This document shows, one piece after another, positions 1-64,000 of a DNA stretch of 64,000 nt. The stretch's first letter is position 1. Each line of letters starts with the position of its first letter. Source of the DNA: Mycobacteroides abscessus ATCC 19977 (GTDB lineage: Bacteria > Actinomycetota > Actinomycetes > Mycobacteriales > Mycobacteriaceae); contig NC_010397.1 of the NCBI RefSeq assembly GCF_000069185.1, positions 2,542,001 to 2,606,000 of the forward strand, in the 5' to 3' direction. The position numbers were made by a program, and so were the translations under genes. The notes under the pieces are model-generated. The model did not search any database, was not told where the DNA came from, and was given only the letters and a program-made list of their open reading frames with translations.

Positions 1-1139
1 GCCTCGATGCGGCCGCGCTCAAGCACCGAATCCGGTTCGAAGTAGATCTGTCCGGCCTCGGACATCACGCCCAGGTATTCGGCGGTCTCGACGGTGCGCA
101 GTGGTCTGAGCCCCAGCCGGTCCAGTCGTGCGCCGATGATGTTGCCGTCACCGAAGATCAGTGCGGCCGGGCCGTCGTTCTTCTCCTCGTAGAGGCTGAA
201 ATATTCGAGCATGGCCGTCACCCGCGGGGATAGCGTGGTGTCGTTCTCCCAGGCGGGCGGCATCATCGCGACGACGGCAGTGACCAGGTCCAGGTCATCC
301 TCCAGCACCCGGCTCTGCAGGGTCTGATCGAGCCTGCAGCTATCCGATTGTCCGACTGGGCGGATGATCGCCCGATTACGGGCCCGGGCAATCGCGTTTT
401 CGGACAACCGGTTTTTCTTGTCGGTGTTGAGTTCGCCGTTGTGTGCCATGAGTCGGAAAGGCTGGGCCATGGTGGCATTCGGTGCGGTGTTCGTCGAGAA
501 CCGGGTATGGAAGAACATCGAATGCACTTCCATCCGAGGATCGGATAGGTCGCTGAAGTAGGGCACCACTTCATTTGAGTTGAGACGTCCTTTGAGGACC
601 TGGGTGCGTGTGCTCAGCGAAAGCGGGTAGAGCCCAAGAAGTTCCGGGCGGGTATACGCGACGGACTCGATCGCCATGAGCGCCTCATGAGTCTTGCGTT
701 CAGAATCGGAGCGAAACACCCACTGCCGGATCGGCAGCTGATACTTGATGGCCGCCGGACGGATCGCGTCGTTGTTCACCGGCACATCGCGGCTGAGCAG
801 GATCGTGAATCCCTGTGCGCGTAGCGCCTGCTCGATGACTTGCTCGGCCTCAGCGTGTGATGCCGGGTCGTTGGGCAGGAAGAAGTTGCCCACACCGAAT
901 TGCCCGTGACGGAGGTCAGAGACCCCCGTCAGCTCGGAGAAGAAGCGCAGCGAGAGATCGAGGTTGACGCCGGCGCCGTCTCCGACGCCTTCAGAGGACA
1001 TTCCCCCGCGATGAGGTACGGCGCAGAGCGCTTCGTGGAGCTTGCGGACGACGTCATGAGTCTGGACGCCATCCTTGCGGGTCAGGAATCCGACGCCGCA
1101 GCTACTTTTCTCCTGCTCTTGGTCATACAGCCCGTTCAG
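1..1139 (-). CDS. Glutamate synthase large-subunit-like protein, N-terminal part (runs off window)
   Basis: The reverse-strand translation gives an Ntn-type glutaminase domain: catalytic Cys in SSCGVGFLTRKDG near residue 15, then HRGGMSSEGVGDGAG, HTRFSTNT, PFRLMAHNGELNTDKKNR and LIFGDGNIIGARLDRLGLRPLR. This is the order seen in the glutamine-hydrolysing domain of GltB-type glutamate synthases. It differs from canonical mycobacterial GltB around the His-Arg-Gly motif, so it may be a second, GltB-like enzyme. The rest of the protein (FMN and Fe-S domains) would lie left of the window. Between an in-frame stop near 1283 and the catalytic Cys there is no ATG, GTG or TTG. The chosen start is a CTG at 1139 preceded by GAGGAG at 6-nt spacing, giving M-N-G-L-Y-D, a typical N-terminus. 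Confidence 0.8.
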   Translation of the reverse strand, partial: MNGLYDQEQEKSSCGVGFLTRKDGVQTHDVVRKLHEALCAVPHRGGMSSEGVGDGAGVNLDLSLRFFSELTGVSDLRHGQFGVGNFFLPNDPASHAEAEQVIEQALRAQGFTILLSRDVPVNNDAIRPAAIKYQLPIRQWVFRSDSERKTHEALMAIESVAYTRPELLGLYPLSLSTRTQVLKGRLNSNEVVPYFSDLSDPRMEVHSMFFHTRFSTNTAPNATMAQPFRLMAHNGELNTDKKNRLSENAIARARNRAIIRPVGQSDSCRLDQTLQSRVLEDDLDLVTAVVAMMPPAWENDTTLSPRVTAMLEYFSLYEEKNDGPAALIFGDGNIIGARLDRLGLRPLRTVETAEYLGVMSEAGQIYFEPDSVLERGRIE

Positions 1140-1281
1140 ACGATTCTCCTCACCCAGCGCCGCGCACGGCGTATCCAGCGTGTGACGTTGGGTTTCTCGT
1201 CCGTTGAGCGAACCCGCCCTGACCAGCTTTCGGCGTGGTCTCGACCCGGCAGGCGCCGGTAACCCGGTCTCCGGGGCCAGT

Positions 1282-1300
1282 TAAACCAAGCCTAGCCTAA
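1282..1300 (-). promoter_or_regulatory. IdeR-box-like half site
   Basis: On the reverse strand this reads TTAGGCTAGGCTTGGTTTA. The left 12 bases match the IdeR consensus (TTAGGTTAGGCTAACCTAA) at 11 positions, but the right half is poor (about 13 of 19 overall). It lies about 145 bp upstream of the glutamate synthase-like start. Inference only. Confidence 0.2.
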
Positions 1301-1424
1301 GTCTATGAGGGCTGATAGTCGGCGGGATGTATGTCACACCGAGCATCGGCCACAGCAAGCATGCCTACGCGTCGATGGATCGGCTGCTCACACCATTATG
1401 GGGCAGCGGCCAGGAAATCGCCGG

Positions 1425-1757
1425 TCAGTAGTTATTACAGGAGTTGGCAACCTGATTGATCAGCACCGTGTACTCCTGCACCGCCGGCATGCCGCGCACC
1501 TCATTGACCATCTGCTGACGCTTAGGCTTCGGTGAAGCGACGAATTGCTGCAGCCAGGCACCGGCGATCGGGTTGGCGTTGACCTGCTGCGCCGCCGCGG
1601 GCGACTGTTCGTTCAGCGCTGCCATGATCTGCGGGTACGTGCAGGTGGTGTTCACGATCGCGGTCACATCCGGGTCGGCGGATGCGATTCCGCCACCGGC
1701 GACCAGTGACAACGCCACCGCGCCAGAACCAACAACCAACTTCGCCGTCAGGGCCAT
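1425..1757 (-). CDS. Hemophore-related secreted protein
   Basis: This 110-aa protein has a cleavable signal peptide (hydrophobic residues 8-22, cleavage likely after IASA, mature end DPD). The small helical mature domain has two Cys (in NTTCTYPQ and NSCNNY), resembling the mycobacterial hemophore-related family (Rv0203/Rv1174c type). Family members are exported and some bind haem. It sits alone between the glutamate synthase-like gene and the divergent universal stress protein gene. Haem binding is inferred from family only. Confidence 0.7.
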   Translation of the reverse strand: MALTAKLVVGSGAVALSLVAGGGIASADPDVTAIVNTTCTYPQIMAALNEQSPAAAQQVNANPIAGAWLQQFVASPKPKRQQMVNEVRGMPAVQEYTVLINQVANSCNNY

Positions 1758-1863
1758 TCTCGTCTACCTTCCGCCAGGTCCCCCGACGTCCATATCGACG
1801 ATCGGCGAGATTCCGTTACGTACAACGCTAGCAGGAGCGCCAGAGTCCTTAGACTTGCTATCT

Positions 1864-1883
1864 ACTGGGCCTTGGGTCCCAAA
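1864..1883 (+). promoter_or_regulatory. DosR-like box upstream of universal stress protein gene
   Basis: The sequence ACTGGGCCTTGGGTCCCAAA keeps the GGG, C and GTCCC core of the mycobacterial DosR motif (TTSGGGACTWWAGTCCCSAA), matching about 13 of 20 positions. It lies about 165 bp upstream of the universal stress protein start; genes of this family are classic DosR targets. Regulation is inferred. Confidence 0.35.
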
Positions 1884-1961
1884 TGGGAGCTCTGCCAACA
1901 CGAATGCCCCTGGTAATGAGTGAAACAACACAGGTTGGTATGGCCGAAAGTCACCAACAGT

Positions 1962-1975
1962 GGGGATTTTGGCCC
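1962..1975 (+). promoter_or_regulatory. Second, weaker DosR-like box
   Basis: GGGGATTTTGGCCC has the GGG-N8-CCC architecture of a DosR site with weaker core matches, about 72 bp upstream of the universal stress protein ATG. Two DosR boxes in tandem are common at strongly induced targets. Low confidence alone. Confidence 0.25.
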
Positions 1976-2046
1976 GTGGGAGCGATGAGCGGCGATCAAT
2001 AGCGTTGCGGGTAGGAGCAATCGCCCTATCGCACATCGGAGGAGCT

Positions 2047-2934
2047 ATGACCACCTCGACGCCAAACTCGCACATACTCGTCGGTGTCGACGGATCGACG
2101 TCGGCGCTGCATGCCCTGACCTGGGCGGGCGCCGAAGCTCAGCGCAGGAACCTGCCGCTGACTTTGGTTCACGTCATCGACCACAGCAGCCTCGGGCAGG
2201 GGTACAACCTCGGCGCGTCGGCGAGCTTTTTTCAGCATCTGGAGACCGACGGGGCGGAGTTTCTCAGTCAGGCCAAAGACCACGTCTACGCGCTGCATCC
2301 GAACGTCGAGGTTTCCACGGTCAAAGCCACCGGTAGACCGGTACCCGTCCTTGTCGAGCTATCCAGAAATGCCCTGATGACAGTGCTCGGCTCGAGCGGC
2401 CTGGGCGGGTTTACCGGGATGATGGCAGGTTCGGTCTCGGTGTCGCTGACCGCGAAGGGGCACAGCCCGGTGGTTGTCGTCAGGGAATCGCCGGTGCCGG
2501 GGGGTGGACCGGTGGTTGTCGGCATCGACGACTCTGAATCCAGTGACGGCGCGGCCGCATGGGCGTTCGAGGAGGCCGCAATGCGGGAGACCGAGCTGGT
2601 CGCGGTCCACGTGTGGAACAACATTCCGCCGGGCTACGTGTACGCCTACACCGCGTGGAGCGCGATGGACTCGGCCGGGGAACAGCAGCGTCAGGAACAG
2701 CTTCTCGCCGAGCGTCTGGCCGGCTGGCAGGAGAAGTACCCGGACGTACCGGTTCGCCGGGTCGTCGCGGTCGGACATCCCGCCGACGTCCTGCTCAGCC
2801 AGGCTGCCGGCGCCCAGCTGATTGTCACGGGCAGCCGGGGGCGTGGTGACATCGCGGGGTTTTTCCTCGGATCCACCAGTCACGCGTTGATACACAAGGC
2901 CAGCTGTCCGGTACTGGTGGCCCCGCGGACGTAG
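2047..2934 (+). CDS. Universal stress protein, tandem UspA domains
   Basis: This 295-aa protein has two UspA domains, about residues 8-147 and 157-295, like Rv2623-type proteins of mycobacteria. Both carry the ATP-binding signature G-x2-G-x9-G-S (GSSGLGG...GS and GSRGRGD...GS), so both sites should bind ATP. The start was taken at ATG 2047 because it follows GGAGGAG and opens directly into the domain. Family members act in hypoxia, persistence and stress, and the DosR-like boxes upstream agree. The DUF1802 gene starts 9 bp downstream. Confidence 0.9.
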   Translation: MTTSTPNSHILVGVDGSTSALHALTWAGAEAQRRNLPLTLVHVIDHSSLGQGYNLGASASFFQHLETDGAEFLSQAKDHVYALHPNVEVSTVKATGRPVPVLVELSRNALMTVLGSSGLGGFTGMMAGSVSVSLTAKGHSPVVVVRESPVPGGGPVVVGIDDSESSDGAAAWAFEEAAMRETELVAVHVWNNIPPGYVYAYTAWSAMDSAGEQQRQEQLLAERLAGWQEKYPDVPVRRVVAVGHPADVLLSQAAGAQLIVTGSRGRGDIAGFFLGSTSHALIHKASCPVLVAPRT

Positions 2935-2943
2935 TCTCGCTGG

Positions 2944-3492
2944 GTGACCACCGCGCTGAAGGAATGGAGTGCGGCGGTGCATGCCTTGCTCGATGGCAGG
3001 CAGACAATTCTGCTGCGCAAGGGCGGGATCCACGAGAAGCGTTTCACACTGGCCGATTCGAGATTCTTGTTCTTTCCGACTGCCGTGCATGGCCACGCCG
3101 AGCGGGTACGGCCAGAACACCATGACCTGTTGCCGCGCGCTGGCGCCGATAGCACCGAAGCGCAGGTCGTGGTGCGGGCCGGCGCAGAGGTGGTGGCCGC
3201 TATCGAGGTCGGCCGCCCCGAGGCGCTCGAAGAGATTGCCGCACTGCATATCTGGACAGCAGAGTCGATCCGGGCGGACCGTTTGGACTTTCGGCCCAAA
3301 CACCGTCTCACGGTGCTGGTGGTGCGTGCATACCCCTTAGTCGCGCCCGTGCGAATCCCGCGCCGCGATGAACACCGCGGATGCTCCAGCTGGGTGCAAC
3401 TGGACGTGGCCCCGCAATGGGGAACAGCGGTCCATACCGAATCAGCACTGGCGCGGGTCGCTCAACGAGTCCGTGAATCCGTGGGCGGCTGA
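2944..3492 (+). CDS. DUF1802 family protein
   Basis: A 182-aa protein with a GTG start. The N-terminus (LKEW..AVHALLDGRQTILLRKGGI) and the body around HGHAERVRPEHHDLL fit DUF1802, a family of unknown function in actinobacteria and cyanobacteria. It starts 9 bp after the universal stress protein gene and is probably cotranscribed. The last 31 bp overlap the convergent membrane protein gene. No catalytic motif is recognised. Confidence 0.7.
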   Translation: MTTALKEWSAAVHALLDGRQTILLRKGGIHEKRFTLADSRFLFFPTAVHGHAERVRPEHHDLLPRAGADSTEAQVVVRAGAEVVAAIEVGRPEALEEIAALHIWTAESIRADRLDFRPKHRLTVLVVRAYPLVAPVRIPRRDEHRGCSSWVQLDVAPQWGTAVHTESALARVAQRVRESVGG

Positions 3493-4238
3493 GGAAGCTC
3501 GGGCGTGGGCGTGCCCCCGATGGCGTCGAGCCAATGCCGGCGCACCGGGCCCCACCGGTGGTCGAAACCCAGCGCTCGCTGTCTAGCCCGCGTGAGTCTC
3601 CGGGGTGAGTAGCGCCATCGCGCCCACGGAGATGTGGGACGTGCCAGGCGGAAGGCCGCCACCCAGGCGATGGGTGCCAGGAAAATGCCCAGCATCGCGG
3701 TGGGGTATTTGCCTTTCAACGCGGTGACCGCGACCAGGGCCAGGTGCACTAGCAAGAGAAGCATGGCGACGCCGCGTGCGATGGCGATGACTCCCGTGAG
3801 TCCGTCCACATTCAGCGGTGACACTCCGACAGCCGCCAGGCTGATGCACGCGGTGGCCAGTGTCACCATGTCCACCGACAGCTGCCCCTCGTTGGTCCAG
3901 TAGACGTCCTGCAAATGGAAGATCATCGCGAACTCATCGAGCACCAGCGAGGCGCCGACGCCGACCAGCAGGCCGGCCAGATAGGTCCACACCGATAGGG
4001 GTGGCGATCCCAGCGCGGTAAAGCCGCCGACGATCAGCAGCAGCACACCGGGTGTCGAGTGGTGGATATGGACGCCCCCGCCGGAAATGTTGTGAAAGGG
4101 GCCTTTCCCGTCGCGGATGAGCCGCGTGATCGTGCGCGTCACCACAAAGGTCACCACGAACGCGACGAAACCCAGCAGAAGGGGGCCCTTGTAACCGTCC
4201 ACCACGTCGTAGCGCCACCAGGTACTCAGCCAGGACAC
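3462..4238 (-). CDS. Conserved integral membrane protein
   Basis: A 258-aa protein with a GTG start and about six hydrophobic segments between residues 18 and 195. Two motifs, GGGVHIHHSTPG (about 53-64) and DEFAMIFHLQDVYW (about 100-113), have clustered His and acidic residues at membrane edges that could bind a metal. The C-terminal 60 residues are Arg-rich and cytosolic. I cannot name the family or function. It is convergent with, and overlaps, the DUF1802 gene. Confidence 0.65.
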   Translation of the reverse strand: MSWLSTWWRYDVVDGYKGPLLLGFVAFVVTFVVTRTITRLIRDGKGPFHNISGGGVHIHHSTPGVLLLIVGGFTALGSPPLSVWTYLAGLLVGVGASLVLDEFAMIFHLQDVYWTNEGQLSVDMVTLATACISLAAVGVSPLNVDGLTGVIAIARGVAMLLLLVHLALVAVTALKGKYPTAMLGIFLAPIAWVAAFRLARPTSPWARWRYSPRRLTRARQRALGFDHRWGPVRRHWLDAIGGTPTPELPQPPTDSRTR

Positions 4239-4369
4239 GTTGGGATGCTAGCGGGTTGATAGGGGGTCCAGGCAGGGAAAGAGGGGAGGCCCCCACAGTG
4301 CCCTGTGTCAAAGTAAGGTCGCCCTCACCCAGCGCTGGGATCAGCCCCGCGCGCGAGTGAGGGAGCGCT

Positions 4370-5986
4370 GTGACCGCCCAGCCGGATTTTTCGTTGATCG
4401 TCGGCTACGGCACCGATATGGGCAACGCCGAGGACGCCGCCATGTCGTTCTGCGAGGCTCTGGAAGAGGCCACCGGCATCAAATCCGAGGCGGTCGAACT
4501 CAACCAGGTCGATATCGCGAACTTGCAGTCGGCGTCACACCTCGTCGTGGTGGTGTCCACCTTCGGCGACGGCGAATTTCCCGATAATGCGCTGTTGTTC
4601 TGGGAGGCGCTGAGTGCTGAAGGCGCCGAGCGGCTTGCGCACCTGCAATTCGCGGTCTTGGCATTGGGCGACAGCAGCTACGAATTCTTCTGCAATGCGG
4701 GGCTGCTGTTGGACAAGCGCCTGGAGGAGCTTGGCGCGAGTCGGCTCACCGAACGTACCGATGTCGACGGACCGTACCTGCAGCCCTCGAAGGAATGGAC
4801 CACCGATCTGGTGAAGCTGCTGGCCGCCGGCCCTATTGGGTCCACGGAATCCGCCGTCGTCACCGAAACGGCAACACCCGCCAAACGCGAACGCCACGAA
4901 ACCGTCGAGGCACGCCTTGTTGTCAACCGATTGCTCACCACGGCGGAATCCGACAAGGAGGTGCGTCACTATGAGGTGGACCTCGCGGGGACCGGAATCT
5001 CCTATGAAGCCGGCGATTCCATCGCCGTGCACGCGCCCAATGACCCCGCATTGGTCGAGGCGATCCTTGCCGAGTTGGGCGTGCCGGCCGCGCATCGGCT
5101 AGCCGGCCACGACCTGCCCCTCGGTGAGCTGTTATCCGACCACCTGGAGATCCGGACTCCCTCGCGAACGCTTCGGGCGTTGGTCGCATCCCGCACCGAC
5201 GACGCGGATGCGGTCGCCGCGCTCAGCGGTGACGGCACGCCGGTACCGGGCTCCTGGCTATACGGTAAGGATGTGTTGGACCTGGTCAGGCTGGGAAAGC
5301 TGGCCGTTGAGGAACTGATCGACAATCTGCGCCCCCTGCAGTTCCGCGATTACTCCATCGCCTCAAGCCCTGTCGTGTATCCCGATACGGTTCATCTGAC
5401 CGTGGCGACCATCCGCTACTCCAATGCCGATCGCACGTATGGCGGTGTGGCGTCGACATTCTTGGCTGATCGCGGGCAGGCGGTCCGGGTGCATCTGCGC
5501 CCAAACCACGCCTTCCGGCTGCCCGGGGGCCATGTCCCGATCATCATGATCGGGCCGGGGACGGGGATTGCGCCGTTTCGCGGCTTTCTGCAAGAGCGCC
5601 AGGCGGCCGGTTCCACGGGGCGTTCCTGGCTGTTCTTCGGTGACCGGCATCGCGCCGCGAGTTTCCTCTACGGCGAGGAGCTGCAGGGGTTCGTGGCCTC
5701 GGGTGTTCTGACTCGACTTGACCTTGCCTTCTCCCGTGACGGGGCCAACGGTGAGCCCAAACAGTATGTCCAACATCGTATGTCGGAGAATGCGGCCGAG
5801 CTGTGGGCCTGGCTCCAGGACGGGGCTTATGTGTATGTGTGCGGCGACGCCGAGCACATGGCAAAGGACGTCGATGCGACACTGCACGAGATCGTGGCTC
5901 GCTGCGGTGGTATGGACGCCGCCGGCGCACACGCTTATGTCAATGAACTCATCAAGAACCACCGGTACGTGCGCGACGTCTACTAG
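4370..5986 (+). CDS. CysJ-like diflavin (FMN/FAD) NADPH reductase
   Basis: A 538-aa protein with a GTG start. The N-terminal flavodoxin domain (1-150) has VGYGTDMGNAEDAA, STFGDGEFPDN and LALGDSSYEFFC. An FAD domain follows with RDYSIASSP near residue 325, then the NADPH domain with GPGTGIAPFRGFLQER near 394. The C-terminus RDVY is the same as in E. coli CysJ, with an aromatic residue to cover the FAD. The family passes electrons from NADPH through FAD and FMN to a haem or sirohaem partner. No sulfite reductase haemoprotein gene is adjacent, so the acceptor is unknown. Confidence 0.85.
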   Translation: MTAQPDFSLIVGYGTDMGNAEDAAMSFCEALEEATGIKSEAVELNQVDIANLQSASHLVVVVSTFGDGEFPDNALLFWEALSAEGAERLAHLQFAVLALGDSSYEFFCNAGLLLDKRLEELGASRLTERTDVDGPYLQPSKEWTTDLVKLLAAGPIGSTESAVVTETATPAKRERHETVEARLVVNRLLTTAESDKEVRHYEVDLAGTGISYEAGDSIAVHAPNDPALVEAILAELGVPAAHRLAGHDLPLGELLSDHLEIRTPSRTLRALVASRTDDADAVAALSGDGTPVPGSWLYGKDVLDLVRLGKLAVEELIDNLRPLQFRDYSIASSPVVYPDTVHLTVATIRYSNADRTYGGVASTFLADRGQAVRVHLRPNHAFRLPGGHVPIIMIGPGTGIAPFRGFLQERQAAGSTGRSWLFFGDRHRAASFLYGEELQGFVASGVLTRLDLAFSRDGANGEPKQYVQHRMSENAAELWAWLQDGAYVYVCGDAEHMAKDVDATLHEIVARCGGMDAAGAHAYVNELIKNHRYVRDVY

Positions 5987-6014
5987 AGCCGACGCGCGCA
6001 CCGGCGGAGCGCAC

Positions 6015-6956
6015 CTACGAATGCACCTGAATCTCGCGGAGCGCCAAGATCGCGTCGATCTCGCCGTGAAGGAGGTGATGGTTGAACGGCCTGAAGCCCA
6101 GAGCGGCTTCGGCGCGGATGGCCAGCCGTGTAAATAGGTCCACCGTGTGGCGCAGGGCCTTGACAGAGTCCTCTGCGTCGAAATGGCCCCAGCATTCGCC
6201 GAGCTCATCGCGGATGTCGGCGTCCATCCAGCTGTTCATCCCGGCACCCAGGTACCGGGTGTCGTGAGCGGTGCCGTATCGCAACAGGTGATCCCACTCG
6301 ATGATCCGCAGGAGTTCTTCCTTGAGGTCTTGGTCACGCAGCTTCGCTGACCAGAGTTCTTCGCGTACCAGGGATTTCGCGCACATCAATGCGGCGGCAT
6401 AGCCCCAGTGCACACATTCCTCGAACTCTTCGTCGTCCGGCAGTTGGCCGTGCGGTATGACCACAGCGGCGGGATCGGGAGCGCCCCCGTCCTTGTCGAG
6501 TAGTACCCGAAATGGCCGGTCGTGTTCCACCGTGGGGAGATCTTCGGCAGGAATCAGGGTGAAATCGAGCTTGCCGCCCTTGTAGTAGATCAGTCGGGTC
6601 GGGTATCCGGAGTCCTCGTCTTCCAGTCGCTCGACCACCAGCACCTCGCCGAGATCCGACCACCACGATTCGTCGTCCGCCAGCTCGTCGGGATCCGGTG
6701 CGTATAGCTCGATATCGCGGTCTGACAGGGGATGGGCGTCCCCGTCGGCGCCGGACCCGGTGACGATAACCGCCCGAACCGAGTTCGTTTCGTTGGCCCA
6801 GCCGACCAGACGCTCAAGTACCTCGCCGTAATCCACGCCTACATCTTTGGCGGTGGGAGCCCTGTTCTCAAGACCTTGTGAAACGTCAAAGTCAACTGCG
6901 ATAACGTTGGTGAACGGTTGGTGTTGAGCGCATTGCATGTCGGTGTACAGAGGCAT
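6015..6956 (-). CDS. Aminoglycoside 6-adenylyltransferase (ANT(6)/AadK)-like nucleotidyltransferase
   Basis: About 313 aa. The nucleotidyltransferase core is GSGADGDAHPLSDRDIELY, where D-R-D supplies metal ligands, followed by KLDFTLIPAEDL with the third acidic residue and FRVLLDKDGG. The C-terminal helical region (EECVHWGYAAALMCAKSL, LRIIEWDHLLRYG) follows the ANT(6) streptomycin adenylyltransferase pattern. The domain starts near residue 41, so the true start may lie inside the frame. It could be a resistance determinant or an intrinsic enzyme of unknown substrate; the fold call is firm, the substrate is not. Confidence 0.7.
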   Translation of the reverse strand: MPLYTDMQCAQHQPFTNVIAVDFDVSQGLENRAPTAKDVGVDYGEVLERLVGWANETNSVRAVIVTGSGADGDAHPLSDRDIELYAPDPDELADDESWWSDLGEVLVVERLEDEDSGYPTRLIYYKGGKLDFTLIPAEDLPTVEHDRPFRVLLDKDGGAPDPAAVVIPHGQLPDDEEFEECVHWGYAAALMCAKSLVREELWSAKLRDQDLKEELLRIIEWDHLLRYGTAHDTRYLGAGMNSWMDADIRDELGECWGHFDAEDSVKALRHTVDLFTRLAIRAEAALGFRPFNHHLLHGEIDAILALREIQVHS

Positions 6957-7005
6957 CGGAATTTATGCCGTTGCAACAGATTTGACGGATATAGCAGACG
7001 CGTCC

Positions 7006-7632
7006 TCAGCGCTGCCCCGACCCCGCGGGGCCGTGGGCTAACAGCATGTCGACCAGCTGCTCGATCAGTTCGTCCTCACTGATCGTGACCTCCTGATGCA
7101 GCCATGCCGTCACGGCTTGCCCAACTCCGCCCACAATGAAATGCGCGAGCACGGGCAGATTGCCCTGATCATCGCGGCGGAACCAGTCGTGCAGATGCTG
7201 AGCGAACAGTGACACGAACATTGCCGTAGCGTCGAACCGGCGCCGTACCAGCACCGGATTGACCTGGTGGCGGCTGTAGAGCAGTTGGCCGATGCGACGA
7301 TCGGCGCTCACCGCGCGGACCACACTGGTTATGCCCGCACGCACCTGCAGGCGCGGATGCGCGGCGGCGACCTCCGCTTCGACGGTCGCGGCAAGCCCTT
7401 CGATCGCCCAGTCGAAGATGGCGGCCGCATACTCGTCCTTGTCGGCGAAGCTCTCGTAGAAGTAGCGCTGAGCCAGGCCGGACCGCTGGCAGACGGTTCG
7501 CAGCGTGAGGTCACCGGACCCATCAGGGGTGCCGAGAATGTCCAGGCCCACTTCCAAGAGCCGCTGTCGGCGTCGGGCCAGGCGCTCGTCCGCGGGGAGG
7601 CCGCTGTATGAGCGGCCGGCTGGAGACGACAT
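7006..7632 (-). CDS. TetR family transcriptional regulator
   Basis: A 208-aa protein. The N-terminal helix-turn-helix lies at about residues 20-65 (LRTVCQRSGLAQRYFYESFADKDEY), with a ligand-binding helical C-terminal domain. The start at ATG 7632 puts the HTH at the usual distance. It is divergent from the acyl-CoA dehydrogenase operon across 124 bp, the usual arrangement for a repressor of that operon (inferred). The ligand may be an acyl-CoA. Confidence 0.85.
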   Translation of the reverse strand: MSSPAGRSYSGLPADERLARRRQRLLEVGLDILGTPDGSGDLTLRTVCQRSGLAQRYFYESFADKDEYAAAIFDWAIEGLAATVEAEVAAAHPRLQVRAGITSVVRAVSADRRIGQLLYSRHQVNPVLVRRRFDATAMFVSLFAQHLHDWFRRDDQGNLPVLAHFIVGGVGQAVTAWLHQEVTISEDELIEQLVDMLLAHGPAGSGQR

Positions 7633-7756
7633 CTGACCAGTCTTGCAGGAGCCGGTATTGCCTGGGACCGGAACGGGTATTAATCTGAATGCGCCTGCAT
7701 CCAGATCGGTCGCAGTCGTCGTTTTCCCACCGCAGACTCGACACCACGGAGCGCAC

Positions 7757-8986
7757 ATGGACCTGGCCTTCTCGGCAGAGGAAGAACAATTCCGTACCGA
7801 AGTCCGGGAGTTCCTGGACGCGAACCTCACCGCGGAGCTGCGGGCGGCCGGGCGTCTGCAGACCAGCGTGTACAGCGATCACGAGGCAAGTATGCGGTGG
7901 CAGGCGATCCTGCACCGGAAGGGATGGGCCGCGCCGGCTTGGCCGGTCAAATACGGCGGGCAGCCGTGGAGTCTTGCCCAGCACTACATCTTTTCGGTTG
8001 AATCGATGGTTGCGGGGGCACCTTCACTGTCGCCCATGGGAATTCGGATGGTCGCACATGCCATCATCAAGTTCGGCAGCCCGGAACAGAAAGAGTTCTT
8101 CCTGCCCCGGATCCTCACGGGCGAGGTGTTCTTCTGTCAGGGGTACAGCGAGCCCGAGTCGGGGTCTGACCTGGCCTCGTTGCAGATGTCGGCCGTTGCC
8201 GACGGTGATGACTTCGTCCTCAATGGCTCCAAGATCTGGACCACCCATGCGCGCGAGGCGAATTGGATGTTCGCCCTTGTTCGCACCACCAAGGGGCCCA
8301 AGAAACAGCTCGGTATCACCTTCATTCTCATCGACTTCACGTCGCCGGGCATAGACGTCAAACCCTTGGTGATGAGTTCCGGCGAGGAGGTACAGAATGT
8401 CGTGTTCTTCGACAACGTGCGTGTGCCGCGGGCCAATGTGCTCGGGGAGGTTGACCAGGGGTGGACCGTCGCGAAGTACCTCCTTGAGTTCGAGCGCGGC
8501 GGCGGGGCCGTGGCACCCATGCTGCAGGTGGGCCTCGATCAGCTGAGCGTTGACGCGCGGTCGGTGCCTGCCGAGAACGGCACCCTGGCAGACGATCCCG
8601 TGTTCTGTGCCAAACTGGCCGACCTGGCGATTCGTGTCGACGTACTCGAGGTCCTCGAGCATCGCGTGCTGGCGGTCGTGGCAGGCGGCGGCAATCCGGG
8701 CGCGGCATCCTCGATGCTGAAAATCCTTGGCACCGAACTATCGCAGGCGTTGACCACACTGACGTTAGAGGCGGCAGGGCCGCGGGGCCGGGCATACCAG
8801 CCTCACGTCACCAAGCCGGGTGGCCCGGTCGTCGAGTACACCCCGCCCGCAGACGGTTATCACAGCGGCGAGCTGTGGCAGGCGGTGGCGCCGTTGCACT
8901 ATTTCAACGATCGCGCCGGGTCGATCTATGCCGGTTCCAACGAGATTCAACGCAACATCCTCGCCAAGGCCCAGCTGGGTCTCTGA
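7757..8986 (+). CDS. Acyl-CoA dehydrogenase (FadE), catalytic subunit type
   Basis: A 409-aa FAD enzyme with CQGYSEPESGSDLASLQ (FAD and substrate loop), KIWTTHA, and C-terminal SIYAGSNEIQRN. The Glu of the usual YEGT motif is Ala here. The probable catalytic base is Glu246 in LEFERGG, as in isovaleryl-CoA dehydrogenase and the mycobacterial alpha2beta2 enzymes of side-chain degradation. The partner gene starts 21 bp downstream. The start at ATG 7757 is set by homology. Likely substrate: branched, steroid-derived or other bulky acyl-CoA. Confidence 0.85.
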   Translation: MDLAFSAEEEQFRTEVREFLDANLTAELRAAGRLQTSVYSDHEASMRWQAILHRKGWAAPAWPVKYGGQPWSLAQHYIFSVESMVAGAPSLSPMGIRMVAHAIIKFGSPEQKEFFLPRILTGEVFFCQGYSEPESGSDLASLQMSAVADGDDFVLNGSKIWTTHAREANWMFALVRTTKGPKKQLGITFILIDFTSPGIDVKPLVMSSGEEVQNVVFFDNVRVPRANVLGEVDQGWTVAKYLLEFERGGGAVAPMLQVGLDQLSVDARSVPAENGTLADDPVFCAKLADLAIRVDVLEVLEHRVLAVVAGGGNPGAASSMLKILGTELSQALTTLTLEAAGPRGRAYQPHVTKPGGPVVEYTPPADGYHSGELWQAVAPLHYFNDRAGSIYAGSNEIQRNILAKAQLGL

Positions 8987-9007
8987 CAGACAAGAGCGAA
9001 TATCACC

Positions 9008-10156
9008 ATGGATTTCAGCCTCACCGACGAACAACAACTCCTGAAGCACTCGATATCGGATTTTCTGTCTAATCGGTACGCCTTGAACACCAGCCGGCGC
9101 GCGGCGCGCTCGGATATCAGGTGGCAGCCGCAGGTGTGGAAGTCCTTCGCCGAGGAGCTCGGCATCCTCGCCGCGCCGCTGCCCGAGGACCGCGGTGGCC
9201 TCGGTGGTGGCGCCGAGGAAGTACTTGTCATTTGCGAGGTGCTCGGACGCCATCTCGTCGTCGAGCCGTTCATCGGCACGGTGGTGCTCGGCGGCGGGCT
9301 GCTGCGGCGGTCGAACGCCGAAGTGGCCGGCGACCTTATCGGAGGCATTGCCTCCGGTGACGTCGTGACGGGATTCGCGGCCCTTGAACCCACTTCCGGC
9401 CAGTCGTTCCACTCGGTGCAGACCACCGCCCGCCGCGATGGGCCGGATTGGGTGCTCGACGGTGAGAAAATCGTGGTGAGCGACGCGCCTCTGGCCACCC
9501 ATGTGATTGTCAGCGCACGAACCTCCGGCGAGGTTGCCGATACCTCCGGCCTCACGCTGTTCGTCGTGCCGTTCGATCCGGCCGCCCCAGCTCAGGGAAT
9601 CGAGGCGCATCATTACCGGACGATTGATGACCACCATGCCAGCGACTTGGTGATATCTGGACTGCGGGTGCCGGATTCGGCACGGATTTCGGAAGTGGAT
9701 CAAGCATGGCCACTCATTGAGGCCGCGCTCGATGAAGCCACGGCTGCGACTGTGGCCGAGGCAGTTGGCATGTTGCGCAAGGTGCTGGCCGATACGGTCG
9801 AATACACCAAGCAGCGCCAGCAATTCGGCGTAGCGATCTCCAATTTCCAAGCGTTGCAACATCGTATGGTGGACATGCATATCGAGGTTGAGCAGTCGGT
9901 CGCGGCTTCCTATCTGGCCTCGCTCAATCTCGATGGACCTCGCCGCGCCCGTGCTGTGTCGGCGGCCAAGGCAACGATCGCGCGTGCCGCACGTCTGGTG
10001 GGGCAGGAGGCCGTACAGTTGCACGGCGGCATGGGCATGACCGAGGAACTGGCCATCGGCCATTATTTCAAGCGTCTCACCGTCATTGAGTCAGAGTTCG
10101 GCAACCGCGACTTTCACACCGCACGGTACGGGATCGCGCGCAGCACCCAGGGCTAG
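9008..10156 (+). CDS. Acyl-CoA dehydrogenase (FadE), partner subunit
   Basis: A 382-aa acyl-CoA dehydrogenase-fold protein with [20 protein letters not shown] and [22 protein letters not shown] find no clear catalytic Glu at either usual position, as expected for the non-catalytic subunit of a heterotetramer with the preceding FadE (inferred). The genes are 21 bp apart and form an operon facing the TetR gene. The end overlaps the convergent DUF1345 gene by 4 bp. Confidence 0.82.
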
Positions 10157-10770
10157 CCGACCAGGTTGATCACCAGGTTGATCGTGCACGCGATGATCAC
10201 CGTGCCGTAGATATAACTGAAAAGGCAGTGCTTCAACACCACGTCGCGCAGGTGTGAGGTGGTGACGGCGGTGTCGGAGACCTGGTAGGTCATGCCGAGA
10301 TTGAATGAGAAGTAGTAGAAATCCACATACCGCGGCGGCACATCGGAATTGAAGTCGATGCCGCCTGGGGCGCCCTGGTAGTAGATGCGCGCGTATCGGG
10401 CGGCGTAGATCGTGTGCAGCATCGCCCACACCGTCAAGATGGCACCGATACACAGGGCCGCGTAAGTGCCCTTGTCCTCATCGTTGGCAGAGACCAGGAG
10501 TATGCCGATTGCCGAGAGGCTGGCCACGAGGATCAGCAGCATCGCAAGATCGCCTAGCTCGTCGTCCATGTCCTCACTGCCGGCGCGGGTGCGCGTTTGA
10601 TCGGGGTCCATGGGCCACAACACAACAAGTGACCACGCGACGTTGATGACGGCGGTCACGATGACCACCGCGAGCAGAGCCACCTGCCAGCGTGCTAGTA
10701 CAGCCCCGGTCAATGCCCCGGCCATCATCCCCACCGCCAGTGCGATCCAAAATCGATTGGCGCCGGTCAT
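10153..10770 (-). CDS. DUF1345 family membrane protein
   Basis: A 205-aa protein with about five transmembrane segments. The C-terminal half ([20 protein letters not shown], then [18 protein letters not shown]) is the characteristic DUF1345 signature. No function is established for the family. It lies 50 bp downstream of the Hsp70-like gene on the same strand and may be cotranscribed with it. Confidence 0.8.
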
Positions 10771-10820
10771 GAAAACACCACCATCTCGTCATCCTGGCTT
10801 CGATAGGGATTCCTGCCGTA

Positions 10821-12260
10821 CTAGGGGTGTGGCGTGCTGGTCGCCGTCGTCGTGGTCGAGGTGCGGTTACTCGGAGCCGGAGCCTCGTCGCGGTCCTGCC
10901 AGGCGATGAACAATGCGGTGAACACCGCAGCGGAGAAGACCGCGGCGGCAAAGAACCACAGGACCGGCCGCTGAAACCAGCGCATCGGGGGAGTGTCCCG
11001 GTAATCGTCCGGTGCCGGGCTAAAGGTCACCTCGGGCCGCGCGGTTGTGGTCGGTGTCGAGTAGTCCTGGTAGTCCTCGTACTCCTGCAGTTCGGGGGAA
11101 GTATCGGATTCGGACCAGGCAAGTCCGGACTCGACAGTGTCGATGGGCGCCGATGCGGGACTCTTGGCGGTCTCCTCGCCGGTGGCGACAGGCCGCAGCA
11201 TGGTCGCTTCCGGTGACCGCATCGTTGCTTCGGCGGAAGGTGTTTCATCGGGCTGGCCAGCCATGAAGGCAGCTCCGAACGCCACGGCGAGCTGGGGGTG
11301 AGGTGCGGCGATGATCGGGCATCGCAATCGTTCGGAAAGCTGTTGGGTGACAAGCGGAATGCTGGAGCCGCCACCCACTGTGAGGACCGCTGCGACGCTC
11401 GCGGGCGCGATGTTGTTGTACTCCAGGGTTTCTTGGATCTTGGTGATCAATGCTGAGAGCGGTTCGCGGATGCGCTCTTCGAGTTCGCCGCGGGTGAGCC
11501 GAACATCGGATGCCAGGCCTGGCAACGCGACTGGGATAACCGTTGTGGTGTCGGTCGACAGATGCTCCTTGGCGGCGCGACAGCGATCCCGCAGGCGCGT
11601 CAAGGCACCCAGGGAGGCCGTCCCGTCGGGATCCTGGTTGAGGTTGGCCAGGACCAGTGCCAACAGTTCCTGGTCGATCCGCTGCCCGGAGAAGTCGCGA
11701 AAGCGAACGCTCTCGCCGAGTGTTGCGAAGTCGTCGGCGGCATCGGCCAGCGTGATGCTGGTACCGGTTCCGCCGAAATCGCAGACCACGACCACGCCAT
11801 GGTGGGGGATGCGATCGCGCATGCTCACCAAGGCGGCGCGCGCGTCCGGCACCAACTTCATCGGTCGGCCGCCGGGTGCCAGCGCGGGCACTTTGTCTAT
11901 GGCGGCCCGTAGCGCGGCGATGGAGTGCCCACCCCAATATGCGGGCACTGCGGCGGCCAGCGCCGGTGGACTATCGAAGTTCGCGACCACAGCCGCGTCG
12001 GCGATCATGATGCGGATGGCTTCGGCCATCACCCAGTCGGCACTGTGCACAGAACCATCGGCTCCGACGATTCCTACTGGGTCTCCGACACGGTCGACGA
12101 ATCCGGCCAGGCCCAGACCGGGCTCCTTGGGGACGCCAACCTCCGAGGGCTGGTCTTCGTGGAGAGTGAGCAGCGAACTTCGCACTACCGGGACACCGTC
12201 CGGGTTGCCATCGGTGGCAACCAGCTGTGTAGCCCCGATCGACATTCCGAGTGAGTTCAT
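10821..12260 (-). CDS. Hsp70-like ATPase with C-terminal membrane anchor
   Basis: A 479-aa protein. Residues 1-350 follow the actin/Hsp70 ATPase fold: VVVVCDFGGTGTSITLAD is the phosphate-2 loop and AAVLTVGGGSSIPLV the adenosine motif. There is no substrate-binding domain. Instead an acidic, Pro/Thr-rich linker leads to one transmembrane helix (about 432-455, PVLWFFAAAVF) and a short Ser/Thr-rich tail. This resembles the membrane-linked DnaK-like proteins of actinobacteria, some of which are tied to envelope functions. Its specific role here is unknown. Confidence 0.75.
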   Translation of the reverse strand: MNSLGMSIGATQLVATDGNPDGVPVVRSSLLTLHEDQPSEVGVPKEPGLGLAGFVDRVGDPVGIVGADGSVHSADWVMAEAIRIMIADAAVVANFDSPPALAAAVPAYWGGHSIAALRAAIDKVPALAPGGRPMKLVPDARAALVSMRDRIPHHGVVVVCDFGGTGTSITLADAADDFATLGESVRFRDFSGQRIDQELLALVLANLNQDPDGTASLGALTRLRDRCRAAKEHLSTDTTTVIPVALPGLASDVRLTRGELEERIREPLSALITKIQETLEYNNIAPASVAAVLTVGGGSSIPLVTQQLSERLRCPIIAAPHPQLAVAFGAAFMAGQPDETPSAEATMRSPEATMLRPVATGEETAKSPASAPIDTVESGLAWSESDTSPELQEYEDYQDYSTPTTTARPEVTFSPAPDDYRDTPPMRWFQRPVLWFFAAAVFSAAVFTALFIAWQDRDEAPAPSNRTSTTTTATSTPHP

Positions 12261-12318
12261 TACCTACCTGTTCGCCTGTTCCCTTGCGATTCTAGGCGGG
12301 AGATCCCGGGGAAGAGGT

Positions 12319-13320
12319 CTAGAGGGCATGTGCAGCGATGATCGCGTTGGCGAACTCCTGCGGCGCCTCCTGCGGGACGTTGTGGCCGATCCCGTCCAGC
12401 ACGCGGTGGGCATACTTTCCGGTGAACATTTTCCGGTAGGCGGTCCCATCTTTGGTCGGTCCGTCGAAATCGCTGCCGATCGTGATGGTCGGCACGGCGA
12501 TCGTGGGCTTGGTCGCCAACTTGGCTTCGACGGCGTCATAGCGCGACTCGCCCCTGGCCAGGCCGAGTCGCCACCGGTAGTTGTGAATGACGATGTCGAC
12601 GTGGTCGGGATTGTCGAAGGCCGCGGCGGAGCGAGCATAGGTGTCGTCGTCGAACTTCCACGTCGGCGACGCGTTATGCCAAATGAGCTTGTTGAAGTCG
12701 CGCGTGTTGTGGCGATAGCCGTGCAGGCCGCGCTCGGTGGCGAAGTAGTACTGATACCACCAACCCCATTCCGCCTGGGGCGAGAGGGGCTGCTGGTTGG
12801 CTTCCAGATTCACGATGATGTAGCCGCTGACAGCGACAAGTGCCGTCACTCGATCGGGCCATATGGCTGCGACGATATCGGCGTTGCGGGCACCCCAGTC
12901 GAATCCCCCCAGGATGGCCGACGGAATCTTGAGGGCGTCCATGAAGTCGATGACGTCAGTGGCGAGTGCGGCCTGTTGACCGTTGTGAAACGTGTCGCCC
13001 GACCTGAACCGGGTGCTGCCGTAACCGCGTAGGTAAGGCACCAATACCCGAAAACCCTTGGTGGTCAAAAGAGGTACCACATCGAGGTAACTGTGGATAT
13101 CGTAGGGCCAGCCGTGCAACAGGATTACCGGTGGCCCGTCGGACGGCCCCTCGTCGACATAGCCGACATTGAGCAGCCCGGCGTCGACCTGTTTGAGGGG
13201 CGGAAACTCGGTGCGCGGGCGTGTCGGGTCGACACTGGCACCATTCGAGCACGCCCCGAGTGCGGTGGCACCGACCGCGGTGAGCAGCGCCACCTTGGAA
13301 AACCCGCGTCTGCTGATCAT
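12319..13320 (-). CDS. Exported alpha/beta hydrolase, epoxide hydrolase-like lipoprotein
   Basis: A 333-aa protein. The N-terminus has twin arginines (SRRGFSK) and a lipobox ending LGAC at Cys24, pointing to Tat export and lipidation. The hydrolase domain has HGWP (oxyanion), GGFDWGAR with Asp as probable nucleophile in place of Ser, and a C-terminal DGIGHNVPQEAP supplying the His. An Asp nucleophile fits epoxide hydrolases or haloalkane dehalogenases. The substrate is unknown. Confidence 0.78.
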   Translation of the reverse strand: MISRRGFSKVALLTAVGATALGACSNGASVDPTRPRTEFPPLKQVDAGLLNVGYVDEGPSDGPPVILLHGWPYDIHSYLDVVPLLTTKGFRVLVPYLRGYGSTRFRSGDTFHNGQQAALATDVIDFMDALKIPSAILGGFDWGARNADIVAAIWPDRVTALVAVSGYIIVNLEANQQPLSPQAEWGWWYQYYFATERGLHGYRHNTRDFNKLIWHNASPTWKFDDDTYARSAAAFDNPDHVDIVIHNYRWRLGLARGESRYDAVEAKLATKPTIAVPTITIGSDFDGPTKDGTAYRKMFTGKYAHRVLDGIGHNVPQEAPQEFANAIIAAHAL

Positions 13321-13494
13321 GTCAGGAACCGATTCTGTGAGTGACCCATTGGCGTCGACAATTCGGGGAAACGACGGCGTCGAACTCTACCGTGCCAGGG
13401 TGGCGCGCCGCGGTAGATGATCGAGGGCTCGTTTCTCACCCGTCAGCATCGCCACTGACCAGCAGCTGCACATCGTGTATGCGACGATGGCCGG

Positions 13495-14016
13495 ATGGAC
13501 GTAGCCAAGCTGTTCGTCGCTGGCGTGATCGTCGCCGGTGCCGCACTCTCTTTGTCGGCGCCCGCCGGTGCGGATCCGGCCGAGCCCGGGCCTGGGCCTT
13601 CGCCCGCGCCTTCGGCTCCGCAGGCGGCCGCACCCGGTACTGAGGCTCTGGGACCACCGCCGCCACCAGCCCTACAACCGTCGGTGCCCGAGGTTACGAA
13701 CCCGACCTATGGCTCGGGCTCAGGAGGGCCGCTGGGCACCATCCGCGATCTCTGGCATCAAGCCCATGACGGTCCGCTCGACACACCCGAGGGTGTCGCC
13801 GGGCGTCCTGCCAATGCCGGGCCGGCGCCTCAACTGCCGCCGGGATACATCTCCACGAATGCACCCGAGTCCTCGAACCCGGGCAGGATCCGGGACCCGT
13901 ATGCGGCGCCGGAGCCGTCGGGGCCACCGTTGCCTCCCGGGTACCACTCGCTGAACGGGCCTCCACCGCCTGGATACGAGCCAACCGGTCCGGCGCCGGC
14001 CGCTGCCACGCCATGA
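13495..14016 (+). CDS. Secreted Pro/Gly-rich protein
   Basis: A 173-aa protein with a signal peptide (residues 1-26, cleavage after GAD or AGA). The mature part is very rich in Pro, Gly and Ala, with motifs PPGYISTNAPES and PPGYHSLNGPPPPGYEP. No enzymatic domain is visible. It is likely a cell-envelope or secreted protein of unknown function. Its stop overlaps the next start by 4 bp (ATGA), so the two are translationally coupled. Confidence 0.6.
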   Translation: MDVAKLFVAGVIVAGAALSLSAPAGADPAEPGPGPSPAPSAPQAAAPGTEALGPPPPPALQPSVPEVTNPTYGSGSGGPLGTIRDLWHQAHDGPLDTPEGVAGRPANAGPAPQLPPGYISTNAPESSNPGRIRDPYAAPEPSGPPLPPGYHSLNGPPPPGYEPTGPAPAAATP

Positions 14017-14279
14017 GTAGCGCGAAGGTCGCTGGGGGAGTAGTGCACAGGGTGCCCGCAGATTTGCGCGCGGCGCTGATCGCGAATCCCGCGGCGCTGG
14101 CGTTGTGGCAGGACATCACGCCGCTGGGGCGCAACGAGTTCATCTGTTGGGTGGAAGATGCCAAACAACAGGTCACTCGGGAGCGGCGCATTCGGCGTAC
14201 TCAGGAAGAGCTCGAAGAAGGCAAGCGCAGACCGTGCTGCTGGCCCGGATGTAAGCATCGCGAGCGCACCGGCAAATAG
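14013..14279 (+). CDS. YdeI/OmpD-associated (OmdA) C-terminal domain protein, short form
   Basis: An 88-aa protein with the conserved tail of the YdeI/OmdA family: VPADLRAALIANPAAL, LGRNEFICWVEDAK and the basic ERRIRRTQEELEEGKR. Only this domain is present; most members also carry an N-terminal DUF1905 domain. The C-terminal CCWPGCKHR is Cys-rich and unusual. The family is linked loosely to bacteriocin protection. It is coupled to the secreted protein before it and precedes the topoisomerase gene by 62 bp. Confidence 0.6.
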   Translation: MSSAKVAGGVVHRVPADLRAALIANPAALALWQDITPLGRNEFICWVEDAKQQVTRERRIRRTQEELEEGKRRPCCWPGCKHRERTGK

Positions 14280-14341
14280 CTCGTACGTGTAGGACCGCTC
14301 CCGCACGGGTAGTGCACCCACCAAGCGATTGGGAGGGTTCC

Positions 14342-15358
14342 ATGCGCCTACGCCGAAGCACACCCGATGCGCCGGGGATTGCACGTAAACGATGCGGCAA
14401 GGGTTTCGCCTATTACGCCGCCAACGGCGACGTGTTATCCGATGATGCGACACTGCAACGAATTAAGTCGCTGGCCATCCCGCCGGCGTGGAATGAGGTG
14501 TGGATCAGTCCACACATCAACGGCCACATTCAGGCGGTCGGCAGAGACACCGCAGGCAGGCGACAGTACATCTACCATGAGGCATGGCAAGACGAGCGTG
14601 CTGAGGAAAAGTTCGACAGAGTACTGGAACTGTCACGTCGGCTGCCCGAGTTACGTGCGCACATCGATGAGGATCTCGACACGCGGGGCGCCACTCGCCG
14701 TCGGGTCCTCGCGTTGGGTATCCGGCTGCTCGACCATGGCCATTTTCGTTCCGGTGGAGACGAATACGCGGATGACAACGATTCCTACGGCGTGGCTACG
14801 CTTCTCCCGGAGCACGTGCGCGTGCGCGGCTCGCTGACAATTTTCGACTACCCGGCGAAAAGCGGTGTCCGGCAACACTTTGAAGTGGTCGATGCCAAGG
14901 CTGCGCGTGGCATCCGCGGGTTGCTGCGCATCAACGACGGGTCACATCGACTCCTGCGATACCGTGACGGGCACGAACTTGTAGAGGTTCGCTCCGACGA
15001 TTTGAACCAGTACTTCAGGAGCGTTGTCGGTGGCGAGTTCAGTGTCAAGGATCTGCGTACCTGGCACGGAACGGTCCTTGCCGCCATAGAGTTTTCGGAA
15101 ATGGTGACGCCGCCAGAGAATCGGACACAGATCGCCAAGGCGACGTCGGCGGTGATGAAACAGGTCGGTGCGGCGTTGGGCAACACCGCCACCGTGGCCC
15201 GCGACGCATACGTTGATCCCCGGGTGGTGGTGAGCTATCGGCATGGACGCACGATCGCGCCGGCACTGCGGCGGGCGGCACGCAAGAAACCGGATGCGGC
15301 CCAAAACATCCTCGACAAGGCAACCCGCCACCTCATCCAGCGTGCCGCGCGGCTGTGA
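14342..15358 (+). CDS. DNA topoisomerase type IB (poxvirus-like)
   Basis: A 338-aa protein with a GGGAGG ribosome site before ATG 14342. The N-terminal DNA-binding domain includes KGFAYYAANGDVL and AIPPAWNEVWISP. The catalytic domain has SVKDLRTWHGTVL (Arg and His) and the nucleophile Tyr near residue 290 in VARDAYVDPRVV. It matches the compact bacterial/poxviral TopIB family, which relaxes both positive and negative supercoils through a 3-prime phosphotyrosine. It is an addition to the essential type IA enzyme and has a patchy distribution in bacteria. Confidence 0.88.
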   Translation: MRLRRSTPDAPGIARKRCGKGFAYYAANGDVLSDDATLQRIKSLAIPPAWNEVWISPHINGHIQAVGRDTAGRRQYIYHEAWQDERAEEKFDRVLELSRRLPELRAHIDEDLDTRGATRRRVLALGIRLLDHGHFRSGGDEYADDNDSYGVATLLPEHVRVRGSLTIFDYPAKSGVRQHFEVVDAKAARGIRGLLRINDGSHRLLRYRDGHELVEVRSDDLNQYFRSVVGGEFSVKDLRTWHGTVLAAIEFSEMVTPPENRTQIAKATSAVMKQVGAALGNTATVARDAYVDPRVVVSYRHGRTIAPALRRAARKKPDAAQNILDKATRHLIQRAARL

Positions 15359-15370
15359 AAGGGGTTCCTG

Positions 15371-16819
15371 CTAGCGTGCGCCGTCGGCCGGAAGTCGATC
15401 GAGTGGCTCGGTGGCGGGCCCCCAGAGAACCGAACCGCCCGAATCGAAGCAGGAGCCGTGTAATGGGCACTCCCAGATATCCTCTGCGTCATTCCATGTG
15501 GTAATTCCGCCTAGATGAGTACACACCGGCGCATGTTCGGGACGAGAGGTGAGCATGGCTGTCGCCCAGCCGGAAGCGAAGTCACGGGCAACCCGGCTCC
15601 CCAGGCGTATCGCCGCCGGGATGGCTCGCAGGTCTAGTGCACTCCAGCTTGCGAATGCGTTCGCCCAATCCATCCGACCTCCGAGAATCTGTGAGGACAG
15701 TGCCAGGGAAGCTGCGATGCCATTGGTCATGCCCCACTTGTCATATCCAGTGGCCAGGTAAATTCTCTTCCCGCCGGGCAGCAGCGGTCCCGCATAAGGA
15801 AGTTCGCTGATGGTCGCATAGTCCTGTGCAGCCCAGCTGTGTGTCCGGGTGGCGCCCGGATAGTGGGTTTGAGCCCAGCCGGCCAGTTCCCGCAACGCCT
15901 CCCGGGCATGTGCCGGATGGCCCACCACATGGCCCGCCCCGCCCACGACCAATCGGTCACCTGTCGATGAGGGTGCGTAGCGCACGGATCGCAGCGGCGC
16001 GTCTACCGACAGATACATCGCCCGGGTAATGGGCCCCGGAACGTCGAATGACATGCAATAGGATCGGTTTGCGGTCAGTTTTGCGAAGAATCCGCCGCGA
16101 TCCAGGATCGGCGTGCCGGTCGCCAGCACACAGCGTTGTGCCTCGAGTGCGAATTCCCCTGCGCCCGCGTCATGTGCGTAGTCGCCCTTGATTCGCAGCG
16201 GCCCCCGCCCCGATATGGACCGGACCCGCATGCCGCTGAAGAAATGGGCGCCGTGGTCCTCGAGCTGCGCGACCATGCTTTCCACGAGTTGTGCGGGGTT
16301 GAACTGCGCCTGGTCGGGCAGGCGAACACCGCCGTAGTAGGGGAAGGGAGTGTCGGCTGTGGTCTCCCACCTGACGGGCAGCCCGGCCTGCAGACAAGCA
16401 TTCCATTCATCCCGAGCGCCGGCGGTGCCCTCACGGGTTTGCGCATAGGTGTAGGCATCCTCGGTTTGTGTCGGTACGCCGTGTTCCTCGCAATAGCGCA
16501 GCAGCCAGTCGCGCCCCTCTGTGTTGCCCGTGGTGTATGCGCGTGCGACGGCATGGCCATGCCTGTGCGCGATACGAGACAGCTTGGTTCCGTGCAGGGC
16601 ACTGATTTTCCCAGTGGAGTTTCCCGTCGTCCCATCTCCGGCGCTCCGTGCCTCAAGCACCACCACCTCAAGGCCTGCGCGAGCAAGGAGAAGTGCTGTG
16701 GTGAGGCCAGTGATGCCCGCTCCGATAACCGCGATGTCGACGGTCTGTGTGGTGTCATCGGGCGCAAGCGGCACACGCGCTACCAAGCCCGAACGGCCCT
16801 CCAGCCAAATGGAATTCAC
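15371..16819 (-). CDS. FAD-dependent oxidoreductase (DAO family) with C-terminal Rieske domain
   Basis: A 482-aa protein. The N-terminal Rossmann motif is DIAVIGAGITGLTTALLLAR (about 28-47), followed by the DAO substrate domain. The C-terminal 70 residues hold a Rieske [2Fe-2S] centre: C-T-H (APVCTHLGG) and C-P-L-H (WECPLHGSCFD). This fusion occurs in a widespread but poorly characterised oxidoreductase family. It is the last gene of an operon, 28 bp after the hemerythrin-like gene, behind phosphoketolase and the Crp paralogue. The substrate is unknown. Confidence 0.82.
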   Translation of the reverse strand: MNSIWLEGRSGLVARVPLAPDDTTQTVDIAVIGAGITGLTTALLLARAGLEVVVLEARSAGDGTTGNSTGKISALHGTKLSRIAHRHGHAVARAYTTGNTEGRDWLLRYCEEHGVPTQTEDAYTYAQTREGTAGARDEWNACLQAGLPVRWETTADTPFPYYGGVRLPDQAQFNPAQLVESMVAQLEDHGAHFFSGMRVRSISGRGPLRIKGDYAHDAGAGEFALEAQRCVLATGTPILDRGGFFAKLTANRSYCMSFDVPGPITRAMYLSVDAPLRSVRYAPSSTGDRLVVGGAGHVVGHPAHAREALRELAGWAQTHYPGATRTHSWAAQDYATISELPYAGPLLPGGKRIYLATGYDKWGMTNGIAASLALSSQILGGRMDWANAFASWSALDLRAIPAAIRLGSRVARDFASGWATAMLTSRPEHAPVCTHLGGITTWNDAEDIWECPLHGSCFDSGGSVLWGPATEPLDRLPADGAR

Positions 16820-16847
16820 CCATCAGACCTACCCGGTCGCCCGCTCG

Positions 16848-17414
16848 TCAAACCGCGGCGAGAATATCTCTTACCCTGGCCGCCATTTCCCCGTAAGGGC
16901 CATGCGTGGGACTGGCGATCGTGGATTCAGCGGGTGAACGCTCGGGAGCGGGCGCGAACCATTCGGACATGCCGACGGCAAGACCCGCTCGGCGTCTGTC
17001 GACGGGCCCGAGTTCTCCTGAGAGCATGGGAAATTCCTCCTCCTCTTCGAGCCTGCAGTGCTCCAGCGTCGCCGATCGCAACGCCGCAAGACCCACGATG
17101 AATTCCGGACTCCCCACCGCCGTGGCCTCCAACTGTTCAAGGTCGGTCGTCAGCGCCAGTTCTTCAGCCAAACGTGTGTTCGCAACCGTCCGTCCGGCCT
17201 CAGAGATTCCACGTGACCACGGGTGCACAACCATCGCTTCAACAGTCTCGTGCACCGCGAGCAGGCCACGCAATCGAGTGAAACTCCCGCTGTCGATGCC
17301 CTTTTCAGGTGACAGCGCGGCGTCGAACAACGTCCGAATGGCGACATGCTGGTCTTCGAGGAACTCCACGAGATCGCTGGCTGTCGCGAGTTCAGGAGTG
17401 GGCAGACTCGCCAT
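16848..17414 (-). CDS. Hemerythrin-like HHE domain protein
   Basis: A 188-aa, mostly helical protein with candidate diiron ligands: EDQHVAIR (about 19-26), AVHETVEAMVVHP (about 53-65), and TLEHCRLEEEEEFPML (about 116-131). Family members bind O2, NO or peroxide-type ligands at a diiron site. A strong ribosome site (GAGGAGGT) precedes the start. It lies 36 bp after phosphoketolase and 28 bp before the Rieske oxidoreductase, suggesting an oxygen- or NO-related role for the operon. Confidence 0.75.
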   Translation of the reverse strand: MASLPTPELATASDLVEFLEDQHVAIRTLFDAALSPEKGIDSGSFTRLRGLLAVHETVEAMVVHPWSRGISEAGRTVANTRLAEELALTTDLEQLEATAVGSPEFIVGLAALRSATLEHCRLEEEEEFPMLSGELGPVDRRRAGLAVGMSEWFAPAPERSPAESTIASPTHGPYGEMAARVRDILAAV

Positions 17415-17450
17415 CGAGATCGACCTCCTCTCACGTTGCTGCGGATGTTC

Positions 17451-19871
17451 TCAGCGACTGCCACTCAGGGAACCGAGTTCGTGTTCCCATACCCAGTCGG
17501 CGATCACGGGATCATCCCGGCCATGCTCTCGGGTGTACCGGCAGGCAGCGATTCGGTCGTCGACCATTTCCTGCCGTAGGTTTGCGGCTCGGCTGCCCAG
17601 ACCCTCGACCCTGTCGATAACATCCATGACAAGGTGGAAACGGTCCAGATCATTGAGCATCACCATGTCAAAAGGTGTTGTGGTGGTGCCCCGATCCTTG
17701 AACCCGCGTACGTGCATCCGATCGTGATTGGTATGGCGGTAGGCAAGGCGGTGGATCAACCAGGGATAGCCGTGGTAGGCGAAGATGATCGGTTTATCAG
17801 GGGTGAAAAGTGCGTCAAAATCAGTGTGGGGCAGTCCATGTGGATGCTCAGATGCTGGTTGCAAGCGCATGATGTCCACGATATTGATTACCCGGACCGC
17901 GAGCTCGGGCAACCTCCGGCGCAAGATGTCCGCGGCTGCCAAGGTTTCCAGCGTTGGTACATCTCCGGCGCAGGCCAGCACGACATCCGGCTCGTTCGGC
18001 GCATTACTCGCCCAATCCCAGATGCCCAGCCCTCTGGCGCAGTGTGCGCGTGCCGCCTCCATGCTCAAATAGGTCAGGGCAGGTTGTTTACCCGCCACCA
18101 CAACATTGACGCAGTGCCTGCTACGCAGACAATGGTCGGTGACTGCCAAGAGCGTGTTGGCGTCGGGCGGTAGATACACCCGCACTACCTCCGGGCGCTT
18201 GTTGGCGACGTGATCGATAAACCCCGGGTCTTGGTGAGACGCGCCATTGTGGTCTTGGCGCCAAACATGGGATGTCAGTAGATAGTTCAAAGAAGGAATC
18301 GGCTGTCGCCACGGAACTTCTGAGCTGCTGGAAAGCCATTTGGCATGCTGGTTGAGCATCGAGTCGACAATATGGGCGAAGGCCTCGTAACAGTTGAAGA
18401 GGCCGTGCCGTCCGGTGAGGAGATATCCCTCAAGCCACCCCTGACACAGGTGTTCGGAGAGTACTTCCATCACCCGGCCCTCGGGGCCCAAATGTTCATC
18501 GGTGGTTTCGCTACGTTCCAGCCATACCTTGTCGGTGCGTTCGTAGACCGTCGACAAGCGATTGGATGCCGTCTCATCGGGGCCCATTAGCCGGAAGTTG
18601 TTCGGGTTGAGATCGATCACATCGCGAAGATAGGCGCCGAGCACTTTGGTTGCTTCTGCGGTCATCGCGCCCGGAGATCCCACGGGGACCGCGTATTGAT
18701 CGACCTCCGGCAGGTCAAGCTCCCGAATCAACAGGCCGCCGTTGGCGTGTGGGTTGCTACCTATCGCCTTTTCCGTACGGGGAGCCAGCCCGGCCACCTC
18801 AGGCCGCAGCACCCCACGGTCGTCGAAAAGCTCCTCGGGTCGGTAGCTGTGCATCCAGTTGGCCAGCTGCATCAATTGTGATGGGTTGGTGCGGCATTCG
18901 GCCAGTGGTACCTGATGAGAACGCCAGGTTCCCTCCACGGGCACACCTTCGACCATTTTCGGTCCGGTCCATCCCTTGGGAGTGCGTAGCACAATGAGTG
19001 GCCAGCGGGGAAGATGCGCCGCTCGTTCCTGTCGGGCTTCTTGCTGGATATGCGAGATCCGGTCGAAGGCCCAATCACATGCCGCGGCCAATTGCTGGTG
19101 CACCTCGGCCGGATCGTCGCCGACGACTATTCGCGGATCATGACCGTATCCGGTCAGAAGCGCCGTGAGATCGTCTTCGGGGATGCGAGCCAATACCGTC
19201 GGGTTGGCAATCTTGTAGCCGTTGAGATGCAGGATGGGTAGCACCGCGCCGTCGGTGGCAGGATTGACGAATTTGTTGGAGTGCCAGCTCGCGGCGAGGG
19301 GCCCGGTCTCGGCCTCCCCGTCGCCGATAACGCACGCGACCACCAGGTCTGGATTATCCAAGGCGGCGCCATATGCGTGCGCCAGCGCGTACCCGAGCTC
19401 GCCGCCTTCGTGGATCGAGCCGGGTGTCTCCGGAGCCGTATGGCTGGGAATGCCGCCAGGGAAGGAGAATTGCCTGAACAGTTTTCGCAAGCCGTCCAGG
19501 TCTTGGCCGATGTGTGCGTAGAAGCGGCTGTAGCTGCCTTCCAGGTAGGTGTTGGCCACCACCCCGGGGCCGCCGTGTCCGGGGCCCGTGACCAGCATGA
19601 CATTGGTATCACGTTGGCGGATAATGCGATTGAGATGTGCATAGATGATGTTGAGGCCGGGCGTCGTGCCCCAGTGTCCCAACAAGCGGGGCTTGATGTG
19701 GCTTGCGGTGAGCGGATCGCGCAACAGGGGATTGTCCAACAGGTAGATCTGGCCCACCGACAGGTAGTTCGCGGCGCGCCAGTAGGCGTCGATCTGTCTG
19801 ACTTCCTCCGCGGAGAGCGGGCGCGGGTATGTCGGAATCTGTGAATCAGTCACTGACAGTGCGGTATTCAT
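17451..19871 (-). CDS. xfp: Xylulose-5-phosphate/fructose-6-phosphate phosphoketolase
   Basis: An 806-aa enzyme of usual length. It makes acetyl phosphate plus glyceraldehyde 3-phosphate (or erythrose 4-phosphate) with TPP. Motifs are [19 protein letters not shown], the TPP site [24 protein letters not shown] and [10 protein letters not shown]. The start ATG 19871 overlaps the stop of the Crp paralogue by 4 bp, so the two are coupled. The downstream hemerythrin-like and Rieske genes are in the same operon. It gives a carbon shortcut yielding acetyl phosphate without CO2 loss. Confidence 0.95.
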
Positions 19872-20566
19872 TTCTCGATCACTCCACTTGCCGCATGGTT
19901 GCGCACGGAAAGTACCTCGCAGTCGTAGATCGTCAGGGAAGTGCCGTGGACCTGGATAAGTCCGCGCTTCTCGAATTCGTGCAGCACACGGCACATGGAC
20001 TCTCGCGATGTCCCAACCAGGTCGGCGAGCTCGAGCTGCGAAAGGCCATGTTCGACGTACACCGAGTCGCCTTCTATGGTCCCGAACCGTTGGGCGAGGT
20101 CGAGCAGCTGCGCGGCCACTCGCGCGGTGATATCGGCGTGAGGTATGTCGGCCAACTTGCGGGTGGCCTTCCTCACCTGCCGGGCGAGCACCCTGAGCAG
20201 TTGTTCGGCCGCGTCGCTGTGGTGGGCAATCCACCAGCGCATGGTGTCGCGATCCATGCCCCTTGCCGCCACGGCGGTCAGCGCTCGGGCCTCAGACCTT
20301 CGGGGCTCCGGATCGAATATCGACAACTCTCCGAACATCTCCGTAGGACCGACCAAGGTGGCAAGACGCTCGGCGCCATCGCCCGACCGCCTGCTCAGTG
20401 CCACCTTTCCCTGGGTGACCAGATACATGCGGTCACCGGGGTCCCCCGGACGGAATATCACCTCGTCCGGCTGAAAATGCTCGGTGGTCAGACGCGCAGT
20501 GGCTGCCGCCACCGCGGGCGTGCTCATGCCGCGAAACACTGGCGTTTCCTCGACCGCACTGTGCAC
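19868..20566 (-). CDS. Crp/Fnr family transcriptional regulator (Crp paralogue)
   Basis: A 232-aa protein with a GTG start and GGAG 5 nt upstream. The N-terminal cyclic-nucleotide-binding fold has [11 protein letters not shown] and [19 protein letters not shown], close to mycobacterial Crp, though the ligand-contact PRTS segment is changed to PRRS. The C-terminal HTH is [28 protein letters not shown]. As the first gene of the operon with phosphoketolase (ATGA overlap) it probably controls that operon itself. No Cys cluster for an Fe-S sensor is seen. Confidence 0.85.
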
Positions 20567-20611
20567 AATCGCTCCATCTTCCGTGGACTGTCGTACTGAG
20601 CCCGCCTACCC

Positions 20612-20637
20612 GTTCTTGGCAGTGACAAACGGGGTAT
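20612..20637 (+). promoter_or_regulatory. SigF-type promoter candidate for the flavin reductase gene
   Basis: GTTC, a 16-nt spacer, then GGGTAT fits the mycobacterial SigF consensus (GTTT-N15/16-GGGTAT) apart from the last -35 base. It lies 40 bp upstream of the flavin reductase ATG and overlaps a 13-bp tandem repeat that duplicates the -10. Confidence 0.5.
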
Positions 20638-20651
20638 GCAAACGGGGTATG
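20626..20651 (+). repeat. Perfect 13-bp tandem repeat carrying two GGGTAT boxes
   Basis: The unit CAAACGGGGTATG occurs twice without a gap. Each copy holds a SigF-like -10 (GGGTAT at 20632-20637 and 20645-20650). Only the first has a suitable -35. The repeat ends 25 bp before the flavin reductase start. Confidence 0.9.
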
Positions 20652-20676
20652 ACTGAGATAGGGATCGGAGGTCGAG

Positions 20677-21186
20677 ATGACAGGCATGCCGGAAAACTGC
20701 GCGCAAGCCCAGTTCGCCAGCCTTATGTGCCAATTGGATCAACCGGTGTATGTGGTGACGGTGCGAGGGGCCGATGGTCCCGCGGGGTGTCTTGTCGGAT
20801 TCGCCGGCCAGGTCAGTATCGATCCGCCGCTGTTTCTCGCAGGGCTGTCCGAGAAGAACCACACCTGGCGTGCTTCGCAGCAGGCAAGTCACCTGGCAGT
20901 GCATATAATCCCACGCGCGGAAGACGAGCTGGTGCACCTCTTCGGCGAGCTGACGGGAGACAGTGTCGACAAGTTTGCGCGATGTACCTGGCGCGACGGT
21001 CCGCACGGTGTCCCCATCCTGGAACAGTCCGCCGCCTGGTTCGTGGGCGAGATACTGGCCCGTATCACGCTGGGTGACCATATCGGCCATGTGCTGTTGC
21101 CGGTGGCCGTAAGCCGCTCGCGGGAACTGGGTCAGTATGTGTCCCTCAGCGACGTCCACGGGCTCACTCCCGGTCACGAAGCCTAG
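20677..21186 (+). CDS. Flavin reductase family protein (FMN-binding split barrel)
   Basis: A 169-aa protein: QPVYVVTVRGADGPAGCLVGF, VSIDPPLFLAGLSEKNHTWR and FAVHIIP-like LAVHIIPRAED are the typical beta-barrel segments of flavin reductase-like proteins. Members reduce free FMN/FAD with NAD(P)H or bind FMN. It starts a + strand pair with the haem-oxygenase-like gene 46 bp downstream, a plausible reductant-enzyme pair. Divergent from the Crp operon. Confidence 0.8.
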   Translation: MTGMPENCAQAQFASLMCQLDQPVYVVTVRGADGPAGCLVGFAGQVSIDPPLFLAGLSEKNHTWRASQQASHLAVHIIPRAEDELVHLFGELTGDSVDKFARCTWRDGPHGVPILEQSAAWFVGEILARITLGDHIGHVLLPVAVSRSRELGQYVSLSDVHGLTPGHEA

Positions 21187-21232
21187 GGCGGAAAGTTCGT
21201 TTGACGGCAGTCCGCCGGGGTACTCACCGTGT

Positions 21233-22252
21233 GTGAATCGTACTGTGATCGCCGCCGAGCCCCGCCTCCCGCAACCGCGGGGGCCGTTGTCGGCGGTGGT
21301 GATTGACCTGCTGGCCAAGGGATCGCCGTCGGCTCACCCCGACGATGTCGAAGAAATGCTGGCCGCCGCCAATCCCTATGGGCTAGATCTACAACTGGCG
21401 TTATATGTCTGCTACGAGCTTCACTATCGAGGTTTCTCCGGTGTTGATCCGAGGTGGGAGTGGGATATCGGCTTGCTCAACCTGCGTCGCCGGATGGAGG
21501 AAGATTTCCTTGCGCGGCTGGAGAGTGACGCCGGGCAGGATTCTCACGAGTATGCGATCGCCGCGGAACTGGATGCGCTCATGCGGGAGCCTGAAGACGA
21601 CGCGAACCTGTCGGTGCACCTTGCCGAGTACGCGTCGTGGGAGCACATGCAGGAGTACTTTGCCCAGCGTTCGATCTACCACCTCAAGGAGGGCGACCCG
21701 CAGGCCTGGGTTATCCCGCGGTTGTCCGGCCAGGCCAAGGCCTCATTCGTGGCCATCGAGTTCGACGAGTTCGGCGGCGGGCACGGAAACGCACTGCACC
21801 AGAGTCTATTTGGTGATCTGTTGGCAGCCGCGGGGATGGATCCCGAGTACCTTGGATATCTCGAACATGCTGCTGCTGAATCGCTGGCGGCGGTGAATGT
21901 CATGTCCCTGTTCGGGCTACACCGCGCATTACGCGGGGCCGCGATTGGGCATTTTGCGGCGACGGAGATTACCTCGCCGCCGGGTTCACGCCAGATGGTC
22001 CGCGGCTTGCGGCGCCTGTCGGCGCCGTCGCCTTGCGTCGACTTCTACCAGGAGCACGTCGAGGCGGACGCGGTCCACGAGGAGGTCGTCCGCTCGGATG
22101 TGGTGGCGAACCTGGTAGAGACAGAACCGGGTCTAAGCGGGCGAGTGGTGTTCGGTATGAGGGTGTTTCGGATGATGGAGGACCGGCTGGCCCATCACCT
22201 GTTGAGCAGCTGGGCCTTGGGCCGTACCTCCCTGAATCGTGCCCTGAGCTAG
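21233..22252 (+). CDS. Iron-containing redox enzyme family protein (haem-oxygenase-like fold)
   Basis: About 339 aa, GTG start at 21233. It is helical with acidic/His clusters: AEYASWEHMQEYF, then AIEFDEFGGGHGNALH, then FYQEHVEADAVHEE. These match the haem-oxygenase-like diiron enzyme group annotated as iron-containing redox enzymes. Such enzymes often do oxygen-dependent desaturation, N-oxygenation or C-C cleavage. Flanking genes encode a flavin reductase, a CDGSH Fe-S protein (4-bp overlap of the ends, opposite strand) and a PrmC-like methyltransferase. The substrate is unknown. Confidence 0.72.
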   Translation: MNRTVIAAEPRLPQPRGPLSAVVIDLLAKGSPSAHPDDVEEMLAAANPYGLDLQLALYVCYELHYRGFSGVDPRWEWDIGLLNLRRRMEEDFLARLESDAGQDSHEYAIAAELDALMREPEDDANLSVHLAEYASWEHMQEYFAQRSIYHLKEGDPQAWVIPRLSGQAKASFVAIEFDEFGGGHGNALHQSLFGDLLAAAGMDPEYLGYLEHAAAESLAAVNVMSLFGLHRALRGAAIGHFAATEITSPPGSRQMVRGLRRLSAPSPCVDFYQEHVEADAVHEEVVRSDVVANLVETEPGLSGRVVFGMRVFRMMEDRLAHHLLSSWALGRTSLNRALS

Positions 22253-22464
22253 CCGCACTTGCGCCGTTTCGACGTCCGCTTGAAACGGCGATGGCTCGTG
22301 TCGCACAGCGGATAACAGGAACTCTTGTGGCACATGCAGATCGCCACCTGAAACCGGTCCGACTCGACAACATCGCCGTTGGGCAACTCGATAGACAGCG
22401 GTCCCTCAACCATCATCGGTCCCGCGGTAACGATCCGTACTGAGCGGCGCGGACGCGGTGTCAT
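22249..22464 (-). CDS. CDGSH iron-sulfur domain protein
   Basis: A 71-aa single CDGSH domain: C-M-C-H-K-S-S-C-Y-P-L-C-D-T-S-H supplies the 3-Cys/1-His ligands of a [2Fe-2S] cluster (the G of CDGSH is T here). The N-terminal GPLSIELPNGDVVESDRF is also typical. It overlaps the upstream PrmC-like gene by 4 bp (ATGA) and so is coupled to it. A role as electron carrier for the neighbouring iron enzyme is inferred. Confidence 0.85.
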   Translation of the reverse strand: MTPRPRRSVRIVTAGPMMVEGPLSIELPNGDVVESDRFQVAICMCHKSSCYPLCDTSHRRFKRTSKRRKCG

Positions 22465-23156
22465 GGCCGTCGCCCCGCGATCACGACCAGCCGTTCGGTC
22501 CGGCGACCCTTGTCAAGGCGACCCATGCGTTCCAACCAGGGCGCTCGCGCCGACATCACCGGACCAAATGGAACATGCTGTTCAGCAATGACTTCCGCAG
22601 TAAGTCCGGTGGCCGCGAGTGCGTACACAGTTTGGGATACATCGGCAAACTCCGATTGGACCAGGAGCAACACCCCGTGCGGGTCCAGTAACTCGTGCGC
22701 GTGCGTACACAGCGGGTCGAGTACGAGTCGTCCACTCACTCCGGCATGAAATGCCAAGGTGGTACCCACCGATGCCGGAACGGCATCGCCGAGCAGTACA
22801 CGTCGATCGCCCGGCACGTACGGGGGATTGGCCAGCACCAGATCGAAGGGGCCAAATTCCTTTGCGCGCAACCAGTCACCCTGCAAAGCCGTGATATCGG
22901 CACCTACGCGTTGTGCGTTGCTTTGTGCGCACTCGACGGCGAGTGGGCACATGTCTAGCGCCGTCACGGCGGCGGCTCCTTCTTTGGCGGCCGCCAGGGC
23001 CAAATAGCCGCTTCCCGTGCACAGGTCAGCTACTCTGAGTCCGGCCGGCGGAAAGAACCTGGTCATAGACTCTCTTAGCAGTGCTGAATCATACTGTGGG
23101 ACATAAACACCCGAATCGACGTGAATCCCGCTGTCCGCGCGGTGGTCAATGAGCAT
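22461..23156 (-). CDS. PrmC/HemK-like class I SAM methyltransferase
   Basis: A 231-aa protein with the SAM-binding motif VADLCTGSGYLALAAAK (about 43-59), acidic ribose contact TALDM, and the N-methyltransferase motif LVLANPPYVPGD (about 106-117). NPPY marks methylation of an amide or base nitrogen. The canonical PrmC N-terminal helical domain is absent, so this is a paralogue rather than the release-factor enzyme. It is operonic with the CDGSH gene. Confidence 0.8.
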   Translation of the reverse strand: MLIDHRADSGIHVDSGVYVPQYDSALLRESMTRFFPPAGLRVADLCTGSGYLALAAAKEGAAAVTALDMCPLAVECAQSNAQRVGADITALQGDWLRAKEFGPFDLVLANPPYVPGDRRVLLGDAVPASVGTTLAFHAGVSGRLVLDPLCTHAHELLDPHGVLLLVQSEFADVSQTVYALAATGLTAEVIAEQHVPFGPVMSARAPWLERMGRLDKGRRTERLVVIAGRRP

Positions 23157-23449
23157 CGGCTCTGCCCCTCTTCAGTTCGTATGCGGCCATCGTGGCCTAA
23201 TTTCCCCTTTTGACCGCGAAACAAACCTGTATAGAGCGCAAAACTTTGGTAAGGGGGCATTCCCATCGGAGGGTGGTGCCCATCGCGGTGGCCGCTTAGT
23301 GTGAAGGGATAGATGTGGCGCGCATAGGTTGGCATGAGAGAACGGGGTCTGCCGGAGCAGGGCCGGCGGCGGACCACCGTCGGATGTAGGCGCAGCTGGC
23401 CGACATGGACGTTGCCGGCCAAATTATATGAGCTGCTCCGTCGACAGCG
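23157..23449. other. Intergenic region between divergent methyltransferase and sigma factor genes
   Basis: 293 bp with no supported gene. On the reverse strand GTTT, N16, GGGAAA resembles a weak SigF site for the methyltransferase gene; on the + strand I see no convincing promoter motif for the sigma factor. Confidence 0.6.
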
Positions 23450-24283
23450 TTGAGAGGTTTACACATGGAATGCCCTGTTGATGTACCGGAGACCGGACAC
23501 TCACAGGTGAAACCACGCGTTGGCCGGCCGACTGACGACTACGCGGACGTACCGGACATGTTTCGGTCTCTCGCCGGCTTGGCGGAGCACAGTGACGCAT
23601 ACCAACGTAAGCACGAGGAGATAGTCACCAGATGCCTGCCGCTGGCCGACAATGTCGCACGTCATTTCGATCGCCGTGGTGAAGATCTCGAGGACCTGAT
23701 CCAGGTTGCCCGAGTGGGCTTGCTCAATGCGGTCAACCGTTTTGACCCGGAAAAGGGCGCCAGCTTCCTCGGCTTTGCGGTTCCTACCATGATGGGGGAG
23801 GTGCGCCGGCACTTTCGCGACCACGGATGGTCGCTGCACGTACCGCGGGCTATAAGAGATAGACACGCTCAAATCTCCAGGGCCACTGCGGAATTGACCC
23901 AGGAGCTACAGCGGGCGCCTACCGCCGGGGAGTTGGCGGCAGAGTTGGGTATCGACCGCGAAGAGGTGGTGGAATCTCTGATTGCCGCGGACGCCTATCA
24001 GCCTCAATCCATCGAGGCGCCCCTCAGCCACGGCGATCAGGAATCCAAGCATCTTTCCGATCTGCTGGGGAATGAAGATCCAGCCCTGGAACACGTGACC
24101 AACCGCGAGGCAGTACGGCCTCTTTTAGCCAATTTACCCCTGCGAGAGCGAACCGTGCTTGAGCTCCGGTTTTTCAAGGGAATGACCCAGAGCCAGATTG
24201 CCGCACAGATTGGTGTTTCGCAGATGCACGTATCCCGGATTCTCAGCGACACCTTGCGGTACCTGCGAGAACAGATGGCGTAG
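23450..24283 (+). CDS. RNA polymerase sigma factor, SigB/SigF/SigG family
   Basis: A 277-aa sigma-70 factor. Region 2 includes GEDLEDLIQVARVGLLNAVN and RFDPEKGASFLGFAVPTMMG; region 3 RAPTAGELAAELGI; region 4 LPLRERTVLELRFFKGMTQS and a helix-turn-helix ending QMHVSRIL. This is the SigF-type architecture. In most mycobacteria sigF follows usfX directly; here the anti-sigma-like gene is 1 kb away on the other strand, so this is probably a SigF paralogue (inferred). ATG 23465 is an alternative start. Confidence 0.88.
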   Translation: MRGLHMECPVDVPETGHSQVKPRVGRPTDDYADVPDMFRSLAGLAEHSDAYQRKHEEIVTRCLPLADNVARHFDRRGEDLEDLIQVARVGLLNAVNRFDPEKGASFLGFAVPTMMGEVRRHFRDHGWSLHVPRAIRDRHAQISRATAELTQELQRAPTAGELAAELGIDREEVVESLIAADAYQPQSIEAPLSHGDQESKHLSDLLGNEDPALEHVTNREAVRPLLANLPLRERTVLELRFFKGMTQSQIAAQIGVSQMHVSRILSDTLRYLREQMA

Positions 24284-24297
24284 ACCGCCCTGTCCGC

Positions 24298-24323
24298 GGT
24301 TAGAGAACTGCTTGACCGGGTAT
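24298..24323 (+). promoter_or_regulatory. SigF-type promoter candidate
   Basis: GGTT, 16-nt spacer, GGGTAT. It lies just after the sigma factor gene and 36 bp upstream of a 48-codon gene with a good ribosome site. Confidence 0.6.
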
Positions 24324-24358
24324 ATGACGTGCCAAGCGGTCTGCCCTGGAGGTGTGCA

Positions 24359-24505
24359 ATGAGCCCATTGTCCTTGATTCGACGGTTCGCAGGCTTCGTG
24401 CGGCAGGGATACCCGCAGCATGCGCCTGCCGTCGGCCATTGTTCGCTGTTGGCATTGGCCCGGACACCCTCGGCGTCCACTCTGATTCACGACGATCAAG
24501 ATTAG
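24359..24505 (+). CDS. Small DUF3349-like protein (short or truncated)
   Basis: A 48-aa frame, ATG preceded by GGAGG at 8 nt and by a SigF-type promoter. Residues 8-35 (IRRFAGFVRQGYPQHAP, then CSLLALAR) follow the opening of DUF3349 proteins, whose consensus has an aromatic-rich helix, R-x-G-Y-P, and P-L-L-A-L-L. DUF3349 proteins are usually about 100 aa, so this lacks the C-terminal half. It may be a true short form or a decayed copy. Function unknown. Confidence 0.5.
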   Translation: MSPLSLIRRFAGFVRQGYPQHAPAVGHCSLLALARTPSASTLIHDDQD

Positions 24506-24795
24506 CTTTCGGGCCGTCATCCCCGTGCTCGCGCGCGCCGGGGTGTGCGTCCTCCACAAGGCGAAACACCCCTAGACGTGCGTTCCGTCCGGATGCGGTG
24601 TTGTCCTTTGCGCTGCGTCACTCGGCGACGAGAAACGTTGTGGACTAGCGCGAAGGGGCGTAGCGTCATCTTCAGGTTGAGTCCACAGCCGCGCAGGGTC
24701 TACTCGATGCCAGCGCAGAGCGCGGGCTTCTGCCCGGGCGACTGGCCTGGTGTCTCCGATCCGAAAAGAACGTACATTTCGATCGATGGAGTCAT
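24506..24795. other. Intergenic region, no gene seen
   Basis: 290 bp before the STAS gene. The overlapping frames here have no family resemblance. A GGTT-N17-GGGTCT string at about 24677-24703 is a weak SigF-like candidate for the STAS gene. Confidence 0.5.
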
Positions 24796-25218
24796 ATGTC
24801 TGTCATTGACCAAAATGCATCACGATTCGCGGCTCGAGCCAAAACCGGTGTGGTTTCGCTGTTTTCGTCAGCAGACGACACCGCAAGGTTCACGGCACAC
24901 TGGCACCGCCCGTCTGCGGTGTTGGTGCGAGCCACCGGCGAGATCGATGCAGTAAACGCTAATCACCTGGCCGAGTACGCGACCCGCTATTTGGACGGAC
25001 ACCGGACCTTGGTGCTCGATCTGCAGGGCCTGCGGTTTTTCGGAACTGATGGACTGGTGGCCTTGGATAGGGTGCGACGTCACTGCAAGGTACAGGGGAT
25101 CGACTGGACGGTCATACCGGGGGATGCCGTCACAAAGCTGCTCACCCTGAGCGGTGATATGGCCGCCTACCCAGTGAACGACGCGATACCCGACGTATGG
25201 AAGAAGTTGGCACAGTAG
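24796..25218 (+). CDS. STAS domain protein, anti-sigma factor antagonist-like
   Basis: A 140-aa protein. Residues 45-130 form a STAS domain: LVRATGEIDAVNANHL, LVLDLQGLRFFGTDGLVALDR. The loop that holds the phosphorylatable Ser in SpoIIAA (DSSG) is GTDG here, with Thr as the candidate phosphosite. Family members bind RsbW/UsfX-type anti-sigma kinases and free the sigma factor. It lies between the SigF-type gene and the anti-sigma gene, so the three plausibly form one partner-switching module. Confidence 0.8.
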   Translation: MSVIDQNASRFAARAKTGVVSLFSSADDTARFTAHWHRPSAVLVRATGEIDAVNANHLAEYATRYLDGHRTLVLDLQGLRFFGTDGLVALDRVRRHCKVQGIDWTVIPGDAVTKLLTLSGDMAAYPVNDAIPDVWKKLAQ

Positions 25219-25263
25219 CGGCGTAGCCGGTGGAAGAAGTTGGCACAGTAGCCGCGTAGCGGG
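25198..25263 (+). repeat. 33-bp tandem duplication over the STAS stop codon
   Basis: The unit beginning TGGAAGAAGTTGGCACAGTA is present twice (25198-25230 and 25231-25263) with two mismatches. The first copy encodes the last residues and stop of the STAS gene; the second is a non-coding echo. Confidence 0.9.
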
Positions 25264-25268
25264 CTCCG

Positions 25269-25724
25269 CTACCCGTTCGCCACGCGGACAGCGGAGCCGG
25301 TGTCGCGTAGCTTGGTCAGGCTGATTCCGACAATGTGCCCGACCGGATCATCCGGGTGCGCACGCTCAAATGTTTCCACGTGATCCGCCAGCGAGCTGAG
25401 CACATGCCAACTGAAGCTGTCGAGCGGAAAGACATCGCCCGGCTGACAGTGTGAATACACCGCCATGACCAACCGGTCCAGATGGAAGTCCAATCGGACC
25501 ACCAACATCGCGTTGGGTACCGAGGATCGGACCAGGCGAGTGCACGCTTCATCCGTGGCCAGTTTGAGGTCGGCCACCATGTCCATATCAAGATCGTCAA
25601 CCGTTGCGGCCGCGGCGACGACGGTGCGCATCATGGCCAGGTTCTCCAAGCGTGCCGCCATGTCGAACCTCAGAGATCGGTCGTCTGGGTGGCTGCCGGA
25701 ATGAGTGGTGTGGGCCTCGGTCAT
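25269..25724 (-). CDS. RsbW/UsfX-like anti-sigma factor (ATP-binding)
   Basis: A 151-aa protein. It closely follows the plan of mycobacterial UsfX (RsbW): FDMAARLENLAMMRTVV, then LKLATDEACTRLVRSS (the N-box of the GHKL ATPase fold), then DSFSWHVLSSLADHVETF. The start ATG 25724 has GGGAGA upstream. It is transcribed toward the STAS gene (convergent). It probably sequesters a SigF-family factor and phosphorylates STAS antagonists (inferred). Confidence 0.85.
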   Translation of the reverse strand: MTEAHTTHSGSHPDDRSLRFDMAARLENLAMMRTVVAAAATVDDLDMDMVADLKLATDEACTRLVRSSVPNAMLVVRLDFHLDRLVMAVYSHCQPGDVFPLDSFSWHVLSSLADHVETFERAHPDDPVGHIVGISLTKLRDTGSAVRVANG

Positions 25725-25754
25725 ATCTCTCCCAATGCGTCCTGCGTTTGAGAT

Positions 25755-25779
25755 TACCCGGATCATCGGTGCGCAACCA
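25755..25779 (-). promoter_or_regulatory. SigF-type promoter candidate for the UsfX-like gene
   Basis: On the reverse strand GGTT, N15, GGGTAA. The predicted transcription start is about 24 nt upstream of the ATG, leaving room for the GGGAGA ribosome site. Confidence 0.55.
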
Positions 25780-25906
25780 ATACTTGCCGACCGTCTCTTG
25801 GCGTTCGCCTCAAGATCCTTGCGCCCCCGGTGAATTTAGGTAACACCAGTATACCTCTTTGGTGCTCATTGCCAGGCAGGTCAAGGGAATTCATCGCGAT
25901 CCTCCT

Positions 25907-26671
25907 TCACGGGGCACCCCGCATCGGCACGCTCGCGGCCAGCGCGGCGTGTTCCGTGGGGCTGGGCAGCGCGTATACCGCATAGGCCGAACGCAATACC
26001 GGCTGCGCCACATTGCGCACAGCCACACCGCCAGGTGTGCGTCCCTTCTCGGCGCCGGCGTGAGCGTGCCCGTGTAAAACGAGATCGGCGCCGGCTTGGT
26101 CGATAGCCTCCCCGAGTAGGTAAGAGCCCAAAAAAGGATAGATTTCGAGCGGTTCACCACCCAGAGTCTCCGGAATAGGGGCGTAGTGCAACAAGGCAAT
26201 TCGAAGGTCGGTATCGAGCTCACGCAGAGCGCACGCCAGCCGGTTGGCCTGCGACATGGTGTGCCCGACAAACGCCTTCATCTCAGGCTCGCCGAAGCTG
26301 CTCCCGCAGCGCCCCGCGAAACCACCACCGAACCCCTTGATTCCGGCGATACCCACCGAGCTACCGGATATATCTACTCGGGTGCTATCACCGTCCAACA
26401 CCGTAATGCCGTGATTTCGCAGAGTCGTGGTGAGCTCGGCCGCATGGTCGGCGTGGTAGTCGTGATTACCCAATACCGCCACCACCGGCACCGGAAGTTC
26501 GGCGAATTCGCCAGCCACCGTCATCGCCTCCGCGGCGGTTCCCGTTCTCGTGAGATCGCCTGCCAGTAAAAGAATATCGGCGTGCTGATCGATGTCGTCG
26601 AATGCGGGGCGCAATTGCATGCCCGAGTCCTCGCCGAGATGTATGTCGCCGACAGCCGCGACGCGGATCAC
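25907..26671 (-). CDS. Metallophosphoesterase (calcineurin-like)
   Basis: A 254-aa protein with the full metal-binding set: VGDIHLG (about 7-13), LLLAGDLTRTG (about 34-44), VLGNHDYH (about 66-73), LLHYAP and LHGHAHAG near 201. Members hydrolyse phosphomonoesters or diesters with two metals. It overlaps the nucleotidyltransferase-BON gene by 4 bp, so nucleotide or phosphodiester chemistry may be linked. The substrate is unknown. Confidence 0.85.
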   Translation of the reverse strand: MIRVAAVGDIHLGEDSGMQLRPAFDDIDQHADILLLAGDLTRTGTAAEAMTVAGEFAELPVPVVAVLGNHDYHADHAAELTTTLRNHGITVLDGDSTRVDISGSSVGIAGIKGFGGGFAGRCGSSFGEPEMKAFVGHTMSQANRLACALRELDTDLRIALLHYAPIPETLGGEPLEIYPFLGSYLLGEAIDQAGADLVLHGHAHAGAEKGRTPGGVAVRNVAQPVLRSAYAVYALPSPTEHAALAASVPMRGAP

Positions 26672-27474
26672 GAGATCATCTCCGCCGGTCCGGGTTTGCC
26701 GGTGTCGGAGACTCGCACCATGTTTCGTATCTGTATACCGGGGGCGTACTCCCGGGCCACGACGGCGAGCATGTCACGGCGATGCGAGCAGTCGACCTCT
26801 CCGTCTAGCGCCACGGTGTCGCCGTTGAACGTCACTTGCACCCCCAGCTCGGCGGTGCGGGCATCTTCGGCAAATCTCCTTCGTAGTTCGGCCTCGTCGT
26901 ATTGTCGGGTGTCATTCGTTCTTGCGTTCGTCGATTCGACGATCTCCAAGCCCACCAACAAGTTGAGAAATGCTGTGGCATAGGGTGATTGCTCCGTCGA
27001 GCGATGGACCTGGCGCCAGTCGACCTGTTCCCGGATGGCGCGGGCGATACTGAGTACCGGGCCAAAGTCGCAACGGTGCGAGTCCAGTACCAGGAGTTTG
27101 TCGACCATCAGATCAGTTGCGGTGACTACCGGGGCGCGTGTCGGCCCGATTTGCATGGGTTCGGCCCGAGCCAGAAAGTTCGCGTCGACGGGCCGGTCGT
27201 GGGGGCAGAAGATGAGGTCGACCAACACACTTCCGTCGTAGGCCTTGGTAAGCCAGTTCTCCGGTGGGTCCTCCAGCCGCAGACCTGCCTCGTGCAAGGC
27301 GGCTGCCGCGGACGGCACGTCCTGCTCTCTGAGGAAGATGTCGATGTCATGCGTGGTTACCGGGCCGCCTCGTGCGTAGACCGCACACCCGCCGGCCACC
27401 GCGAACGCGATGTCCTTTTGAGTCAGCGCCGTTACCACCCTGGTGAGCGTCCGGAGCAGTGCCTGTTCATTCAT
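26668..27474 (-). CDS. Nucleotidyltransferase-like protein fused to a BON domain
   Basis: A 268-aa protein. Residues 10-130 look like a minimal nucleotidyltransferase fold: FAVAGGCAVYARGGPVTTHDIDIFL, in which G-G...D-I-D supplies the active-site pattern, then VLVDLIF. Residues about 195-258 form a BON-like domain (FAEDARTAELGVQVTFNGDT, VALDGEVDCSHRRDMLAVV). BON domains usually bind membranes or envelope components; the fusion to a nucleotidyltransferase is unusual. It is coupled to the phosphoesterase downstream by ATGA overlap. Confidence 0.7.
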   Translation of the reverse strand: MNEQALLRTLTRVVTALTQKDIAFAVAGGCAVYARGGPVTTHDIDIFLREQDVPSAAAALHEAGLRLEDPPENWLTKAYDGSVLVDLIFCPHDRPVDANFLARAEPMQIGPTRAPVVTATDLMVDKLLVLDSHRCDFGPVLSIARAIREQVDWRQVHRSTEQSPYATAFLNLLVGLEIVESTNARTNDTRQYDEAELRRRFAEDARTAELGVQVTFNGDTVALDGEVDCSHRRDMLAVVAREYAPGIQIRNMVRVSDTGKPGPAEMIS

Positions 27475-27506
27475 GGTGGACGTCGCCTACCCGCTGACCC
27501 GCCGGC

Positions 27507-27929
27507 TCAATCATGGACCTGCGCGGCGTCATCATGTGAATTCTGACCGGCCTCGTGGTGCAAACGACGATGTACTTCCTCCTGTTCGTAGATCTCCCGG
27601 TCCTCGATGTCTATTGCTTCCTCACGCGCAGCGGGGATCGCGCTGATGAGCTCGTCCAATTTCAGCAGCACCGCATTCGTGTCCCGGTTGGTGGTGTGCT
27701 GGATGATGAACAACATCAGGAGGCTGACCAGGGCTCCCGTGGAGTAGACCAGCGTCTGCCACCAGCCGGGGAAGGCGGTGGACAGACCGATGACCAGAAG
27801 TATCACGACTACGGCTATTGCTATCAACGACAACCAAATCGAGCCAGCCCATCGCGTGATAAGGCCGGGCACCAGCGCCAGCCGAGCCCGCCACGTCAAC
27901 CCGTCGTTATGACGAATCCGTGCTCTCAT
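27507..27929 (-). CDS. Low-affinity iron permease family membrane protein (second copy)
   Basis: A 140-aa protein with two transmembrane helices (about 30-55 and 60-82) and LIIQHTTNRDTNAVLLKLDELI-like sequence, the diagnostic segment of the low-affinity iron permease family (PF04120 type): F-I-I-Q-x-T-x-x-R-D followed by K-L-D-E-L. The start overlaps the end of the upstream paralogue by 23 bp. Iron transport has not been shown for bacterial members. Confidence 0.72.
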   Translation of the reverse strand: MRARIRHNDGLTWRARLALVPGLITRWAGSIWLSLIAIAVVVILLVIGLSTAFPGWWQTLVYSTGALVSLLMLFIIQHTTNRDTNAVLLKLDELISAIPAAREEAIDIEDREIYEQEEVHRRLHHEAGQNSHDDAAQVHD

Positions 27930-28341
27930 GTTCTTCGAGCCCTACGGCGTCAAGAAGCTCAATCCGGTCTCGATCGAGCTGCGGGGCCAGCTGCGGATCC
28001 ATATGCCCCAACGCGTTAGTGATGTCGGCGAGCGCGTCGGCTATCCCGTTGAGCTTCTGCTGGACCGCGTCATCGGACCTACGCTGCGTGTTCTGGAGCA
28101 ATGCCACCAGCAAGAACGTGATGATCGTGGTCAAGGTGTTGATGACCAACTGCCAGGTATCGATGTTGAGGAAGGCGAAGCTTGGTGCCCACACGACCAC
28201 AATCAGCACACACATGACGAAAAACCATGGCTGCGAGACGTGCCCCGACATGGTGGTCGCGAATCTGTCGAATGCCGAAACGTGTTGGCTTACCTCGGAC
28301 GGATAAATGGCCTTATCGTGCGGGCTGGTGCTATTTCGCAT
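27907..28341 (-). CDS. Low-affinity iron permease family membrane protein (first copy)
   Basis: A 144-aa protein with an N-terminal amphipathic stretch (FDRFATTMSGHVSQPWFF), two transmembrane helices, then LLVALLQNTQRRSDDAVQQK and KLNGIADALADI, the family signature. The start ATG 28341 follows a SigF-type promoter by about 25 nt. It forms an overlapping pair with its paralogue, probably one membrane complex or a recent duplication. Confidence 0.75.
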   Translation of the reverse strand: MRNSTSPHDKAIYPSEVSQHVSAFDRFATTMSGHVSQPWFFVMCVLIVVVWAPSFAFLNIDTWQLVINTLTTIITFLLVALLQNTQRRSDDAVQQKLNGIADALADITNALGHMDPQLAPQLDRDRIELLDAVGLEEHESTDSS

Positions 28342-28372
28342 CTGGGGGGCTCCTGCCTGCTCGCCGCATGAA

Positions 28373-28397
28373 TTACCCCACACGGCAACCTTTAAAC
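28373..28397 (-). promoter_or_regulatory. SigF-type promoter candidate for the iron permease-like pair
   Basis: On the reverse strand GTTT, N15, GGGTAA; predicted start of transcription about 25 nt before ATG 28341. Confidence 0.65.
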
Positions 28398-28535
28398 CGT
28401 CTGCCCTGTCGGTCCCACATGTTTGATCCGCGCAGGAGCGGTAATCATCAACCCGACGGGGTTCACCACTCGAAGCGGAGTTCACCCTGTCGGTCATCAG
28501 CCAACCGAGGGAAGCAACGCAGAAGGAGGACGCAC

Positions 28536-28772
28536 ATGACCGAGAAGAACAGTGGGCCACAAGAGGCCGTCCGTGGCGTGGTAGAAGACGTCAAGGGCAA
28601 GGCCAAGGAAGCGGCCGGAACCGTCACAGGACGGGACGACTTGATTGAGGAGGGCAAGGCTCAGCAGGACAAGGCTCAGGCGCAGCGGGAAGCTGCACAG
28701 AAGGAAGCCGAGGCCGAGAAGTCAAGGGCCGAGGCCAAATCCGACGAGAAGCGTCAGAAGGCCCACGAGTAG
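28536..28772 (+). CDS. CsbD-like stress protein
   Basis: A 78-aa, highly charged, Ala/Lys/Glu-rich protein. Residues 10-40 (EAVRGVVEDVKGKAKEAAG then TVTGRDDLIEEGKAQQ) are the CsbD motif; the rest is a long charged helix. Mycobacterial relatives are described as microaggregate-binding proteins. A strong ribosome site AAGGAGGA precedes ATG 28536. CsbD proteins are usually general-stress induced; only a weak SigF-like site (GTTT-N14-CGGTAA) is seen upstream. Confidence 0.82.
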   Translation: MTEKNSGPQEAVRGVVEDVKGKAKEAAGTVTGRDDLIEEGKAQQDKAQAQREAAQKEAEAEKSRAEAKSDEKRQKAHE

Positions 28773-28780
28773 CAATTCAC

Positions 28781-28814
28781 GTTGAGGGCGGCCACCGCGG
28801 TGGCCGCCCTCAAC
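28781..28814. terminator. Bidirectional terminator hairpin
   Basis: A perfect 16-bp inverted repeat (GTTGAGGGCGGCCACC and its complement) with a 2-nt loop, between the convergent CsbD-like and UsfY-like genes. Confidence 0.85.
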
Positions 28815-28830
28815 CGTTGCGTGACTTTGC

Positions 28831-29130
28831 CTAGTCGTGGTGAGGTACCGAATGTTCCTGGTGCCATTCGGCTTCCATCCGGCGAACCCGTCGGCGCTCG
28901 ACGTGCATCCAGAGCCACCCGAGGAAGAAGAACACCAGGGCCGCGATGCCGGCCACCAACGTCCAGCCATAGAACATGTACGCGGCGGCAGCCAAACCGA
29001 GGACCACCGAGAGCACGCCGAGGGCAATGAAGGCAAGGCCCGGCCACGCCACCCGATCCTTCAGCGACTCGCCGGCATGCGGGCGAAATGTACGCGCGTG
29101 GTCAACGGGGTCGATTCCATCGTCGTGCAT
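28831..29130 (-). CDS. UsfY-like membrane protein
   Basis: A 99-aa protein with two transmembrane helices (about 30-52 and 55-75). The opening PVDHARTFRPHAGESLKD, WPG, and C-terminal WMHVERRRVRRMEAEW match UsfY, the small protein encoded upstream of usfX in the M. tuberculosis sigF locus. Here it follows the frameshifted flavodoxin-like gene by 8 bp, with AGGAGG before its ATG. Its presence supports a SigF-related role for the region. Confidence 0.72.
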   Translation of the reverse strand: MHDDGIDPVDHARTFRPHAGESLKDRVAWPGLAFIALGVLSVVLGLAAAAYMFYGWTLVAGIAALVFFFLGWLWMHVERRRVRRMEAEWHQEHSVPHHD

Positions 29131-29138
29131 GATTCCTC

Positions 29139-29761
29139 CTATTGAGCTGCGGGATAGCGGTATTCACGCAGTAATTGCGCAAGATGTGTGGCGTTGTGTG
29201 CCGCGGAGGCCGTCGCCGACGCCACGGCCTCCGGCACGCTGTCCAGCTCGCGATAATCCTTTTTGTGCATGGCCTCGCCATTCCAATAGGTGCAGCCCTG
29301 GCGGGCACGCTGAAACCAATGTCGTTGAGCGCCTGGAAAAGATCGGCGGTGATTTTGTGCGCGCCATCCTCGTTTCCCACCACCGCGGCGACAGCCACCT
29401 TCCCCGAAAGAATGGGTCTGCCTTCTTCATCGGTCTCCGAGAGCTCCGCGTCGAGCCGCTCCAGGACGCGTTGCGCCACGCTCGACATATGGCCAAGCCA
29501 CGTGGGTGTGCCCAGCACCAGAATGTCCGCGCCCAGCACCTTGTCACGCAATTGCGGCCACTGGTCGCCGTTCCCCATGTCTTGCCCGACACCGGGATGA
29601 ATGTCGTAGTCGACGCACCGGATGCTTTCGCAGTGCACGCCGTCGTGGCCCAGCACTTCGGCCAATTGGTTGGTGAGCATTTCGGTGCTGGAGTGCTCTC
29701 CCGTGCGCTTCAGGCTGCACACCAAACTCAACGCGCGCAATGGCTCTTGGACAATGGTCAT
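29139..29761 (-). pseudogene. Flavodoxin-like NAD(P)H-dependent oxidoreductase, frameshifted
   Basis: The N-terminal 150 residues are a good flavodoxin-like fold: SLVCSLKRTGEHSSTEM, ADILVLGTPTWLGHMSSVAQ, VAVAAVVGNEDGAHKI. Near 29299-29300 the frame is lost: it reads VPARAAPIG and then an Arg-rich tail ending at 29102. Adding one base after codon GCC restores GCTYWNGEAMHKKDYREL and a family-like C-terminus ending at the stop 29139-29141, 8 bp before usfY-like. Either a real inactivating deletion or a sequencing error. Confidence 0.75.
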
Positions 29762-29770
29762 GCCTTAGCT

Positions 29771-29795
29771 GTACCCACAATTCAGCTCACAAAAC
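29771..29795 (-). promoter_or_regulatory. SigF-type promoter candidate for flavodoxin-like/UsfY-like operon
   Basis: On the reverse strand GTTT, N15, GGGTAC. The predicted transcription start falls about 3 nt before ATG 29761, so the mRNA would be nearly leaderless. Confidence 0.65.
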
Positions 29796-29807
29796 CGGTC
29801 AGTCACC

Positions 29808-30173
29808 TCACGTCATCATCCGGCCGGACAGCATCAGTGTCACGACCATGAGTAGCAGCAGAAACCAGCCGGCGCCCTGCCACACCCACCACCTTCCGCG
29901 CCGCCGCCATACCCGGTAGGTCTGCACAAAGGCGATGATGCCGCCTATCATCAGCACTCCCGGTGCGGCCATGGCCATCGCGGGCGTGCCGTGTCTGCCG
30001 CATAGCGTCTTGTCGACCTCCACGCTGACCGAACACTGACCCATCCACACGATGGCGGTGACAAAGGTGACGACGGCAAGTGCCACGGTCGCCGCACTGA
30101 AACGCACCGCATGGATGTGGGTTCTCTTATCCCGGTCCTTTCGCTCCGCGTCGCTGTACATCGGGGCGTTCAC
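29808..30173 (-). CDS. Small membrane protein, unknown
   Basis: A 121-aa protein with three hydrophobic segments (about 28-46, 68-88, 98-117). Two Cys (in GQCSVSVEVDKTLCGRHG) lie in the outside-facing loop and could form a disulfide. I do not recognise a family. It is transcribed in the same direction as, and 10 bp after, the Cys-rich gene upstream. Confidence 0.5.
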   Translation of the reverse strand: MNAPMYSDAERKDRDKRTHIHAVRFSAATVALAVVTFVTAIVWMGQCSVSVEVDKTLCGRHGTPAMAMAAPGVLMIGGIIAFVQTYRVWRRRGRWWVWQGAGWFLLLLMVVTLMLSGRMMT

Positions 30174-30183
30174 GGGCTACCCG

Positions 30184-30423
30184 TCATCGGTCCGCATTGT
30201 CGGTGATGCCGGAGTGCCCTGCCTGGCGAGCGCAATGAGCACAGCAGTACAGGCGGCCATTGGCCTCGGCGCCGTGGCCCAGAATGCGACAGCCGCAGAG
30301 CGCACACGACGGTGCCATCTCCGTGATGGCGCATTCCAGGCTGTCGAAGGTCGCCGTCTTATCACCCCAGGTCACGGTGAAGGTGTTGTGATAGACATTT
30401 CCGCAGGTCGCGCATACTGCCAT
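30184..30423 (-). CDS. Small Cys-rich, probable metal-binding protein
   Basis: A 79-aa protein with eleven Cys: CATCGN at the start, LECA, CALCGCRILGHG, and YCCAHCARQAGH. The last part resembles the Y-C-C-x-x-C-A segment of bacterial metallothioneins, and the paired CxxC motifs suggest zinc ribbons. It probably binds zinc, copper or another thiophilic metal (inferred). It lies between the PAS-ANTAR gene and the small membrane protein gene. Confidence 0.55.
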   Translation of the reverse strand: MAVCATCGNVYHNTFTVTWGDKTATFDSLECAITEMAPSCALCGCRILGHGAEANGRLYCCAHCARQAGHSGITDNADR

Positions 30424-30485
30424 GGCTTCGTCCTTCCGTCGGCTCCCGTGTGATGAGCTTCCCGGAATGACGTGGCGCCAAACCC

Positions 30486-31166
30486 CTAGCGGGGGATCCG
30501 CTGGTGGGCGGTCAGGAGCAGACGGTCGTATACCGATCTCGCCGGCAGGGTCTTGTCAAAATCCAGGGTTCCGAAGTCCACGACCACCTGCTGGGCAAGC
30601 GCGCGTAGTTTGACGTTGTTTTCCTGCGACCGCCATTTGAGCACATCGAACGCGGCGTCGGCGTTGAGCCGATAGACAAGCATCAACATGCCCTTCGCCT
30701 GCTCGATGACGCTGCGGTTCTCCGCAATTTCGACAACGGCCACCGTCAAAGAGTTTTCACGCTCCTGCCGGATGGATGAGGTGACATCCACATAGAAGCC
30801 GTGGGTGCCGACGACAACGCCATTGTCGTCACACAGCTGGTCCCCGATGACCACCACGTGATGGACGTGCTGCTGCACGTCGATGATGCGATGGCGGGTG
30901 CTGAATGCCTGCGCCGTGCGCCGAATCTCCTGGAGGGTCGCGGCCACTTGGCGATAATCGTCCGGGTGTTTGTGCGAGAGGATGATCTCTGTAGTCGGTG
31001 TGATTTCGTCGGGCCCATATCCGTGCATCTGGGCTACCTGCGGGGACCACTCCCACCGTTCGTCGGCAAAGTAGAAGCGAAACCAGCCGACATGTTGTGG
31101 CGATCCACCGGCGAGCGCCTGCGCTAGTTCGCTGTCGGCCTCCTCTTCGGATAGCTCATCGGACAT
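30486..31166 (-). CDS. PAS-ANTAR domain regulatory protein
   Basis: A 226-aa protein. Residues 25-130 form a PAS fold (WFRFYFADERWEWSPQVAQM, HGYGPDEITP, HKHPDD). Residues about 145-205 are an ANTAR domain (VEIAENRSVIEQAKGMLMLV, DAAFDVLKWRSQENNVKL). ANTAR proteins bind paired hairpins in leader RNAs and stop termination; the PAS domain is the sensor. It is divergent from the PLP decarboxylase gene. Confidence 0.85.
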   Translation of the reverse strand: MSDELSEEEADSELAQALAGGSPQHVGWFRFYFADERWEWSPQVAQMHGYGPDEITPTTEIILSHKHPDDYRQVAATLQEIRRTAQAFSTRHRIIDVQQHVHHVVVIGDQLCDDNGVVVGTHGFYVDVTSSIRQERENSLTVAVVEIAENRSVIEQAKGMLMLVYRLNADAAFDVLKWRSQENNVKLRALAQQVVVDFGTLDFDKTLPARSVYDRLLLTAHQRIPR

Positions 31167-31244
31167 GACAGAACCGCTTCACCACCGGGCGCACCTCACT
31201 ATTCAAATCCGCTGGAAAGCGGTACAACAAGCAGCTCTCGAAGT

Positions 31245-31269
31245 GTTTAGCGAATTACCTACAGGGTAT
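31245..31269 (+). promoter_or_regulatory. SigF-type promoter, perfect consensus
   Basis: GTTT, N15, GGGTAT. The predicted transcription start (about 31276) is about 4 nt before a 58-codon frame and about 180 nt before the PLP decarboxylase gene. Confidence 0.7.
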
Positions 31270-31279
31270 TTGGCTCGCC

Positions 31280-31456
31280 ATGCATCGCACAAGGCAAGCA
31301 CACGGCGTGCTGCGGCAAGCATCCGACTCTGGATCTCCCTTTACCTATTGCGCATTCTGGAGTGGCCGTTGTGGACACTCGCGACACGTGGACTCGGCAG
31401 TTGTCGAGGCGGCGGGTCTTAAGTACATCGGCAACGGACTACCGGAAGGATTCTGA
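31280..31456 (+). CDS. Possible 58-aa leader ORF coupled to the decarboxylase
   Basis: An ATG lies about 4 nt after the predicted SigF transcription start, so it could be read as a leaderless ORF; no ribosome site is present. The frame runs to a TGA that overlaps the decarboxylase ATG (TGATG). The product (start MHRTRQAHGV, three Cys in the middle, end LPEGF) matches no family I know. The perfect overlap suggests coupling; chance is possible. Confidence 0.3.
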   Translation: MHRTRQAHGVLRQASDSGSPFTYCAFWSGRCGHSRHVDSAVVEAAGLKYIGNGLPEGF

Positions 31457-32922
31457 TGGACCATACCCAGACACCATTCCTGGATGCCGTGGACCGTTAC
31501 CACCGAGACAACCGTTACGGATTCACCCCGCCGGGCCACCGACAAGGACGCGGGGTCGATGCGCGTGTGACCGGGATCATGGGAATGGACCCGTTTCGCT
31601 GCGATCTTCTCGCCAGTGGCGGCCTGGACGACAGGAAATCGTCCGGGCACTACTTGGCACAGGCAGAGGAACTGATGGCAGACGCGGTGGGCGCGTCATC
31701 AGCCTTCTTTTCCACCTGTGGCAGTTCACTTTCGGTGAAGGCCGCGATGATGGCAGTAGCCGGTGGGTGCGAAGGCGGGTTACTGGTCGGGCGCGACAGC
31801 CACAAGTCGATCATCGCCGGCTTGATCTTCTCCGGCGTGCAGCCGCGCTGGATCACACCGCGATGGGACGCCCAGCGGCATATCTCCCATCCGCCCTCTC
31901 CGCGCCAGGTAGAGGAGGCATGGCAGCAGCACCCGGATGCGGCCGGCGCCTTGATCGTCAGCCCCAGCCCCTATGGCACCTGTGCGGATATCGGGGCCAT
32001 TGCGCAGGTATGTCATCGTCGCGGTAAGCCATTGATCGTCGACGAGGCATGGGGAGCTCATCTGCCCTTCCATGAGGAACTGCCGACGTGGGCCATGGAT
32101 GCCGGGGCCGATGTCTGTGTTGTCAGCGTGCACAAGATGGGGGCGGGATTCGAACAAGGCTCGGTGTTTCACCTACAAGGTGATCGTGTCGATCCCGCGC
32201 GCCTGTCGGCATGCGCCGATCTGTTGATGACCACCAGCCCCAATGTGATGGTCTATGCCGCGATGGACGGCTGGCGCCGCCAGATGGTCGAGCATGGCCA
32301 CGAATTGCTTTCCCATGCTCTCGATCTGGCCGAGCAGGTGCGAGGCGAAATCGCCGATATCGCCGATGTGCAGGTCATGGAATCGGAACTGCTCGGAGCG
32401 GAGGCCTCCCACGATCTGGACCGTCTGCAGGTGCTCGTTGACATCTCGCAGACCGGCACCTCCGGCTACCAAGCAGCGGATTGGTTGCGCCAGCACAAAC
32501 AACTGGATCTGGGGCTGAGCGATCACCGTCGATTCCTTGCGACGATGTCGATCGCGGACCGGGACTTGACGGTGGAGCGACTGCTGGGGTCGCTTTCTGC
32601 CTGGCGGGCGGCGGCCGAGGATTTTCCGCGCCCGCGGCCCCTCTATCTACCACCGCCGCAGCAGTTGCAATTGGAAAGTGTGATGTTGCCGCGCGACGCG
32701 TTCTTCGGTCCCACGGATACGGTGGCGATCGGCGATGCGGCGGGCCACATTGCGGCTGAGCAGGTTACGCCCTATCCGCCGGGAATTCCGGTGGTGGTGC
32801 CCGGCGAGCGGCTGACCAGCCCCGTGCTCGAGTACCTGCGTTCAGGTGTGAAAGCGGGCATGATGGTGCCTGACCCCGCGGACTCGTCGCTGGAAACCAT
32901 TCGGGTGACGGCCGAACGCTAG
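31456..32922 (+). CDS. PLP-dependent Orn/Lys/Arg decarboxylase family protein
   Basis: A 488-aa protein. Fold-type I decarboxylase core: FTPPGHRQGRGVD at the start, SSAFFSTCGSSLSVKAAMM, VGRDSHKSIIAGLI, VDEAWGAHLPF (Asp for the PLP nitrogen) and SVHKMGAGFEQGS with the Schiff-base Lys near residue 224. The C-terminal domain has EQVTPYPPGIPVVVPGE. Likely makes a polyamine or diamine from Lys, Orn or Arg; which is not clear. The upstream SigF promoter suggests stress expression. Confidence 0.85.
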   Translation: MDHTQTPFLDAVDRYHRDNRYGFTPPGHRQGRGVDARVTGIMGMDPFRCDLLASGGLDDRKSSGHYLAQAEELMADAVGASSAFFSTCGSSLSVKAAMMAVAGGCEGGLLVGRDSHKSIIAGLIFSGVQPRWITPRWDAQRHISHPPSPRQVEEAWQQHPDAAGALIVSPSPYGTCADIGAIAQVCHRRGKPLIVDEAWGAHLPFHEELPTWAMDAGADVCVVSVHKMGAGFEQGSVFHLQGDRVDPARLSACADLLMTTSPNVMVYAAMDGWRRQMVEHGHELLSHALDLAEQVRGEIADIADVQVMESELLGAEASHDLDRLQVLVDISQTGTSGYQAADWLRQHKQLDLGLSDHRRFLATMSIADRDLTVERLLGSLSAWRAAAEDFPRPRPLYLPPPQQLQLESVMLPRDAFFGPTDTVAIGDAAGHIAAEQVTPYPPGIPVVVPGERLTSPVLEYLRSGVKAGMMVPDPADSSLETIRVTAER

Positions 32923-32926
32923 CCGA

Positions 32927-33589
32927 TCAGTGCGATTGCGGCAGTGGGGCCATGTGATCGCCCGTCGCTTGGAAATAGACCTGGCGTGCGATATCGACGG
33001 CGTGGTCGGCGAATCGTTCGTAAAACCGGCCTATCAGTACTAAATCGGCGGCCGCAGCGCAGCCGTGTGGCCACCGTGGCTGCATCACCACCTCAAACAA
33101 TTCTCGATGCAGGATGTTCATCCGGCCGTCTTCCTGTTCCATCTGCCGAGCGAACAGCGGATCGCCGCGCTCGATGGCGCATCGCGCGTTCTGTGCGGAA
33201 TGCCCTGCGGCCAAACTCATCTCGACCACAAGATCGCGCACGTCGCCGGGCAGCGTCACTCGGGGACTTTCCCGCAGTGCCATCCGCCCGACATTGGCCG
33301 CCAAACCTGCCATGCGGTCGATATTTCCGACGATATGGATCGTCGCAACCACTGCCCGCAGTTCGCTGGCCACCGGTGCCTGCAGCGCGAGCAGCGAAAA
33401 CGCGTGATCGCTAATCGAGCGGCCCGCCTTGCTCACCGCGCGCAGTGATGTGTGCAGAGTTGCGGCGGATTCGGATTGGTCGCCTAACAATAAAGCCGTG
33501 GCAGTCGTGCACATGCCGGCGGAGCGTCCACACATATCTGCCGTGTCGGCCGCGAGCGCACCGAGTTGTTCATGAAATGTTGTACGCAG
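32927..33589 (-). CDS. PhoU-like phosphate signalling protein (CTG start)
   Basis: About 220 aa. PhoU-type helical repeats: FSLLALQAPVASELRAVVAT, GNIDRMAGLAANVGRMA, and FYERFADHAVDIARQV near the C-terminus, the conserved metal-binding E-R-x-x-D-H. An ATG at 33535 would truncate the first helix. The family N-terminus M-R-T-x-F-H-E-Q-L appears in frame with CTG at 33589, preceded by GAGGA at 7-nt spacing; an in-frame TGA lies a few codons upstream. PhoU proteins restrain phosphate uptake signalling. Convergent with the decarboxylase gene (4-bp gap). Confidence 0.82.
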   Translation of the reverse strand: MRTTFHEQLGALAADTADMCGRSAGMCTTATALLLGDQSESAATLHTSLRAVSKAGRSISDHAFSLLALQAPVASELRAVVATIHIVGNIDRMAGLAANVGRMALRESPRVTLPGDVRDLVVEMSLAAGHSAQNARCAIERGDPLFARQMEQEDGRMNILHRELFEVVMQPRWPHGCAAAADLVLIGRFYERFADHAVDIARQVYFQATGDHMAPLPQSH

Positions 33590-33613
33590 GGTCTCGTCCT
33601 CGGGAAGGCCTCA

Positions 33614-33651
33614 CGGCCCCTTCGGATCCTCGTATAGGACCGAAGGGGCCG
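33614..33651 (-). terminator. Terminator hairpin after the 75-aa stress gene
   Basis: A 12-bp perfect stem (CGGCCCCTTCGG paired with its complement) around a 14-nt loop. It separates the 75-aa gene from the phoU-like gene. Confidence 0.7.
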
Positions 33652-33658
33652 CTCAGCT

Positions 33659-33886
33659 TTACAGTCTGCTGGATAGCAGTGTCTTGGCCAGCTCCGCACC
33701 CTTACGGCTGTCCGATTGAGCCTTGCGGAACAGTTGTGCTACCTCGGTGTCGCCGTCGCGTTCCGCATCGCCGATAAAGGTCTGCAGCCGCAGCGCATTC
33801 TCCAGACAATCCTTGGTGAAGCGGATCAGATCGTAGTTCTTGTCCTTGGTGCCGGTCAGTTCTCCGGATTCGGTGGCCAAAGTCAT
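33659..33886 (-). CDS. Small acidic/basic helical protein, SigF-controlled, unknown
   Basis: A 75-aa soluble protein, ATG with GGGAG upstream. Sequence features: TGTKDKNYDLIRFTKDCLEN, then FIGDAERDGDTEVAQLFRKA, then DSRKGAELAKTLLSSRL; probably a two- to three-helix bundle with conserved-looking acidic and Lys residues. I do not know a named family. A perfect SigF promoter lies 35 bp upstream and a hairpin follows the stop, so it is a single-gene unit. Confidence 0.6.
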   Translation of the reverse strand: MTLATESGELTGTKDKNYDLIRFTKDCLENALRLQTFIGDAERDGDTEVAQLFRKAQSDSRKGAELAKTLLSSRL

Positions 33887-33920
33887 GGTGCTCCCTTCTC
33901 GTGTGGCTGGCGACAAGGGC

Positions 33921-33945
33921 ATACCCAGGTGGAATGCCGGTAAAC
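33921..33945 (-). promoter_or_regulatory. SigF-type promoter, perfect consensus (left half of divergent pair)
   Basis: On the reverse strand GTTT, N15, GGGTAT, upstream of the 75-aa gene. Five bp separate it from the matching + strand promoter. Confidence 0.72.
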
Positions 33946-33950
33946 ACCAC

Positions 33951-33975
33951 GTTTGCGGAACTCCGCGTCGGGTAT
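33951..33975 (+). promoter_or_regulatory. SigF-type promoter, perfect consensus (right half of divergent pair)
   Basis: GTTT, N15, GGGTAT, 38 bp upstream of the LGFP-type lipoprotein ATG. Confidence 0.72.
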
Positions 33976-34013
33976 GCCCCCTGACGTCCGCAACCTGTGC
34001 AAAGGGAGGAACG

Positions 34014-34637
34014 ATGAAACGTCTTGTGAAAGTGCGTCACCGGCAACCGGTCGGGCCTGCTGCAACTCGCGTCGGAGCCGTGATCGCGGCCGTTGCCATC
34101 ACAGGCGGTGGCATAGCCGCATGTAGCAAGGACGACGCCAAGGATGCGATGTCCACGGCCTCGAGCGCGGCCTCATCGGGTGCCAGCGCGGCCTCGAGCG
34201 GCCTTTCCTCTGCCACCAGCGCGATGTCGTCCGCGGCAACCGCACCGGAACTGCGGTACGACGTGCCGGGCGGTGAGGTGATCTTGGATGGCGACGTGGC
34301 GAATACCTTCACCAAGGCCGGGGGCGAACAAAAGGTCGGCCGACTCACCGCAAAGCCCGAACAACAAGGCGCCGGAACCGTTTTCACATTCGAAAACGGC
34401 AATATCTACTCCTCGACCGCGACGGGAACGCACCTGGTGCAGGGAGAGATACTGCGAGTGTACAACCAGAACGGCGGGCCCACGGGCTCTCTCGGGTACC
34501 CGACATCGGACGAAGCGCAAACCAACGGTGGGCCGCAGACAGCATCCGGTGGCTGGATCAGCAAGTTCCAGCACGGGGAGATTTCCTGGCTGAACCAGGG
34601 CGATGGCAACTTCCGGGAGACAGTCTCACCGAAGTAG
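34014..34637 (+). CDS. LGFP-repeat-like lipoprotein
   Basis: A 207-aa protein; ATG with GGGAGG upstream. Signal peptide with lipobox GGIAAC (Cys37), then a Ser/Ala-rich linker with repeated SSAASSGAS-like runs, then a C-terminal domain of LGFP-type repeats: GGEVILDGDVANTF, GPTGSLGYPTSDEAQ, WISKFQHGEISWL. LGFP repeats are found on envelope proteins of mycolic acid bacteria. It has a perfect SigF promoter. A relative is encoded at 63377-63982. Confidence 0.78.
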   Translation: MKRLVKVRHRQPVGPAATRVGAVIAAVAITGGGIAACSKDDAKDAMSTASSAASSGASAASSGLSSATSAMSSAATAPELRYDVPGGEVILDGDVANTFTKAGGEQKVGRLTAKPEQQGAGTVFTFENGNIYSSTATGTHLVQGEILRVYNQNGGPTGSLGYPTSDEAQTNGGPQTASGGWISKFQHGEISWLNQGDGNFRETVSPK

Positions 34638-34664
34638 TCACTTGAAATAACCCGCCGACAGGGC

Positions 34665-34705
34665 AGTGGGGCCGACCGGGCGTTCGCGCGTCAGTCGGCC
34701 CCACT
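34665..34705. terminator. Bidirectional terminator hairpin
   Basis: A 12-bp perfect stem (AGTGGGGCCGAC and its complement) with a 17-nt loop, between the convergent LGFP-type and ChaB-like genes. Confidence 0.8.
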
Positions 34706-34722
34706 TTCGCGAGATGGCCTGC

Positions 34723-35139
34723 TCAGTCCTTTCGGCTCTCGCGCCGATTGGCTTTTTCGATCGCGGCAACGAGTTCCTCTTTATTCATGCTTGAGCGGCC
34801 GCGGATTTCGAGCCTGCGCGCGATGGACAGCAGGTGATCCTTGGTGGCGCTGGTGTCTACGCCCTCGGCCGTCTTACCCCGCGCGTTCGGGCCGCCGCTT
34901 CGCGCCCGCTCGTCGGAAGGCCCCCGAGTTTCCTTCTCTTCCCAGTGGTCACCGACCTTTTCGAAGCTGTGCTTCAGCGCCGCGTAAGCGACGCGGTGCG
35001 CATGCTGACCCTCGCCATAGGTTTTGACCGCGGAGTCGTGAGCCTTGGCGAAGGTGCGCTGGGCCTTGTCGCTCGATTTACGCAGGGTGTCGGGCAGTTC
35101 GCTCTGCTTGGCTCTACCTTTGCTTGTGGTCTTGGGCAT
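34723..35139 (-). CDS. ChaB family protein with Rho-N/SAP-like C-terminal domain
   Basis: A 138-aa protein. Residues 12-68 are a ChaB domain (SELPDTLRKSSDKAQRTF, AVKTYGEGQHAHRVAYAAL, HSFEKVGDHWEE). Residues about 98-132 look like a Rho N-terminal/SAP helix motif (KDHLLSIARRLEIRG, NKEELVAAIEKANR). ChaB is named for cation transport regulation, but many members are small stress proteins. It is 30 bp after the DUF5709-like gene and shares its SigF promoter. Confidence 0.78.
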   Translation of the reverse strand: MPKTTSKGRAKQSELPDTLRKSSDKAQRTFAKAHDSAVKTYGEGQHAHRVAYAALKHSFEKVGDHWEEKETRGPSDERARSGGPNARGKTAEGVDTSATKDHLLSIARRLEIRGRSSMNKEELVAAIEKANRRESRKD

Positions 35140-35169
35140 GGTGTTCTCCTTTCATGGACTACGCCAGAC

Positions 35170-35436
35170 TCACTCGTCGGGCGCCGGGTCTTCGGCCGTC
35201 TCCCGGTCAACATCCGGGCGTTCGGCCCACAACTTCTTGTCGAGGGATTCGCCCTCCGACGCCTCGTTGGCGACCAATCCGAATTTCCCGGAAGCTGACC
35301 ACTTTTGGGGCGGCTCGACGGGCTCGTCACCGTCGGCGTTGTGCATTTCGTCAGAATCGGTGGACTCGCTGACGTTCAATGTGTCGCCGGGTCCCGCCTC
35401 GTCATCGCCGACATCCTCGTATTTTCCGACAGACAT
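35170..35436 (-). CDS. DUF5709-like acidic small protein
   Basis: An 88-aa, strongly acidic, probably unstructured protein. The middle (PGDTLNVSES) and C-terminal GESLDKKLWAERPDV resemble the E-T-L-D-Q-R-L-x-E-E-x-P-D-V end of DUF5709 proteins. No ribosome site; the SigF-type promoter would start the mRNA about 4 nt before ATG, so translation is likely leaderless. First gene of an operon with ChaB-like. Confidence 0.55.
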   Translation of the reverse strand: MSVGKYEDVGDDEAGPGDTLNVSESTDSDEMHNADGDEPVEPPQKWSASGKFGLVANEASEGESLDKKLWAERPDVDRETAEDPAPDE

Positions 35437-35446
35437 GATGACCTAC

Positions 35447-35471
35447 TTACCCGCCCAGCGACGCACCAAAC
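35447..35471 (-). promoter_or_regulatory. SigF-type promoter candidate for DUF5709-like/ChaB-like operon
   Basis: On the reverse strand GTTT, N15, GGGTAA. Its -35 overlaps the last base of the catalase stop codon, so the promoter is buried at the catalase gene end. Confidence 0.65.
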
Positions 35472-37579
35472 TATGCGGGCACCATCTCGGTCTCGCGTTC
35501 CCAGGCGCGATGCCGGCTGATCGCTGTGACAAACGCGGCCACGAATTCGGCCGGCAATGCATTGGCCTCCGCGGTGGTCGTCACCACGCCGTCGTCAACC
35601 ACAATCTCCGTGGTGGTGGCAAGTGTTTCGACCACAGAGGCTGCCCGGAGCAGATCGAGTCCGGAACCGTAGGCCGCGACGGGCTTGAGATGTTTGTAGG
35701 CCTCGGAAACGAAATGCACGGCGAAGCCGTTGCGCGCCAGCCGCCAGGCGGATTCGGCTCCGGAGGGTACGACTACGGCGTCGTATAACACCGAGGCCAT
35801 CGTGGTCATCGCGCGGTCGACGCGGAGTTCGCCGCCGGATTCGCCGGTGAGCGTTCCGCCGCCAGTCGGTGCGAGTATCTCGACAATCGCGTCGCTCTCT
35901 TCCAGCGCCGCACGAAGCAACTCCACGCCGTGAATATCGACGCCGTCGGCCGCGAGCACCGCGATCCGTCGGGTGGCGATGCTGTCTCGGGTGGTGGAAA
36001 GCTGGGACAGCGCCGGGGACGGTGGAAGAGCCTCGTCGGCCGATTGCGGCGCTGGGGCGGGTAAGCCCAGCTGCAAGGCGACTTGAGAAGCAAGATCGTG
36101 TTCCACCAGGTTGAGTTGAGCGACAACACGTTCGCGAATCCCGGCCTCGGCACTCACCTTGCCCAGTTCGAACGAGAATGCCGAAACGATGTGCTGCGCC
36201 TCGACGGCGGACATACTGTTCCAGAACATCCGCGGCTGGCTGTAGAAATCCTTGAAGCTCTCGGCGCGCTGGCGGATCTTATGTCCGTCCACTCGTTGGG
36301 TGTAGTGGCGGAAGACATCTTCATGTGCCAGGGCCGGACAGCCGCCGCCGAGGGTGTTCTTGAAATAGCTGGACTTGCCTTGTGGGATGTCATGCTGCGC
36401 GAAGCCGTCTCGCTGGTTGTTGTGTACCTCGGCGATCGGTCTGTTGATGGGCAGTTGTGCGAAGTTCGGACCGCCCAGGCGGATCAGTTGTGTATCCAGG
36501 TAGGAGAAGTTACGAAACTGAAGCAGCGGGTCGTTGGTGAAGTCGATTCCCGGCACCACGTTGGCCGTGTGGAATGCGACCTGTTCTGTCTCGGCAAAGA
36601 AGTTGTCGGGGTTCCGATCCAGCACCATGCGTCCGACCGGCTGCACCGGAACCTGTTCTTCCGGAATGATTTTCGTTGAATCAAGAAGGTCGAAGGGGAA
36701 TTTGAACTCGTCGGATTCCGGCACCAGCTGCACTCCGAGTTCCCATTCCGGAAACTGGCCGGACTCAATCGCGTCCCAGAGATCGCGCCGGTTGAAATCG
36801 GGGTCCTTGCCGGCGATCTGCTGACATTCGTCCCACAGCAGTGAGTGCACGCCCAGCAGCGGCTTCCAGTGGAACTTCACAAAAACGCCCTCGCCGGCGT
36901 CGTTGACCAACCGGAAGGTGTGTACGCCGAACCCTTGCATCATGCGGTAGCTGCGGGGCAGAGCCCTATCGGACATGAGCCACATGATCGCGTGTAGCGT
37001 CTCGGGCTGCTCGGCAACGAAGTCCCACAAGGTGTCATGCGCCGAGGCGGCCTGCGGGATCTCGTTGTCGGGCTCAGGCTTCACCGCGTGCACGAAGTCC
37101 GGAAATTTGATGCCGTCCTGGATAAAGAATACCGGGAAATTGTTGCCGACCAGATCGTAATTGCCTTGCTGTGTATAGAATTTCGTGGCAAATCCGCGTA
37201 CGTCGCGCACGGTGTCTGCCGAGCCGCGGGACCCCGCAACGGTAGAGAAACGAACGAACACCGGTGTGCGCAGGCCGGGTGTGGTGAGAAATTTCGCGGC
37301 TGTGAAGTCCGATAGCCACGCGTCGTACGGCTCGAAGTAGCCGTATGCGCCCGCGCCGCGCGCATGAACCACACGCTCTGGAATGCGCTCGTGGTCAAAA
37401 TGCGTGACTATCTCGCGGGCGTGAAAATCCTCCAGCAGCGTGGGGCCCCTGACACCGGCGGTGAGCGCGTCATCGGTGTGGTCGACGCGAACGCCTTGCT
37501 GGGTAGTGAGATAACCAGAGGCTCGGTCCACCCGGGACGTGTCGAGTTGCTCTTGTTTGGGATTCGACGTGCGGTCCAC
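35471..37579 (-). CDS. katE: Large-subunit monofunctional catalase (KatE/HPII type)
   Basis: A 702-aa clade 2 catalase. Residues include the essential His in [15 protein letters not shown], Asn in [13 protein letters not shown], and the haem Tyr in [16 protein letters not shown]. The C-terminal 170 residues form the flavodoxin/DJ-1-like domain of large catalases ([30 protein letters not shown]). The start is GTG 37579 after AAGGAG; a SigF-type promoter lies 39 bp upstream. It removes hydrogen peroxide in the cytosol. It is unrelated to KatG. Confidence 0.92.
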
Positions 37580-37617
37580 GATGTACTCCTTAGCGGCGCG
37601 GGAAAGACTGCCGCCGG

Positions 37618-37642
37618 GTACCCCGGTAGCCGAACGACAAAC
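37618..37642 (-). promoter_or_regulatory. SigF-type promoter candidate for catalase
   Basis: On the reverse strand GTTT, N15, GGGTAC; predicted transcription start about 32 nt before GTG 37579. Confidence 0.65.
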
Positions 37643-37673
37643 ATCGGGCGGGGCCCGCCATGAAATTGTTGTT

Positions 37674-38222
37674 TTACAACGGAAGTCGAGGTTGTTCGGG
37701 CGCTTCTGGCATATATGTCGAACGGAAGTTGCTGGAACGAAAGGCCAGCGGCAGCGCCAGCCAGCACAAACCAAATGCGATCAGCGCGAACACGCCAGCG
37801 GCGATGCCCGCACGGCGTCCCGAGACGGTATCGAAGATAATGTCGGTAACCCCGGCCATGGCCAATCCGAGCAACAGCAGGCCCGCGAATGCCAAGCGGT
37901 GTGCCGCCGAAACCAGTACCGGAAGGCGGTGCTGGCGAAAGAGAACTCGATGCATGCCAACAGGCGCCACCAGCAGCATGGTAGAGGCGATTGAACAGCA
38001 GACGGTGGCCAAGTACACCATCCGCATCGGGTGATCGAGCATGTCGAAGCGCTGCTGAAAAGGAAGCGTGAGTAGTAGACCGGTAAGGAGCTGCACACCT
38101 GTCTGCATAACCCGCAGCTCCTGCAGGAGGCTGGTCCAGTTCCGGTCGAGCCGTTCGGTGACGGTTTCGTGGCGGGCCGACTGGTTCCACCTCTGATCGT
38201 CCTCCGGGTGGTCAACGTCCAC
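37674..38222 (-). CDS. DUF6328-like membrane protein
   Basis: About 182 aa from GTG 38222. An N-terminal basic/acidic segment (ERLDRNWTSLLQELRVMQTG) is followed by four transmembrane helices. The LLQELRVMQTGVQ and FQQRFDML motifs match the DUF6328 family of unknown function. An ATG further upstream in frame gives an implausible hydrophilic extension. The SigF-like promoter at 38232-38256 would start the mRNA within about 3 nt of this GTG. Confidence 0.68.
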   Translation of the reverse strand: MDVDHPEDDQRWNQSARHETVTERLDRNWTSLLQELRVMQTGVQLLTGLLLTLPFQQRFDMLDHPMRMVYLATVCCSIASTMLLVAPVGMHRVLFRQHRLPVLVSAAHRLAFAGLLLLGLAMAGVTDIIFDTVSGRRAGIAAGVFALIAFGLCWLALPLAFRSSNFRSTYMPEAPEQPRLPL

Positions 38223-38231
38223 GCTGTGATG

Positions 38232-38256
38232 ATCCCCGGTTTGAACCGAACGAAAC
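38232..38256 (-). promoter_or_regulatory. SigF-like promoter candidate for DUF6328-like gene
   Basis: On the reverse strand GTTT, N15, GGGGAT (one mismatch in the -10). It overlaps an oppositely directed SigF-like site by 18 bp. Confidence 0.45.
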
Positions 38257-38264
38257 CTGGGTAC
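38239..38264 (+). promoter_or_regulatory. SigF-type promoter candidate for Gly/Pro-rich lipoprotein gene
   Basis: GTTT, N16, GGGTAC; predicted transcription start about 3 nt before ATG 38274, again nearly leaderless. Confidence 0.55.
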
Positions 38265-38273
38265 GGGCACCGT

Positions 38274-38609
38274 ATGCATACAAAAGCCAGGACTACGGTA
38301 GGTGTGGCCGTCGGATCGATGGCCCTGATCGCCTCGTTGATCGGTTGCGGCACCGACGCGCCACCGCGCAGCGTCGGGACCACCACCCAAACGCCCGCGC
38401 CCCCGCCTGGGGGCAGCGGCAGTGTGCCGGGCGGGCCGACGGGCGGAGGCGGCCCGGAGGGTGGCGCGGGCAGCATCCCAGGTGGGCCGACGGGAGGTGG
38501 TGGCCCAGGAGGAGGCGGAGGAGAGATCCCCGGCGGCCCCACCGGTAGCGGTGGTCCCGGCGGCGGAAGCGGATGCATTCCCAACGTGGGGTGCGTGAAC
38601 GTGCCTTAG
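38274..38609 (+). CDS. Gly/Pro-repeat lipoprotein
   Basis: A 111-aa protein with signal peptide and lipobox ASLIGC (Cys25). The mature part has three 17-residue repeats with core IPGGPTGGGGPGG (residues 47-97) and a short tail with two Cys (CIPNVGC). It is probably a flexible envelope-attached protein. The family is unknown. It lies 22 bp upstream of the hemophore-like gene and may share its transcript. Confidence 0.55.
   Translation: MHTKARTTVGVAVGSMALIASLIGCGTDAPPRSVGTTTQTPAPPPGGSGSVPGGPTGGGGPEGGAGSIPGGPTGGGGPGGGGGEIPGGPTGSGGPGGGSGCIPNVGCVNVP
38412..38564 (+). repeat. Three 51-bp in-frame tandem repeats
   Basis: The repeats encode 17-aa units with core V/I-P-G-G-P-T-G inside the lipoprotein gene. 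They are imperfect at the DNA level; copy number may vary between strains. Confidence 0.7.
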
Positions 38610-38631
38610 TCGAGTGCGAGGTGATTATCGA

Positions 38632-38952
38632 ATGAGGAACACCAGTTTCATTGCGGCGCTTACGGTGTCTGTCGTGACGGCGGTTATGGGTGCTCCGCCG
38701 GGGCATGCATCCACCGACTGCAGCCAAGAAGGGATCGCCCAGGCGGTGCAGGCAACCAATAACGCGTTGAGCATCTACTTCGATAAGTATCCTGAGGCAA
38801 ACGCGGTAATCACCGACGCGTACCTGCAGCCCGAAGCCGTGGGCGCATCGAACATCAGGGCATATTTCGCCGCACACCCGCAACAGGATCGCGAACTGAA
38901 GGACATCATGGCTCCGCTTGACGACAAAAAGCCAGAGTGCCGGACCGTTTGA
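38632..38952 (+). CDS. Hemophore-like secreted haem-binding family protein
   Basis: A 106-aa protein with a signal peptide (cleavage near GHAS). The mature part has DCSQEGIAQAVQATNNALSI, YFDKYPEANAVITDAYLQ, NIRAYFAAHPQQDRELKDI and a C-terminal KPEC, the pattern of the Rv0203-type hemophore family with a Cys at each end. A second hemophore-related gene is at 1425-1757. Haem binding is inferred from family. GTG 38614 is an alternative start. Confidence 0.75.
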   Translation: MRNTSFIAALTVSVVTAVMGAPPGHASTDCSQEGIAQAVQATNNALSIYFDKYPEANAVITDAYLQPEAVGASNIRAYFAAHPQQDRELKDIMAPLDDKKPECRTV

Positions 38953-38960
38953 GACGCGTG

Positions 38961-39656
38961 TCAGCCTAACGGGCGGTCTTCGACGATCGCCCGCGCGATC
39001 TCCACCAGTTTGGTGTTGAAATCCTGTGACAGCGTCCTGATGACGGTGAACGCTTCTGCGGCATTGATGCTGAAACGCTCCATCAGCATTCCCTTGGCCT
39101 GACCAATGACGTCGCGCGACGCAAGGGCTGAGGCCCATTGCGACTCACGCTGCGCCGCCACCAGCACGATCGCGGCGTGCGTGGCCAACGCCAGTCCAGC
39201 GTCATAGGAGTCAGCGCCGAACGCACCTGGCGACTGCGCGTAAAGGTTAAGCGCTCCAAGGTTTTCACCGAAGGTGAACAACTGGAAGGACAGCATCGAC
39301 CGAACGCCGAGCTTCACCGCCGCCTCGGCGAAACGCGGCCACGGCGTCGTCTGGGCAAGATCTTCGGCATACACCGTCTCGTGTTCCCATGCCGACTGCA
39401 CGCACGGGCCCTCGCGCAACTCCTGCTGAATGTCATCGAGTTTGCGTGGCGTTTCCGACGTCGCCGCCCTCGACTCAATTTCGTAGCGCCCGGTGACCAG
39501 CGTTATGCCGGCTTGCTCCACACCGGGCACGGTCTCGAGTGCCGCGGTGGTGATCGACCTGAGCGTCATTTCGACGCTGGAGTGCTCCTGCTGCATGCGG
39601 CGCGCGGCGTCCGCGATTTTCGCGCTGAACGCTCCGGCAGCCGCCTCATCGGTCAC
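38961..39656 (-). CDS. GAF-ANTAR domain regulatory protein
   Basis: A 231-aa protein from GTG 39656. A GAF domain (about 25-165: VEQAGITLVTGRYEIESR, REGPCVQSAWEHETV, SMLSFQLFTFGENLGALNLY) is followed by ANTAR (ALASRDVIGQAKGMLMERF, NAAEAFTVIRTLSQDFNTK). It is a likely RNA-binding antiterminator that senses a small ligand or redox change. The second ANTAR protein of the island. The first codons could also be extended upstream. Confidence 0.85.
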   Translation of the reverse strand: MTDEAAAGAFSAKIADAARRMQQEHSSVEMTLRSITTAALETVPGVEQAGITLVTGRYEIESRAATSETPRKLDDIQQELREGPCVQSAWEHETVYAEDLAQTTPWPRFAEAAVKLGVRSMLSFQLFTFGENLGALNLYAQSPGAFGADSYDAGLALATHAAIVLVAAQRESQWASALASRDVIGQAKGMLMERFSINAAEAFTVIRTLSQDFNTKLVEIARAIVEDRPLG

Positions 39657-39809
39657 TCGGCCATCTTGCCAGTTTCTGTGGGACAGCGACCGAAAATGCC
39701 TGTTGGGCAGCTTCCGGTAGTGTCCGCTACCAGTGGAGCCCTTACACTCAGCTAATTTCGCGGCGATACCGCCCACCCGCTGCGTAGTTATGCGATAGGA
39801 GCCCCGCCC

Positions 39810-41165
39810 GTGAACAGTGCCCCCGACACGCTCACCCGGGGCCTCTCCGCTCGCCATATCCGTTTTATCGCGCTGGGATCAGCTATCGGGACAGGCCTGT
39901 TCTACGGTTCGGCGGAGGCGATCAGGCAAGCGGGCCCGTCGGTGCTGGTGGCCTACCTGCTGGGCGGGGCGGTGATCTACATCGTGCTGCGATCGCTGGG
40001 GGAGATGGCGGTACGCCGCCCGGTGGCAGGATCGTTCGGTGAGTACGCCACGCAGTACCTAGGGCCGTTGGCAGGCTTTCTCACCGGTTGGACGTACGCG
40101 CTGGAGATGGTCGTCGTCTGCCTGGCCGATGTGACCGCATTCGGGGTCTACATGGGTTTCTGGTTCCCCGGAGTGCCGCGCTGGGTTTGGGTGTTCTCGA
40201 TCATCTTCTTCATCGGCGCGATAAATCTGCTCAGCGTCAAGGTTTTCGGGGAGGTCGAATTCTGGCTCAGCCTGGTGAAGGTTCTTGCCATTGTCGCGAT
40301 GATCGCTGGTGGCATAGCAATCCTCGTGTGGGGCAGCTCAACTGGGCGCGAAGAGCAGCGCGGCATCGCCAACTTGTGGAATGACGGGGGCTTCTTCCCT
40401 CATGGACTGGCCGGGTTCGTGGGCAGCTTCATGATCGTGATGTTCGCGTTCGGTGGTACCGAGATCATCGGGATCACGGCGGGCGAGGCGAAGGATCCGG
40501 CGCGGACGATTCCACGGGCCGTCAACACCGTCCCCGTGCGCATCATCTTGTTCTATGTCCTCACCCTCGCTGTGATCATGGCTCTCTACCCCTGGCGGTC
40601 GATCGATTCGAACAGCAGCCCGTTTGTGCAGATATTTGAAGGGCTGGGATTCACATCGGCGGCGACCGTGCTGAACCTTGTTGTGGTGACTGCCGCGCTG
40701 TCGGCCATCAACAGCGACATCTTCGCCGCTGGCCGGATGATTTACGGCATGGCCCAGCGGGGTCAGGCTCCGGCGGTCATGCGGCGGGTATCGCGTAATG
40801 GTGTGCCGTGGATGACGGTGGTAGTCATGACGGTCGCGCTGCTGGTAGGCGTGGTGCTGAACTATGCGATCGAAGAGCGTGTCTTCGTCATCATCGCGTC
40901 CGTCGCCACCTTCGCGACGATCTTTGTTTGGCTGATGATCCTTCTGGCCCACTTTAGGTTCCGCGCCCAACAGCACCACGGCGAGGCATCGGTGGCGGAC
41001 TTCCCGGTGCCGGGCTGGCCGTACCTGCAGGTGTTCGCTACGGGGTTCCTGATGTTCGTTGTGCTCTTACTCGGCTTCGGTGCGGACACGCGTGTCGCGC
41101 TCATCGTCGGAGCAGCGTGGCTGCTGGTGCTCGTGGGTGCTTTCGCGATGTCCAGAAGACGGTAG
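39810..41165 (+). CDS. Amino acid permease (APC superfamily, AAT type)
   Basis: A 451-aa protein with twelve transmembrane helices. Family signature: [55 protein letters not shown] and [19 protein letters not shown]. These are typical of proline/aromatic/D-alanine-type AAT permeases. The substrate cannot be told. No SigF site is seen directly upstream, so it may be ordinary housekeeping inside the island. Confidence 0.85.
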
Positions 41166-41198
41166 ATTGCCGGCGCTCCAGCCTGCTGGGTCTTGCGC

Positions 41199-41224
41199 GT
41201 TTCGGGGCTGTCCGGCCCGGGTAC
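41199..41224 (+). promoter_or_regulatory. SigF-type promoter candidate for the 64-aa gene
   Basis: GTTT, N16, GGGTAC, 46 bp before ATG 41271, which has GAGGGAG as ribosome site. Confidence 0.5.
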
Positions 41225-41270
41225 TCGGCGTGACATTCGACAGCCAATGGGCGATACGAGGGAGCGGACA

Positions 41271-41465
41271 ATGGCGGTATTTCCGGGAAGCACTTTTCAG
41301 CGGTCTCTGCCCGGAGGGCAGTCGGTGACCTACACGGTCAGGGCTGTGCGCTTCGCGCCAGTACCGTATGCAGAGGTTGAACCGGTTGGTGGGGGAGCAC
41401 GTGAGGCGCTGTCCATGTGGACCGTCGAACGCATGCAAACCAATCAGCCTCTGCCTGATCGGTGA
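41271..41465 (+). CDS. Small protein, unknown
   Basis: A 64-aa soluble protein, start MAVFPGSTFQRSLPGGQSVT, with mixed beta-like pattern and no Cys. I do not recognise a family. It has its own ribosome site and SigF-type promoter and is convergent with the TPP enzyme gene (8-bp gap), which supports its being real. Confidence 0.5.
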   Translation: MAVFPGSTFQRSLPGGQSVTYTVRAVRFAPVPYAEVEPVGGGAREALSMWTVERMQTNQPLPDR

Positions 41466-41473
41466 CGCAGGTT

Positions 41474-43273
41474 CTATGGCCGGTCCCGCTTTGGGAGCGG
41501 AACATACTGCTGCAATTTCTGTTTGATGCCTTGTCGGGTAAACCCGGCGGTGTCTTCGTCGCCGCCGACGACGGCGCCGACCAGCGATGTGACCTCGTCG
41601 ACCGTGGCGTGCGGGGGAATGGGCGGAACGTCAGGATCGCAGCGTACGTCGAGTACGGTGGGCCGATCCGCGGAAAGGGCTCTGTCCCATGCGCCGGCGA
41701 TCTGTGCGGGGTCCTCGATGTTGTCGCCGCGCAAGTCCAGACCCCGCGCAAATCTCGCATGGTCGACATCCGGAAGAGTCTGTGATTCAGCGAATTTGGG
41801 CGAGCCTTCCATGGCCCGCATCTCCCAGGTGACCTGGTTGAGGTCGTTGTTGTGCAGGACCACGACCACCAGGCGCGGATCGGCCCACTGCCGCCAGTAC
41901 CTCGCGATGGTGATGAGCTCGTTCATCCCATTCATCTGCATCGCGCCATCTCCCACGAAGGCGATTCCAGGTCGGTCGGGATGTGCCCATTTCGCGCCGA
42001 TGGCATACGGCACACCAGGTCCCATGGTCGCGAGCGTGCCCGACAGCGAGCCACGCACGCCGTCGGTGAAGCGCAGATGACGCGCGTACCAATTGGCCGA
42101 GGAGCCGGAATCCGCGGTGATGATGGCATTGGGCGGCATACGTTTCGTCAGCTCCCAGAAAATCCGCATGGGATTGACCGGATCGGCGTTCGTCATGGCG
42201 GTGCGTTGCACGGTTGTCCACCAGCCGCGGGTCTTCTTCTCTATGTGCTCGCGCCATGAGCGATCGGGCTTGCGCTCCAGAAGGGGGATGAGGGCTTGCA
42301 GTGTGTCTTTGGCGTCGCCAACCAAGTTGAGTTCATACGGGTAGCGCATACCGATCCATTTGCCCGAACGGTCGATCTGCACCGCGCGGGCCTGCCCGAG
42401 ATCCGGAAGGAATTGAGTGTAGGGAAAGTTCGATCCCACGGTGAGCAGGGTGTCGCAGTCGCGCATGAGATGCCAACTGGCGGTGGTGCCGAGCAGACCG
42501 ATAGATCCGGTGACCCAGGGAAGATCATCGGGCAGCACATCCTTGCCCAGCAATGCTTTTGCGGCGCCTGCTCCTAAAAGGTCGGCAAGGGCGGTGAGCT
42601 CGGCAACGCACCCACGGGCGCCCTGCCCGACAAGCAGGGCTACCTTCTTGCCCGAGTTGAGCAAGTCGGCCGCTGCCCTCAGGGCGTCGGGAGAGGGTAT
42701 CGAACGGGATCCCGACATGCCAAGGCTTGACGGAACCTGCTTGAAGGCATGAACAGGCGCTTCATAGCCGAGGTTGAATACGTCGGAGGGCACGATGATG
42801 GCCGTCGGTGTGGCCTCGGACAGCGCTATTCGTATCGCTCGATCCACCAGGTTGGGCAACTGCTGGGGCACCATGCACTGCTGCACGTAGTCACTGCAGA
42901 CGTCTTTGTACAGGCTCAAGAGATCGACCTCTTGCTGGTATGAGCCGCCCATTGCGGAACGATCGGCCTGGCCGACAATGGCTAGCACCGGGACGTGATC
43001 CAGTTTGGCGTCGTAGAGGCCGTTGAGCAGATGTATCGCACCCGGGCCGGATGTTGCCGTGCAGACACCGAGTTGGCCGGAGAACTTCGCGAAACCCACT
43101 GCTTCGAAGGCGGCCATCTCCTCGTGACGAGCCTGGACGAATTGTGGGTCGTTGTCGGCGCAACGCCAGGCCGCCAGTAATCCGTTGATGCCGTCGCCCG
43201 GATATCCGAAGACCTGTTGGACACCCCATTCTCGCAGGCGGGAAAGCAGGATGTCGCCGACCGTGCTGGACAT
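41474..43273 (-). CDS. Thiamine-pyrophosphate enzyme (pyruvate oxidase/PoxB-like)
   Basis: A 599-aa protein; GAGGAGG precedes ATG 43273. Three-domain TPP fold: VFGYPGDGINGLLAAW and HEEMAAFEAVGFAKF (catalytic Glu) in the Pyr domain, SGPGAIHLLNGLYDA, a central FAD-like domain, and GDGAMQMNGMNELI with later LHNNDLNQVTWE in the PP domain. It fits pyruvate:quinone oxidoreductase or a related acetolactate-synthase-fold enzyme. A SigF-like promoter (43358-43382) suggests stress or stationary-phase use. It may produce acetate or CO2 from pyruvate. Confidence 0.85.
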   Translation of the reverse strand: MSSTVGDILLSRLREWGVQQVFGYPGDGINGLLAAWRCADNDPQFVQARHEEMAAFEAVGFAKFSGQLGVCTATSGPGAIHLLNGLYDAKLDHVPVLAIVGQADRSAMGGSYQQEVDLLSLYKDVCSDYVQQCMVPQQLPNLVDRAIRIALSEATPTAIIVPSDVFNLGYEAPVHAFKQVPSSLGMSGSRSIPSPDALRAAADLLNSGKKVALLVGQGARGCVAELTALADLLGAGAAKALLGKDVLPDDLPWVTGSIGLLGTTASWHLMRDCDTLLTVGSNFPYTQFLPDLGQARAVQIDRSGKWIGMRYPYELNLVGDAKDTLQALIPLLERKPDRSWREHIEKKTRGWWTTVQRTAMTNADPVNPMRIFWELTKRMPPNAIITADSGSSANWYARHLRFTDGVRGSLSGTLATMGPGVPYAIGAKWAHPDRPGIAFVGDGAMQMNGMNELITIARYWRQWADPRLVVVVLHNNDLNQVTWEMRAMEGSPKFAESQTLPDVDHARFARGLDLRGDNIEDPAQIAGAWDRALSADRPTVLDVRCDPDVPPIPPHATVDEVTSLVGAVVGGDEDTAGFTRQGIKQKLQQYVPLPKRDRP

Positions 43274-43357
43274 GGTTCCTCCTCGCAGGGATTCTGTGCG
43301 TGACGTGCGTCCGGGCGGCGATGACAAGATCTCCGATCGCCTCGACGCTCGATCGGC

Positions 43358-43382
43358 ATTCCCTATCGGGCGTTGCGCAAAC
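43358..43382 (-). promoter_or_regulatory. SigF-like promoter candidate for TPP enzyme
   Basis: On the reverse strand GTTT, N15, GGGAAT (one mismatch). It lies about 85 bp upstream of ATG 43273 and marks the right edge of the SigF-linked block. Confidence 0.5.
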
Positions 43383-43492
43383 CTGCCGACACGCTGTAAG
43401 TCGCGGGGAACATCTGGCGGCGAGCGGACGCAGGCTCCTGGCCGGCTGCCGCTAGATTGCGATACCGGTTGCTGTGCTCCGTGGTAACAGAT

Positions 43493-44653
43493 TCACCCTG
43501 CCTGTCTTTCCTGCACCGGCGCTCTGGTTTCGGGGTTGCTGAGGTGCTCTGCCAGGAAAGCGAATCCAGCCTTGGCGAATTGCGGTGCCGCCGTGAGATG
43601 TTCGCCAAACCGGATGGGATGTTCCCGCACGTTCGCGCCCAGCGCAGTCCAACGCCGTAACAACAGCTGTGCCTGCCGGTAGGGGATCACTTGGTCCTGG
43701 CGGCCGATGCCCACCAATACGGGAGCGGCTGGTGCGAGATATCCGAGGCTGTTATCGCGCAGTTGTGCTGCCCAATCGGGTTCGACGAAAGGATCGGCGG
43801 ACAGGTATCGTCCCCGCCTCTTCGGCAGAATCAGCCCCAGAACAATCGCGGCCAGGATATGAGTACGGCGCAGGACTGCTGCGGCAAGGCGCCCGCCCCG
43901 GTTGAGGTAGTCGTGAAATCGAAGATCTGGATAGGCACTGTTCAAGCCGAGACCGGCATAGAGCAGGAGAAACGAAAACAGCCCGCCGTCGAGGTCGGTG
44001 ACAAGCTCTGGAAAGTCCACCGGCGCTGCGCCCACTGCCACCGCCCTCAGACGCACATCCGGGGCATAGCCCGGCTCCAGTTGAGCCGCCCAGCCCGCGG
44101 AGTTGCCGCCCTCGGAGTATCCATAGATGCCGGTAGCACAGTCGGCCCGCAGGCCGGTCTGTGGCAGATTTCGGGCGGCCCGCATGATGTCGAGCACTGC
44201 GCGTCCGTTGGTCTTGCCGACGACATACGGGTGCAGGCCTGGAGTGCCGAGTCCCGGATAGTCGGTAACCGCCACCACCCATCCGCGCCGCACCGCGGCG
44301 GCCAGGAACCACGCCTCATACTCCAGTCCGACTTCCAGCTGACGGGATAGTGCTGCCGCCGATCGCGCGAGTCCTTGTGTGCCCGGTGCGAATCCGAGGA
44401 GAGGTCGGGGAGACGCCGGGTTTGCGGTATTGGGAACGAGGATCACGCCCGACACGGCGATTGGCGAGCCGGCGGCGTCGGTGGAGCGGTAGAGCACCCG
44501 CCAGGCGCGCGCCGACATCGCCAAGCCCGGAAGCAATCGCGCTGTCATCGGAGCCGCGCGCAGTAGATCTCCGGGGGCACCGCCATCATCGAGATGGGGC
44601 GGCTCGTAGAACCGGTCACGGTCGCGGCGGGTGATCGCAGGGGTGTCAGACAT
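43493..44653 (-). CDS. Secretory-lipase family alpha/beta hydrolase
   Basis: A 386-aa protein. Nucleophile elbow GIYGYSEGGNSAGW (Ser in G-Y-S-E-G), catalytic Asp likely in VGIGRQDQVIPYRQ, His in RFGEHLTAAP. The fold matches the LIP/secretory lipase family. No signal peptide is evident, so it may be cytosolic. It lies 25 bp after the FadD gene in a lipid operon (SDR-FadD-lipase). Likely hydrolyses an ester or triacylglycerol whose acids are then activated by FadD. Confidence 0.8.
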   Translation of the reverse strand: MSDTPAITRRDRDRFYEPPHLDDGGAPGDLLRAAPMTARLLPGLAMSARAWRVLYRSTDAAGSPIAVSGVILVPNTANPASPRPLLGFAPGTQGLARSAAALSRQLEVGLEYEAWFLAAAVRRGWVVAVTDYPGLGTPGLHPYVVGKTNGRAVLDIMRAARNLPQTGLRADCATGIYGYSEGGNSAGWAAQLEPGYAPDVRLRAVAVGAAPVDFPELVTDLDGGLFSFLLLYAGLGLNSAYPDLRFHDYLNRGGRLAAAVLRRTHILAAIVLGLILPKRRGRYLSADPFVEPDWAAQLRDNSLGYLAPAAPVLVGIGRQDQVIPYRQAQLLLRRWTALGANVREHPIRFGEHLTAAPQFAKAGFAFLAEHLSNPETRAPVQERQAG

Positions 44654-44678
44654 CGTTGTCCTCAGGCGTCGGTGGCGC

Positions 44679-46325
44679 TCAGCACGCGCCAGGTGAATTC
44701 AGTTTTGCGCGAAGCACTTTGCCGCTCGCGTTGCGCGGTATCTCGTCCAGCACGATGAACCGCTTCGGAACCTTGTAGCGTTCCAATCCTTGTCGGACAT
44801 GAGTCTTCAGTACTTCCTCGGATGGAGCGGGTGCTCCGTCAGCAGCGACAACGAATGCATGCAATACCTGCCCGAAGTCGTCATCGGGTACCCCGATGAC
44901 GACGGCATCGGTAATACCGGGGTACGTGGTCAGGCGGTCCTCCACTTCACCGGGGAAGACATTTTCGCCGCCGGAGACAATCATGTCGTCGGAACGGCCA
45001 TCGATGTACAGCCTGCCGTCGGCATCGAAATGTCCCATATCGCCGGTATTTACATGCCCGTCAACGATCTCCTTGGCGGTCGGCCGCGTGGCCTTGTCGG
45101 GGGTGTATCCCTCGTACTCTAGCCCGCCACGTACGAAGATCATCCCGGTCTCGCCGGGCGCGGCCGGCCGGCGATCCTCCCGCAGGATTCGCACGGATAC
45201 CCCAAGGGCAGTGCGCCCGATGGTATTCGGCGAGGCGACCAGGTCTTTGGGGGAGGCGATGGCCACCACGCCGGCCTCGGTGGAGCCGTACCCATTGACC
45301 AGAATCGGCCCGAACGCTTCCAGCACGCCGGATACCGTTGACGAGGAGATCGGGGCCGCTCCGGTGACGATCATCCGCAGTGACAGTTGCCGCGCATCTC
45401 GACGATCGAGGTCGGCGAGCGCAAGTATCCGCTGCAACATGACGGGCACCGCCATCAGCACCGTGACGCGCTGCCGGCGGATGTCCGTCATGGCCTGCTG
45501 AGCGTCGAATCGTCGTCGGCACATCACCGTTCCACCGAGCGCCAACGGGCCTAGCAGCGCGGCCAGCCCGAAACCATGGAAGAACGGTGGCGCCACCAAC
45601 ACACGGTCCCGGGAGCGCAGCCGCACCGTGGCCATCGCGGTTACGCACATGAGTGCCAATTGGCGGGGCTTGATGGCACGTGGCACGCCCTTGGCCAACC
45701 CGGTGGTGCCGGAGGTGAGAAGAGTCAACTTGACGGGGCGGCGTACCGGCGGCGGTTTCGGATGGTGCTGATCTGCCAAAGAATCCAGCGTCAGGCGATT
45801 TTCTTGCGGGTTTTCACGCCACGCCAATACTCGCAGTCCCTGGTACTGAGATTCCTCGACAGCCTGCGAGTATTCGTCGTCGTACACCAGCACGTCGGGT
45901 TCATGACGTTGCAGGATCGCCCCCAGCTGCTGGGGTGTCAATTCGGTGTTGATGAAGACCAGCTCCGCCCCGAGCTGGGCACCGGCCAGCATGGATTCGG
46001 CGAAGCCCCGGTGGTTACGGCAGATGATCCCTACCGACCTCGGTGCCGACGGGGTGCGCGCGTACACCGCAGCAGCTACGGCCTCGGCCCGCCGTTGGAG
46101 GTCACGATAGGTGAGCTGCCCGGAATCGTCGATCAGCGCGGCCCGGTCAGGAAAACGAATCGCACTGGCTGCCAACAACATCGCGGGCGTGGGCCCGAAC
46201 TGCCAAAAACTACGGACCAGCGAGGCCAGGGCGCGGGGGCTCACCGGAGTAAAGGCGCCCGAGGTAACGGCAGCAGGTATCGCAGCACCCCACTGCCGCA
46301 GGCTCTCGCGCAGGTTATTCGGCAT
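44679..46325 (-). CDS. Fatty-acyl-CoA synthetase (FadD, AMP-binding)
   Basis: A 548-aa protein. P-loop LLTSGTTGLAKGVPR, VNGYGSTEAGVVA, then the hinge region GDMGHFDADGRLYIDGRSDD and catalytic Lys near the end in NASGKVLRAKL. It activates a carboxylic acid to acyl-CoA via acyl-AMP. It starts within the 3-prime end of the SDR gene (11-bp overlap) and precedes the lipase gene. Resembles FadD12-like mycobacterial ligases; the assignment of a number is uncertain. Confidence 0.88.
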   Translation of the reverse strand: MPNNLRESLRQWGAAIPAAVTSGAFTPVSPRALASLVRSFWQFGPTPAMLLAASAIRFPDRAALIDDSGQLTYRDLQRRAEAVAAAVYARTPSAPRSVGIICRNHRGFAESMLAGAQLGAELVFINTELTPQQLGAILQRHEPDVLVYDDEYSQAVEESQYQGLRVLAWRENPQENRLTLDSLADQHHPKPPPVRRPVKLTLLTSGTTGLAKGVPRAIKPRQLALMCVTAMATVRLRSRDRVLVAPPFFHGFGLAALLGPLALGGTVMCRRRFDAQQAMTDIRRQRVTVLMAVPVMLQRILALADLDRRDARQLSLRMIVTGAAPISSSTVSGVLEAFGPILVNGYGSTEAGVVAIASPKDLVASPNTIGRTALGVSVRILREDRRPAAPGETGMIFVRGGLEYEGYTPDKATRPTAKEIVDGHVNTGDMGHFDADGRLYIDGRSDDMIVSGGENVFPGEVEDRLTTYPGITDAVVIGVPDDDFGQVLHAFVVAADGAPAPSEEVLKTHVRQGLERYKVPKRFIVLDEIPRNASGKVLRAKLNSPGAC

Positions 46326-47292
46326 GTACGCCGATCCTTTCCGGGGCGTCAATGCGCGTGGTGGTCGATTGTCCGGCCGTTACCCGCGCCAGTGAAGCCT
46401 GGGTATCGCCCAGCCGGCGATAGACGAAACCGAGGATCGGTTCCAGCGGAAAGCGCAGCACCGGAGCCAATATCGCAAACGGGTGTCCATAGGCCGGAGT
46501 CAGCGTTCGCGGCTTGTCTACCACGGCACGGGCTAACACCTTTGCGGCATCCAGTGGTGTCTGGCCGGGAAGCAACCGCATCCAGCGGCTCGGGGCACTC
46601 ATCCGTGTATGCATGAGTCCGGCGTAGAACGTGGTCAGAGTGACGCCGTCGCCGCGAGCTTCCATTCCGACCGCACGCATCCAGATATCGAACGCCGCTT
46701 TGGAAGATAGATAAAAGCCCCACTTGGGCACCACACCAAACATCACGCCGACTGTCGACACATTCACGATGTGCCCGCTTCCGCGAGCGCGCATCCCGGG
46801 CAGCAGTGCCAGGGTGAGCCGCATGGGACCCACGTAGTTGGCGCCGGACGTCGCATTGACATCTTTGGGTCTGTCATAGGAAAGGTGTATCGACCGGCGC
46901 AAGGACTTCCCGGCATTGTGGATGAGATAGTCGACCTCGCCGAAGTCGTGCAGAACCGCCTCCGTGAATTCGGTGATCGATTCCTCGGAGGTCAAGTCCA
47001 GTCGGTAAACCGCTGCCTCGCCGCCTTTTTCAGCGATACCGGCGGCGACCAGCCGAAGCTGCTCGAGAGAGCGCGCGGCCAGCACCACCTGAGCACCTGC
47101 CTGCGCGAAGAGCTCAGCGGTGGCGGCACCCAATCCGTAGGAGGCGCCTGTGATGACGACTATCTTGCCCGCGACTTCGCTTCGTAATCGCTCCGTGCCG
47201 CGCAGGCCACGCGGACCGATCAGATACGCCGCGGCGCGTGCCAGCGGATGGTGTACGACAGGGGACGGCCCAGAGGGCAAAACCGTTGACAT
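46315..47292 (-). CDS. Short-chain dehydrogenase/reductase (classical SDR)
   Basis: A 325-aa protein. NAD(P) motif VVITGASYGLGAATAEL (TGxxxGxG), NAG in LIHNAGKSL, catalytic Ser in IVNVSTVG and Y-x3-K in GFYLSSKAAFD. The start is ATG 47292; longer upstream reading would overlap the TetR gene. First structural gene of the SDR-FadD-lipase operon; probably reduces or oxidises a fatty acyl or alcohol intermediate. Confidence 0.85.
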   Translation of the reverse strand: MSTVLPSGPSPVVHHPLARAAAYLIGPRGLRGTERLRSEVAGKIVVITGASYGLGAATAELFAQAGAQVVLAARSLEQLRLVAAGIAEKGGEAAVYRLDLTSEESITEFTEAVLHDFGEVDYLIHNAGKSLRRSIHLSYDRPKDVNATSGANYVGPMRLTLALLPGMRARGSGHIVNVSTVGVMFGVVPKWGFYLSSKAAFDIWMRAVGMEARGDGVTLTTFYAGLMHTRMSAPSRWMRLLPGQTPLDAAKVLARAVVDKPRTLTPAYGHPFAILAPVLRFPLEPILGFVYRRLGDTQASLARVTAGQSTTTRIDAPERIGVHAE

Positions 47293-47306
47293 CTTGGTGC
47301 TTTCGA

Positions 47307-47987
47307 CTATTGGGTGTTGTTGGTTACAGGAATGAGCGAAGCCGGGTCGGCGAACACAGACAACAGCCGGGCGTCGGGCAACACTGCCTCGACGACGCGT
47401 TGACTCAGCTCGATATCTGGGTCCGACCGCACAGCGCTGAGGATCGTGCCGATGAAGTTGGCGGTGATCAGATCTCGGATGGCGTCGCGAGAGACCCCGT
47501 CGGTATGCATCCAATGCAGCACGATTCCCTCCATGAAGGAGAGCGACCCACTGATGGCCGCGCGCAGTATCGGGGTGGACTCGGTGCCGGTGATTTCGAC
47601 CGCCAGCGCATGCGCGAGGCGCTGGCGGTGCTGTTCGCGGATGCGTCGTACCTCCGCGTCGGCCACATCGGCGAGCAGCGCCTCAAAGGCACGTGGTTCC
47701 TGCTGCGCGCGGTCCAGAAACTTACCGATGCCGTCGGCGAGCCGTTCCAGCGCCGGTCCTCGCATTTGGATGAGATCGCTCCAGAATTCCTCGGCTGCCT
47801 GCTCCACAACCGCCAGGTAGAAGCCGCGCTTGCCGCCGAAGTGGTAGCTGATCGAGCCTGCGGCCACGCCCAGGGACCGCGCCACATCGACGATCGATAC
47901 TTCGTCATACCGCTGCGCGCTGAAGGCGGTCCGGCCCGCCTCGAGCAGCGCAGCACGTGACGCCACGCCCCGACGATTGCCGACCAT
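47307..47987 (-). CDS. TetR family regulator of the lipid operon
   Basis: A 226-aa protein with HTH VDVARSLGVAAGSISYHFGGKRGFYL (split here as residues about 34-60) and a helical ligand domain. It stands at the head of the lipid operon (15 bp before the SDR gene). Two matching palindromes lie upstream of its start, so autoregulation is probable. GTG 47990 is an alternative start. Confidence 0.85.
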   Translation of the reverse strand: MVGNRRGVASRAALLEAGRTAFSAQRYDEVSIVDVARSLGVAAGSISYHFGGKRGFYLAVVEQAAEEFWSDLIQMRGPALERLADGIGKFLDRAQQEPRAFEALLADVADAEVRRIREQHRQRLAHALAVEITGTESTPILRAAISGSLSFMEGIVLHWMHTDGVSRDAIRDLITANFIGTILSAVRSDPDIELSQRVVEAVLPDARLLSVFADPASLIPVTNNTQ

Positions 47988-48002
47988 CACACCTCCAGTA
48001 TC

Positions 48003-48015
48003 TGAATATGATTCA
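48003..48015. promoter_or_regulatory. TetR operator, copy 1 (TGAAT-N3-ATTCA)
   Basis: Perfect palindrome TGAATATGATTCA, 16 bp upstream of the TetR ATG. Confidence 0.7.
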
Positions 48016-48053
48016 AAAAGTAACGGGATGACGAGGCGGCGTCAAGAAGTTTC

Positions 48054-48066
48054 TGAATTCGATTCA
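48054..48066. promoter_or_regulatory. TetR operator, copy 2 (TGAAT-N3-ATTCA)
   Basis: Perfect palindrome TGAATTCGATTCA, 51 bp from copy 1 centre to centre and 80 bp upstream of the divergent PPOX gene. Confidence 0.7.
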
Positions 48067-48145
48067 AAGTGTGGCTCGGTGTCTGTGGAGCTGCGGCCTA
48101 CAGTTGGTGGGGCCGCTCGTGGCATCTGACGGAAGGAAGCTCGTC

Positions 48146-48598
48146 GTGACAGGGATATCCGCGTTCTCCGACTTAGTCGCCCGGGATCACGGTCTGTGTG
48201 TGTTGAGCACGGTGCGCCGCGACGGCAGCGTCCAGTCGTCAGTGATCAACGCCGGCGTCATGCCGCATCCGCGCACGGGTGATCCGATTGTCGCGTTGGT
48301 GGCAGCAGGGGGCACCCGCAAGTTGGACCATCTGCGCACCGACCCGCGTACCACCATCGTTGTTCGCGCCGGATGGCAATGGACGACTGTCGAAGGAATC
48401 GCGGAAATCATCGGTCCGGATGATCCAGCGCCCGGCGTCGACGCCGAATCGCTGCGGCTATTGCTGCGTCGTATCTTCGAATCCGCAGGCGGTACCCACG
48501 ACGACTGGGATACCTATGACCGGGTGATGGCAGCGGAACGACGTGCCGCCGTACTCATCACGCCTCGCCGCATCTACTCCAATCCGGCGGAGAGCTAG
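48146..48598 (+). CDS. Pyridoxamine 5'-phosphate oxidase-fold protein (probable F420/FMN dependent)
   Basis: A 150-aa split-barrel protein from GTG 48146. VLSTVRRDGSVQSSVINAGV, RKLDHLRTDPRTTIVVRAG and a DWDTYDRVMAAERRAAVLI C-terminus are typical of the PPOX class common in mycobacteria. Such proteins bind F420, FMN or haem. It is divergent from the TetR gene with the operator pair in between, and so may be controlled by it. Convergent 4-bp overlap with the second TetR gene. Confidence 0.75.
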   Translation: MTGISAFSDLVARDHGLCVLSTVRRDGSVQSSVINAGVMPHPRTGDPIVALVAAGGTRKLDHLRTDPRTTIVVRAGWQWTTVEGIAEIIGPDDPAPGVDAESLRLLLRRIFESAGGTHDDWDTYDRVMAAERRAAVLITPRRIYSNPAES

Positions 48599-49203
48599 GC
48601 TCTGACAGCCTTCCTCGGGCCGCGGTCACTTCTTGGAAGCATCGCCTCGGCGGTGGCGCGGAGATGGGCACGTGCCTCCGCGGCGGTGATTTCCTGCGAA
48701 AGCCACCGGGAGACCAGCCCCTCGGTCAGCGCATTGAGAACCGAGGCGACGCATTCGGCGTCCACGGATTCGGATACCTCCCCGATGTCTTGGGCGGCCC
48801 GTATGGCTGCGGCGGTTTCGCGCGTCCACTCCTGAGATGTTCGCGCCAGCGGTTCACGCATCGCTTCCTCGTAGACCGCGCACGCACGTAGCTCGTTCCA
48901 GACCAACGAATTCTCCAGCACCGCAGGGGAATCCTGAATCTCGCCGAGAATATGTTCGATAAGCTGTCGTCGTGATACTCCGGAACCGCTGGCGGCCTGC
49001 CGGTATTCACGCGCCTGGTCATTGATGTAAGTCAGGGCCGCCGCGAGTAGGCCATCACGGTCCTTGAAGTGGTAATAGAGCAGACCTGACGAGACACCGG
49101 CCACCCGCGCGATATCGCTGACACGCAGGCCCCGAACGCCGTTCTCGGCGATTGCAGCGGCACTGGCCTGCAGGATCGCTTCCTGTCGACTGGTCACCGA
49201 CAC
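48595..49203 (-). CDS. TetR family regulator (BetI-like)
   Basis: A 202-aa protein. HTH: VSDIARVAGVSSGLLYYHFK (residues about 28-47), then DRDGLLAAALTYI. It follows the agmatine genes (same strand, 80 bp after AguA stop) and so may regulate them; a palindrome at 51379-51392 is a candidate operator. This is inference from context. Confidence 0.82.
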   Translation of the reverse strand: MSVTSRQEAILQASAAAIAENGVRGLRVSDIARVAGVSSGLLYYHFKDRDGLLAAALTYINDQAREYRQAASGSGVSRRQLIEHILGEIQDSPAVLENSLVWNELRACAVYEEAMREPLARTSQEWTRETAAAIRAAQDIGEVSESVDAECVASVLNALTEGLVSRWLSQEITAAEARAHLRATAEAMLPRSDRGPRKAVRA

Positions 49204-49283
49204 ACACTTCCTTCCGCTCTGCGCAGTCCGCTACATGCTAGGGAAGACGGTCGCGCAGGGCCATTTCCCTGCGCCCACCGAAG

Positions 49284-50306
49284 TCACGATGCAGTCGGCT
49301 GTTGCTGCGTGATGCAATGGATGCCGCCACCGCGCGCGAAGATCTCGCGCGCATCCACGGTAACCACGCGGCGCCCCGGATACTCATCGGCCAGAATCGC
49401 TGTGGCGGCGTCGTCGGCGGAGTCACCGAACCGACAGGCGATCACCCCGTCATTGACAACCAGGTGATTGATGTAGCTGTAGTCCACCCAGCTCTCGCTG
49501 TCTCGAAGGACCGCCGGCGCCGGGATAGGTGTTATCTCCCATACCTTTCCGTTGACGTCGTGGCTCTGTGCCAGCAGGTCGACGATTTCCTTGGTGATCG
49601 CGTGGTCAGGATGTGCGGGGTCGTTCTGCACATGAACCAGCAGCCGTCCGGGAGAGGGAATGGCGACGAGGATGTCCACGTGTCCACGTGTGCCGAACCT
49701 CTCCGCGTCTCGAGTGAGGCCGCGCGGCAGCCAGATCACATGTCGCGCCCCGATCGTGCGCGCGAGCTCGACCTCCACCGCATGCCTATCGAGCCCGGGA
49801 TTACGCGAGGGATCGAGCTGCACAGTTTCGGTGACCAGCACTGTGCCCTCGCCGTCAACCTGGATGCCCCCGCCTTCGTTGACCAAGGAGGACGAGACGA
49901 TCTCGACCCCGGCGAGCTGGCCGACAAACCGGCCGATATGCGCGTCATTGTCCCAACGGGCCCAGTCACGCGCACCCCATCCATTGAACACCCAGTCGAC
50001 CGCCGCCACGCGACCATCGGTGCCGCGCACAAAGGTGGGGCCGATATCCCGCATCCAGGCGTCGTCGAGCGGTGCTTCGACCACGTCGATTTCGCGCGAC
50101 AGATACTTGGGCGCTACCGCACGATCGGCCGGGTCGACGATCATCGAAACCGGTTCGAAGTCGATGATCGCGTGCGCAACAGCGGCCCAGGCGGTGCGTG
50201 CCTCGTGTGCGGACTCGGCGTTCTCGAAGACGCTCGCCCCTTGCGGCGGAAACGCCATCCAGATACGTTCCTGCGCAGCTGTTTCAGGCGGCATGAGCCA
50301 GTTCAT
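49284..50306 (-). CDS. aguA: Agmatine deiminase
   Basis: A 340-aa protein of the Porphyromonas-type arginine deiminase family: MPPETAAQERIWMAFP at the start, WMRDIGPTFV, LVNEGGGIQVDGEGT, and the C-terminal catalytic Cys in GGGIHCITQQQP. It converts agmatine to N-carbamoylputrescine and ammonia. The N-terminus overlaps the carbamoylputrescine amidase gene by 4 bp, so both enzymes are coupled, giving putrescine. Confidence 0.85.
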   Translation of the reverse strand: MNWLMPPETAAQERIWMAFPPQGASVFENAESAHEARTAWAAVAHAIIDFEPVSMIVDPADRAVAPKYLSREIDVVEAPLDDAWMRDIGPTFVRGTDGRVAAVDWVFNGWGARDWARWDNDAHIGRFVGQLAGVEIVSSSLVNEGGGIQVDGEGTVLVTETVQLDPSRNPGLDRHAVEVELARTIGARHVIWLPRGLTRDAERFGTRGHVDILVAIPSPGRLLVHVQNDPAHPDHAITKEIVDLLAQSHDVNGKVWEITPIPAPAVLRDSESWVDYSYINHLVVNDGVIACRFGDSADDAATAILADEYPGRRVVTVDAREIFARGGGIHCITQQQPTAS

Positions 50307-51286
50307 GACGCCTCCGAACCATGGGGGTGTGACGTGTCGACGGGCGCTGCCAGCCGAGCGTAAGTATCGGGTCGGCGGGTCGTGTTGAACGGGAAAAGAT
50401 CTAGCCAGTCCTTGCGCTGTTCAAGATCCAGATCCGCTACCAACACCGCAGGTGCGTCGCGCGGTGCCTGCGCGAGAATCCGGCCGTACGGGTCGGAAAT
50501 GAACGATGAGCCATAGAAGTTCACGGTTCCCTCATCACCAAAACGGTTGGGAACAACCATGAACGTCCCTGCGGTGATCCCGTTGCCAACGATCACATGC
50601 TGCCAGAGCGGCTGCGTATCAAATGAGGGGAAGGCCGGTTCGGAACCGATCGCTGTCGGGTAAACCAGGATTTCCGCACCGGCCAGCGAGTACATGCGCG
50701 AGACCTCGGGAAACCATTCGTCCCAACAGGTGGGCATCCCGACCGCCGCACCGTCGAGTTCGGCGGGGCGATATACCGGATACGCGTTCTCCGCGGGTCC
50801 GGGTCGAAAGTAGGTGTCCTCGTAGTAGCCCGCGGTGACGGGAATGTGTAGCTTGCGCGTGCGACCGACAAGCTCTCCGCTGGGCGATACCAGGATCGCG
50901 GTGTTGTAGCCGAGACCGTCAGCAGCATCCGCACGCTCATACAGCGACGCGTGGACCAGCACGCCGTTCTCCGTGGCGGCGTGTGCGGCAAAGCAGAACG
51001 TCGGCCCGGTTAAAAGATCCTCAGCTCGATCACCCGGATTGGTGCCCGCGCGTACATCTGCGGGGTAACGCGACAGTGTCAGCTCCGGCAGGAACACCGC
51101 GCGTGCGCCCTGGGCGACGGCAAGCCGCACGCCCTCCAAGAGTTGGTCGCGCAACTGGTCCGGATCGGCAAGCCAGCGGTGCTGCACCAGACCTACTCGT
51201 ACCGGGGTGCGAAGGGGGGCGCTCACGCGGGCCGGCGAGCTCATGGGTGTGAAGGCGGTTGCGACGACAAATCCCGATGTGGGCAC
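50303..51286 (-). CDS. aguB: N-carbamoylputrescine amidase (nitrilase superfamily)
   Basis: A 327-aa protein, GTG start at 51286 with AGGAGG at 7-nt spacing. Nitrilase triad: Glu in FLPELTLSRYP, Lys in GRTRKLHIPVT, Cys in GMPTCWDEWFPE. It hydrolyses N-carbamoylputrescine to putrescine, CO2 and ammonia. First gene of the operon with agmatine deiminase. The specific substrate rests on this pairing. The N-terminal 20 residues are extra relative to AguB. Confidence 0.82.
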   Translation of the reverse strand: MPTSGFVVATAFTPMSSPARVSAPLRTPVRVGLVQHRWLADPDQLRDQLLEGVRLAVAQGARAVFLPELTLSRYPADVRAGTNPGDRAEDLLTGPTFCFAAHAATENGVLVHASLYERADAADGLGYNTAILVSPSGELVGRTRKLHIPVTAGYYEDTYFRPGPAENAYPVYRPAELDGAAVGMPTCWDEWFPEVSRMYSLAGAEILVYPTAIGSEPAFPSFDTQPLWQHVIVGNGITAGTFMVVPNRFGDEGTVNFYGSSFISDPYGRILAQAPRDAPAVLVADLDLEQRKDWLDLFPFNTTRRPDTYARLAAPVDTSHPHGSEAS

Positions 51287-51378
51287 TGCTTAACCTCCTG
51301 GGGCGGAAGGCGACTTGGTAGGCGGTGGGGTAGGTGTGCCGCCTCCGCATGATCGCCATTACGGTGACGGTAGAACAA

Positions 51379-51392
51379 ACTGAAAATTCAGT
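51379..51392. promoter_or_regulatory. Palindrome in the divergent aguB/amidohydrolase promoter region
   Basis: ACTGAAAATTCAGT, two 6-bp arms around AA, extended by CAA/CAA flanks. It is centred in the 128-bp space between divergent starts and is a likely operator for a dimeric regulator such as the nearby TetR protein. Confidence 0.55.
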
Positions 51393-51414
51393 CAAGATTT
51401 GATATGGTGCCTCT

Positions 51415-53241
51415 ATGTGCACCGCATGTGAGTGGGCCCCACACTTCGCGGCGCTCAGCGCCAAGAGCACCCGCCGGACCGCACTGCGTGCGGCCGTGGC
51501 GCTCACGCTCGCGGCGGGCGCTGCCGCATGTTCGGCAGGGACAGTTCCGGCACCCACGACAGGTAGTGCCGGCCCGCAGAACACCCACGCGGACTTCGTG
51601 TTCCGCAACGGGCGCGTCTATACGGTGGCCGGCCCCACGGAATGGGCCCAAGCGGTTGCCGTACAAGGCAATGCCATCACGCACGTCGGTGACGAGGCGG
51701 GTGCGATGGCATTGGTGGGCCCAAACACTAGAGTGGTGGATCTTGCGGGCAGGCTATTGATGCCCGGCTTCGTCGAAGGTCATATCCACCCTTTCTTCGG
51801 TGCCTTTCTGAGTGGTGGTGTGAATCTGCAAGTTTCGACCAAAGAGGCGGCGCTGGCAGCTATCGCCAAGTACGCCGAGGAAAATCCGGTTGGTCCCGTA
51901 CGCGGATTTGGCTGGCGCGTCGACATGTTCGGGCCGGAAGGTCCAACCCGTCAGGAATTGGACAGCGTGCTGCCCGATCGTCCCGGATTCTTCTTCGCTG
52001 TCGACGCCCACAGTATGTGGGCCAACAGCAAGAGCCTTGAGGTTGCCGGAATCAATCGTGAAACCCCAGATCCGGTACCGGGTTTCAGCTATTACGCAAA
52101 AGACAGCCATGGCGAACCAACCGGTTTCATCTTGGAGATCAGTGCGATACTGGACTTGGTCAATGCGATCGAGCCGGTGACCGCACAGAGCCTGCAGCGA
52201 GCCTTAGAGGACTGGCTGCCCAATGCCGCGGCAGCGGGCATTACGTCGGTTTTCGATGCCGGTGTTCCGGCTGTCGCCAGTCAGGCAGCTCTTATCGGGT
52301 TATATGGCGACATTGAGCGTAGGGGCAGATTGCCGTTTCGTGTGGTGGCGTCCTATACCGTCAAAGCGCCCCCGTTTGGCGACGTGGTGGCGAAGTTCGC
52401 CGAGACGCGCGACCAGGTATCCACTGACCTGGTTCGCGTGGGCGCAGTCAAGATCATGGGCGACGGCACGCAGGGCGGCTACACCGCGTGGCTCATCGAT
52501 CCCTATGCCGACAAGCCCGATTCAATTGGTACGTCGCCGTTCACCGAGCAAGAGTGGGGCGAGCTGGTCGGCCGAATCGACTCGGCGGGAATTGATATGC
52601 ACGTGCATGCGTGCGGCGAGCGCACCGCCCGGGTGGCGCTGGATGCGTTCGAGGCGGCTATCGCGAACAACCCGGCCCGCGACCGCCGCCATACGGTTGC
52701 GCACCTGATCTACGTCGATGACGCGGACAGTGCGCGGTTCGCCAAACTTGGTGTTGTTGCGCAGTTCTCGGCGAACTGGTTCTCCGCCGACCCTGACACC
52801 GTGGTCAACATGGCAGCCCGCTACGGCGCGCCTCGCAAGGACAACTTCTACCGGATCCAGGATATTCTCCGCACGGGCGCGCACGTGGCCTTGGGAACGG
52901 ACTGGCCGGCGGCGGGCTACTTCTCCACATACAAGCCACTCGAATCCATCCAAATCGGTGTCACCCGTCAGCTCATCGGCGATCCCGGTGCCCAAGTGTT
53001 GCGCCCCCATGATCAGAAGTTATCGGTGGCCGAGGCGGTGCGCGCTAACACGCTGGGTGCCGCTTACCAGATCCGGATGGACAACAAGGTGGGCTCCGTA
53101 GAGGTCGGCAAGCTCGCTGATCTCATCGTGCTCGACCGCAATATCCTCGAGTGCGACCCACAGGACATCCACACGGCCACCGTGTTGATGACCATGATGA
53201 ACGGCCAGGTCCGCCATGAGCTCCAGGGTCTCAAGAGCTGA
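51415..53241 (+). CDS. Exported amidohydrolase (YtcJ-like), lipoprotein
   Basis: A 608-aa protein. N-terminus has twin Arg (STRRTALRAAVAL) and lipobox AAAC (Cys39), so Tat-exported and lipidated. The amidohydrolase domain has LLMPGFVEGHIHPFFGA (metal His pair), DMHVHACGERTARVAL, RRHTVAHLIYVD and LGTDWPAAGYFSTY (metal Asp). It fits the YtcJ/AepA group of metal-dependent hydrolases. It sits opposite the agmatine operon and may act on an amide or guanidine compound outside the membrane; the substrate is unknown. Confidence 0.82.
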   Translation: MCTACEWAPHFAALSAKSTRRTALRAAVALTLAAGAAACSAGTVPAPTTGSAGPQNTHADFVFRNGRVYTVAGPTEWAQAVAVQGNAITHVGDEAGAMALVGPNTRVVDLAGRLLMPGFVEGHIHPFFGAFLSGGVNLQVSTKEAALAAIAKYAEENPVGPVRGFGWRVDMFGPEGPTRQELDSVLPDRPGFFFAVDAHSMWANSKSLEVAGINRETPDPVPGFSYYAKDSHGEPTGFILEISAILDLVNAIEPVTAQSLQRALEDWLPNAAAAGITSVFDAGVPAVASQAALIGLYGDIERRGRLPFRVVASYTVKAPPFGDVVAKFAETRDQVSTDLVRVGAVKIMGDGTQGGYTAWLIDPYADKPDSIGTSPFTEQEWGELVGRIDSAGIDMHVHACGERTARVALDAFEAAIANNPARDRRHTVAHLIYVDDADSARFAKLGVVAQFSANWFSADPDTVVNMAARYGAPRKDNFYRIQDILRTGAHVALGTDWPAAGYFSTYKPLESIQIGVTRQLIGDPGAQVLRPHDQKLSVAEAVRANTLGAAYQIRMDNKVGSVEVGKLADLIVLDRNILECDPQDIHTATVLMTMMNGQVRHELQGLKS

Positions 53242-53278
53242 GCGGCGTTGTGGCGGAGTGACTTACCAGCGCTCGCCG

Positions 53279-53692
53279 TTATGTGGCCAATACTAGGAGC
53301 GGCTTGTCCTTATCGACTACATAGGTCGCCAGTTCCGACCCCTCGCCATCGCCGACATTCCGGACCGAGTGGAACGTTTCAGCGGGTACGAACAGTACAT
53401 CACCGGCCGTGACAGTCTTGGATCCCTGACCGTCGATGTCGTAGATGAGCGTGCCCTTGAGTACGTAGATGATTTCCTCGCCTGGGTGCTTATGGCGGGC
53501 AGCCTGGGCGCCGGGCTGAAAGTCGACTCGTGTCTGCAGGGTTTCGCGGCCCGGCGTACTCAAGTCATGACGCTGTAAGTCGTGGCGGTTCACGGGCTCA
53601 CGTTCGGGTGGGGCGGTCGATGATCCGCATGCCGCGGTTAACGCGGCAAACCCAGCGCCGACCGCCAGAAAGACTGTGCTACCGACTTTCAT
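53279..53692 (-). CDS. Cupin-domain lipoprotein
   Basis: A 137-aa protein with lipobox LTAAC (Cys22). A single cupin barrel: RHKHPGEEIIYVLKGTL (HxH...E metal set, about 66-82) and FVPAETFHSVRNVG (second His). Cupins of this kind bind a metal and often act on small carbonyls or bind ligands. ATG 53692 was chosen with GAAAGGA upstream; GTG 53719 is possible. Downstream of a methyltransferase gene on the same strand. Confidence 0.72.
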   Translation of the reverse strand: MKVGSTVFLAVGAGFAALTAACGSSTAPPEREPVNRHDLQRHDLSTPGRETLQTRVDFQPGAQAARHKHPGEEIIYVLKGTLIYDIDGQGSKTVTAGDVLFVPAETFHSVRNVGDGEGSELATYVVDKDKPLLVLAT

Positions 53693-53715
53693 GCCAGCAG
53701 TCCTTTCGGGAGAGT

Positions 53716-54333
53716 TCACGATGGAGCGTCATCGCGTCGAAGCAGCGCGACAAGAAAGTCCGACTTGTCGGTGAACGGCCGCAGATCCCAGGTGGACAGC
53801 AAGAGGTCGGGGACTAGGCCGGCTGCGTCTGCGTCGCTGAGAAACTCGCTGAACTCATAGTCGCGACCGGCGCCAAAGCCGATCACCGCCCGTCCAGGGT
53901 CGGCGAGATGCGAGCGTAGCCGCCTTAACACCTGCCGACGGGTGCTTGGAGCAAGGAAGGCCATCACATTGCCGGCCGACACGATGACGTCGAATGGCTC
54001 GCTGATGCCGCGGGAAGGCAGGTCGAGTTCGGCGAGATCGCCAACGAGCCAACGCGGTCCGGGATGGTCGTGTTCAGCGGCTTCGATGAGCGCCGGGTCG
54101 ACGTCGACACCGACGACGTGGTGACCGGCCGCGGCCAGGAAGCCGCCGACCCGGCCCGCGCCACAACCAGCGTCGAGGATGCGCGCGCCGCGGGGCACCA
54201 GTGCGTCGACCAGGCGGGCCTCACCGGCCAAATCCGCTCCGTCGCGAGCCATCGAACGAAAGCGGTCGATATACCACTGTGAATGGTTTGGATCGGCCGC
54301 GACTTTCTGCATCCAGAGGCTCTGTTCCACCAT
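53716..54333 (-). CDS. Class I SAM-dependent methyltransferase
   Basis: A 205-aa protein. ILDAGCGAGRVGGFLAAAGH (motif I), VVGVDVDPALIEAAE (acidic loop), FDVIVSAGNVMAFL (motif IV). A small-molecule methyltransferase of unknown substrate. It precedes the cupin gene by 23 bp, and the two may be cotranscribed. Confidence 0.8.
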   Translation of the reverse strand: MVEQSLWMQKVAADPNHSQWYIDRFRSMARDGADLAGEARLVDALVPRGARILDAGCGAGRVGGFLAAAGHHVVGVDVDPALIEAAEHDHPGPRWLVGDLAELDLPSRGISEPFDVIVSAGNVMAFLAPSTRRQVLRRLRSHLADPGRAVIGFGAGRDYEFSEFLSDADAAGLVPDLLLSTWDLRPFTDKSDFLVALLRRDDAPS

Positions 54334-54470
54334 GCAGCCATTGTCGCAAGAGGCAGATCTGCCAGCCCAGGCGGCGCGTACGCACGTGCGGAATGGCACG
54401 CAACGTCCCGATCGCGGTGCTAGTCTCGAGCCAACCCGCAGGTAGTCTGCCCCGCAGAACGGTTACCGGA

Positions 54471-54680
54471 ATGCATCACTACGCTTGTGTCTCAGCGGTA
54501 TTGGTCGCCGCATTCGCCTTGGCGGCACCAGCCCGCGGTGAACCTGCCTGCCAGTTCTCCGGGGGTCTTGGGCCCGACGCCGCGTGTACGCAAAGTGTCG
54601 ATGAGGACGACTTCTATTCGCCATGGATGTGGCCGGGCGATGACGGTTTTGGAGTCGGGTACGGATACGGCTGGCGTTAG
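54471..54680 (+). CDS. Small secreted protein
   Basis: A 69-aa protein with a signal peptide (AVLVAAFALAAPARG then E). The mature part is about 42 aa with two Cys (CQFSGGLGPDAACTQ) and an acidic, aromatic tail ending in GVGYGYGWR. Common pattern of tiny mycobacterial exported proteins; function unknown. Convergent with the desaturase gene (4-bp overlap). Confidence 0.5.
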   Translation: MHHYACVSAVLVAAFALAAPARGEPACQFSGGLGPDAACTQSVDEDDFYSPWMWPGDDGFGVGYGYGWR

Positions 54681-55660
54681 ACGAGCACCTTGGCGGCCTG
54701 GCGTTCTGCGCGCTTGGCCTGGCGTTCCAGGTACTTGGCCTTGACCTCTTCGAAGTCCGCGGACGTCTTCTTGAGGTCGGTGACAACACGTGCCAGATCC
54801 TCGCGGTACCACTCGCCCTCGCCAGTGATGTCGTCGCGTTCGAAGATGCGCCACTTGCGCAGCACCGGCATGACGACCTCATCGAGGTGCGACTGCGGGT
54901 CGTAGACACCGCCGGTGGCGATGGTGACGGCATTGCGGCGGAACCCCGGAATCGTGTAGCCGGGCATCGTGAAGTTGTCGAGCACTTTGTGCACAGCCTT
55001 GACTGCTTGATTAGGGGCAATCTCCAGGCCCGCCGACACCATGTTGCGGTAGAAGATCATGTGCAGGTTCTCGTCGGTGGAGATGCGCTTGAGCAGCTCG
55101 TCGGCGACGGGCTCGGCGCAGGCCTTACCGGTGTTGCGGTGCGAGACGCGGGTGGCCAGCTCCTGGAAGGTCACGTAGACCACCGAGTCGAACAGGCTCT
55201 CCGAGAAGGGGATGTTCTGGCGGTTCTGGCCGGGGGAGAACCCACTTGTCATCTGCGCGATGCGCAGTTTCTCCAGTTCCACCGGGTCCACCGAGCGGGT
55301 GACCACCAGGTAGTCGCGGATGGCGATGCCGTGCCGGTTTTCCTCGGCGGTCCAGCGGTTGACCCAGGTGCCCCACGGGCCGTCCATGGTGAAGTTCATG
55401 GCGATCTCGCGGTGATACGAGGGCAGATTGTCCTCGGTGAGCAGGTTGGTGATCATCGCGATCTTGGCGACCTCGGAGAGCTTGGACTGCTCCGGATCCC
55501 AGTCCTGCCCGCCCAGGGCCTTGTAGTTCTTGCCCTCCGACCACGGGACGTAATCGTGCGGGTTCCAGTCCTTGGTGACACCGAGGTGGCGGTGGACATT
55601 CTCCTCGACCACGGGCTCCAGCTCGTACAGCAGCTCGAGGTCGGTGAAATCCTTCTGCAT
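54677..55660 (-). CDS. Acyl-ACP desaturase, DesA1-like
   Basis: A 327-aa diiron enzyme. The sequence follows mycobacterial DesA1 closely: LYELEPVVEENVHRHL, DYVPWSEGKNYKALGGQDWD, EDNLPSYHREIA, TAEENRHGIAIRDYL and ISTDENLHMIFY, with the E-E-x-x-H ligand motifs. It introduces a double bond in an acyl chain on ACP, in mycolic acid synthesis. DesA1 is essential in several mycobacteria; several paralogues may exist, so the number is not assigned. The 370-bp upstream region holds no other gene. Confidence 0.85.
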   Translation of the reverse strand: MQKDFTDLELLYELEPVVEENVHRHLGVTKDWNPHDYVPWSEGKNYKALGGQDWDPEQSKLSEVAKIAMITNLLTEDNLPSYHREIAMNFTMDGPWGTWVNRWTAEENRHGIAIRDYLVVTRSVDPVELEKLRIAQMTSGFSPGQNRQNIPFSESLFDSVVYVTFQELATRVSHRNTGKACAEPVADELLKRISTDENLHMIFYRNMVSAGLEIAPNQAVKAVHKVLDNFTMPGYTIPGFRRNAVTIATGGVYDPQSHLDEVVMPVLRKWRIFERDDITGEGEWYREDLARVVTDLKKTSADFEEVKAKYLERQAKRAERQAAKVLV

Positions 55661-56032
55661 GGATACATTCCTTGTGTCGGGGGGCCAGACAGAAACCGCA
55701 ACTAGCAGTACCCGTATCCAGCAGTTACAGAAAGCTACCATCTTTCCGGCGGTCTGTGGGGCCGTTCCGATACAGCTCACTCAACTGAGGCCGTTCCGTG
55801 ACCGCGTTTGCTCGCCGACTGTGCGGCGGCGGGCAGGTGGTCACGGCCCCCTTTCCTGCATGGCCATGCCCTAACTTGTTGTGTACCAGTGATTTACGAA
55901 TCTGTCTAAGCGGACGCACGCAAACGAGGTAGCGTAATGAGGAGGTTTCGCTGGAGCCCGTGTCTAGCGTCGCCTGATTTGGCTCATACGGATTCCGTTG
56001 TTTGAGTCCCATCGAGGATCAAGGAAGTCTGT
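55661..56032. other. Intergenic region between divergent desaturase and DUF5994 genes
   Basis: 372 bp with no supported gene; presumably holds both promoters. The frames found here show no family resemblance. Confidence 0.6.
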
Positions 56033-56458
56033 ATGACACCGGTTGAACGCTCCCGTCCATCGATCCGCTTTACTCTGGGCCCCCGCAGCACCGGACGCAT
56101 GAACGGGGCTTGGTGGCCGCAGGACGACGGGCTGATCGCGCGGGAACTCTCACCGTTGATCGAAGAGCTGTCCGGACGCATCGGCACGGTGCGCGAGGTA
56201 TCGCTCAACTGGAAGGCGGGGTCGCCGCGGTCCAGCATGAGGTCGGTGGTCATGCCTGTGCATTTGACGAGCCGCCCATTCCATTGGGTGATCACGCTGA
56301 GGGGGGAGCGGCGAACGGTCCGCATGCTCTTGGTTCCGGCGCGTACCCACAGGATGCTCGCGATGATGGTTATGCGGTTGGCGGCACAAATGCCTATCGT
56401 CGAGTCGCCCAAGGAGGATGAAGTCACCGCGGCGCTCCGAATAGTTATGGCCGCTTGA
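56033..56458 (+). CDS. DUF5994 family protein
   Basis: A 141-aa protein. RFTLGPRSTGRMNGAWWP followed by ELSPLIEELSGRIGTVREVS and VRMLLVPARTH matches the DUF5994 pattern (R-x-x-L...G-x-W-W-P). Several mycobacterial genomes carry tandem copies; here one. Function unknown. Confidence 0.7.
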   Translation: MTPVERSRPSIRFTLGPRSTGRMNGAWWPQDDGLIARELSPLIEELSGRIGTVREVSLNWKAGSPRSSMRSVVMPVHLTSRPFHWVITLRGERRTVRMLLVPARTHRMLAMMVMRLAAQMPIVESPKEDEVTAALRIVMAA

Positions 56459-56500
56459 GGGAGTCGGGGGAGGGAACAGCGCAGGGCTGTCCGTGGGCGC

Positions 56501-57553
56501 TCAAGGCACTGTGGCGCGTTGGGCGGCGGGCTTCCTGTTGGACCTGCGGAAGATCCGGGCTTTGAGTGCCATGGCGCGCTTCTCGACCACGAACCAACTC
56601 AACGCGGCAATGGGAAGTGTGGCCGTGGCAGCGAGGAGGAAGAACAAGAACGGATTGAGCCGAGCAAGCCCAAAGGTGGCCAGCAATTGTTGAATCGGGA
56701 ATGCGTAAATGTATACACCGTATGAAAAGTCGTTGCGCAATCGTGTCTTCCGGATGAGCGCTCCAGAAACGATCACGGCGTAGGCCAGCGGCAGCGCGCC
56801 GAGGACTCGGTAGTTCTGCGTGAAGCCCGACGCCACCACAAGTCCGACACTCAATACGACTAGCGACCAGTGGGCGGGGATCTTGTCTTGGTACTGGTAG
56901 AACAGCGCGCCGGCGAGAAATACAACGAAGAACCGCGAGAGCATCTGTGGCCAGGTGTACGACTCGGGTGTGTACGAGAAGTGGGCGGAACAAAATAAAG
57001 CGCTGATTAGCAGGATGGGAATTACCCAGTGTCGCTTCAGTAGTCCTGCCACACCAAGCACGGACACCATCACATCGCACAACAGGACGAAGAACAGTGT
57101 CCAGATGGACCCGTCCCACACGCCGGGGTACGGCACATCTGCCGGGGTCTCGTCGATGTCCAAATAGGCCACATTGAGCAAGGCGTTGTTGACCACGTAG
57201 CCGAGTTCCGACGAGAAGGTGATTGACGTGTGCTTCACCCGTGCCGCAATCGGTGCGATCACGAACGCGATCACCATGAGGCATATCCAGAGGCCGGGGA
57301 AGATCCTCAGGGCGCGTGAGGCCCAGTACTCCTTCAAGTTCGGGCGCCGTACCCAGGCTGCGGTGATCAGGAACCCAGAGATGACGAAGAAGCCATCGGC
57401 GAAAATATCGCCGAGTAATCGAGCCGCCGGCGCGTAGCCGATTTCGCGCCCGGTGAGCGGCCACGAATGCCAGAAGACCACGCCAATAGCGAGAACCAGG
57501 CGCCAGGAGGTGAGTGCGTTGCGACGTGGATCGAATACCTGCCCAAGACTCAT
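56501..57553 (-). CDS. Acyltransferase family 3 (OafA/YrhL-like) membrane protein
   Basis: A 350-aa protein with about ten transmembrane helices. Near the N-terminus NALTSWRLVLAIGVVFWHSWPL contains the conserved R and H of the family (split here: LVLAIGVVFWHSW). Later GFFVISGFLITAAW is the second conserved motif. Such enzymes O-acylate sugars or glycopeptidolipids at the membrane. The gene and its upstream flank are noticeably AT-richer than the neighbours, suggesting recent transfer. Confidence 0.82.
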   Translation of the reverse strand: MSLGQVFDPRRNALTSWRLVLAIGVVFWHSWPLTGREIGYAPAARLLGDIFADGFFVISGFLITAAWVRRPNLKEYWASRALRIFPGLWICLMVIAFVIAPIAARVKHTSITFSSELGYVVNNALLNVAYLDIDETPADVPYPGVWDGSIWTLFFVLLCDVMVSVLGVAGLLKRHWVIPILLISALFCSAHFSYTPESYTWPQMLSRFFVVFLAGALFYQYQDKIPAHWSLVVLSVGLVVASGFTQNYRVLGALPLAYAVIVSGALIRKTRLRNDFSYGVYIYAFPIQQLLATFGLARLNPFLFFLLAATATLPIAALSWFVVEKRAMALKARIFRRSNRKPAAQRATVP

Positions 57554-58165
57554 AAAACCCCCTTGGGCGCCGATGTGGTGTCTTTACTTTGGCAAAAAGA
57601 ACATACTGCACAATGCCCGTCGGCGCCTGCGTTACCTGCTTCGGGAGGCCGAGGCAATCTGAACGTTCAAGTTACTTACCTACTTGCCCGACTTTTCTGA
57701 AATCGAATGAGCGAATGCGATTGGCTACGTAACATCCTTTAGGAATGCGATGCGGCGAATGTGGATCTTATATTCAACAAGGGGATATCTGGCAAGCTCA
57801 GTGCCGGGCTTCATATGATTGCGTTCGAGATCGGCGAAGCATATGGCAAATTTGTGCGCGGACGAAGCGCTCATGGCTTCATTTGCTGACGTTGTACGTC
57901 GTAATCGTCTTGAACGGCAGAAAAGGCAGTGTCAGAATTTCGTGAGCGGGGGCCAGACTTCGGTGCCAACCCGCGACGCGATTCGCCGCAGTCATGGGTC
58001 GGGGTGGGCGTAGCCGTCCGCGCTGATCCAAACGCGCGAGGATCCGCTGTCCTTTCGTGATGGCTGCGGGAGCCGATCTCGCCGAGGCTGAGCCTCATTG
58101 TCCGGCCGCCGCAAATACAATCGATCGATGCCGGGAGCCGCTTCGTGCGATGACATGACGGTGCC
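57554..58165. other. AT-richer intergenic region upstream of the acyltransferase gene
   Basis: 612 bp without a supported gene. Parts (about 57660-57900) look clearly lower in GC than the surrounding genes, with short open frames that have no family resemblance. It may be a remnant of transferred DNA. Confidence 0.5.
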
Positions 58166-59047
58166 ATGCTGATCGGCATCGCGGCGGCGATGCTCGCCTG
58201 CTTCGGATATGGCACCGCATCGGTATTGCAGGGTTACGGTGCCCGGCAATCCTCGACGGAGGTCGGGGTGGCCGCGGATCATGGTCCGTCGCTGAAGTCG
58301 ACTGTCGCGGCCGCCCTGACCCCAGCTTTCATCGCCGGCATGGTCCTCGATCTCGTCGGATTCGCGGGCAGCTTGGTATCGGCCCGATTGATTCCGCTAT
58401 TCCTGTCCCAAACGATCATGAGTGCGAACCTGGCGGTCACCGCTGTGCTTGGCATCGCGGTCTTGGGGGTTCGATTGCAGCGAAGGGACTGGCTGGCCAT
58501 CTGCGCGGTCTTGCTGTCGCTGTGTGTTTTGGCGGCGACCGCGGGGCCACGCGGTGAGGATTCCGCGCCGCCGGCCATTCATTGGGGTGTGCTGACCGTC
58601 TCGATCTCCGTCCTACTCACTGGGATCGCCCTGATTCGGCTACTCGGGACCCGAGCGGCTATCCCGGCCGGTTTGTTGGCGGGCATCTTGTACGGGGGAA
58701 TGGCCGTCGCCGTACGGGTGGTCGGCGGCGTCGATCCACTGAGCCTCACGGTCCTACTCGCTGATCCGGCGGCCTATGGCGTGGTCATTGCCGGAGTGGG
58801 CGGGTTCTACTTGTTCACCGTCGCACTGCAGATCGGTTCGGTCAATGGTGCGGCGGCCGCGTTGGTAGTGGGCGAAACGGTGGTGCCTGGGGTCATCGGC
58901 GTCGTGCTGTTGGGCGATAGCGCACGACCCGGGATGGGTTGGCTGGTTGCGGTGGCATTCCTCGGGGCGGTCGTCTCGGCGGTAGCCGTCGCCGTGTTCG
59001 GCGCCGCCGAGCACAGCCGGCCCGTGGCGCCCGACCCAGCGCGCTGA
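58166..59047 (+). CDS. DMT-superfamily (EamA-like) integral membrane transporter
   Basis: A 293-aa protein with about nine to ten hydrophobic helices in two halves (GIAAAMLACFGYGTASVLQG; LLAGILYGGMAVAVRVVGG). This matches drug/metabolite transporter-like proteins conserved in mycobacteria. Substrate unknown. No ribosome site is clear, start ATG at 58166. Confidence 0.7.
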   Translation: MLIGIAAAMLACFGYGTASVLQGYGARQSSTEVGVAADHGPSLKSTVAAALTPAFIAGMVLDLVGFAGSLVSARLIPLFLSQTIMSANLAVTAVLGIAVLGVRLQRRDWLAICAVLLSLCVLAATAGPRGEDSAPPAIHWGVLTVSISVLLTGIALIRLLGTRAAIPAGLLAGILYGGMAVAVRVVGGVDPLSLTVLLADPAAYGVVIAGVGGFYLFTVALQIGSVNGAAAALVVGETVVPGVIGVVLLGDSARPGMGWLVAVAFLGAVVSAVAVAVFGAAEHSRPVAPDPAR

Positions 59048-59067
59048 GCAGGTCGACAAAGTCCGGC

Positions 59068-59211
59068 TTATAAGAGAATCGCCTCGACGATCCAGCCCGG
59101 CACGGCCACCGCTGCCGTCGCCGCGCAGCAGACGACCAATGACCTGGCGGCCATACGGCGATCGCTCTCCGGTAGTCCCGATGGCCCTCCGTCGAAATCT
59201 GTTCTCGCCAA
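59068..59211 (-). CDS. Possible 47-aa single-pass membrane protein
   Basis: TTG start at 59211. A hydrophilic N-terminal half (DFDGGPSGLPESDRRMAAR) and one hydrophobic helix of about 23 residues with a pair of Cys (LVVCCAATAAVAVPGWIVEA). The composition looks like a real small membrane protein but the ribosome site is weak. No homologue is known to me. Confidence 0.3.
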   Translation of the reverse strand: MARTDFDGGPSGLPESDRRMAARSLVVCCAATAAVAVPGWIVEAILL

Positions 59212-59287
59212 GGCAAAGCGCTGATTCCTAGCAGCCCGCAGTCGGGTGATTCGGTGGTGGCCGGAGGGCGGCACATACACTTCCGCT

Positions 59288-59548
59288 ATGAAGTGGTTCG
59301 CGCGGAGGCGGGGCAAGAGAGAAGCGGCTATCCAGCTCAGCCCCGACGCTATTGCGTTGGTGGATCAACTCATCGACCACCATCACGACCGGGAGTGGCC
59401 CACCGCGATTGGCTGGTACTTGCCTGATCAAGAGCCGCCATGGGGCGCACTTGAGGAACTATCTCGCGGTGGCTACTGCACGATTGAGCGCGATGGCGAG
59501 GAGATCGAGATGGATTTCACCGAGCTCGGCCGCCGAATCTTCGTGTGA
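59288..59548 (+). CDS. Small hypothetical protein
   Basis: An 86-aa soluble protein from ATG 59288. A basic N-terminus (KWFARRRGKREA) is followed by DAIALVDQLIDHHHDREW and a C-terminal acidic segment. I do not recognise a family. Single-gene unit with about 200 bp on the right free of genes. Confidence 0.45.
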   Translation: MKWFARRRGKREAAIQLSPDAIALVDQLIDHHHDREWPTAIGWYLPDQEPPWGALEELSRGGYCTIERDGEEIEMDFTELGRRIFV

Positions 59549-59755
59549 TACCGGGATCCCGACTTTGGGATGTCAAGGTGCCGACGATTCAATGTCACCT
59601 GAGCCGGTGCCACTGTCGATGCGCTGAGTAACTCCGAAACGTCGGCGATCATGGGTCGAGATCACGTCTCGTGACGGTCTCAGTTGGGCCAAGGTACGGC
59701 GCCATACCCGCGATACAGAGCTGATATCGCAGGTATGGCGTTAATGTGGGCTGCT

Positions 59756-60184
59756 ATGGCAGGACTCGGCAAGCGGCTGATGCGTTGGCGCGCAATACTT
59801 CACACTGCGCTGGCGGCGTTGATGTTTGCTCTCCTCGCGCTGCCCGGTGCGCCGATAGCTCGTGCGGCCGCAGCTGCGGCGACTTTGACGGTGACCTCGA
59901 CATGGCAGACCGGTTTCATCGCCCGCTTCACCGTTACCAACATGAGCACTGCGCCGATGTCGGATTGGCGGCTCGAATTCGATTTGCCTGTCGGGGAATC
60001 CATCCGGCATACATGGAGCAGTGCCATCACGCAGTCGGGCACGCACTATGTGCTGACCCCCGCGAACTGGAATCGTGTTATCGCACCGGGCGGTTCAGCC
60101 ACGGGAGGCCTGCGGGGCGTACTGAGCGGTTCCTACATACCGCCATTGAACTGTGTGCTCAATGGTCAATATCCCTGCAGTTAG
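59756..60184 (+). CDS. Secreted CBM2 (cellulose-binding) domain protein, Rv1987-like
   Basis: A 142-aa protein from ATG 59756, the same length and layout as M. tuberculosis Rv1987 as I recall it. Signal peptide (ALMFALLALPGAPIARA) then a CBM2 domain: TLTVTSTWQTGFIARFTVTN, DWRLEFDLPVGESI, HYVLTPANWNRVIAPGGSAT and a C-terminal CVLNGQYPC disulfide. It probably binds polysaccharide. No catalytic domain is present. Confidence 0.82.
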   Translation: MAGLGKRLMRWRAILHTALAALMFALLALPGAPIARAAAAAATLTVTSTWQTGFIARFTVTNMSTAPMSDWRLEFDLPVGESIRHTWSSAITQSGTHYVLTPANWNRVIAPGGSATGGLRGVLSGSYIPPLNCVLNGQYPCS

Positions 60185-60203
60185 ACACTGAGCCCCACTG
60201 CGG

Positions 60204-60659
60204 TTAGTCCTTCCAGACCACTTTGTCGGTGCCTCCGGCGTCTCGGTAGACAACGCTGTCAGGGGCGGTGCCGCCGCGTACGTCGAAGTAGATTCGCCCG
60301 GTTGTTTGGCTGCCCGCCGTCAGCGGTTGGTTGGGAAGCCCGTCCGGTTTGTCGCCCTTCATGACCGCATACGTTGAGCTGTTGACTGCCCGCGCGTTGA
60401 AATCGGCGATGTTCGGGGTCGGCGAGCCACTCACGGCACGGGCCGTGACATCGGAGTACCAGACTCCGTCGTTGTGACCGCTGGGCTCCAGGGTGCTCAC
60501 TGTGTAATCGATGGCACCGCCGGGGCTGGGGATCTCTGCCTTTTGACCGAAGTCCAGATCCTCGGGGTCTGCCAGCGCCGGCGTAGCCGCCAGCATTCCG
60601 GCCACCACGAAGCCGGCCGCAGCCACCCCCGATTTCTGCGCGATCTGGGATAATTGCAT
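60204..60659 (-). CDS. MPT63-like secreted protein (DUF1942)
   Basis: A 151-aa protein with a signal peptide (VAAAGFVVAGMLAATPALA). Mature beta-sandwich: LDFGQKAEIPSPGGAIDYTV, WYSDVTARAVSGSPTPNIAD, FNARAVNSSTYAVM. Matches the immunogenic MPT63 family of mycobacteria, of unknown function. Convergent with the CBM2 gene. Confidence 0.82.
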   Translation of the reverse strand: MQLSQIAQKSGVAAAGFVVAGMLAATPALADPEDLDFGQKAEIPSPGGAIDYTVSTLEPSGHNDGVWYSDVTARAVSGSPTPNIADFNARAVNSSTYAVMKGDKPDGLPNQPLTAGSQTTGRIYFDVRGGTAPDSVVYRDAGGTDKVVWKD

Positions 60660-60781
60660 GTCAGTTCCTTCCGCCGTGCTCCTGTCGTCTAGGAGTTCTG
60701 CGTTTAGTTCCGACCCGGGTGATATCCAAACTCGGGGAGTTCAAACCAGCCGGCGCGCGGTTTTCTCGTCGGCCGGGGTGG

Positions 60782-61321
60782 TCAGTGGATGCACCGAGTG
60801 CTGGTACACAGTTCGGCGCGCATGTTGCGACGCATCATCTCCACCGCAGATTCGCCCAGGGACGGGTCGATGGGAGCTACCGCGTCGGTCGGGATAACCA
60901 CATCGAAGTGGCGCACGTATGCATCGAGCGCGCTGTAGAGCACGCACTGCTCTGTAACCTGGCCGCACAAGATCAATTGCCGCGTCCGGAGGCGCCCTAG
61001 CAAGTACTCCAAGGGGGAGGCATAGAAAATGCTATGCCTGACTTTGGTCACAAACTGGAATTCCCCTTCCGGCACAAGCGGCCTCACCAATTCGGGGTGG
61101 GCGCCGTGCAGTGCCGCGCCCACGATGGCGGATGGGCCTGCGGCGAAGTCGCCATGGTTATCGTTCACGTAGATCAGGTCCATATCGGTGTGGGCTTGGG
61201 CCCGGGAAACCAAGCCCGCCAACGGCTCAACGATTGTCGCAACGTTGGCTGCCAACTGGTCGGCATCGGGATGCCGGTACGTATTGAACATATCGATGAC
61301 GAGCAACGCAGTTTCACTCAT
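60782..61321 (-). CDS. Isochorismatase-family hydrolase
   Basis: A 179-aa protein. Catalytic triad: Asp in LLVIDMFNTYRH, Lys in VTKVRHSIFY, Cys in GQVTEQCVLYSA. This cysteine hydrolase family includes nicotinamidases, isochorismatases and carbamoylases. No metal-binding signature of PncA is seen, so a nicotinamidase role is less likely. Divergent from the GCS2 gene. Confidence 0.8.
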   Translation of the reverse strand: MSETALLVIDMFNTYRHPDADQLAANVATIVEPLAGLVSRAQAHTDMDLIYVNDNHGDFAAGPSAIVGAALHGAHPELVRPLVPEGEFQFVTKVRHSIFYASPLEYLLGRLRTRQLILCGQVTEQCVLYSALDAYVRHFDVVIPTDAVAPIDPSLGESAVEMMRRNMRAELCTSTRCIH

Positions 61322-61445
61322 ACCCTGGGGTACCCGTTGCGCAGCGGTTGCAACCAGGTCCATTTCTGGTGGTATCGAACGTCGAGGCGCACGCAAACTG
61401 CGGCACTGGGAGTTTAGTGTCTCGTAAGTCGGGCAATCTTCGGCC

Positions 61446-62546
61446 ATGGATGGTCACCCGACCGTGGGGGTAGAGGAGGAGTTCCTTCTCGTTGATCGGA
61501 ACACCGGCGAGCCCGTCGGCCGCAATAGAGCCGTCGCGCAGGTTGCCTCGACGCATGGTGTCGATTTGCAGCTCGAGCTCACCAGTTGTCAGGTCGAGAC
61601 CACCACCGCGGTGATGTGCACCAGCAGCGCGTTACGTACGGAGCTGATCCGGCTGCGCGGTATCGCATCAGCAGCAGCAGCGAGTCAACGAGCACACCTA
61701 CTGGCCGTGGCTTTGCCGCCGACTGTGCCGCATGCCTTTCCGGTGACGCCCACCGCCCGCTACCGCCGGATGGCTGACGAGTTCGGCATGCTCGCTCACG
61801 AACAAGGCATCTGCGGATGCCATGTGCATGTGGCAGTGCCCAGCCGCGAGTCTGCCATTGACGTGAGTAACCGGTTACGGCCGACGCTGCATCTTTTCCT
61901 TGCCTTGACTGCCAATTCGGCGGTCTATCGCAAGGCCGACAGCGGTTATGCGAGCTATCGCAACATGCTGTGGACCCGCTGGCCAAGCTCTGGACCACCG
62001 CCGTACTTTGACTCGGTCGACCATTACGACACCACTGTCCGGGAGCTGAGCCGCAGTGGCGCCGTGCTCGATGACGGCATGGTCTATTGGGATGTGCGTC
62101 CGTCGGCCAACTTCCCGACGGTGGAAGTCCGTGTTGCCGACGTTCCCGCAACTGTGGCCGAGACGGTGCTGCTGGCCACACTCGTGCGGGCTGCGGTGAT
62201 GAGCGCCCTGGAAGCACAGAAGCGCGGCGACCCGGCGCCGCGGCTTGAGGACTGTGTGCTGCGCGCTGCCCACTGGAGATCCGCACGCGATGGGCTGGAC
62301 GGCATGGCAGTGGACCTGGTTGGTAGTTCCTCGACGGCGCCGGCGCGGACTCTGCTGAGCCGGCTCATCGATCACCTTCGGCCGGCTCTGGAATCGCTGG
62401 GCGACTACGACATGGCGCGCACGGAGCTGGCGCGCGTAGTCGCGCAGGGCAACGGCGCTATGAGACAACGACGCACATGGTGCACGTCCGGGAACGTCAA
62501 GGACGTGATCTCTGAAATAGCAACAGCAACAACAGATTTCAACTAG
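61446..62546 (+). CDS. Carboxylate-amine ligase, YbdK/GCS2 type (putative glutamate-cysteine ligase 2)
   Basis: A 366-aa protein. TVGVEEEFLLVD at the start (acidic metal-binding motif), HVHVAVPSRESAI, ANSAVYRKADSGYASYR, RPSANFPTVEVRVADVP. The family matches E. coli YbdK and M. tuberculosis Rv0433. Weak glutamate-cysteine ligase activity is known for YbdK; mycobacteria make mycothiol, so the real substrate is uncertain. Confidence 0.85.
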   Translation: MDGHPTVGVEEEFLLVDRNTGEPVGRNRAVAQVASTHGVDLQLELTSCQVETTTAVMCTSSALRTELIRLRGIASAAAASQRAHLLAVALPPTVPHAFPVTPTARYRRMADEFGMLAHEQGICGCHVHVAVPSRESAIDVSNRLRPTLHLFLALTANSAVYRKADSGYASYRNMLWTRWPSSGPPPYFDSVDHYDTTVRELSRSGAVLDDGMVYWDVRPSANFPTVEVRVADVPATVAETVLLATLVRAAVMSALEAQKRGDPAPRLEDCVLRAAHWRSARDGLDGMAVDLVGSSSTAPARTLLSRLIDHLRPALESLGDYDMARTELARVVAQGNGAMRQRRTWCTSGNVKDVISEIATATTDFN

Positions 62547-62598
62547 GACTAGAACAATCCGGGTTAGTCAACCGCGTGCTGAAATCCGCCCCAGCGGA

Positions 62599-63189
62599 TC
62601 AGTTCGTGGCGTTGAGGACCTTGATCGCGAAGACAAGGGTGTCGCCGGCACGGATCCCAGCGCTGGGCTGACCTGCGGGATAGCCGTCGGCGGAGGTCAT
62701 TGCCACAGCGACGGTCGACCCGACCCGTTGTCCGGCGATGGCCTTCTTGAAGCCGGGTACGACGCCGCCGAGCGGGAACTGCGCGGGCGTACCGCGTGTG
62801 TAGCTGCTGTCGAACACGGAGCCATCGCGTCCATTGACACCCATGTAGCAGACCGAGACCGTGGCCAGGTCGCCGACGATCGGTCCCGAGCCGGCCTGCA
62901 ACGTATGTACCTGGGTCTCGGCCACACTGAACGGCGCGGTCACGGTGATCGCGGGCGCCGCCGCGTCCGTGGATCCAGTGACAGCAACGCTGCCGGTGGC
63001 CCCCGCCAGCGTCCACTCGGGCGTACCGCCGGCTTGCGGGGCCGCGGTGGGGCACCCGCTGGCTGTGCTCGGCGGGTCGGCTGGCGCCGAGTTTGCCTCC
63101 GTGTCGGATCCGCACGCCGCGAGTGCCATGACGAATGAGGCTGTACAGGCCGCAAGTGTGGCGGACGGTGAGACGCGGAAGAGGTTCAC
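62599..63189 (-). CDS. FKBP-type peptidyl-prolyl isomerase lipoprotein
   Basis: A 196-aa protein, GTG start. Lipobox ALAAC (Cys26). The C-terminal 110 residues are an FKBP barrel: VCYMGVNGRDGSVFDSSYTR, PAQFPLGGVVPGFKKAIAGQ, GDTLVFAIKVL. It catalyses proline isomerisation outside the membrane. Confidence 0.82.
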   Translation of the reverse strand: MNLFRVSPSATLAACTASFVMALAACGSDTEANSAPADPPSTASGCPTAAPQAGGTPEWTLAGATGSVAVTGSTDAAAPAITVTAPFSVAETQVHTLQAGSGPIVGDLATVSVCYMGVNGRDGSVFDSSYTRGTPAQFPLGGVVPGFKKAIAGQRVGSTVAVAMTSADGYPAGQPSAGIRAGDTLVFAIKVLNATN

Positions 63190-63376
63190 GGTCGTTACGC
63201 TAACAGCTGCGGTGTGTGGTCATTCCTGCAGTGACACCTGGGAACGCTGCTTCTCTCGATGACCGCCAGCCTTCGCGAAGTGCTCAGACGGGCGTGCCCA
63301 GTTTGGGTATAGTCCGGCCGGACGAGGGTTCAGCGGTCATGTGACCCACCCCGAAGCAACAGGCGAGAGGAACTCT

Positions 63377-63982
63377 ATGAGGACGATCGCAATCCGCCAC
63401 AGGGCAGTCATCGGCCTGAGCGCCGTAGCGCTGATCACTGTGGGCTGCAGCAATGGCACGAGCGTTGACGTGCCCTCGCCCGAGGTCGGGCTGATCGCCA
63501 CCACCTCGTCCGCGGCGCCTGCGCAGCCCGCCGAGGTCAAGCTGATCGGGGAGAGGGACGTCGAAGTGACGCTGACCGGCCCGATTGCTGCCAAGTATTC
63601 ATCGGCGAGTGAGAGCCAGAAGCAGGCTCTCGGCAAGCCGCTGACGGGTGACCACAACGCGGGTACACGCGAGAGTGGCGCGGTGTTCCAGCAGTTCCAG
63701 GGTGGCGCCATCATCGCCAAGAACAACCAGGCGGGCACGCCGGCCTTCATCGTCGTGGGCAAGATCCGCGATGCCTGGAACATCCAGCGCGACGCGGACG
63801 GCACCCCGTCGATCACCGGCAACAATGGCTCGGCCGGCCCGTTGGGCCTGCCCACCAGCGACGAAAACACCGAGGGTGATCAGCTCGTGTCGACCTTTGA
63901 GCACGGCAAGATCGAGTACAACGCGAAGAGCGGCGAGGTAGCGGTCACGGTCAACGGCAAGGTCGTGCCCTCCGGCCTATAG
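63377..63982 (+). CDS. LGFP-repeat-like lipoprotein
   Basis: A 201-aa protein with lipobox ITVGC (Cys24). The mature part: VKLIGERDVEVTLTGPIAAK, then AVFQQFQGGAIIAKNNQAG, then GPLGLPTSDENTEGDQ and VSTFEHGKIEYNAKSG. These are the L-G-x-P-T-S-D-E and F-x-H-G-x-I blocks seen in LGFP repeats, and the protein is clearly related to the SigF-linked lipoprotein at 34014. A TATAGT -10 lies at 63308-63313. Confidence 0.75.
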   Translation: MRTIAIRHRAVIGLSAVALITVGCSNGTSVDVPSPEVGLIATTSSAAPAQPAEVKLIGERDVEVTLTGPIAAKYSSASESQKQALGKPLTGDHNAGTRESGAVFQQFQGGAIIAKNNQAGTPAFIVVGKIRDAWNIQRDADGTPSITGNNGSAGPLGLPTSDENTEGDQLVSTFEHGKIEYNAKSGEVAVTVNGKVVPSGL

Positions 63983-64000
63983 CCGGCTCGTCTGCCGTGC

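Follow-up and report, generated by a model that had tools for sequence, protein, structure and literature searches.

In M. smegmatis, the SigF regulon is read from GTTT-N15/16-GGGTA promoters, GGGTA boxes at N15/16 spacing being the published SigF form, and at least 28 rows of the regulon table are tagged MSMEG_1758–1804, a cluster by sigF (available passages of PMC4694148). At the rsbW-sigF loci that we compared (G002b, G004a, G006a, L066 and L067), RsbW adjoins the sigma gene, and the neighbors include at least one of STAS, UsfY, DUF6328 and ChaB genes. The sigma sequences closest to MAB_2511 of M. abscessus belong to a second SigF-type clade (G002a, G014a, G017a, G035a, G036a, L013 and L043), of which the first five loci have no rsbW match beside the sigma gene, unlike M. 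abscessus. Local sites also occur at L043 and L058, some of them 9 nt before start codons, while the strict site is absent from 68 of the 80 fetched sigma loci. For M. abscessus itself, MAB_2511–MAB_2513c, the same three genes considered here, are reported to be co-induced in synthetic cystic fibrosis sputum (PMC4974804); that paper includes a map of 7,218 transcription starts, and its passages concerned do not describe a regulon or promoters. The MAB_2512 transcript is up and the protein down in dormant and starved cells (available text of PMC12689514), and the absence of sigF is treated in PMC6418233 (as far as its available text goes). No description of a SigF promoter or regulon in M. abscessus was found in the available open-licence PMC text, and the passages concerned in PMC10715180 and PMC12098619 add nothing further on this regulon.

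Here, we analyzed a 64-kb window (the whole stretch of M. abscessus DNA under study) and found a block that most probably represents a regulon gathered locally around its SigF-type sigma factor gene (23465–24283). In M. smegmatis, similarly described genes depend on SigF and carry the same motif, and the targets there include UsfY, ChaB, methylase, RsbW, catalase, arginine decarboxylase and PhoU (PMC4694148, available passages); the methyltransferase at 22461–23156 and the SigF-dependent "methylase" MSMEG_1771 of that table were compared by description alone. The two systems differ in that sigF lies apart from rsbW in M. abscessus; in that the M. smegmatis consensus is assigned to sigF 1001 bp upstream, whereas only rsbW of the pair has a SigF site in M. 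abscessus; and in that the other M. smegmatis regulon rows in the available table are chromosome-wide, whereas M. abscessus matches outside the block are scarcely above background. Relative to the rsbW-sigF loci, the M. abscessus sigma factor seems to fall in a different clade, the gene order is broken and rsbW is on the other strand. The features are as follows.

21199–21223 (+): SigF-type site, exact, 9 nt before GTG 21233; outside the 24298–43382 interval
21233–22252 (+): iron-containing redox enzyme (Haem_oxygenas_2; PF14518, E = 7e-56)
22461–23156 (−): small-domain methyltransferase
23201–23226 (−): SigF-type site, one mismatch, 44 nt before ATG 23156; outside the 24298–43382 interval
23465–24283 (+): SigF-type (group 3) sigma factor, sigF/MAB_2511 (Pfam regions 2, 3 and 4)
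24298–24323 (+): SigF-type site GGTT-N16-GGGTAT, 35 nt before ATG 24359
24359–24505 (+): 48-aa DUF3349-like microprotein (PF11829, E = 0.04, under the cut-off)
24796–25218 (+): STAS-domain protein, anti-anti-sigma type, MAB_2512
25269–25724 (−): RsbW/UsfX-type anti-sigma factor, MAB_2513c (PF13581)
25754–25778 (−): SigF-type site GGTT-N15-GGGTAA, 29 nt before ATG 25724 of rsbW
25907–28341 (−): probable operon of two Iron_permease-family proteins, a nucleotidyltransferase and a metallophosphoesterase (contiguous same-strand ORFs)
28373–28397 (−): SigF-type site, exact, 31 nt before ATG 28341
28831–29761 (−): FMN-reductase-like ORF (PF03358), then UsfY (NF041247, above the cut-off)
29771–29795 (−): SigF-type site, exact, 9 nt before ATG 29761
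31245–31269 (+): SigF-type site, exact, 186 nt before ATG 31456
31456–32922 (+): Orn/Lys/Arg decarboxylase (PF01276)
33659–33886 (−): 75-aa protein, no family
33921–33945 (−): SigF-type site, exact, 34 nt before ATG 33886
33951–33975 (+): SigF-type site, exact, 38 nt before ATG 34014; divergent partner of the 33921 site
34014–34637 (+): LGFP-repeat protein (PF08310)
34723–35436 (−): 88-aa protein and ChaB (PF06150), probable operon
35447–35471 (−): SigF-type site, exact, 10 nt before ATG 35436
35471–37579 (−): large HPII-like catalase (PF00199; NF008422, 992 bits against a cut-off of 1102)
37618–37642 (−): SigF-type site, exact, 38 nt before GTG 37579
37674–38222 (−): DUF6328 protein (PF19853)
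38232–38256 (−): SigF-type site, one mismatch (GGGGAT), 9 nt before GTG 38222
38239–38264 (+): SigF-type site, exact, 9 nt before ATG 38274; overlaps the DUF6328 site
38274–38609 (+): Gly/Pro-rich lipoprotein-like protein (from the translation; no family above the cut-off)
41199–41224 (+): SigF-type site, exact, 46 nt before ATG 41271
41271–41465 (+): 64-aa protein, no family
41474–43273 (−): thiamine-pyrophosphate (TPP) enzyme (PF02776, PF02775 and PF00205)
43358–43382 (−): weak SigF-type site (GGGAAT), 84 nt before ATG 43273 or 30 nt before TTG 43327

The preliminary description had placed a SigF-type site before each of 13 named genes, and all 13 were recovered: nine exact GTTT-N15/16-GGGTA(T/A/C) sites (iron-permease-like, FMN reductase/UsfY, decarboxylase, 75-aa, LGFP, 88-aa/ChaB, catalase, Gly/Pro lipoprotein and 64-aa genes), two GGTT forms (the DUF3349-like ORF, N16, and rsbW, N15) and two one-mismatch sites (DUF6328 and the TPP enzyme). 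Two further sites just left of the interval bring the total to 15 over 21199–43382. It had also named CsbD among typical SigF-linked proteins; CsbD is absent from the block, and a CsbD-like gene with a SigF-type site sits 0.67 Mb away. Within the block, no SigF site of its own was found for either ANTAR gene, the STAS gene, PhoU, sigF or the amino-acid permease, and the permease was rejected as a regulon member because its near upstream stretch is conserved even in the SigF-less relative G244. The long decarboxylase leader was likewise rejected as a structured RNA, its fold being no better than shuffles (z 0.47); no Rfam family was found there (20000–46000 scanned), and past its first part it aligns poorly with the relative G074.

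We counted GTTT-N15/16-GGGTAH (H = T/A/C) in the window and in the whole genome (5,090,491 bases), a strict pattern that overlooks degenerate promoters. The window holds 10 matches, where 100 shuffles average 0.16 and never exceed 2, and within the 19-kb interval (24298–43382) the true box pair gives 9 matches while 79 letter-permuted pairs give no more than 3, ruling out chance or base composition as the source of the cluster. When spacings of 8 to 25 were scanned, N15, N16 and N17 gave seven, two and one matches, with a single match elsewhere (N11). The genome scan that had been proposed as a check on exceptional density found 32 matches (19 with the reversed pattern as a control), 9 of which fall inside 19,085 bases (binomial P ~4e-15); outside the window, 22 matches remain, to be set against that control of 19. 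The distance from site to start codon, the latter chosen by us, is 9 to 46 nt for 13 of the 15 sites, with five at a leaderless 9 to 10 nt. In choosing, we preferred start codons downstream of the sites and dropped ORF starts lying on or before them (rsbW, the first iron-permease gene, and the 75-aa, LGFP, catalase, DUF6328 and redox enzyme genes), as well as a 98-aa ORF at 24352.

Site conservation was examined in five relatives (G074, G112, G116, G193 and G214). Across 27 aligned pairs from 11 sites, which are not independent, the boxes are identical at 236 of 243 positions (97%) versus 280 of 418 (67%) in the spacers. With this drift of the spacers between conserved boxes, the spacing specificity and the start-codon distances, the sites behave like the promoters they had been proposed to be. 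The rsbW site (25754–25778) aligned in all five relatives, with unchanged boxes in four. Boxes are retained at 21199–21223 in G074; at 28373–28397 in G074, G112 and G193; at the decarboxylase (31245–31269) and 75-aa (33921–33945) sites in G074; and, with diverged spacers, at the catalase site (37618–37642) in G074, G112 and G116. The 29771–29795 site has counterparts in G074 and, before UsfY, in G112, where the FMN reductase match is absent. GTTT and GGGTA are kept with G as the sixth base at 35447–35471 in G074, and with G as the last base at 38239–38264 in G074, G112 and G116. At the 24298 site, the −10 box is retained in G074, G112 and G116 and the −35 box less so; the DUF3349-like ORF has a similar reading frame in three relatives, and neither site nor ORF was seen in G193 or G214. 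The 23201–23226 site has no counterpart by blastn in the five relatives; counterparts of the methyltransferase-type site were found in three of them, as similar minus-strand boxes 212 to 225 nt upstream of sigF (G074; G193, with one mismatch; G214, exact). The weakest candidate members are the TPP enzyme, whose site is imperfect, and the LGFP and 64-aa genes; none of these three sites aligned with a counterpart in any of the five relatives. Conservation of a site does not always go with that of its gene, since in three footprint pairs the relative gave no match to the gene expected behind the site (88-aa in G112, catalase in G116 and decarboxylase in G214). Overall, the G074 block is nearly collinear with matching sites, and those of G112, G116, G193 and G214 are shorter, with some of the sites.

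sigF, whose start we place at ATG 23465 by alignment with relatives, encodes regions 2, 3 and 4 and a SigF-like recognition helix, with no region 1.1 match, as expected of group 3 (SigF/SigB-type). It is the only SigF-type sigma found in the genome, other own-genome matches being just 30% identical, and the local sigma factor stands as the candidate leader of the block, as the preliminary description had it; the two relatives that lack it have no cluster in the fetched stretches. rsbW is located not directly upstream in the same direction but downstream on the opposite strand. In a tree of a reduced set of 30 proteins, which did not include the named M. tuberculosis and M. smegmatis SigF, sigF grouped with the second SigF-type clade (support 99/98) and not with the rsbW-adjacent type. 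It therefore appears to belong to another clade than rsbW-adjacent SigF.

The alternative, that sigF is truly orthologous to SigF of M. tuberculosis and M. smegmatis, moved from rsbW and misplaced in the tree by a fast branch, seems to us rather unlikely. It is in keeping with the published annotation as sigF (PMC4974804, passages concerned), with an RsbW 44–54% identical to the rsbW-adjacent type and with the flanks, as rsbW, UsfY, DUF6328, ChaB, the 88-aa gene and the redox enzyme recur around rsbW-sigF in at least one of three genomes: a MAG (L065), M. canariasense (L066) and Mycolicibacterium sp. J2 (L067). Against it, forcing sigF into the rsbW-adjacent clade lowers the log-likelihood by 19.6 units (p-AU 0.0146, a value weakened because the grouping was named after earlier trees had been seen). 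In all five genomes with both kinds of copy, sigF is closer to the second-clade copy (59–62% vs 54–57%), although the rsbW-adjacent copy is the nearer one in G004 and G006, where the second copy belongs to a third group. As to control of the sigma factor, the components of partner switching, an RsbW-type ATPase and a STAS protein, are both encoded nearby. The sole RsbW gene found in the genome (at E ≤ 1e-3) has a conserved SigF site, while none was recognised upstream of sigF in its own direction; a sigF-driven RsbW of this kind suggests negative feedback. The conserved blocks upstream of sigF and of the STAS gene are of another kind, with no SigF site found, so the input side is apparently set by other promoters. 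RsbW would hold the sigma factor inactive until, under stress, a STAS protein such as the neighboring MAB_2512 frees it; once released, the sigma factor would transcribe the block plus more RsbW, ending the response. That RsbW instead acts like M. smegmatis RsbW3, an anti-sigma antagonist, which would turn SigF control into positive feedback, is improbable: RsbW3 (MSMEG_1787) is also SigF-controlled via a GGGTAA promoter away from sigF (PMC7693655, available passages), but no second RsbW was found in the genome at E ≤ 1e-3, and in a comparison with the G020 homologues MAB_2513c resembles the rsbW-adjacent type (46%, E 3e-29) more than the second one (39%, E 3e-12), which we infer to be RsbW3.

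In two close relatives, no SigF-type sigma factor or RsbW was found, and the block is absent from them too, as far as could be seen: G244 has no island gene in the 28 kb examined beside the kept right-hand flank, and the contig of the other begins too near the locus to show presence or absence. These two genomes have 21 and 19 matches versus 18 and 15 controls, with no cluster in the fetched flanks. That the sites are read by another sigma factor (SigA, SigB or ECF), SigF being incidental, is very improbable given this missing cluster and the published SigF form of the boxes (PMC4694148, available passages); the point in its favor is an outside match at 1879456, overlapping a TATCTT possibly serving SigA and with a counterpart in the SigF-less G244. 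Two matches outside the block (2028792 and 3091573) also persist in G244, so not every match is a SigF promoter. Unlikely, too, is a recently acquired genomic island in place of an old regulon cluster, a reading that would fit the shorter forms in four relatives and the empty flank of G244; the near-collinearity of G074, neighbors common to rsbW-sigF loci of other mycobacteria (several) and Nocardia (some), the lack of any integrase or transposase family among the proteins scanned and a G+C of 0.60–0.64 per 2 kb, close to the rest of the window, argue against it.

Most of the detectable site excess in the M. abscessus genome sits in ~22 kb around sigF. Among 13 of the 22 outside matches that were examined, those seeming real precede CsbD-like and haemophore-like genes, a look-alike of the 64-aa protein at 4.896 Mb (site 45 nt upstream) and perhaps Hsp20; a second cluster at 4.889–4.896 Mb was rejected, with a plausible gene behind just one of three matches. 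G004, G006 and G011, complete or near-complete genomes picked for clear excess, have 40, 42 and 44 matches versus 11, 13 and 9 controls, with no more than 4 in any 20 kb, while some of the 36 same-genus relatives have little excess (e.g., G015, 27 vs 24, and G029, 15 vs 12). A group-wide contraction of the regulon is weakened by G074, which has the same sigma factor and 22 matches outside its own block versus 10 in the control (P 0.0007).

The 15 sites would head about 15 transcription units, covering stress enzymes (catalase, FMN reductase and the iron-containing redox enzyme), small stress proteins (UsfY, ChaB and the DUF3349-like protein), envelope proteins (LGFP and lipoprotein), an amino-acid decarboxylase and the anti-sigma factor RsbW. 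Tentatively, a second SigF-type sigma factor may have taken over RsbW and the promoters of a lost canonical SigF in the M. abscessus-chelonae group. The M. abscessus regulon would have shrunk to one block next to the sigma gene, which relatives would have retained, eroded or lost along with the sigma factor, and through rewired feedback the sigma factor would drive its own inhibitor and not itself. SigF results from M. tuberculosis and M. smegmatis should not be transferred to M. abscessus by name alone, given a sigma factor that apparently belongs to a different clade. A regulon beside its own regulator, together with natural relatives lacking that regulator, would make the inheritance and loss of a general stress response testable in an opportunistic pathogen.

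The preliminary description had placed at least 13 SigF-type promoters between positions 24298 and 43382 of the window, and a direct scan recovered a site for each of the named genes. Specifically, nine are exact matches to GTTT-N15/16-GGGTA(A/C/T), two have a GGTT box instead, and two carry one mismatch. Two extra sites lie just left of this interval, so the block spans about 21.2 to 43.4 kb. The features at its left end are as follows:

21199-21223 (+), extra SigF-type site
23201-23226 (−), extra SigF-type site
23465-24283 (+), sigF, the SigF-type sigma factor gene
24796-25218 (+), STAS gene
25269-25724 (−), rsbW, the anti-sigma gene

The exact pattern occurs 10 times in the window versus 0.16 times expected (100 shuffles, maximum 2). 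The 19,085-base interval holds nine of its matches, compared with three for the best of 79 other permutations of the box letters and with a mean of 0.04 (at most one) in 300 runs of a first-order Markov model of the interval. Grouped by spacing, seven matches have N15, two have N16, and one has N17, while the remaining spacings from 8 to 25 yielded a single match, at spacing 11. At 38232-38264, the SigF-type sites of two divergent genes overlap, and in three relatives the last base of the (+) strand box of this pair is G, not C.

A genome-wide motif scan addressed whether the density here is exceptional. The exact pattern has 32 matches, versus 19 for the reversed-pattern control. Of the 32, 10 fall inside the window and nine in the interval, the latter with a binomial P of about 4e-15; the remaining 22, located outside the window, show no significant excess over the control (P = 0.27). 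The stricter GTTT-N15-GGGTAT occurs 10 times in the genome (control, 0), with three of these within 2.8 kb in the window. Among the 13 of 22 outside matches that were examined, plausible sites belong to a CsbD-like gene, a haemophore-like gene, a 64-aa look-alike, and perhaps an Hsp20 gene; two outside matches are doubtful as SigF promoters because they have counterparts in G244, a same-genus genome without SigF. The look-alike, a 59-aa protein at G000:C2:4896373, resembles by eye the protein at 41199-41465, and the 59-aa and 64-aa proteins each have a SigF-type site 45-46 nt upstream.

For comparison, G004, G006, and G011 were chosen among the relatives because their assemblies are nearly complete and their excess of matches is clear (40, 42, and 44 versus controls of 11, 13, and 9). 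The densest 20-kb stretch in these genomes holds at most four matches, and no more than three lie 20 kb or less from a SigF-type sigma gene. The M. abscessus genome has nine in a single 20-kb stretch and 10 at that distance from its sigma gene; the corresponding values are six for G074 and three each for G112 and G116. Other relatives show little excess (e.g., 27 versus 24 in G015 and 15 versus 12 in G029). The detectable excess of sites in this M. abscessus genome is thus mostly, not absolutely, local. Set against whole-genome controls, the outside-block counts were 22/19 in M. abscessus, 22/10 in G074 (P = 0.0007), 18/14 in G112, 22/22 in G116, 17/11 in G193, and 19/16 in G214, which indicates that the local concentration holds for this M. 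abscessus genome and not for the whole group.

Distances to start codons were measured to predicted starts that we chose downstream of the sites, as several mechanical ORF starts overlapped them. On this basis, the −10 box ends 9, 9, 9, 9, and 10 nt before the start codons of the redox enzyme, FMN reductase, DUF6328, lipoprotein, and 88-aa genes, which would fit leaderless transcripts. The distance is 29-46 nt in eight cases (rsbW, the first iron-permease gene, and the 75-aa, DUF3349-like, LGFP, catalase, methyltransferase, and 64-aa genes), and the outlying values are 186 nt for the decarboxylase and 84 nt for the TPP enzyme, or 30 nt to a TTG. A table for M. smegmatis includes distances of 8-11 nt and 24-70 nt among its entries (PMC4694148).

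The sigma factor was found at an E-value of 1e-110 or better in six of 396 genus genomes searched, M. abscessus included. G074 carries a nearly collinear block with most sites present; neither the LGFP protein body nor the 64-aa protein found a match there, and the match to the TPP enzyme is at another place. The blocks of G112, G116, G193, and G214 are shorter. Over 27 aligned pairs from 11 sites, related by ancestry and hence not independent, box identity was 236/243 versus 280/418 for the spacers; for three of these pairs, the search of the relative did not find the gene expected behind the site (88-aa in G112, catalase in G116, and decarboxylase in G214). In G116 (locus L101, 11144-11169), the catalase-type site thus persists although the search detected no catalase downstream. 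An alignment search against the relatives gave none for the LGFP, 64-aa, TPP, and methyltransferase sites; direct inspection of G074, G193, and G214 showed methyltransferase-type sites in the equivalent position.

Relatives were also sought through the amino-acid permease at the right edge of the block, which has high similarity in eight of the 396 genomes, M. abscessus included. Two of these, G244 and G267, gave best sigma factor matches of only about 30% and no RsbW match at an E-value of 1e-3. Across 28 kb of G244, the only ones of 33 proteins tried that gave a match were the permease and three encoded to the right of it, and no site was present. In G267, the contig starts 4.2 kb before the permease; the 14 kb covered held the permease itself, a GAF-ANTAR match that was weak and spanned 67 residues, and a single isolated site 7 kb to the right. 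Block loss is therefore demonstrated for one flank of G244 only. Genome-wide matches versus control were 21/18 in G244 and 19/15 in G267. For the same species group, PMC6418233 reports sigF as absent from M. salmoniphilum-like strains and three M. salmoniphilum isolates.

The sigma factor has regions 2, 3, and 4, and the genome yielded no other of this type. PMC4974804 names sigF MAB_2511, the homologue of the SigF regulator Rv0516c MAB_2512, and usfX MAB_2513c in ATCC 19977, and describes all three as induced in synthetic cystic fibrosis sputum; their order and strands agree with the window genes. For published differential RNA-seq start sites and RNA-seq of ATCC 19977, the paper gives the accessions GSE78787 and GSE72996. 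In a tree of 30 proteins, none of them the named M. tuberculosis or M. smegmatis SigF, the sigma factor joins the second SigF-type clade (support 99/98), and a tree constrained to unite it with the rsbW-adjacent clade is worse by 19.6 log units of likelihood (p-AU = 0.0146, a generous value because several long-branched rows of an earlier tree were omitted and the grouping had already been seen before it was tested). Five genomes (G002, G014, G017, G035, and G036) carry copies of both kinds, rsbW-adjacent and second-clade, and in every one the window protein is nearer the second-clade copy; in G004 and G006, where the extra copy represents a third group, it is nearer the rsbW-adjacent copy. 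Multiple sigF copies, one of them rsbW-linked, are mentioned for M. mucogenicum in PMC6917791. SigF-type is the correct name, but the data do not support orthology to the well-studied SigF. The region 4.2 recognition helix is almost identical in both clades, which is consistent with a single promoter form for the two. In two mycobacteria with a second-clade sigma factor, L043 and L058, five and six strict sites lie beside the gene for it, and several of these are 9 nt before start codons.

The rsbW site aligned in all five relatives, with the box changed in one, and a negative feedback loop may exist in which the sigma factor would drive rsbW, the gene of its presumed inhibitor. As a caveat, RsbW here could act like RsbW3 of M. 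smegmatis, a SigF-driven RsbW homologue portrayed in PMC7693655 as antagonizing the anti-sigma factor, instead of inhibiting the sigma factor; however, it is the sole RsbW found in the genome and is nearer the rsbW-adjacent type. Blocks strongly conserved in five relatives lie upstream of sigF and the STAS gene (about 23270-23305 and 24673-24725, (+) strand), and no SigF site was recognized in them.

Regarding gene content, the FMN-reductase ORF (29102-29761, (−) strand) seems to continue its C-terminal part in another frame from about 29290, and the gene looks frameshifted in the present assembly. Two ANTAR-domain sensors, PAS-ANTAR (30486-31166) and GAF-ANTAR (38961-39857), are encoded on the (−) strand inside the block, and a search for SigF sites at both genes found none; ANTAR genes near SigF-type sigma genes also occur in two Nocardia species (L078 and L080) and Mycolicibacterium sp. 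P1-18 (L072). By description only, the block resembles named SigF targets of M. smegmatis in its large catalase, redox enzymes, ChaB, UsfY, LGFP protein, and decarboxylase. We infer that the block may constitute one general stress programme.
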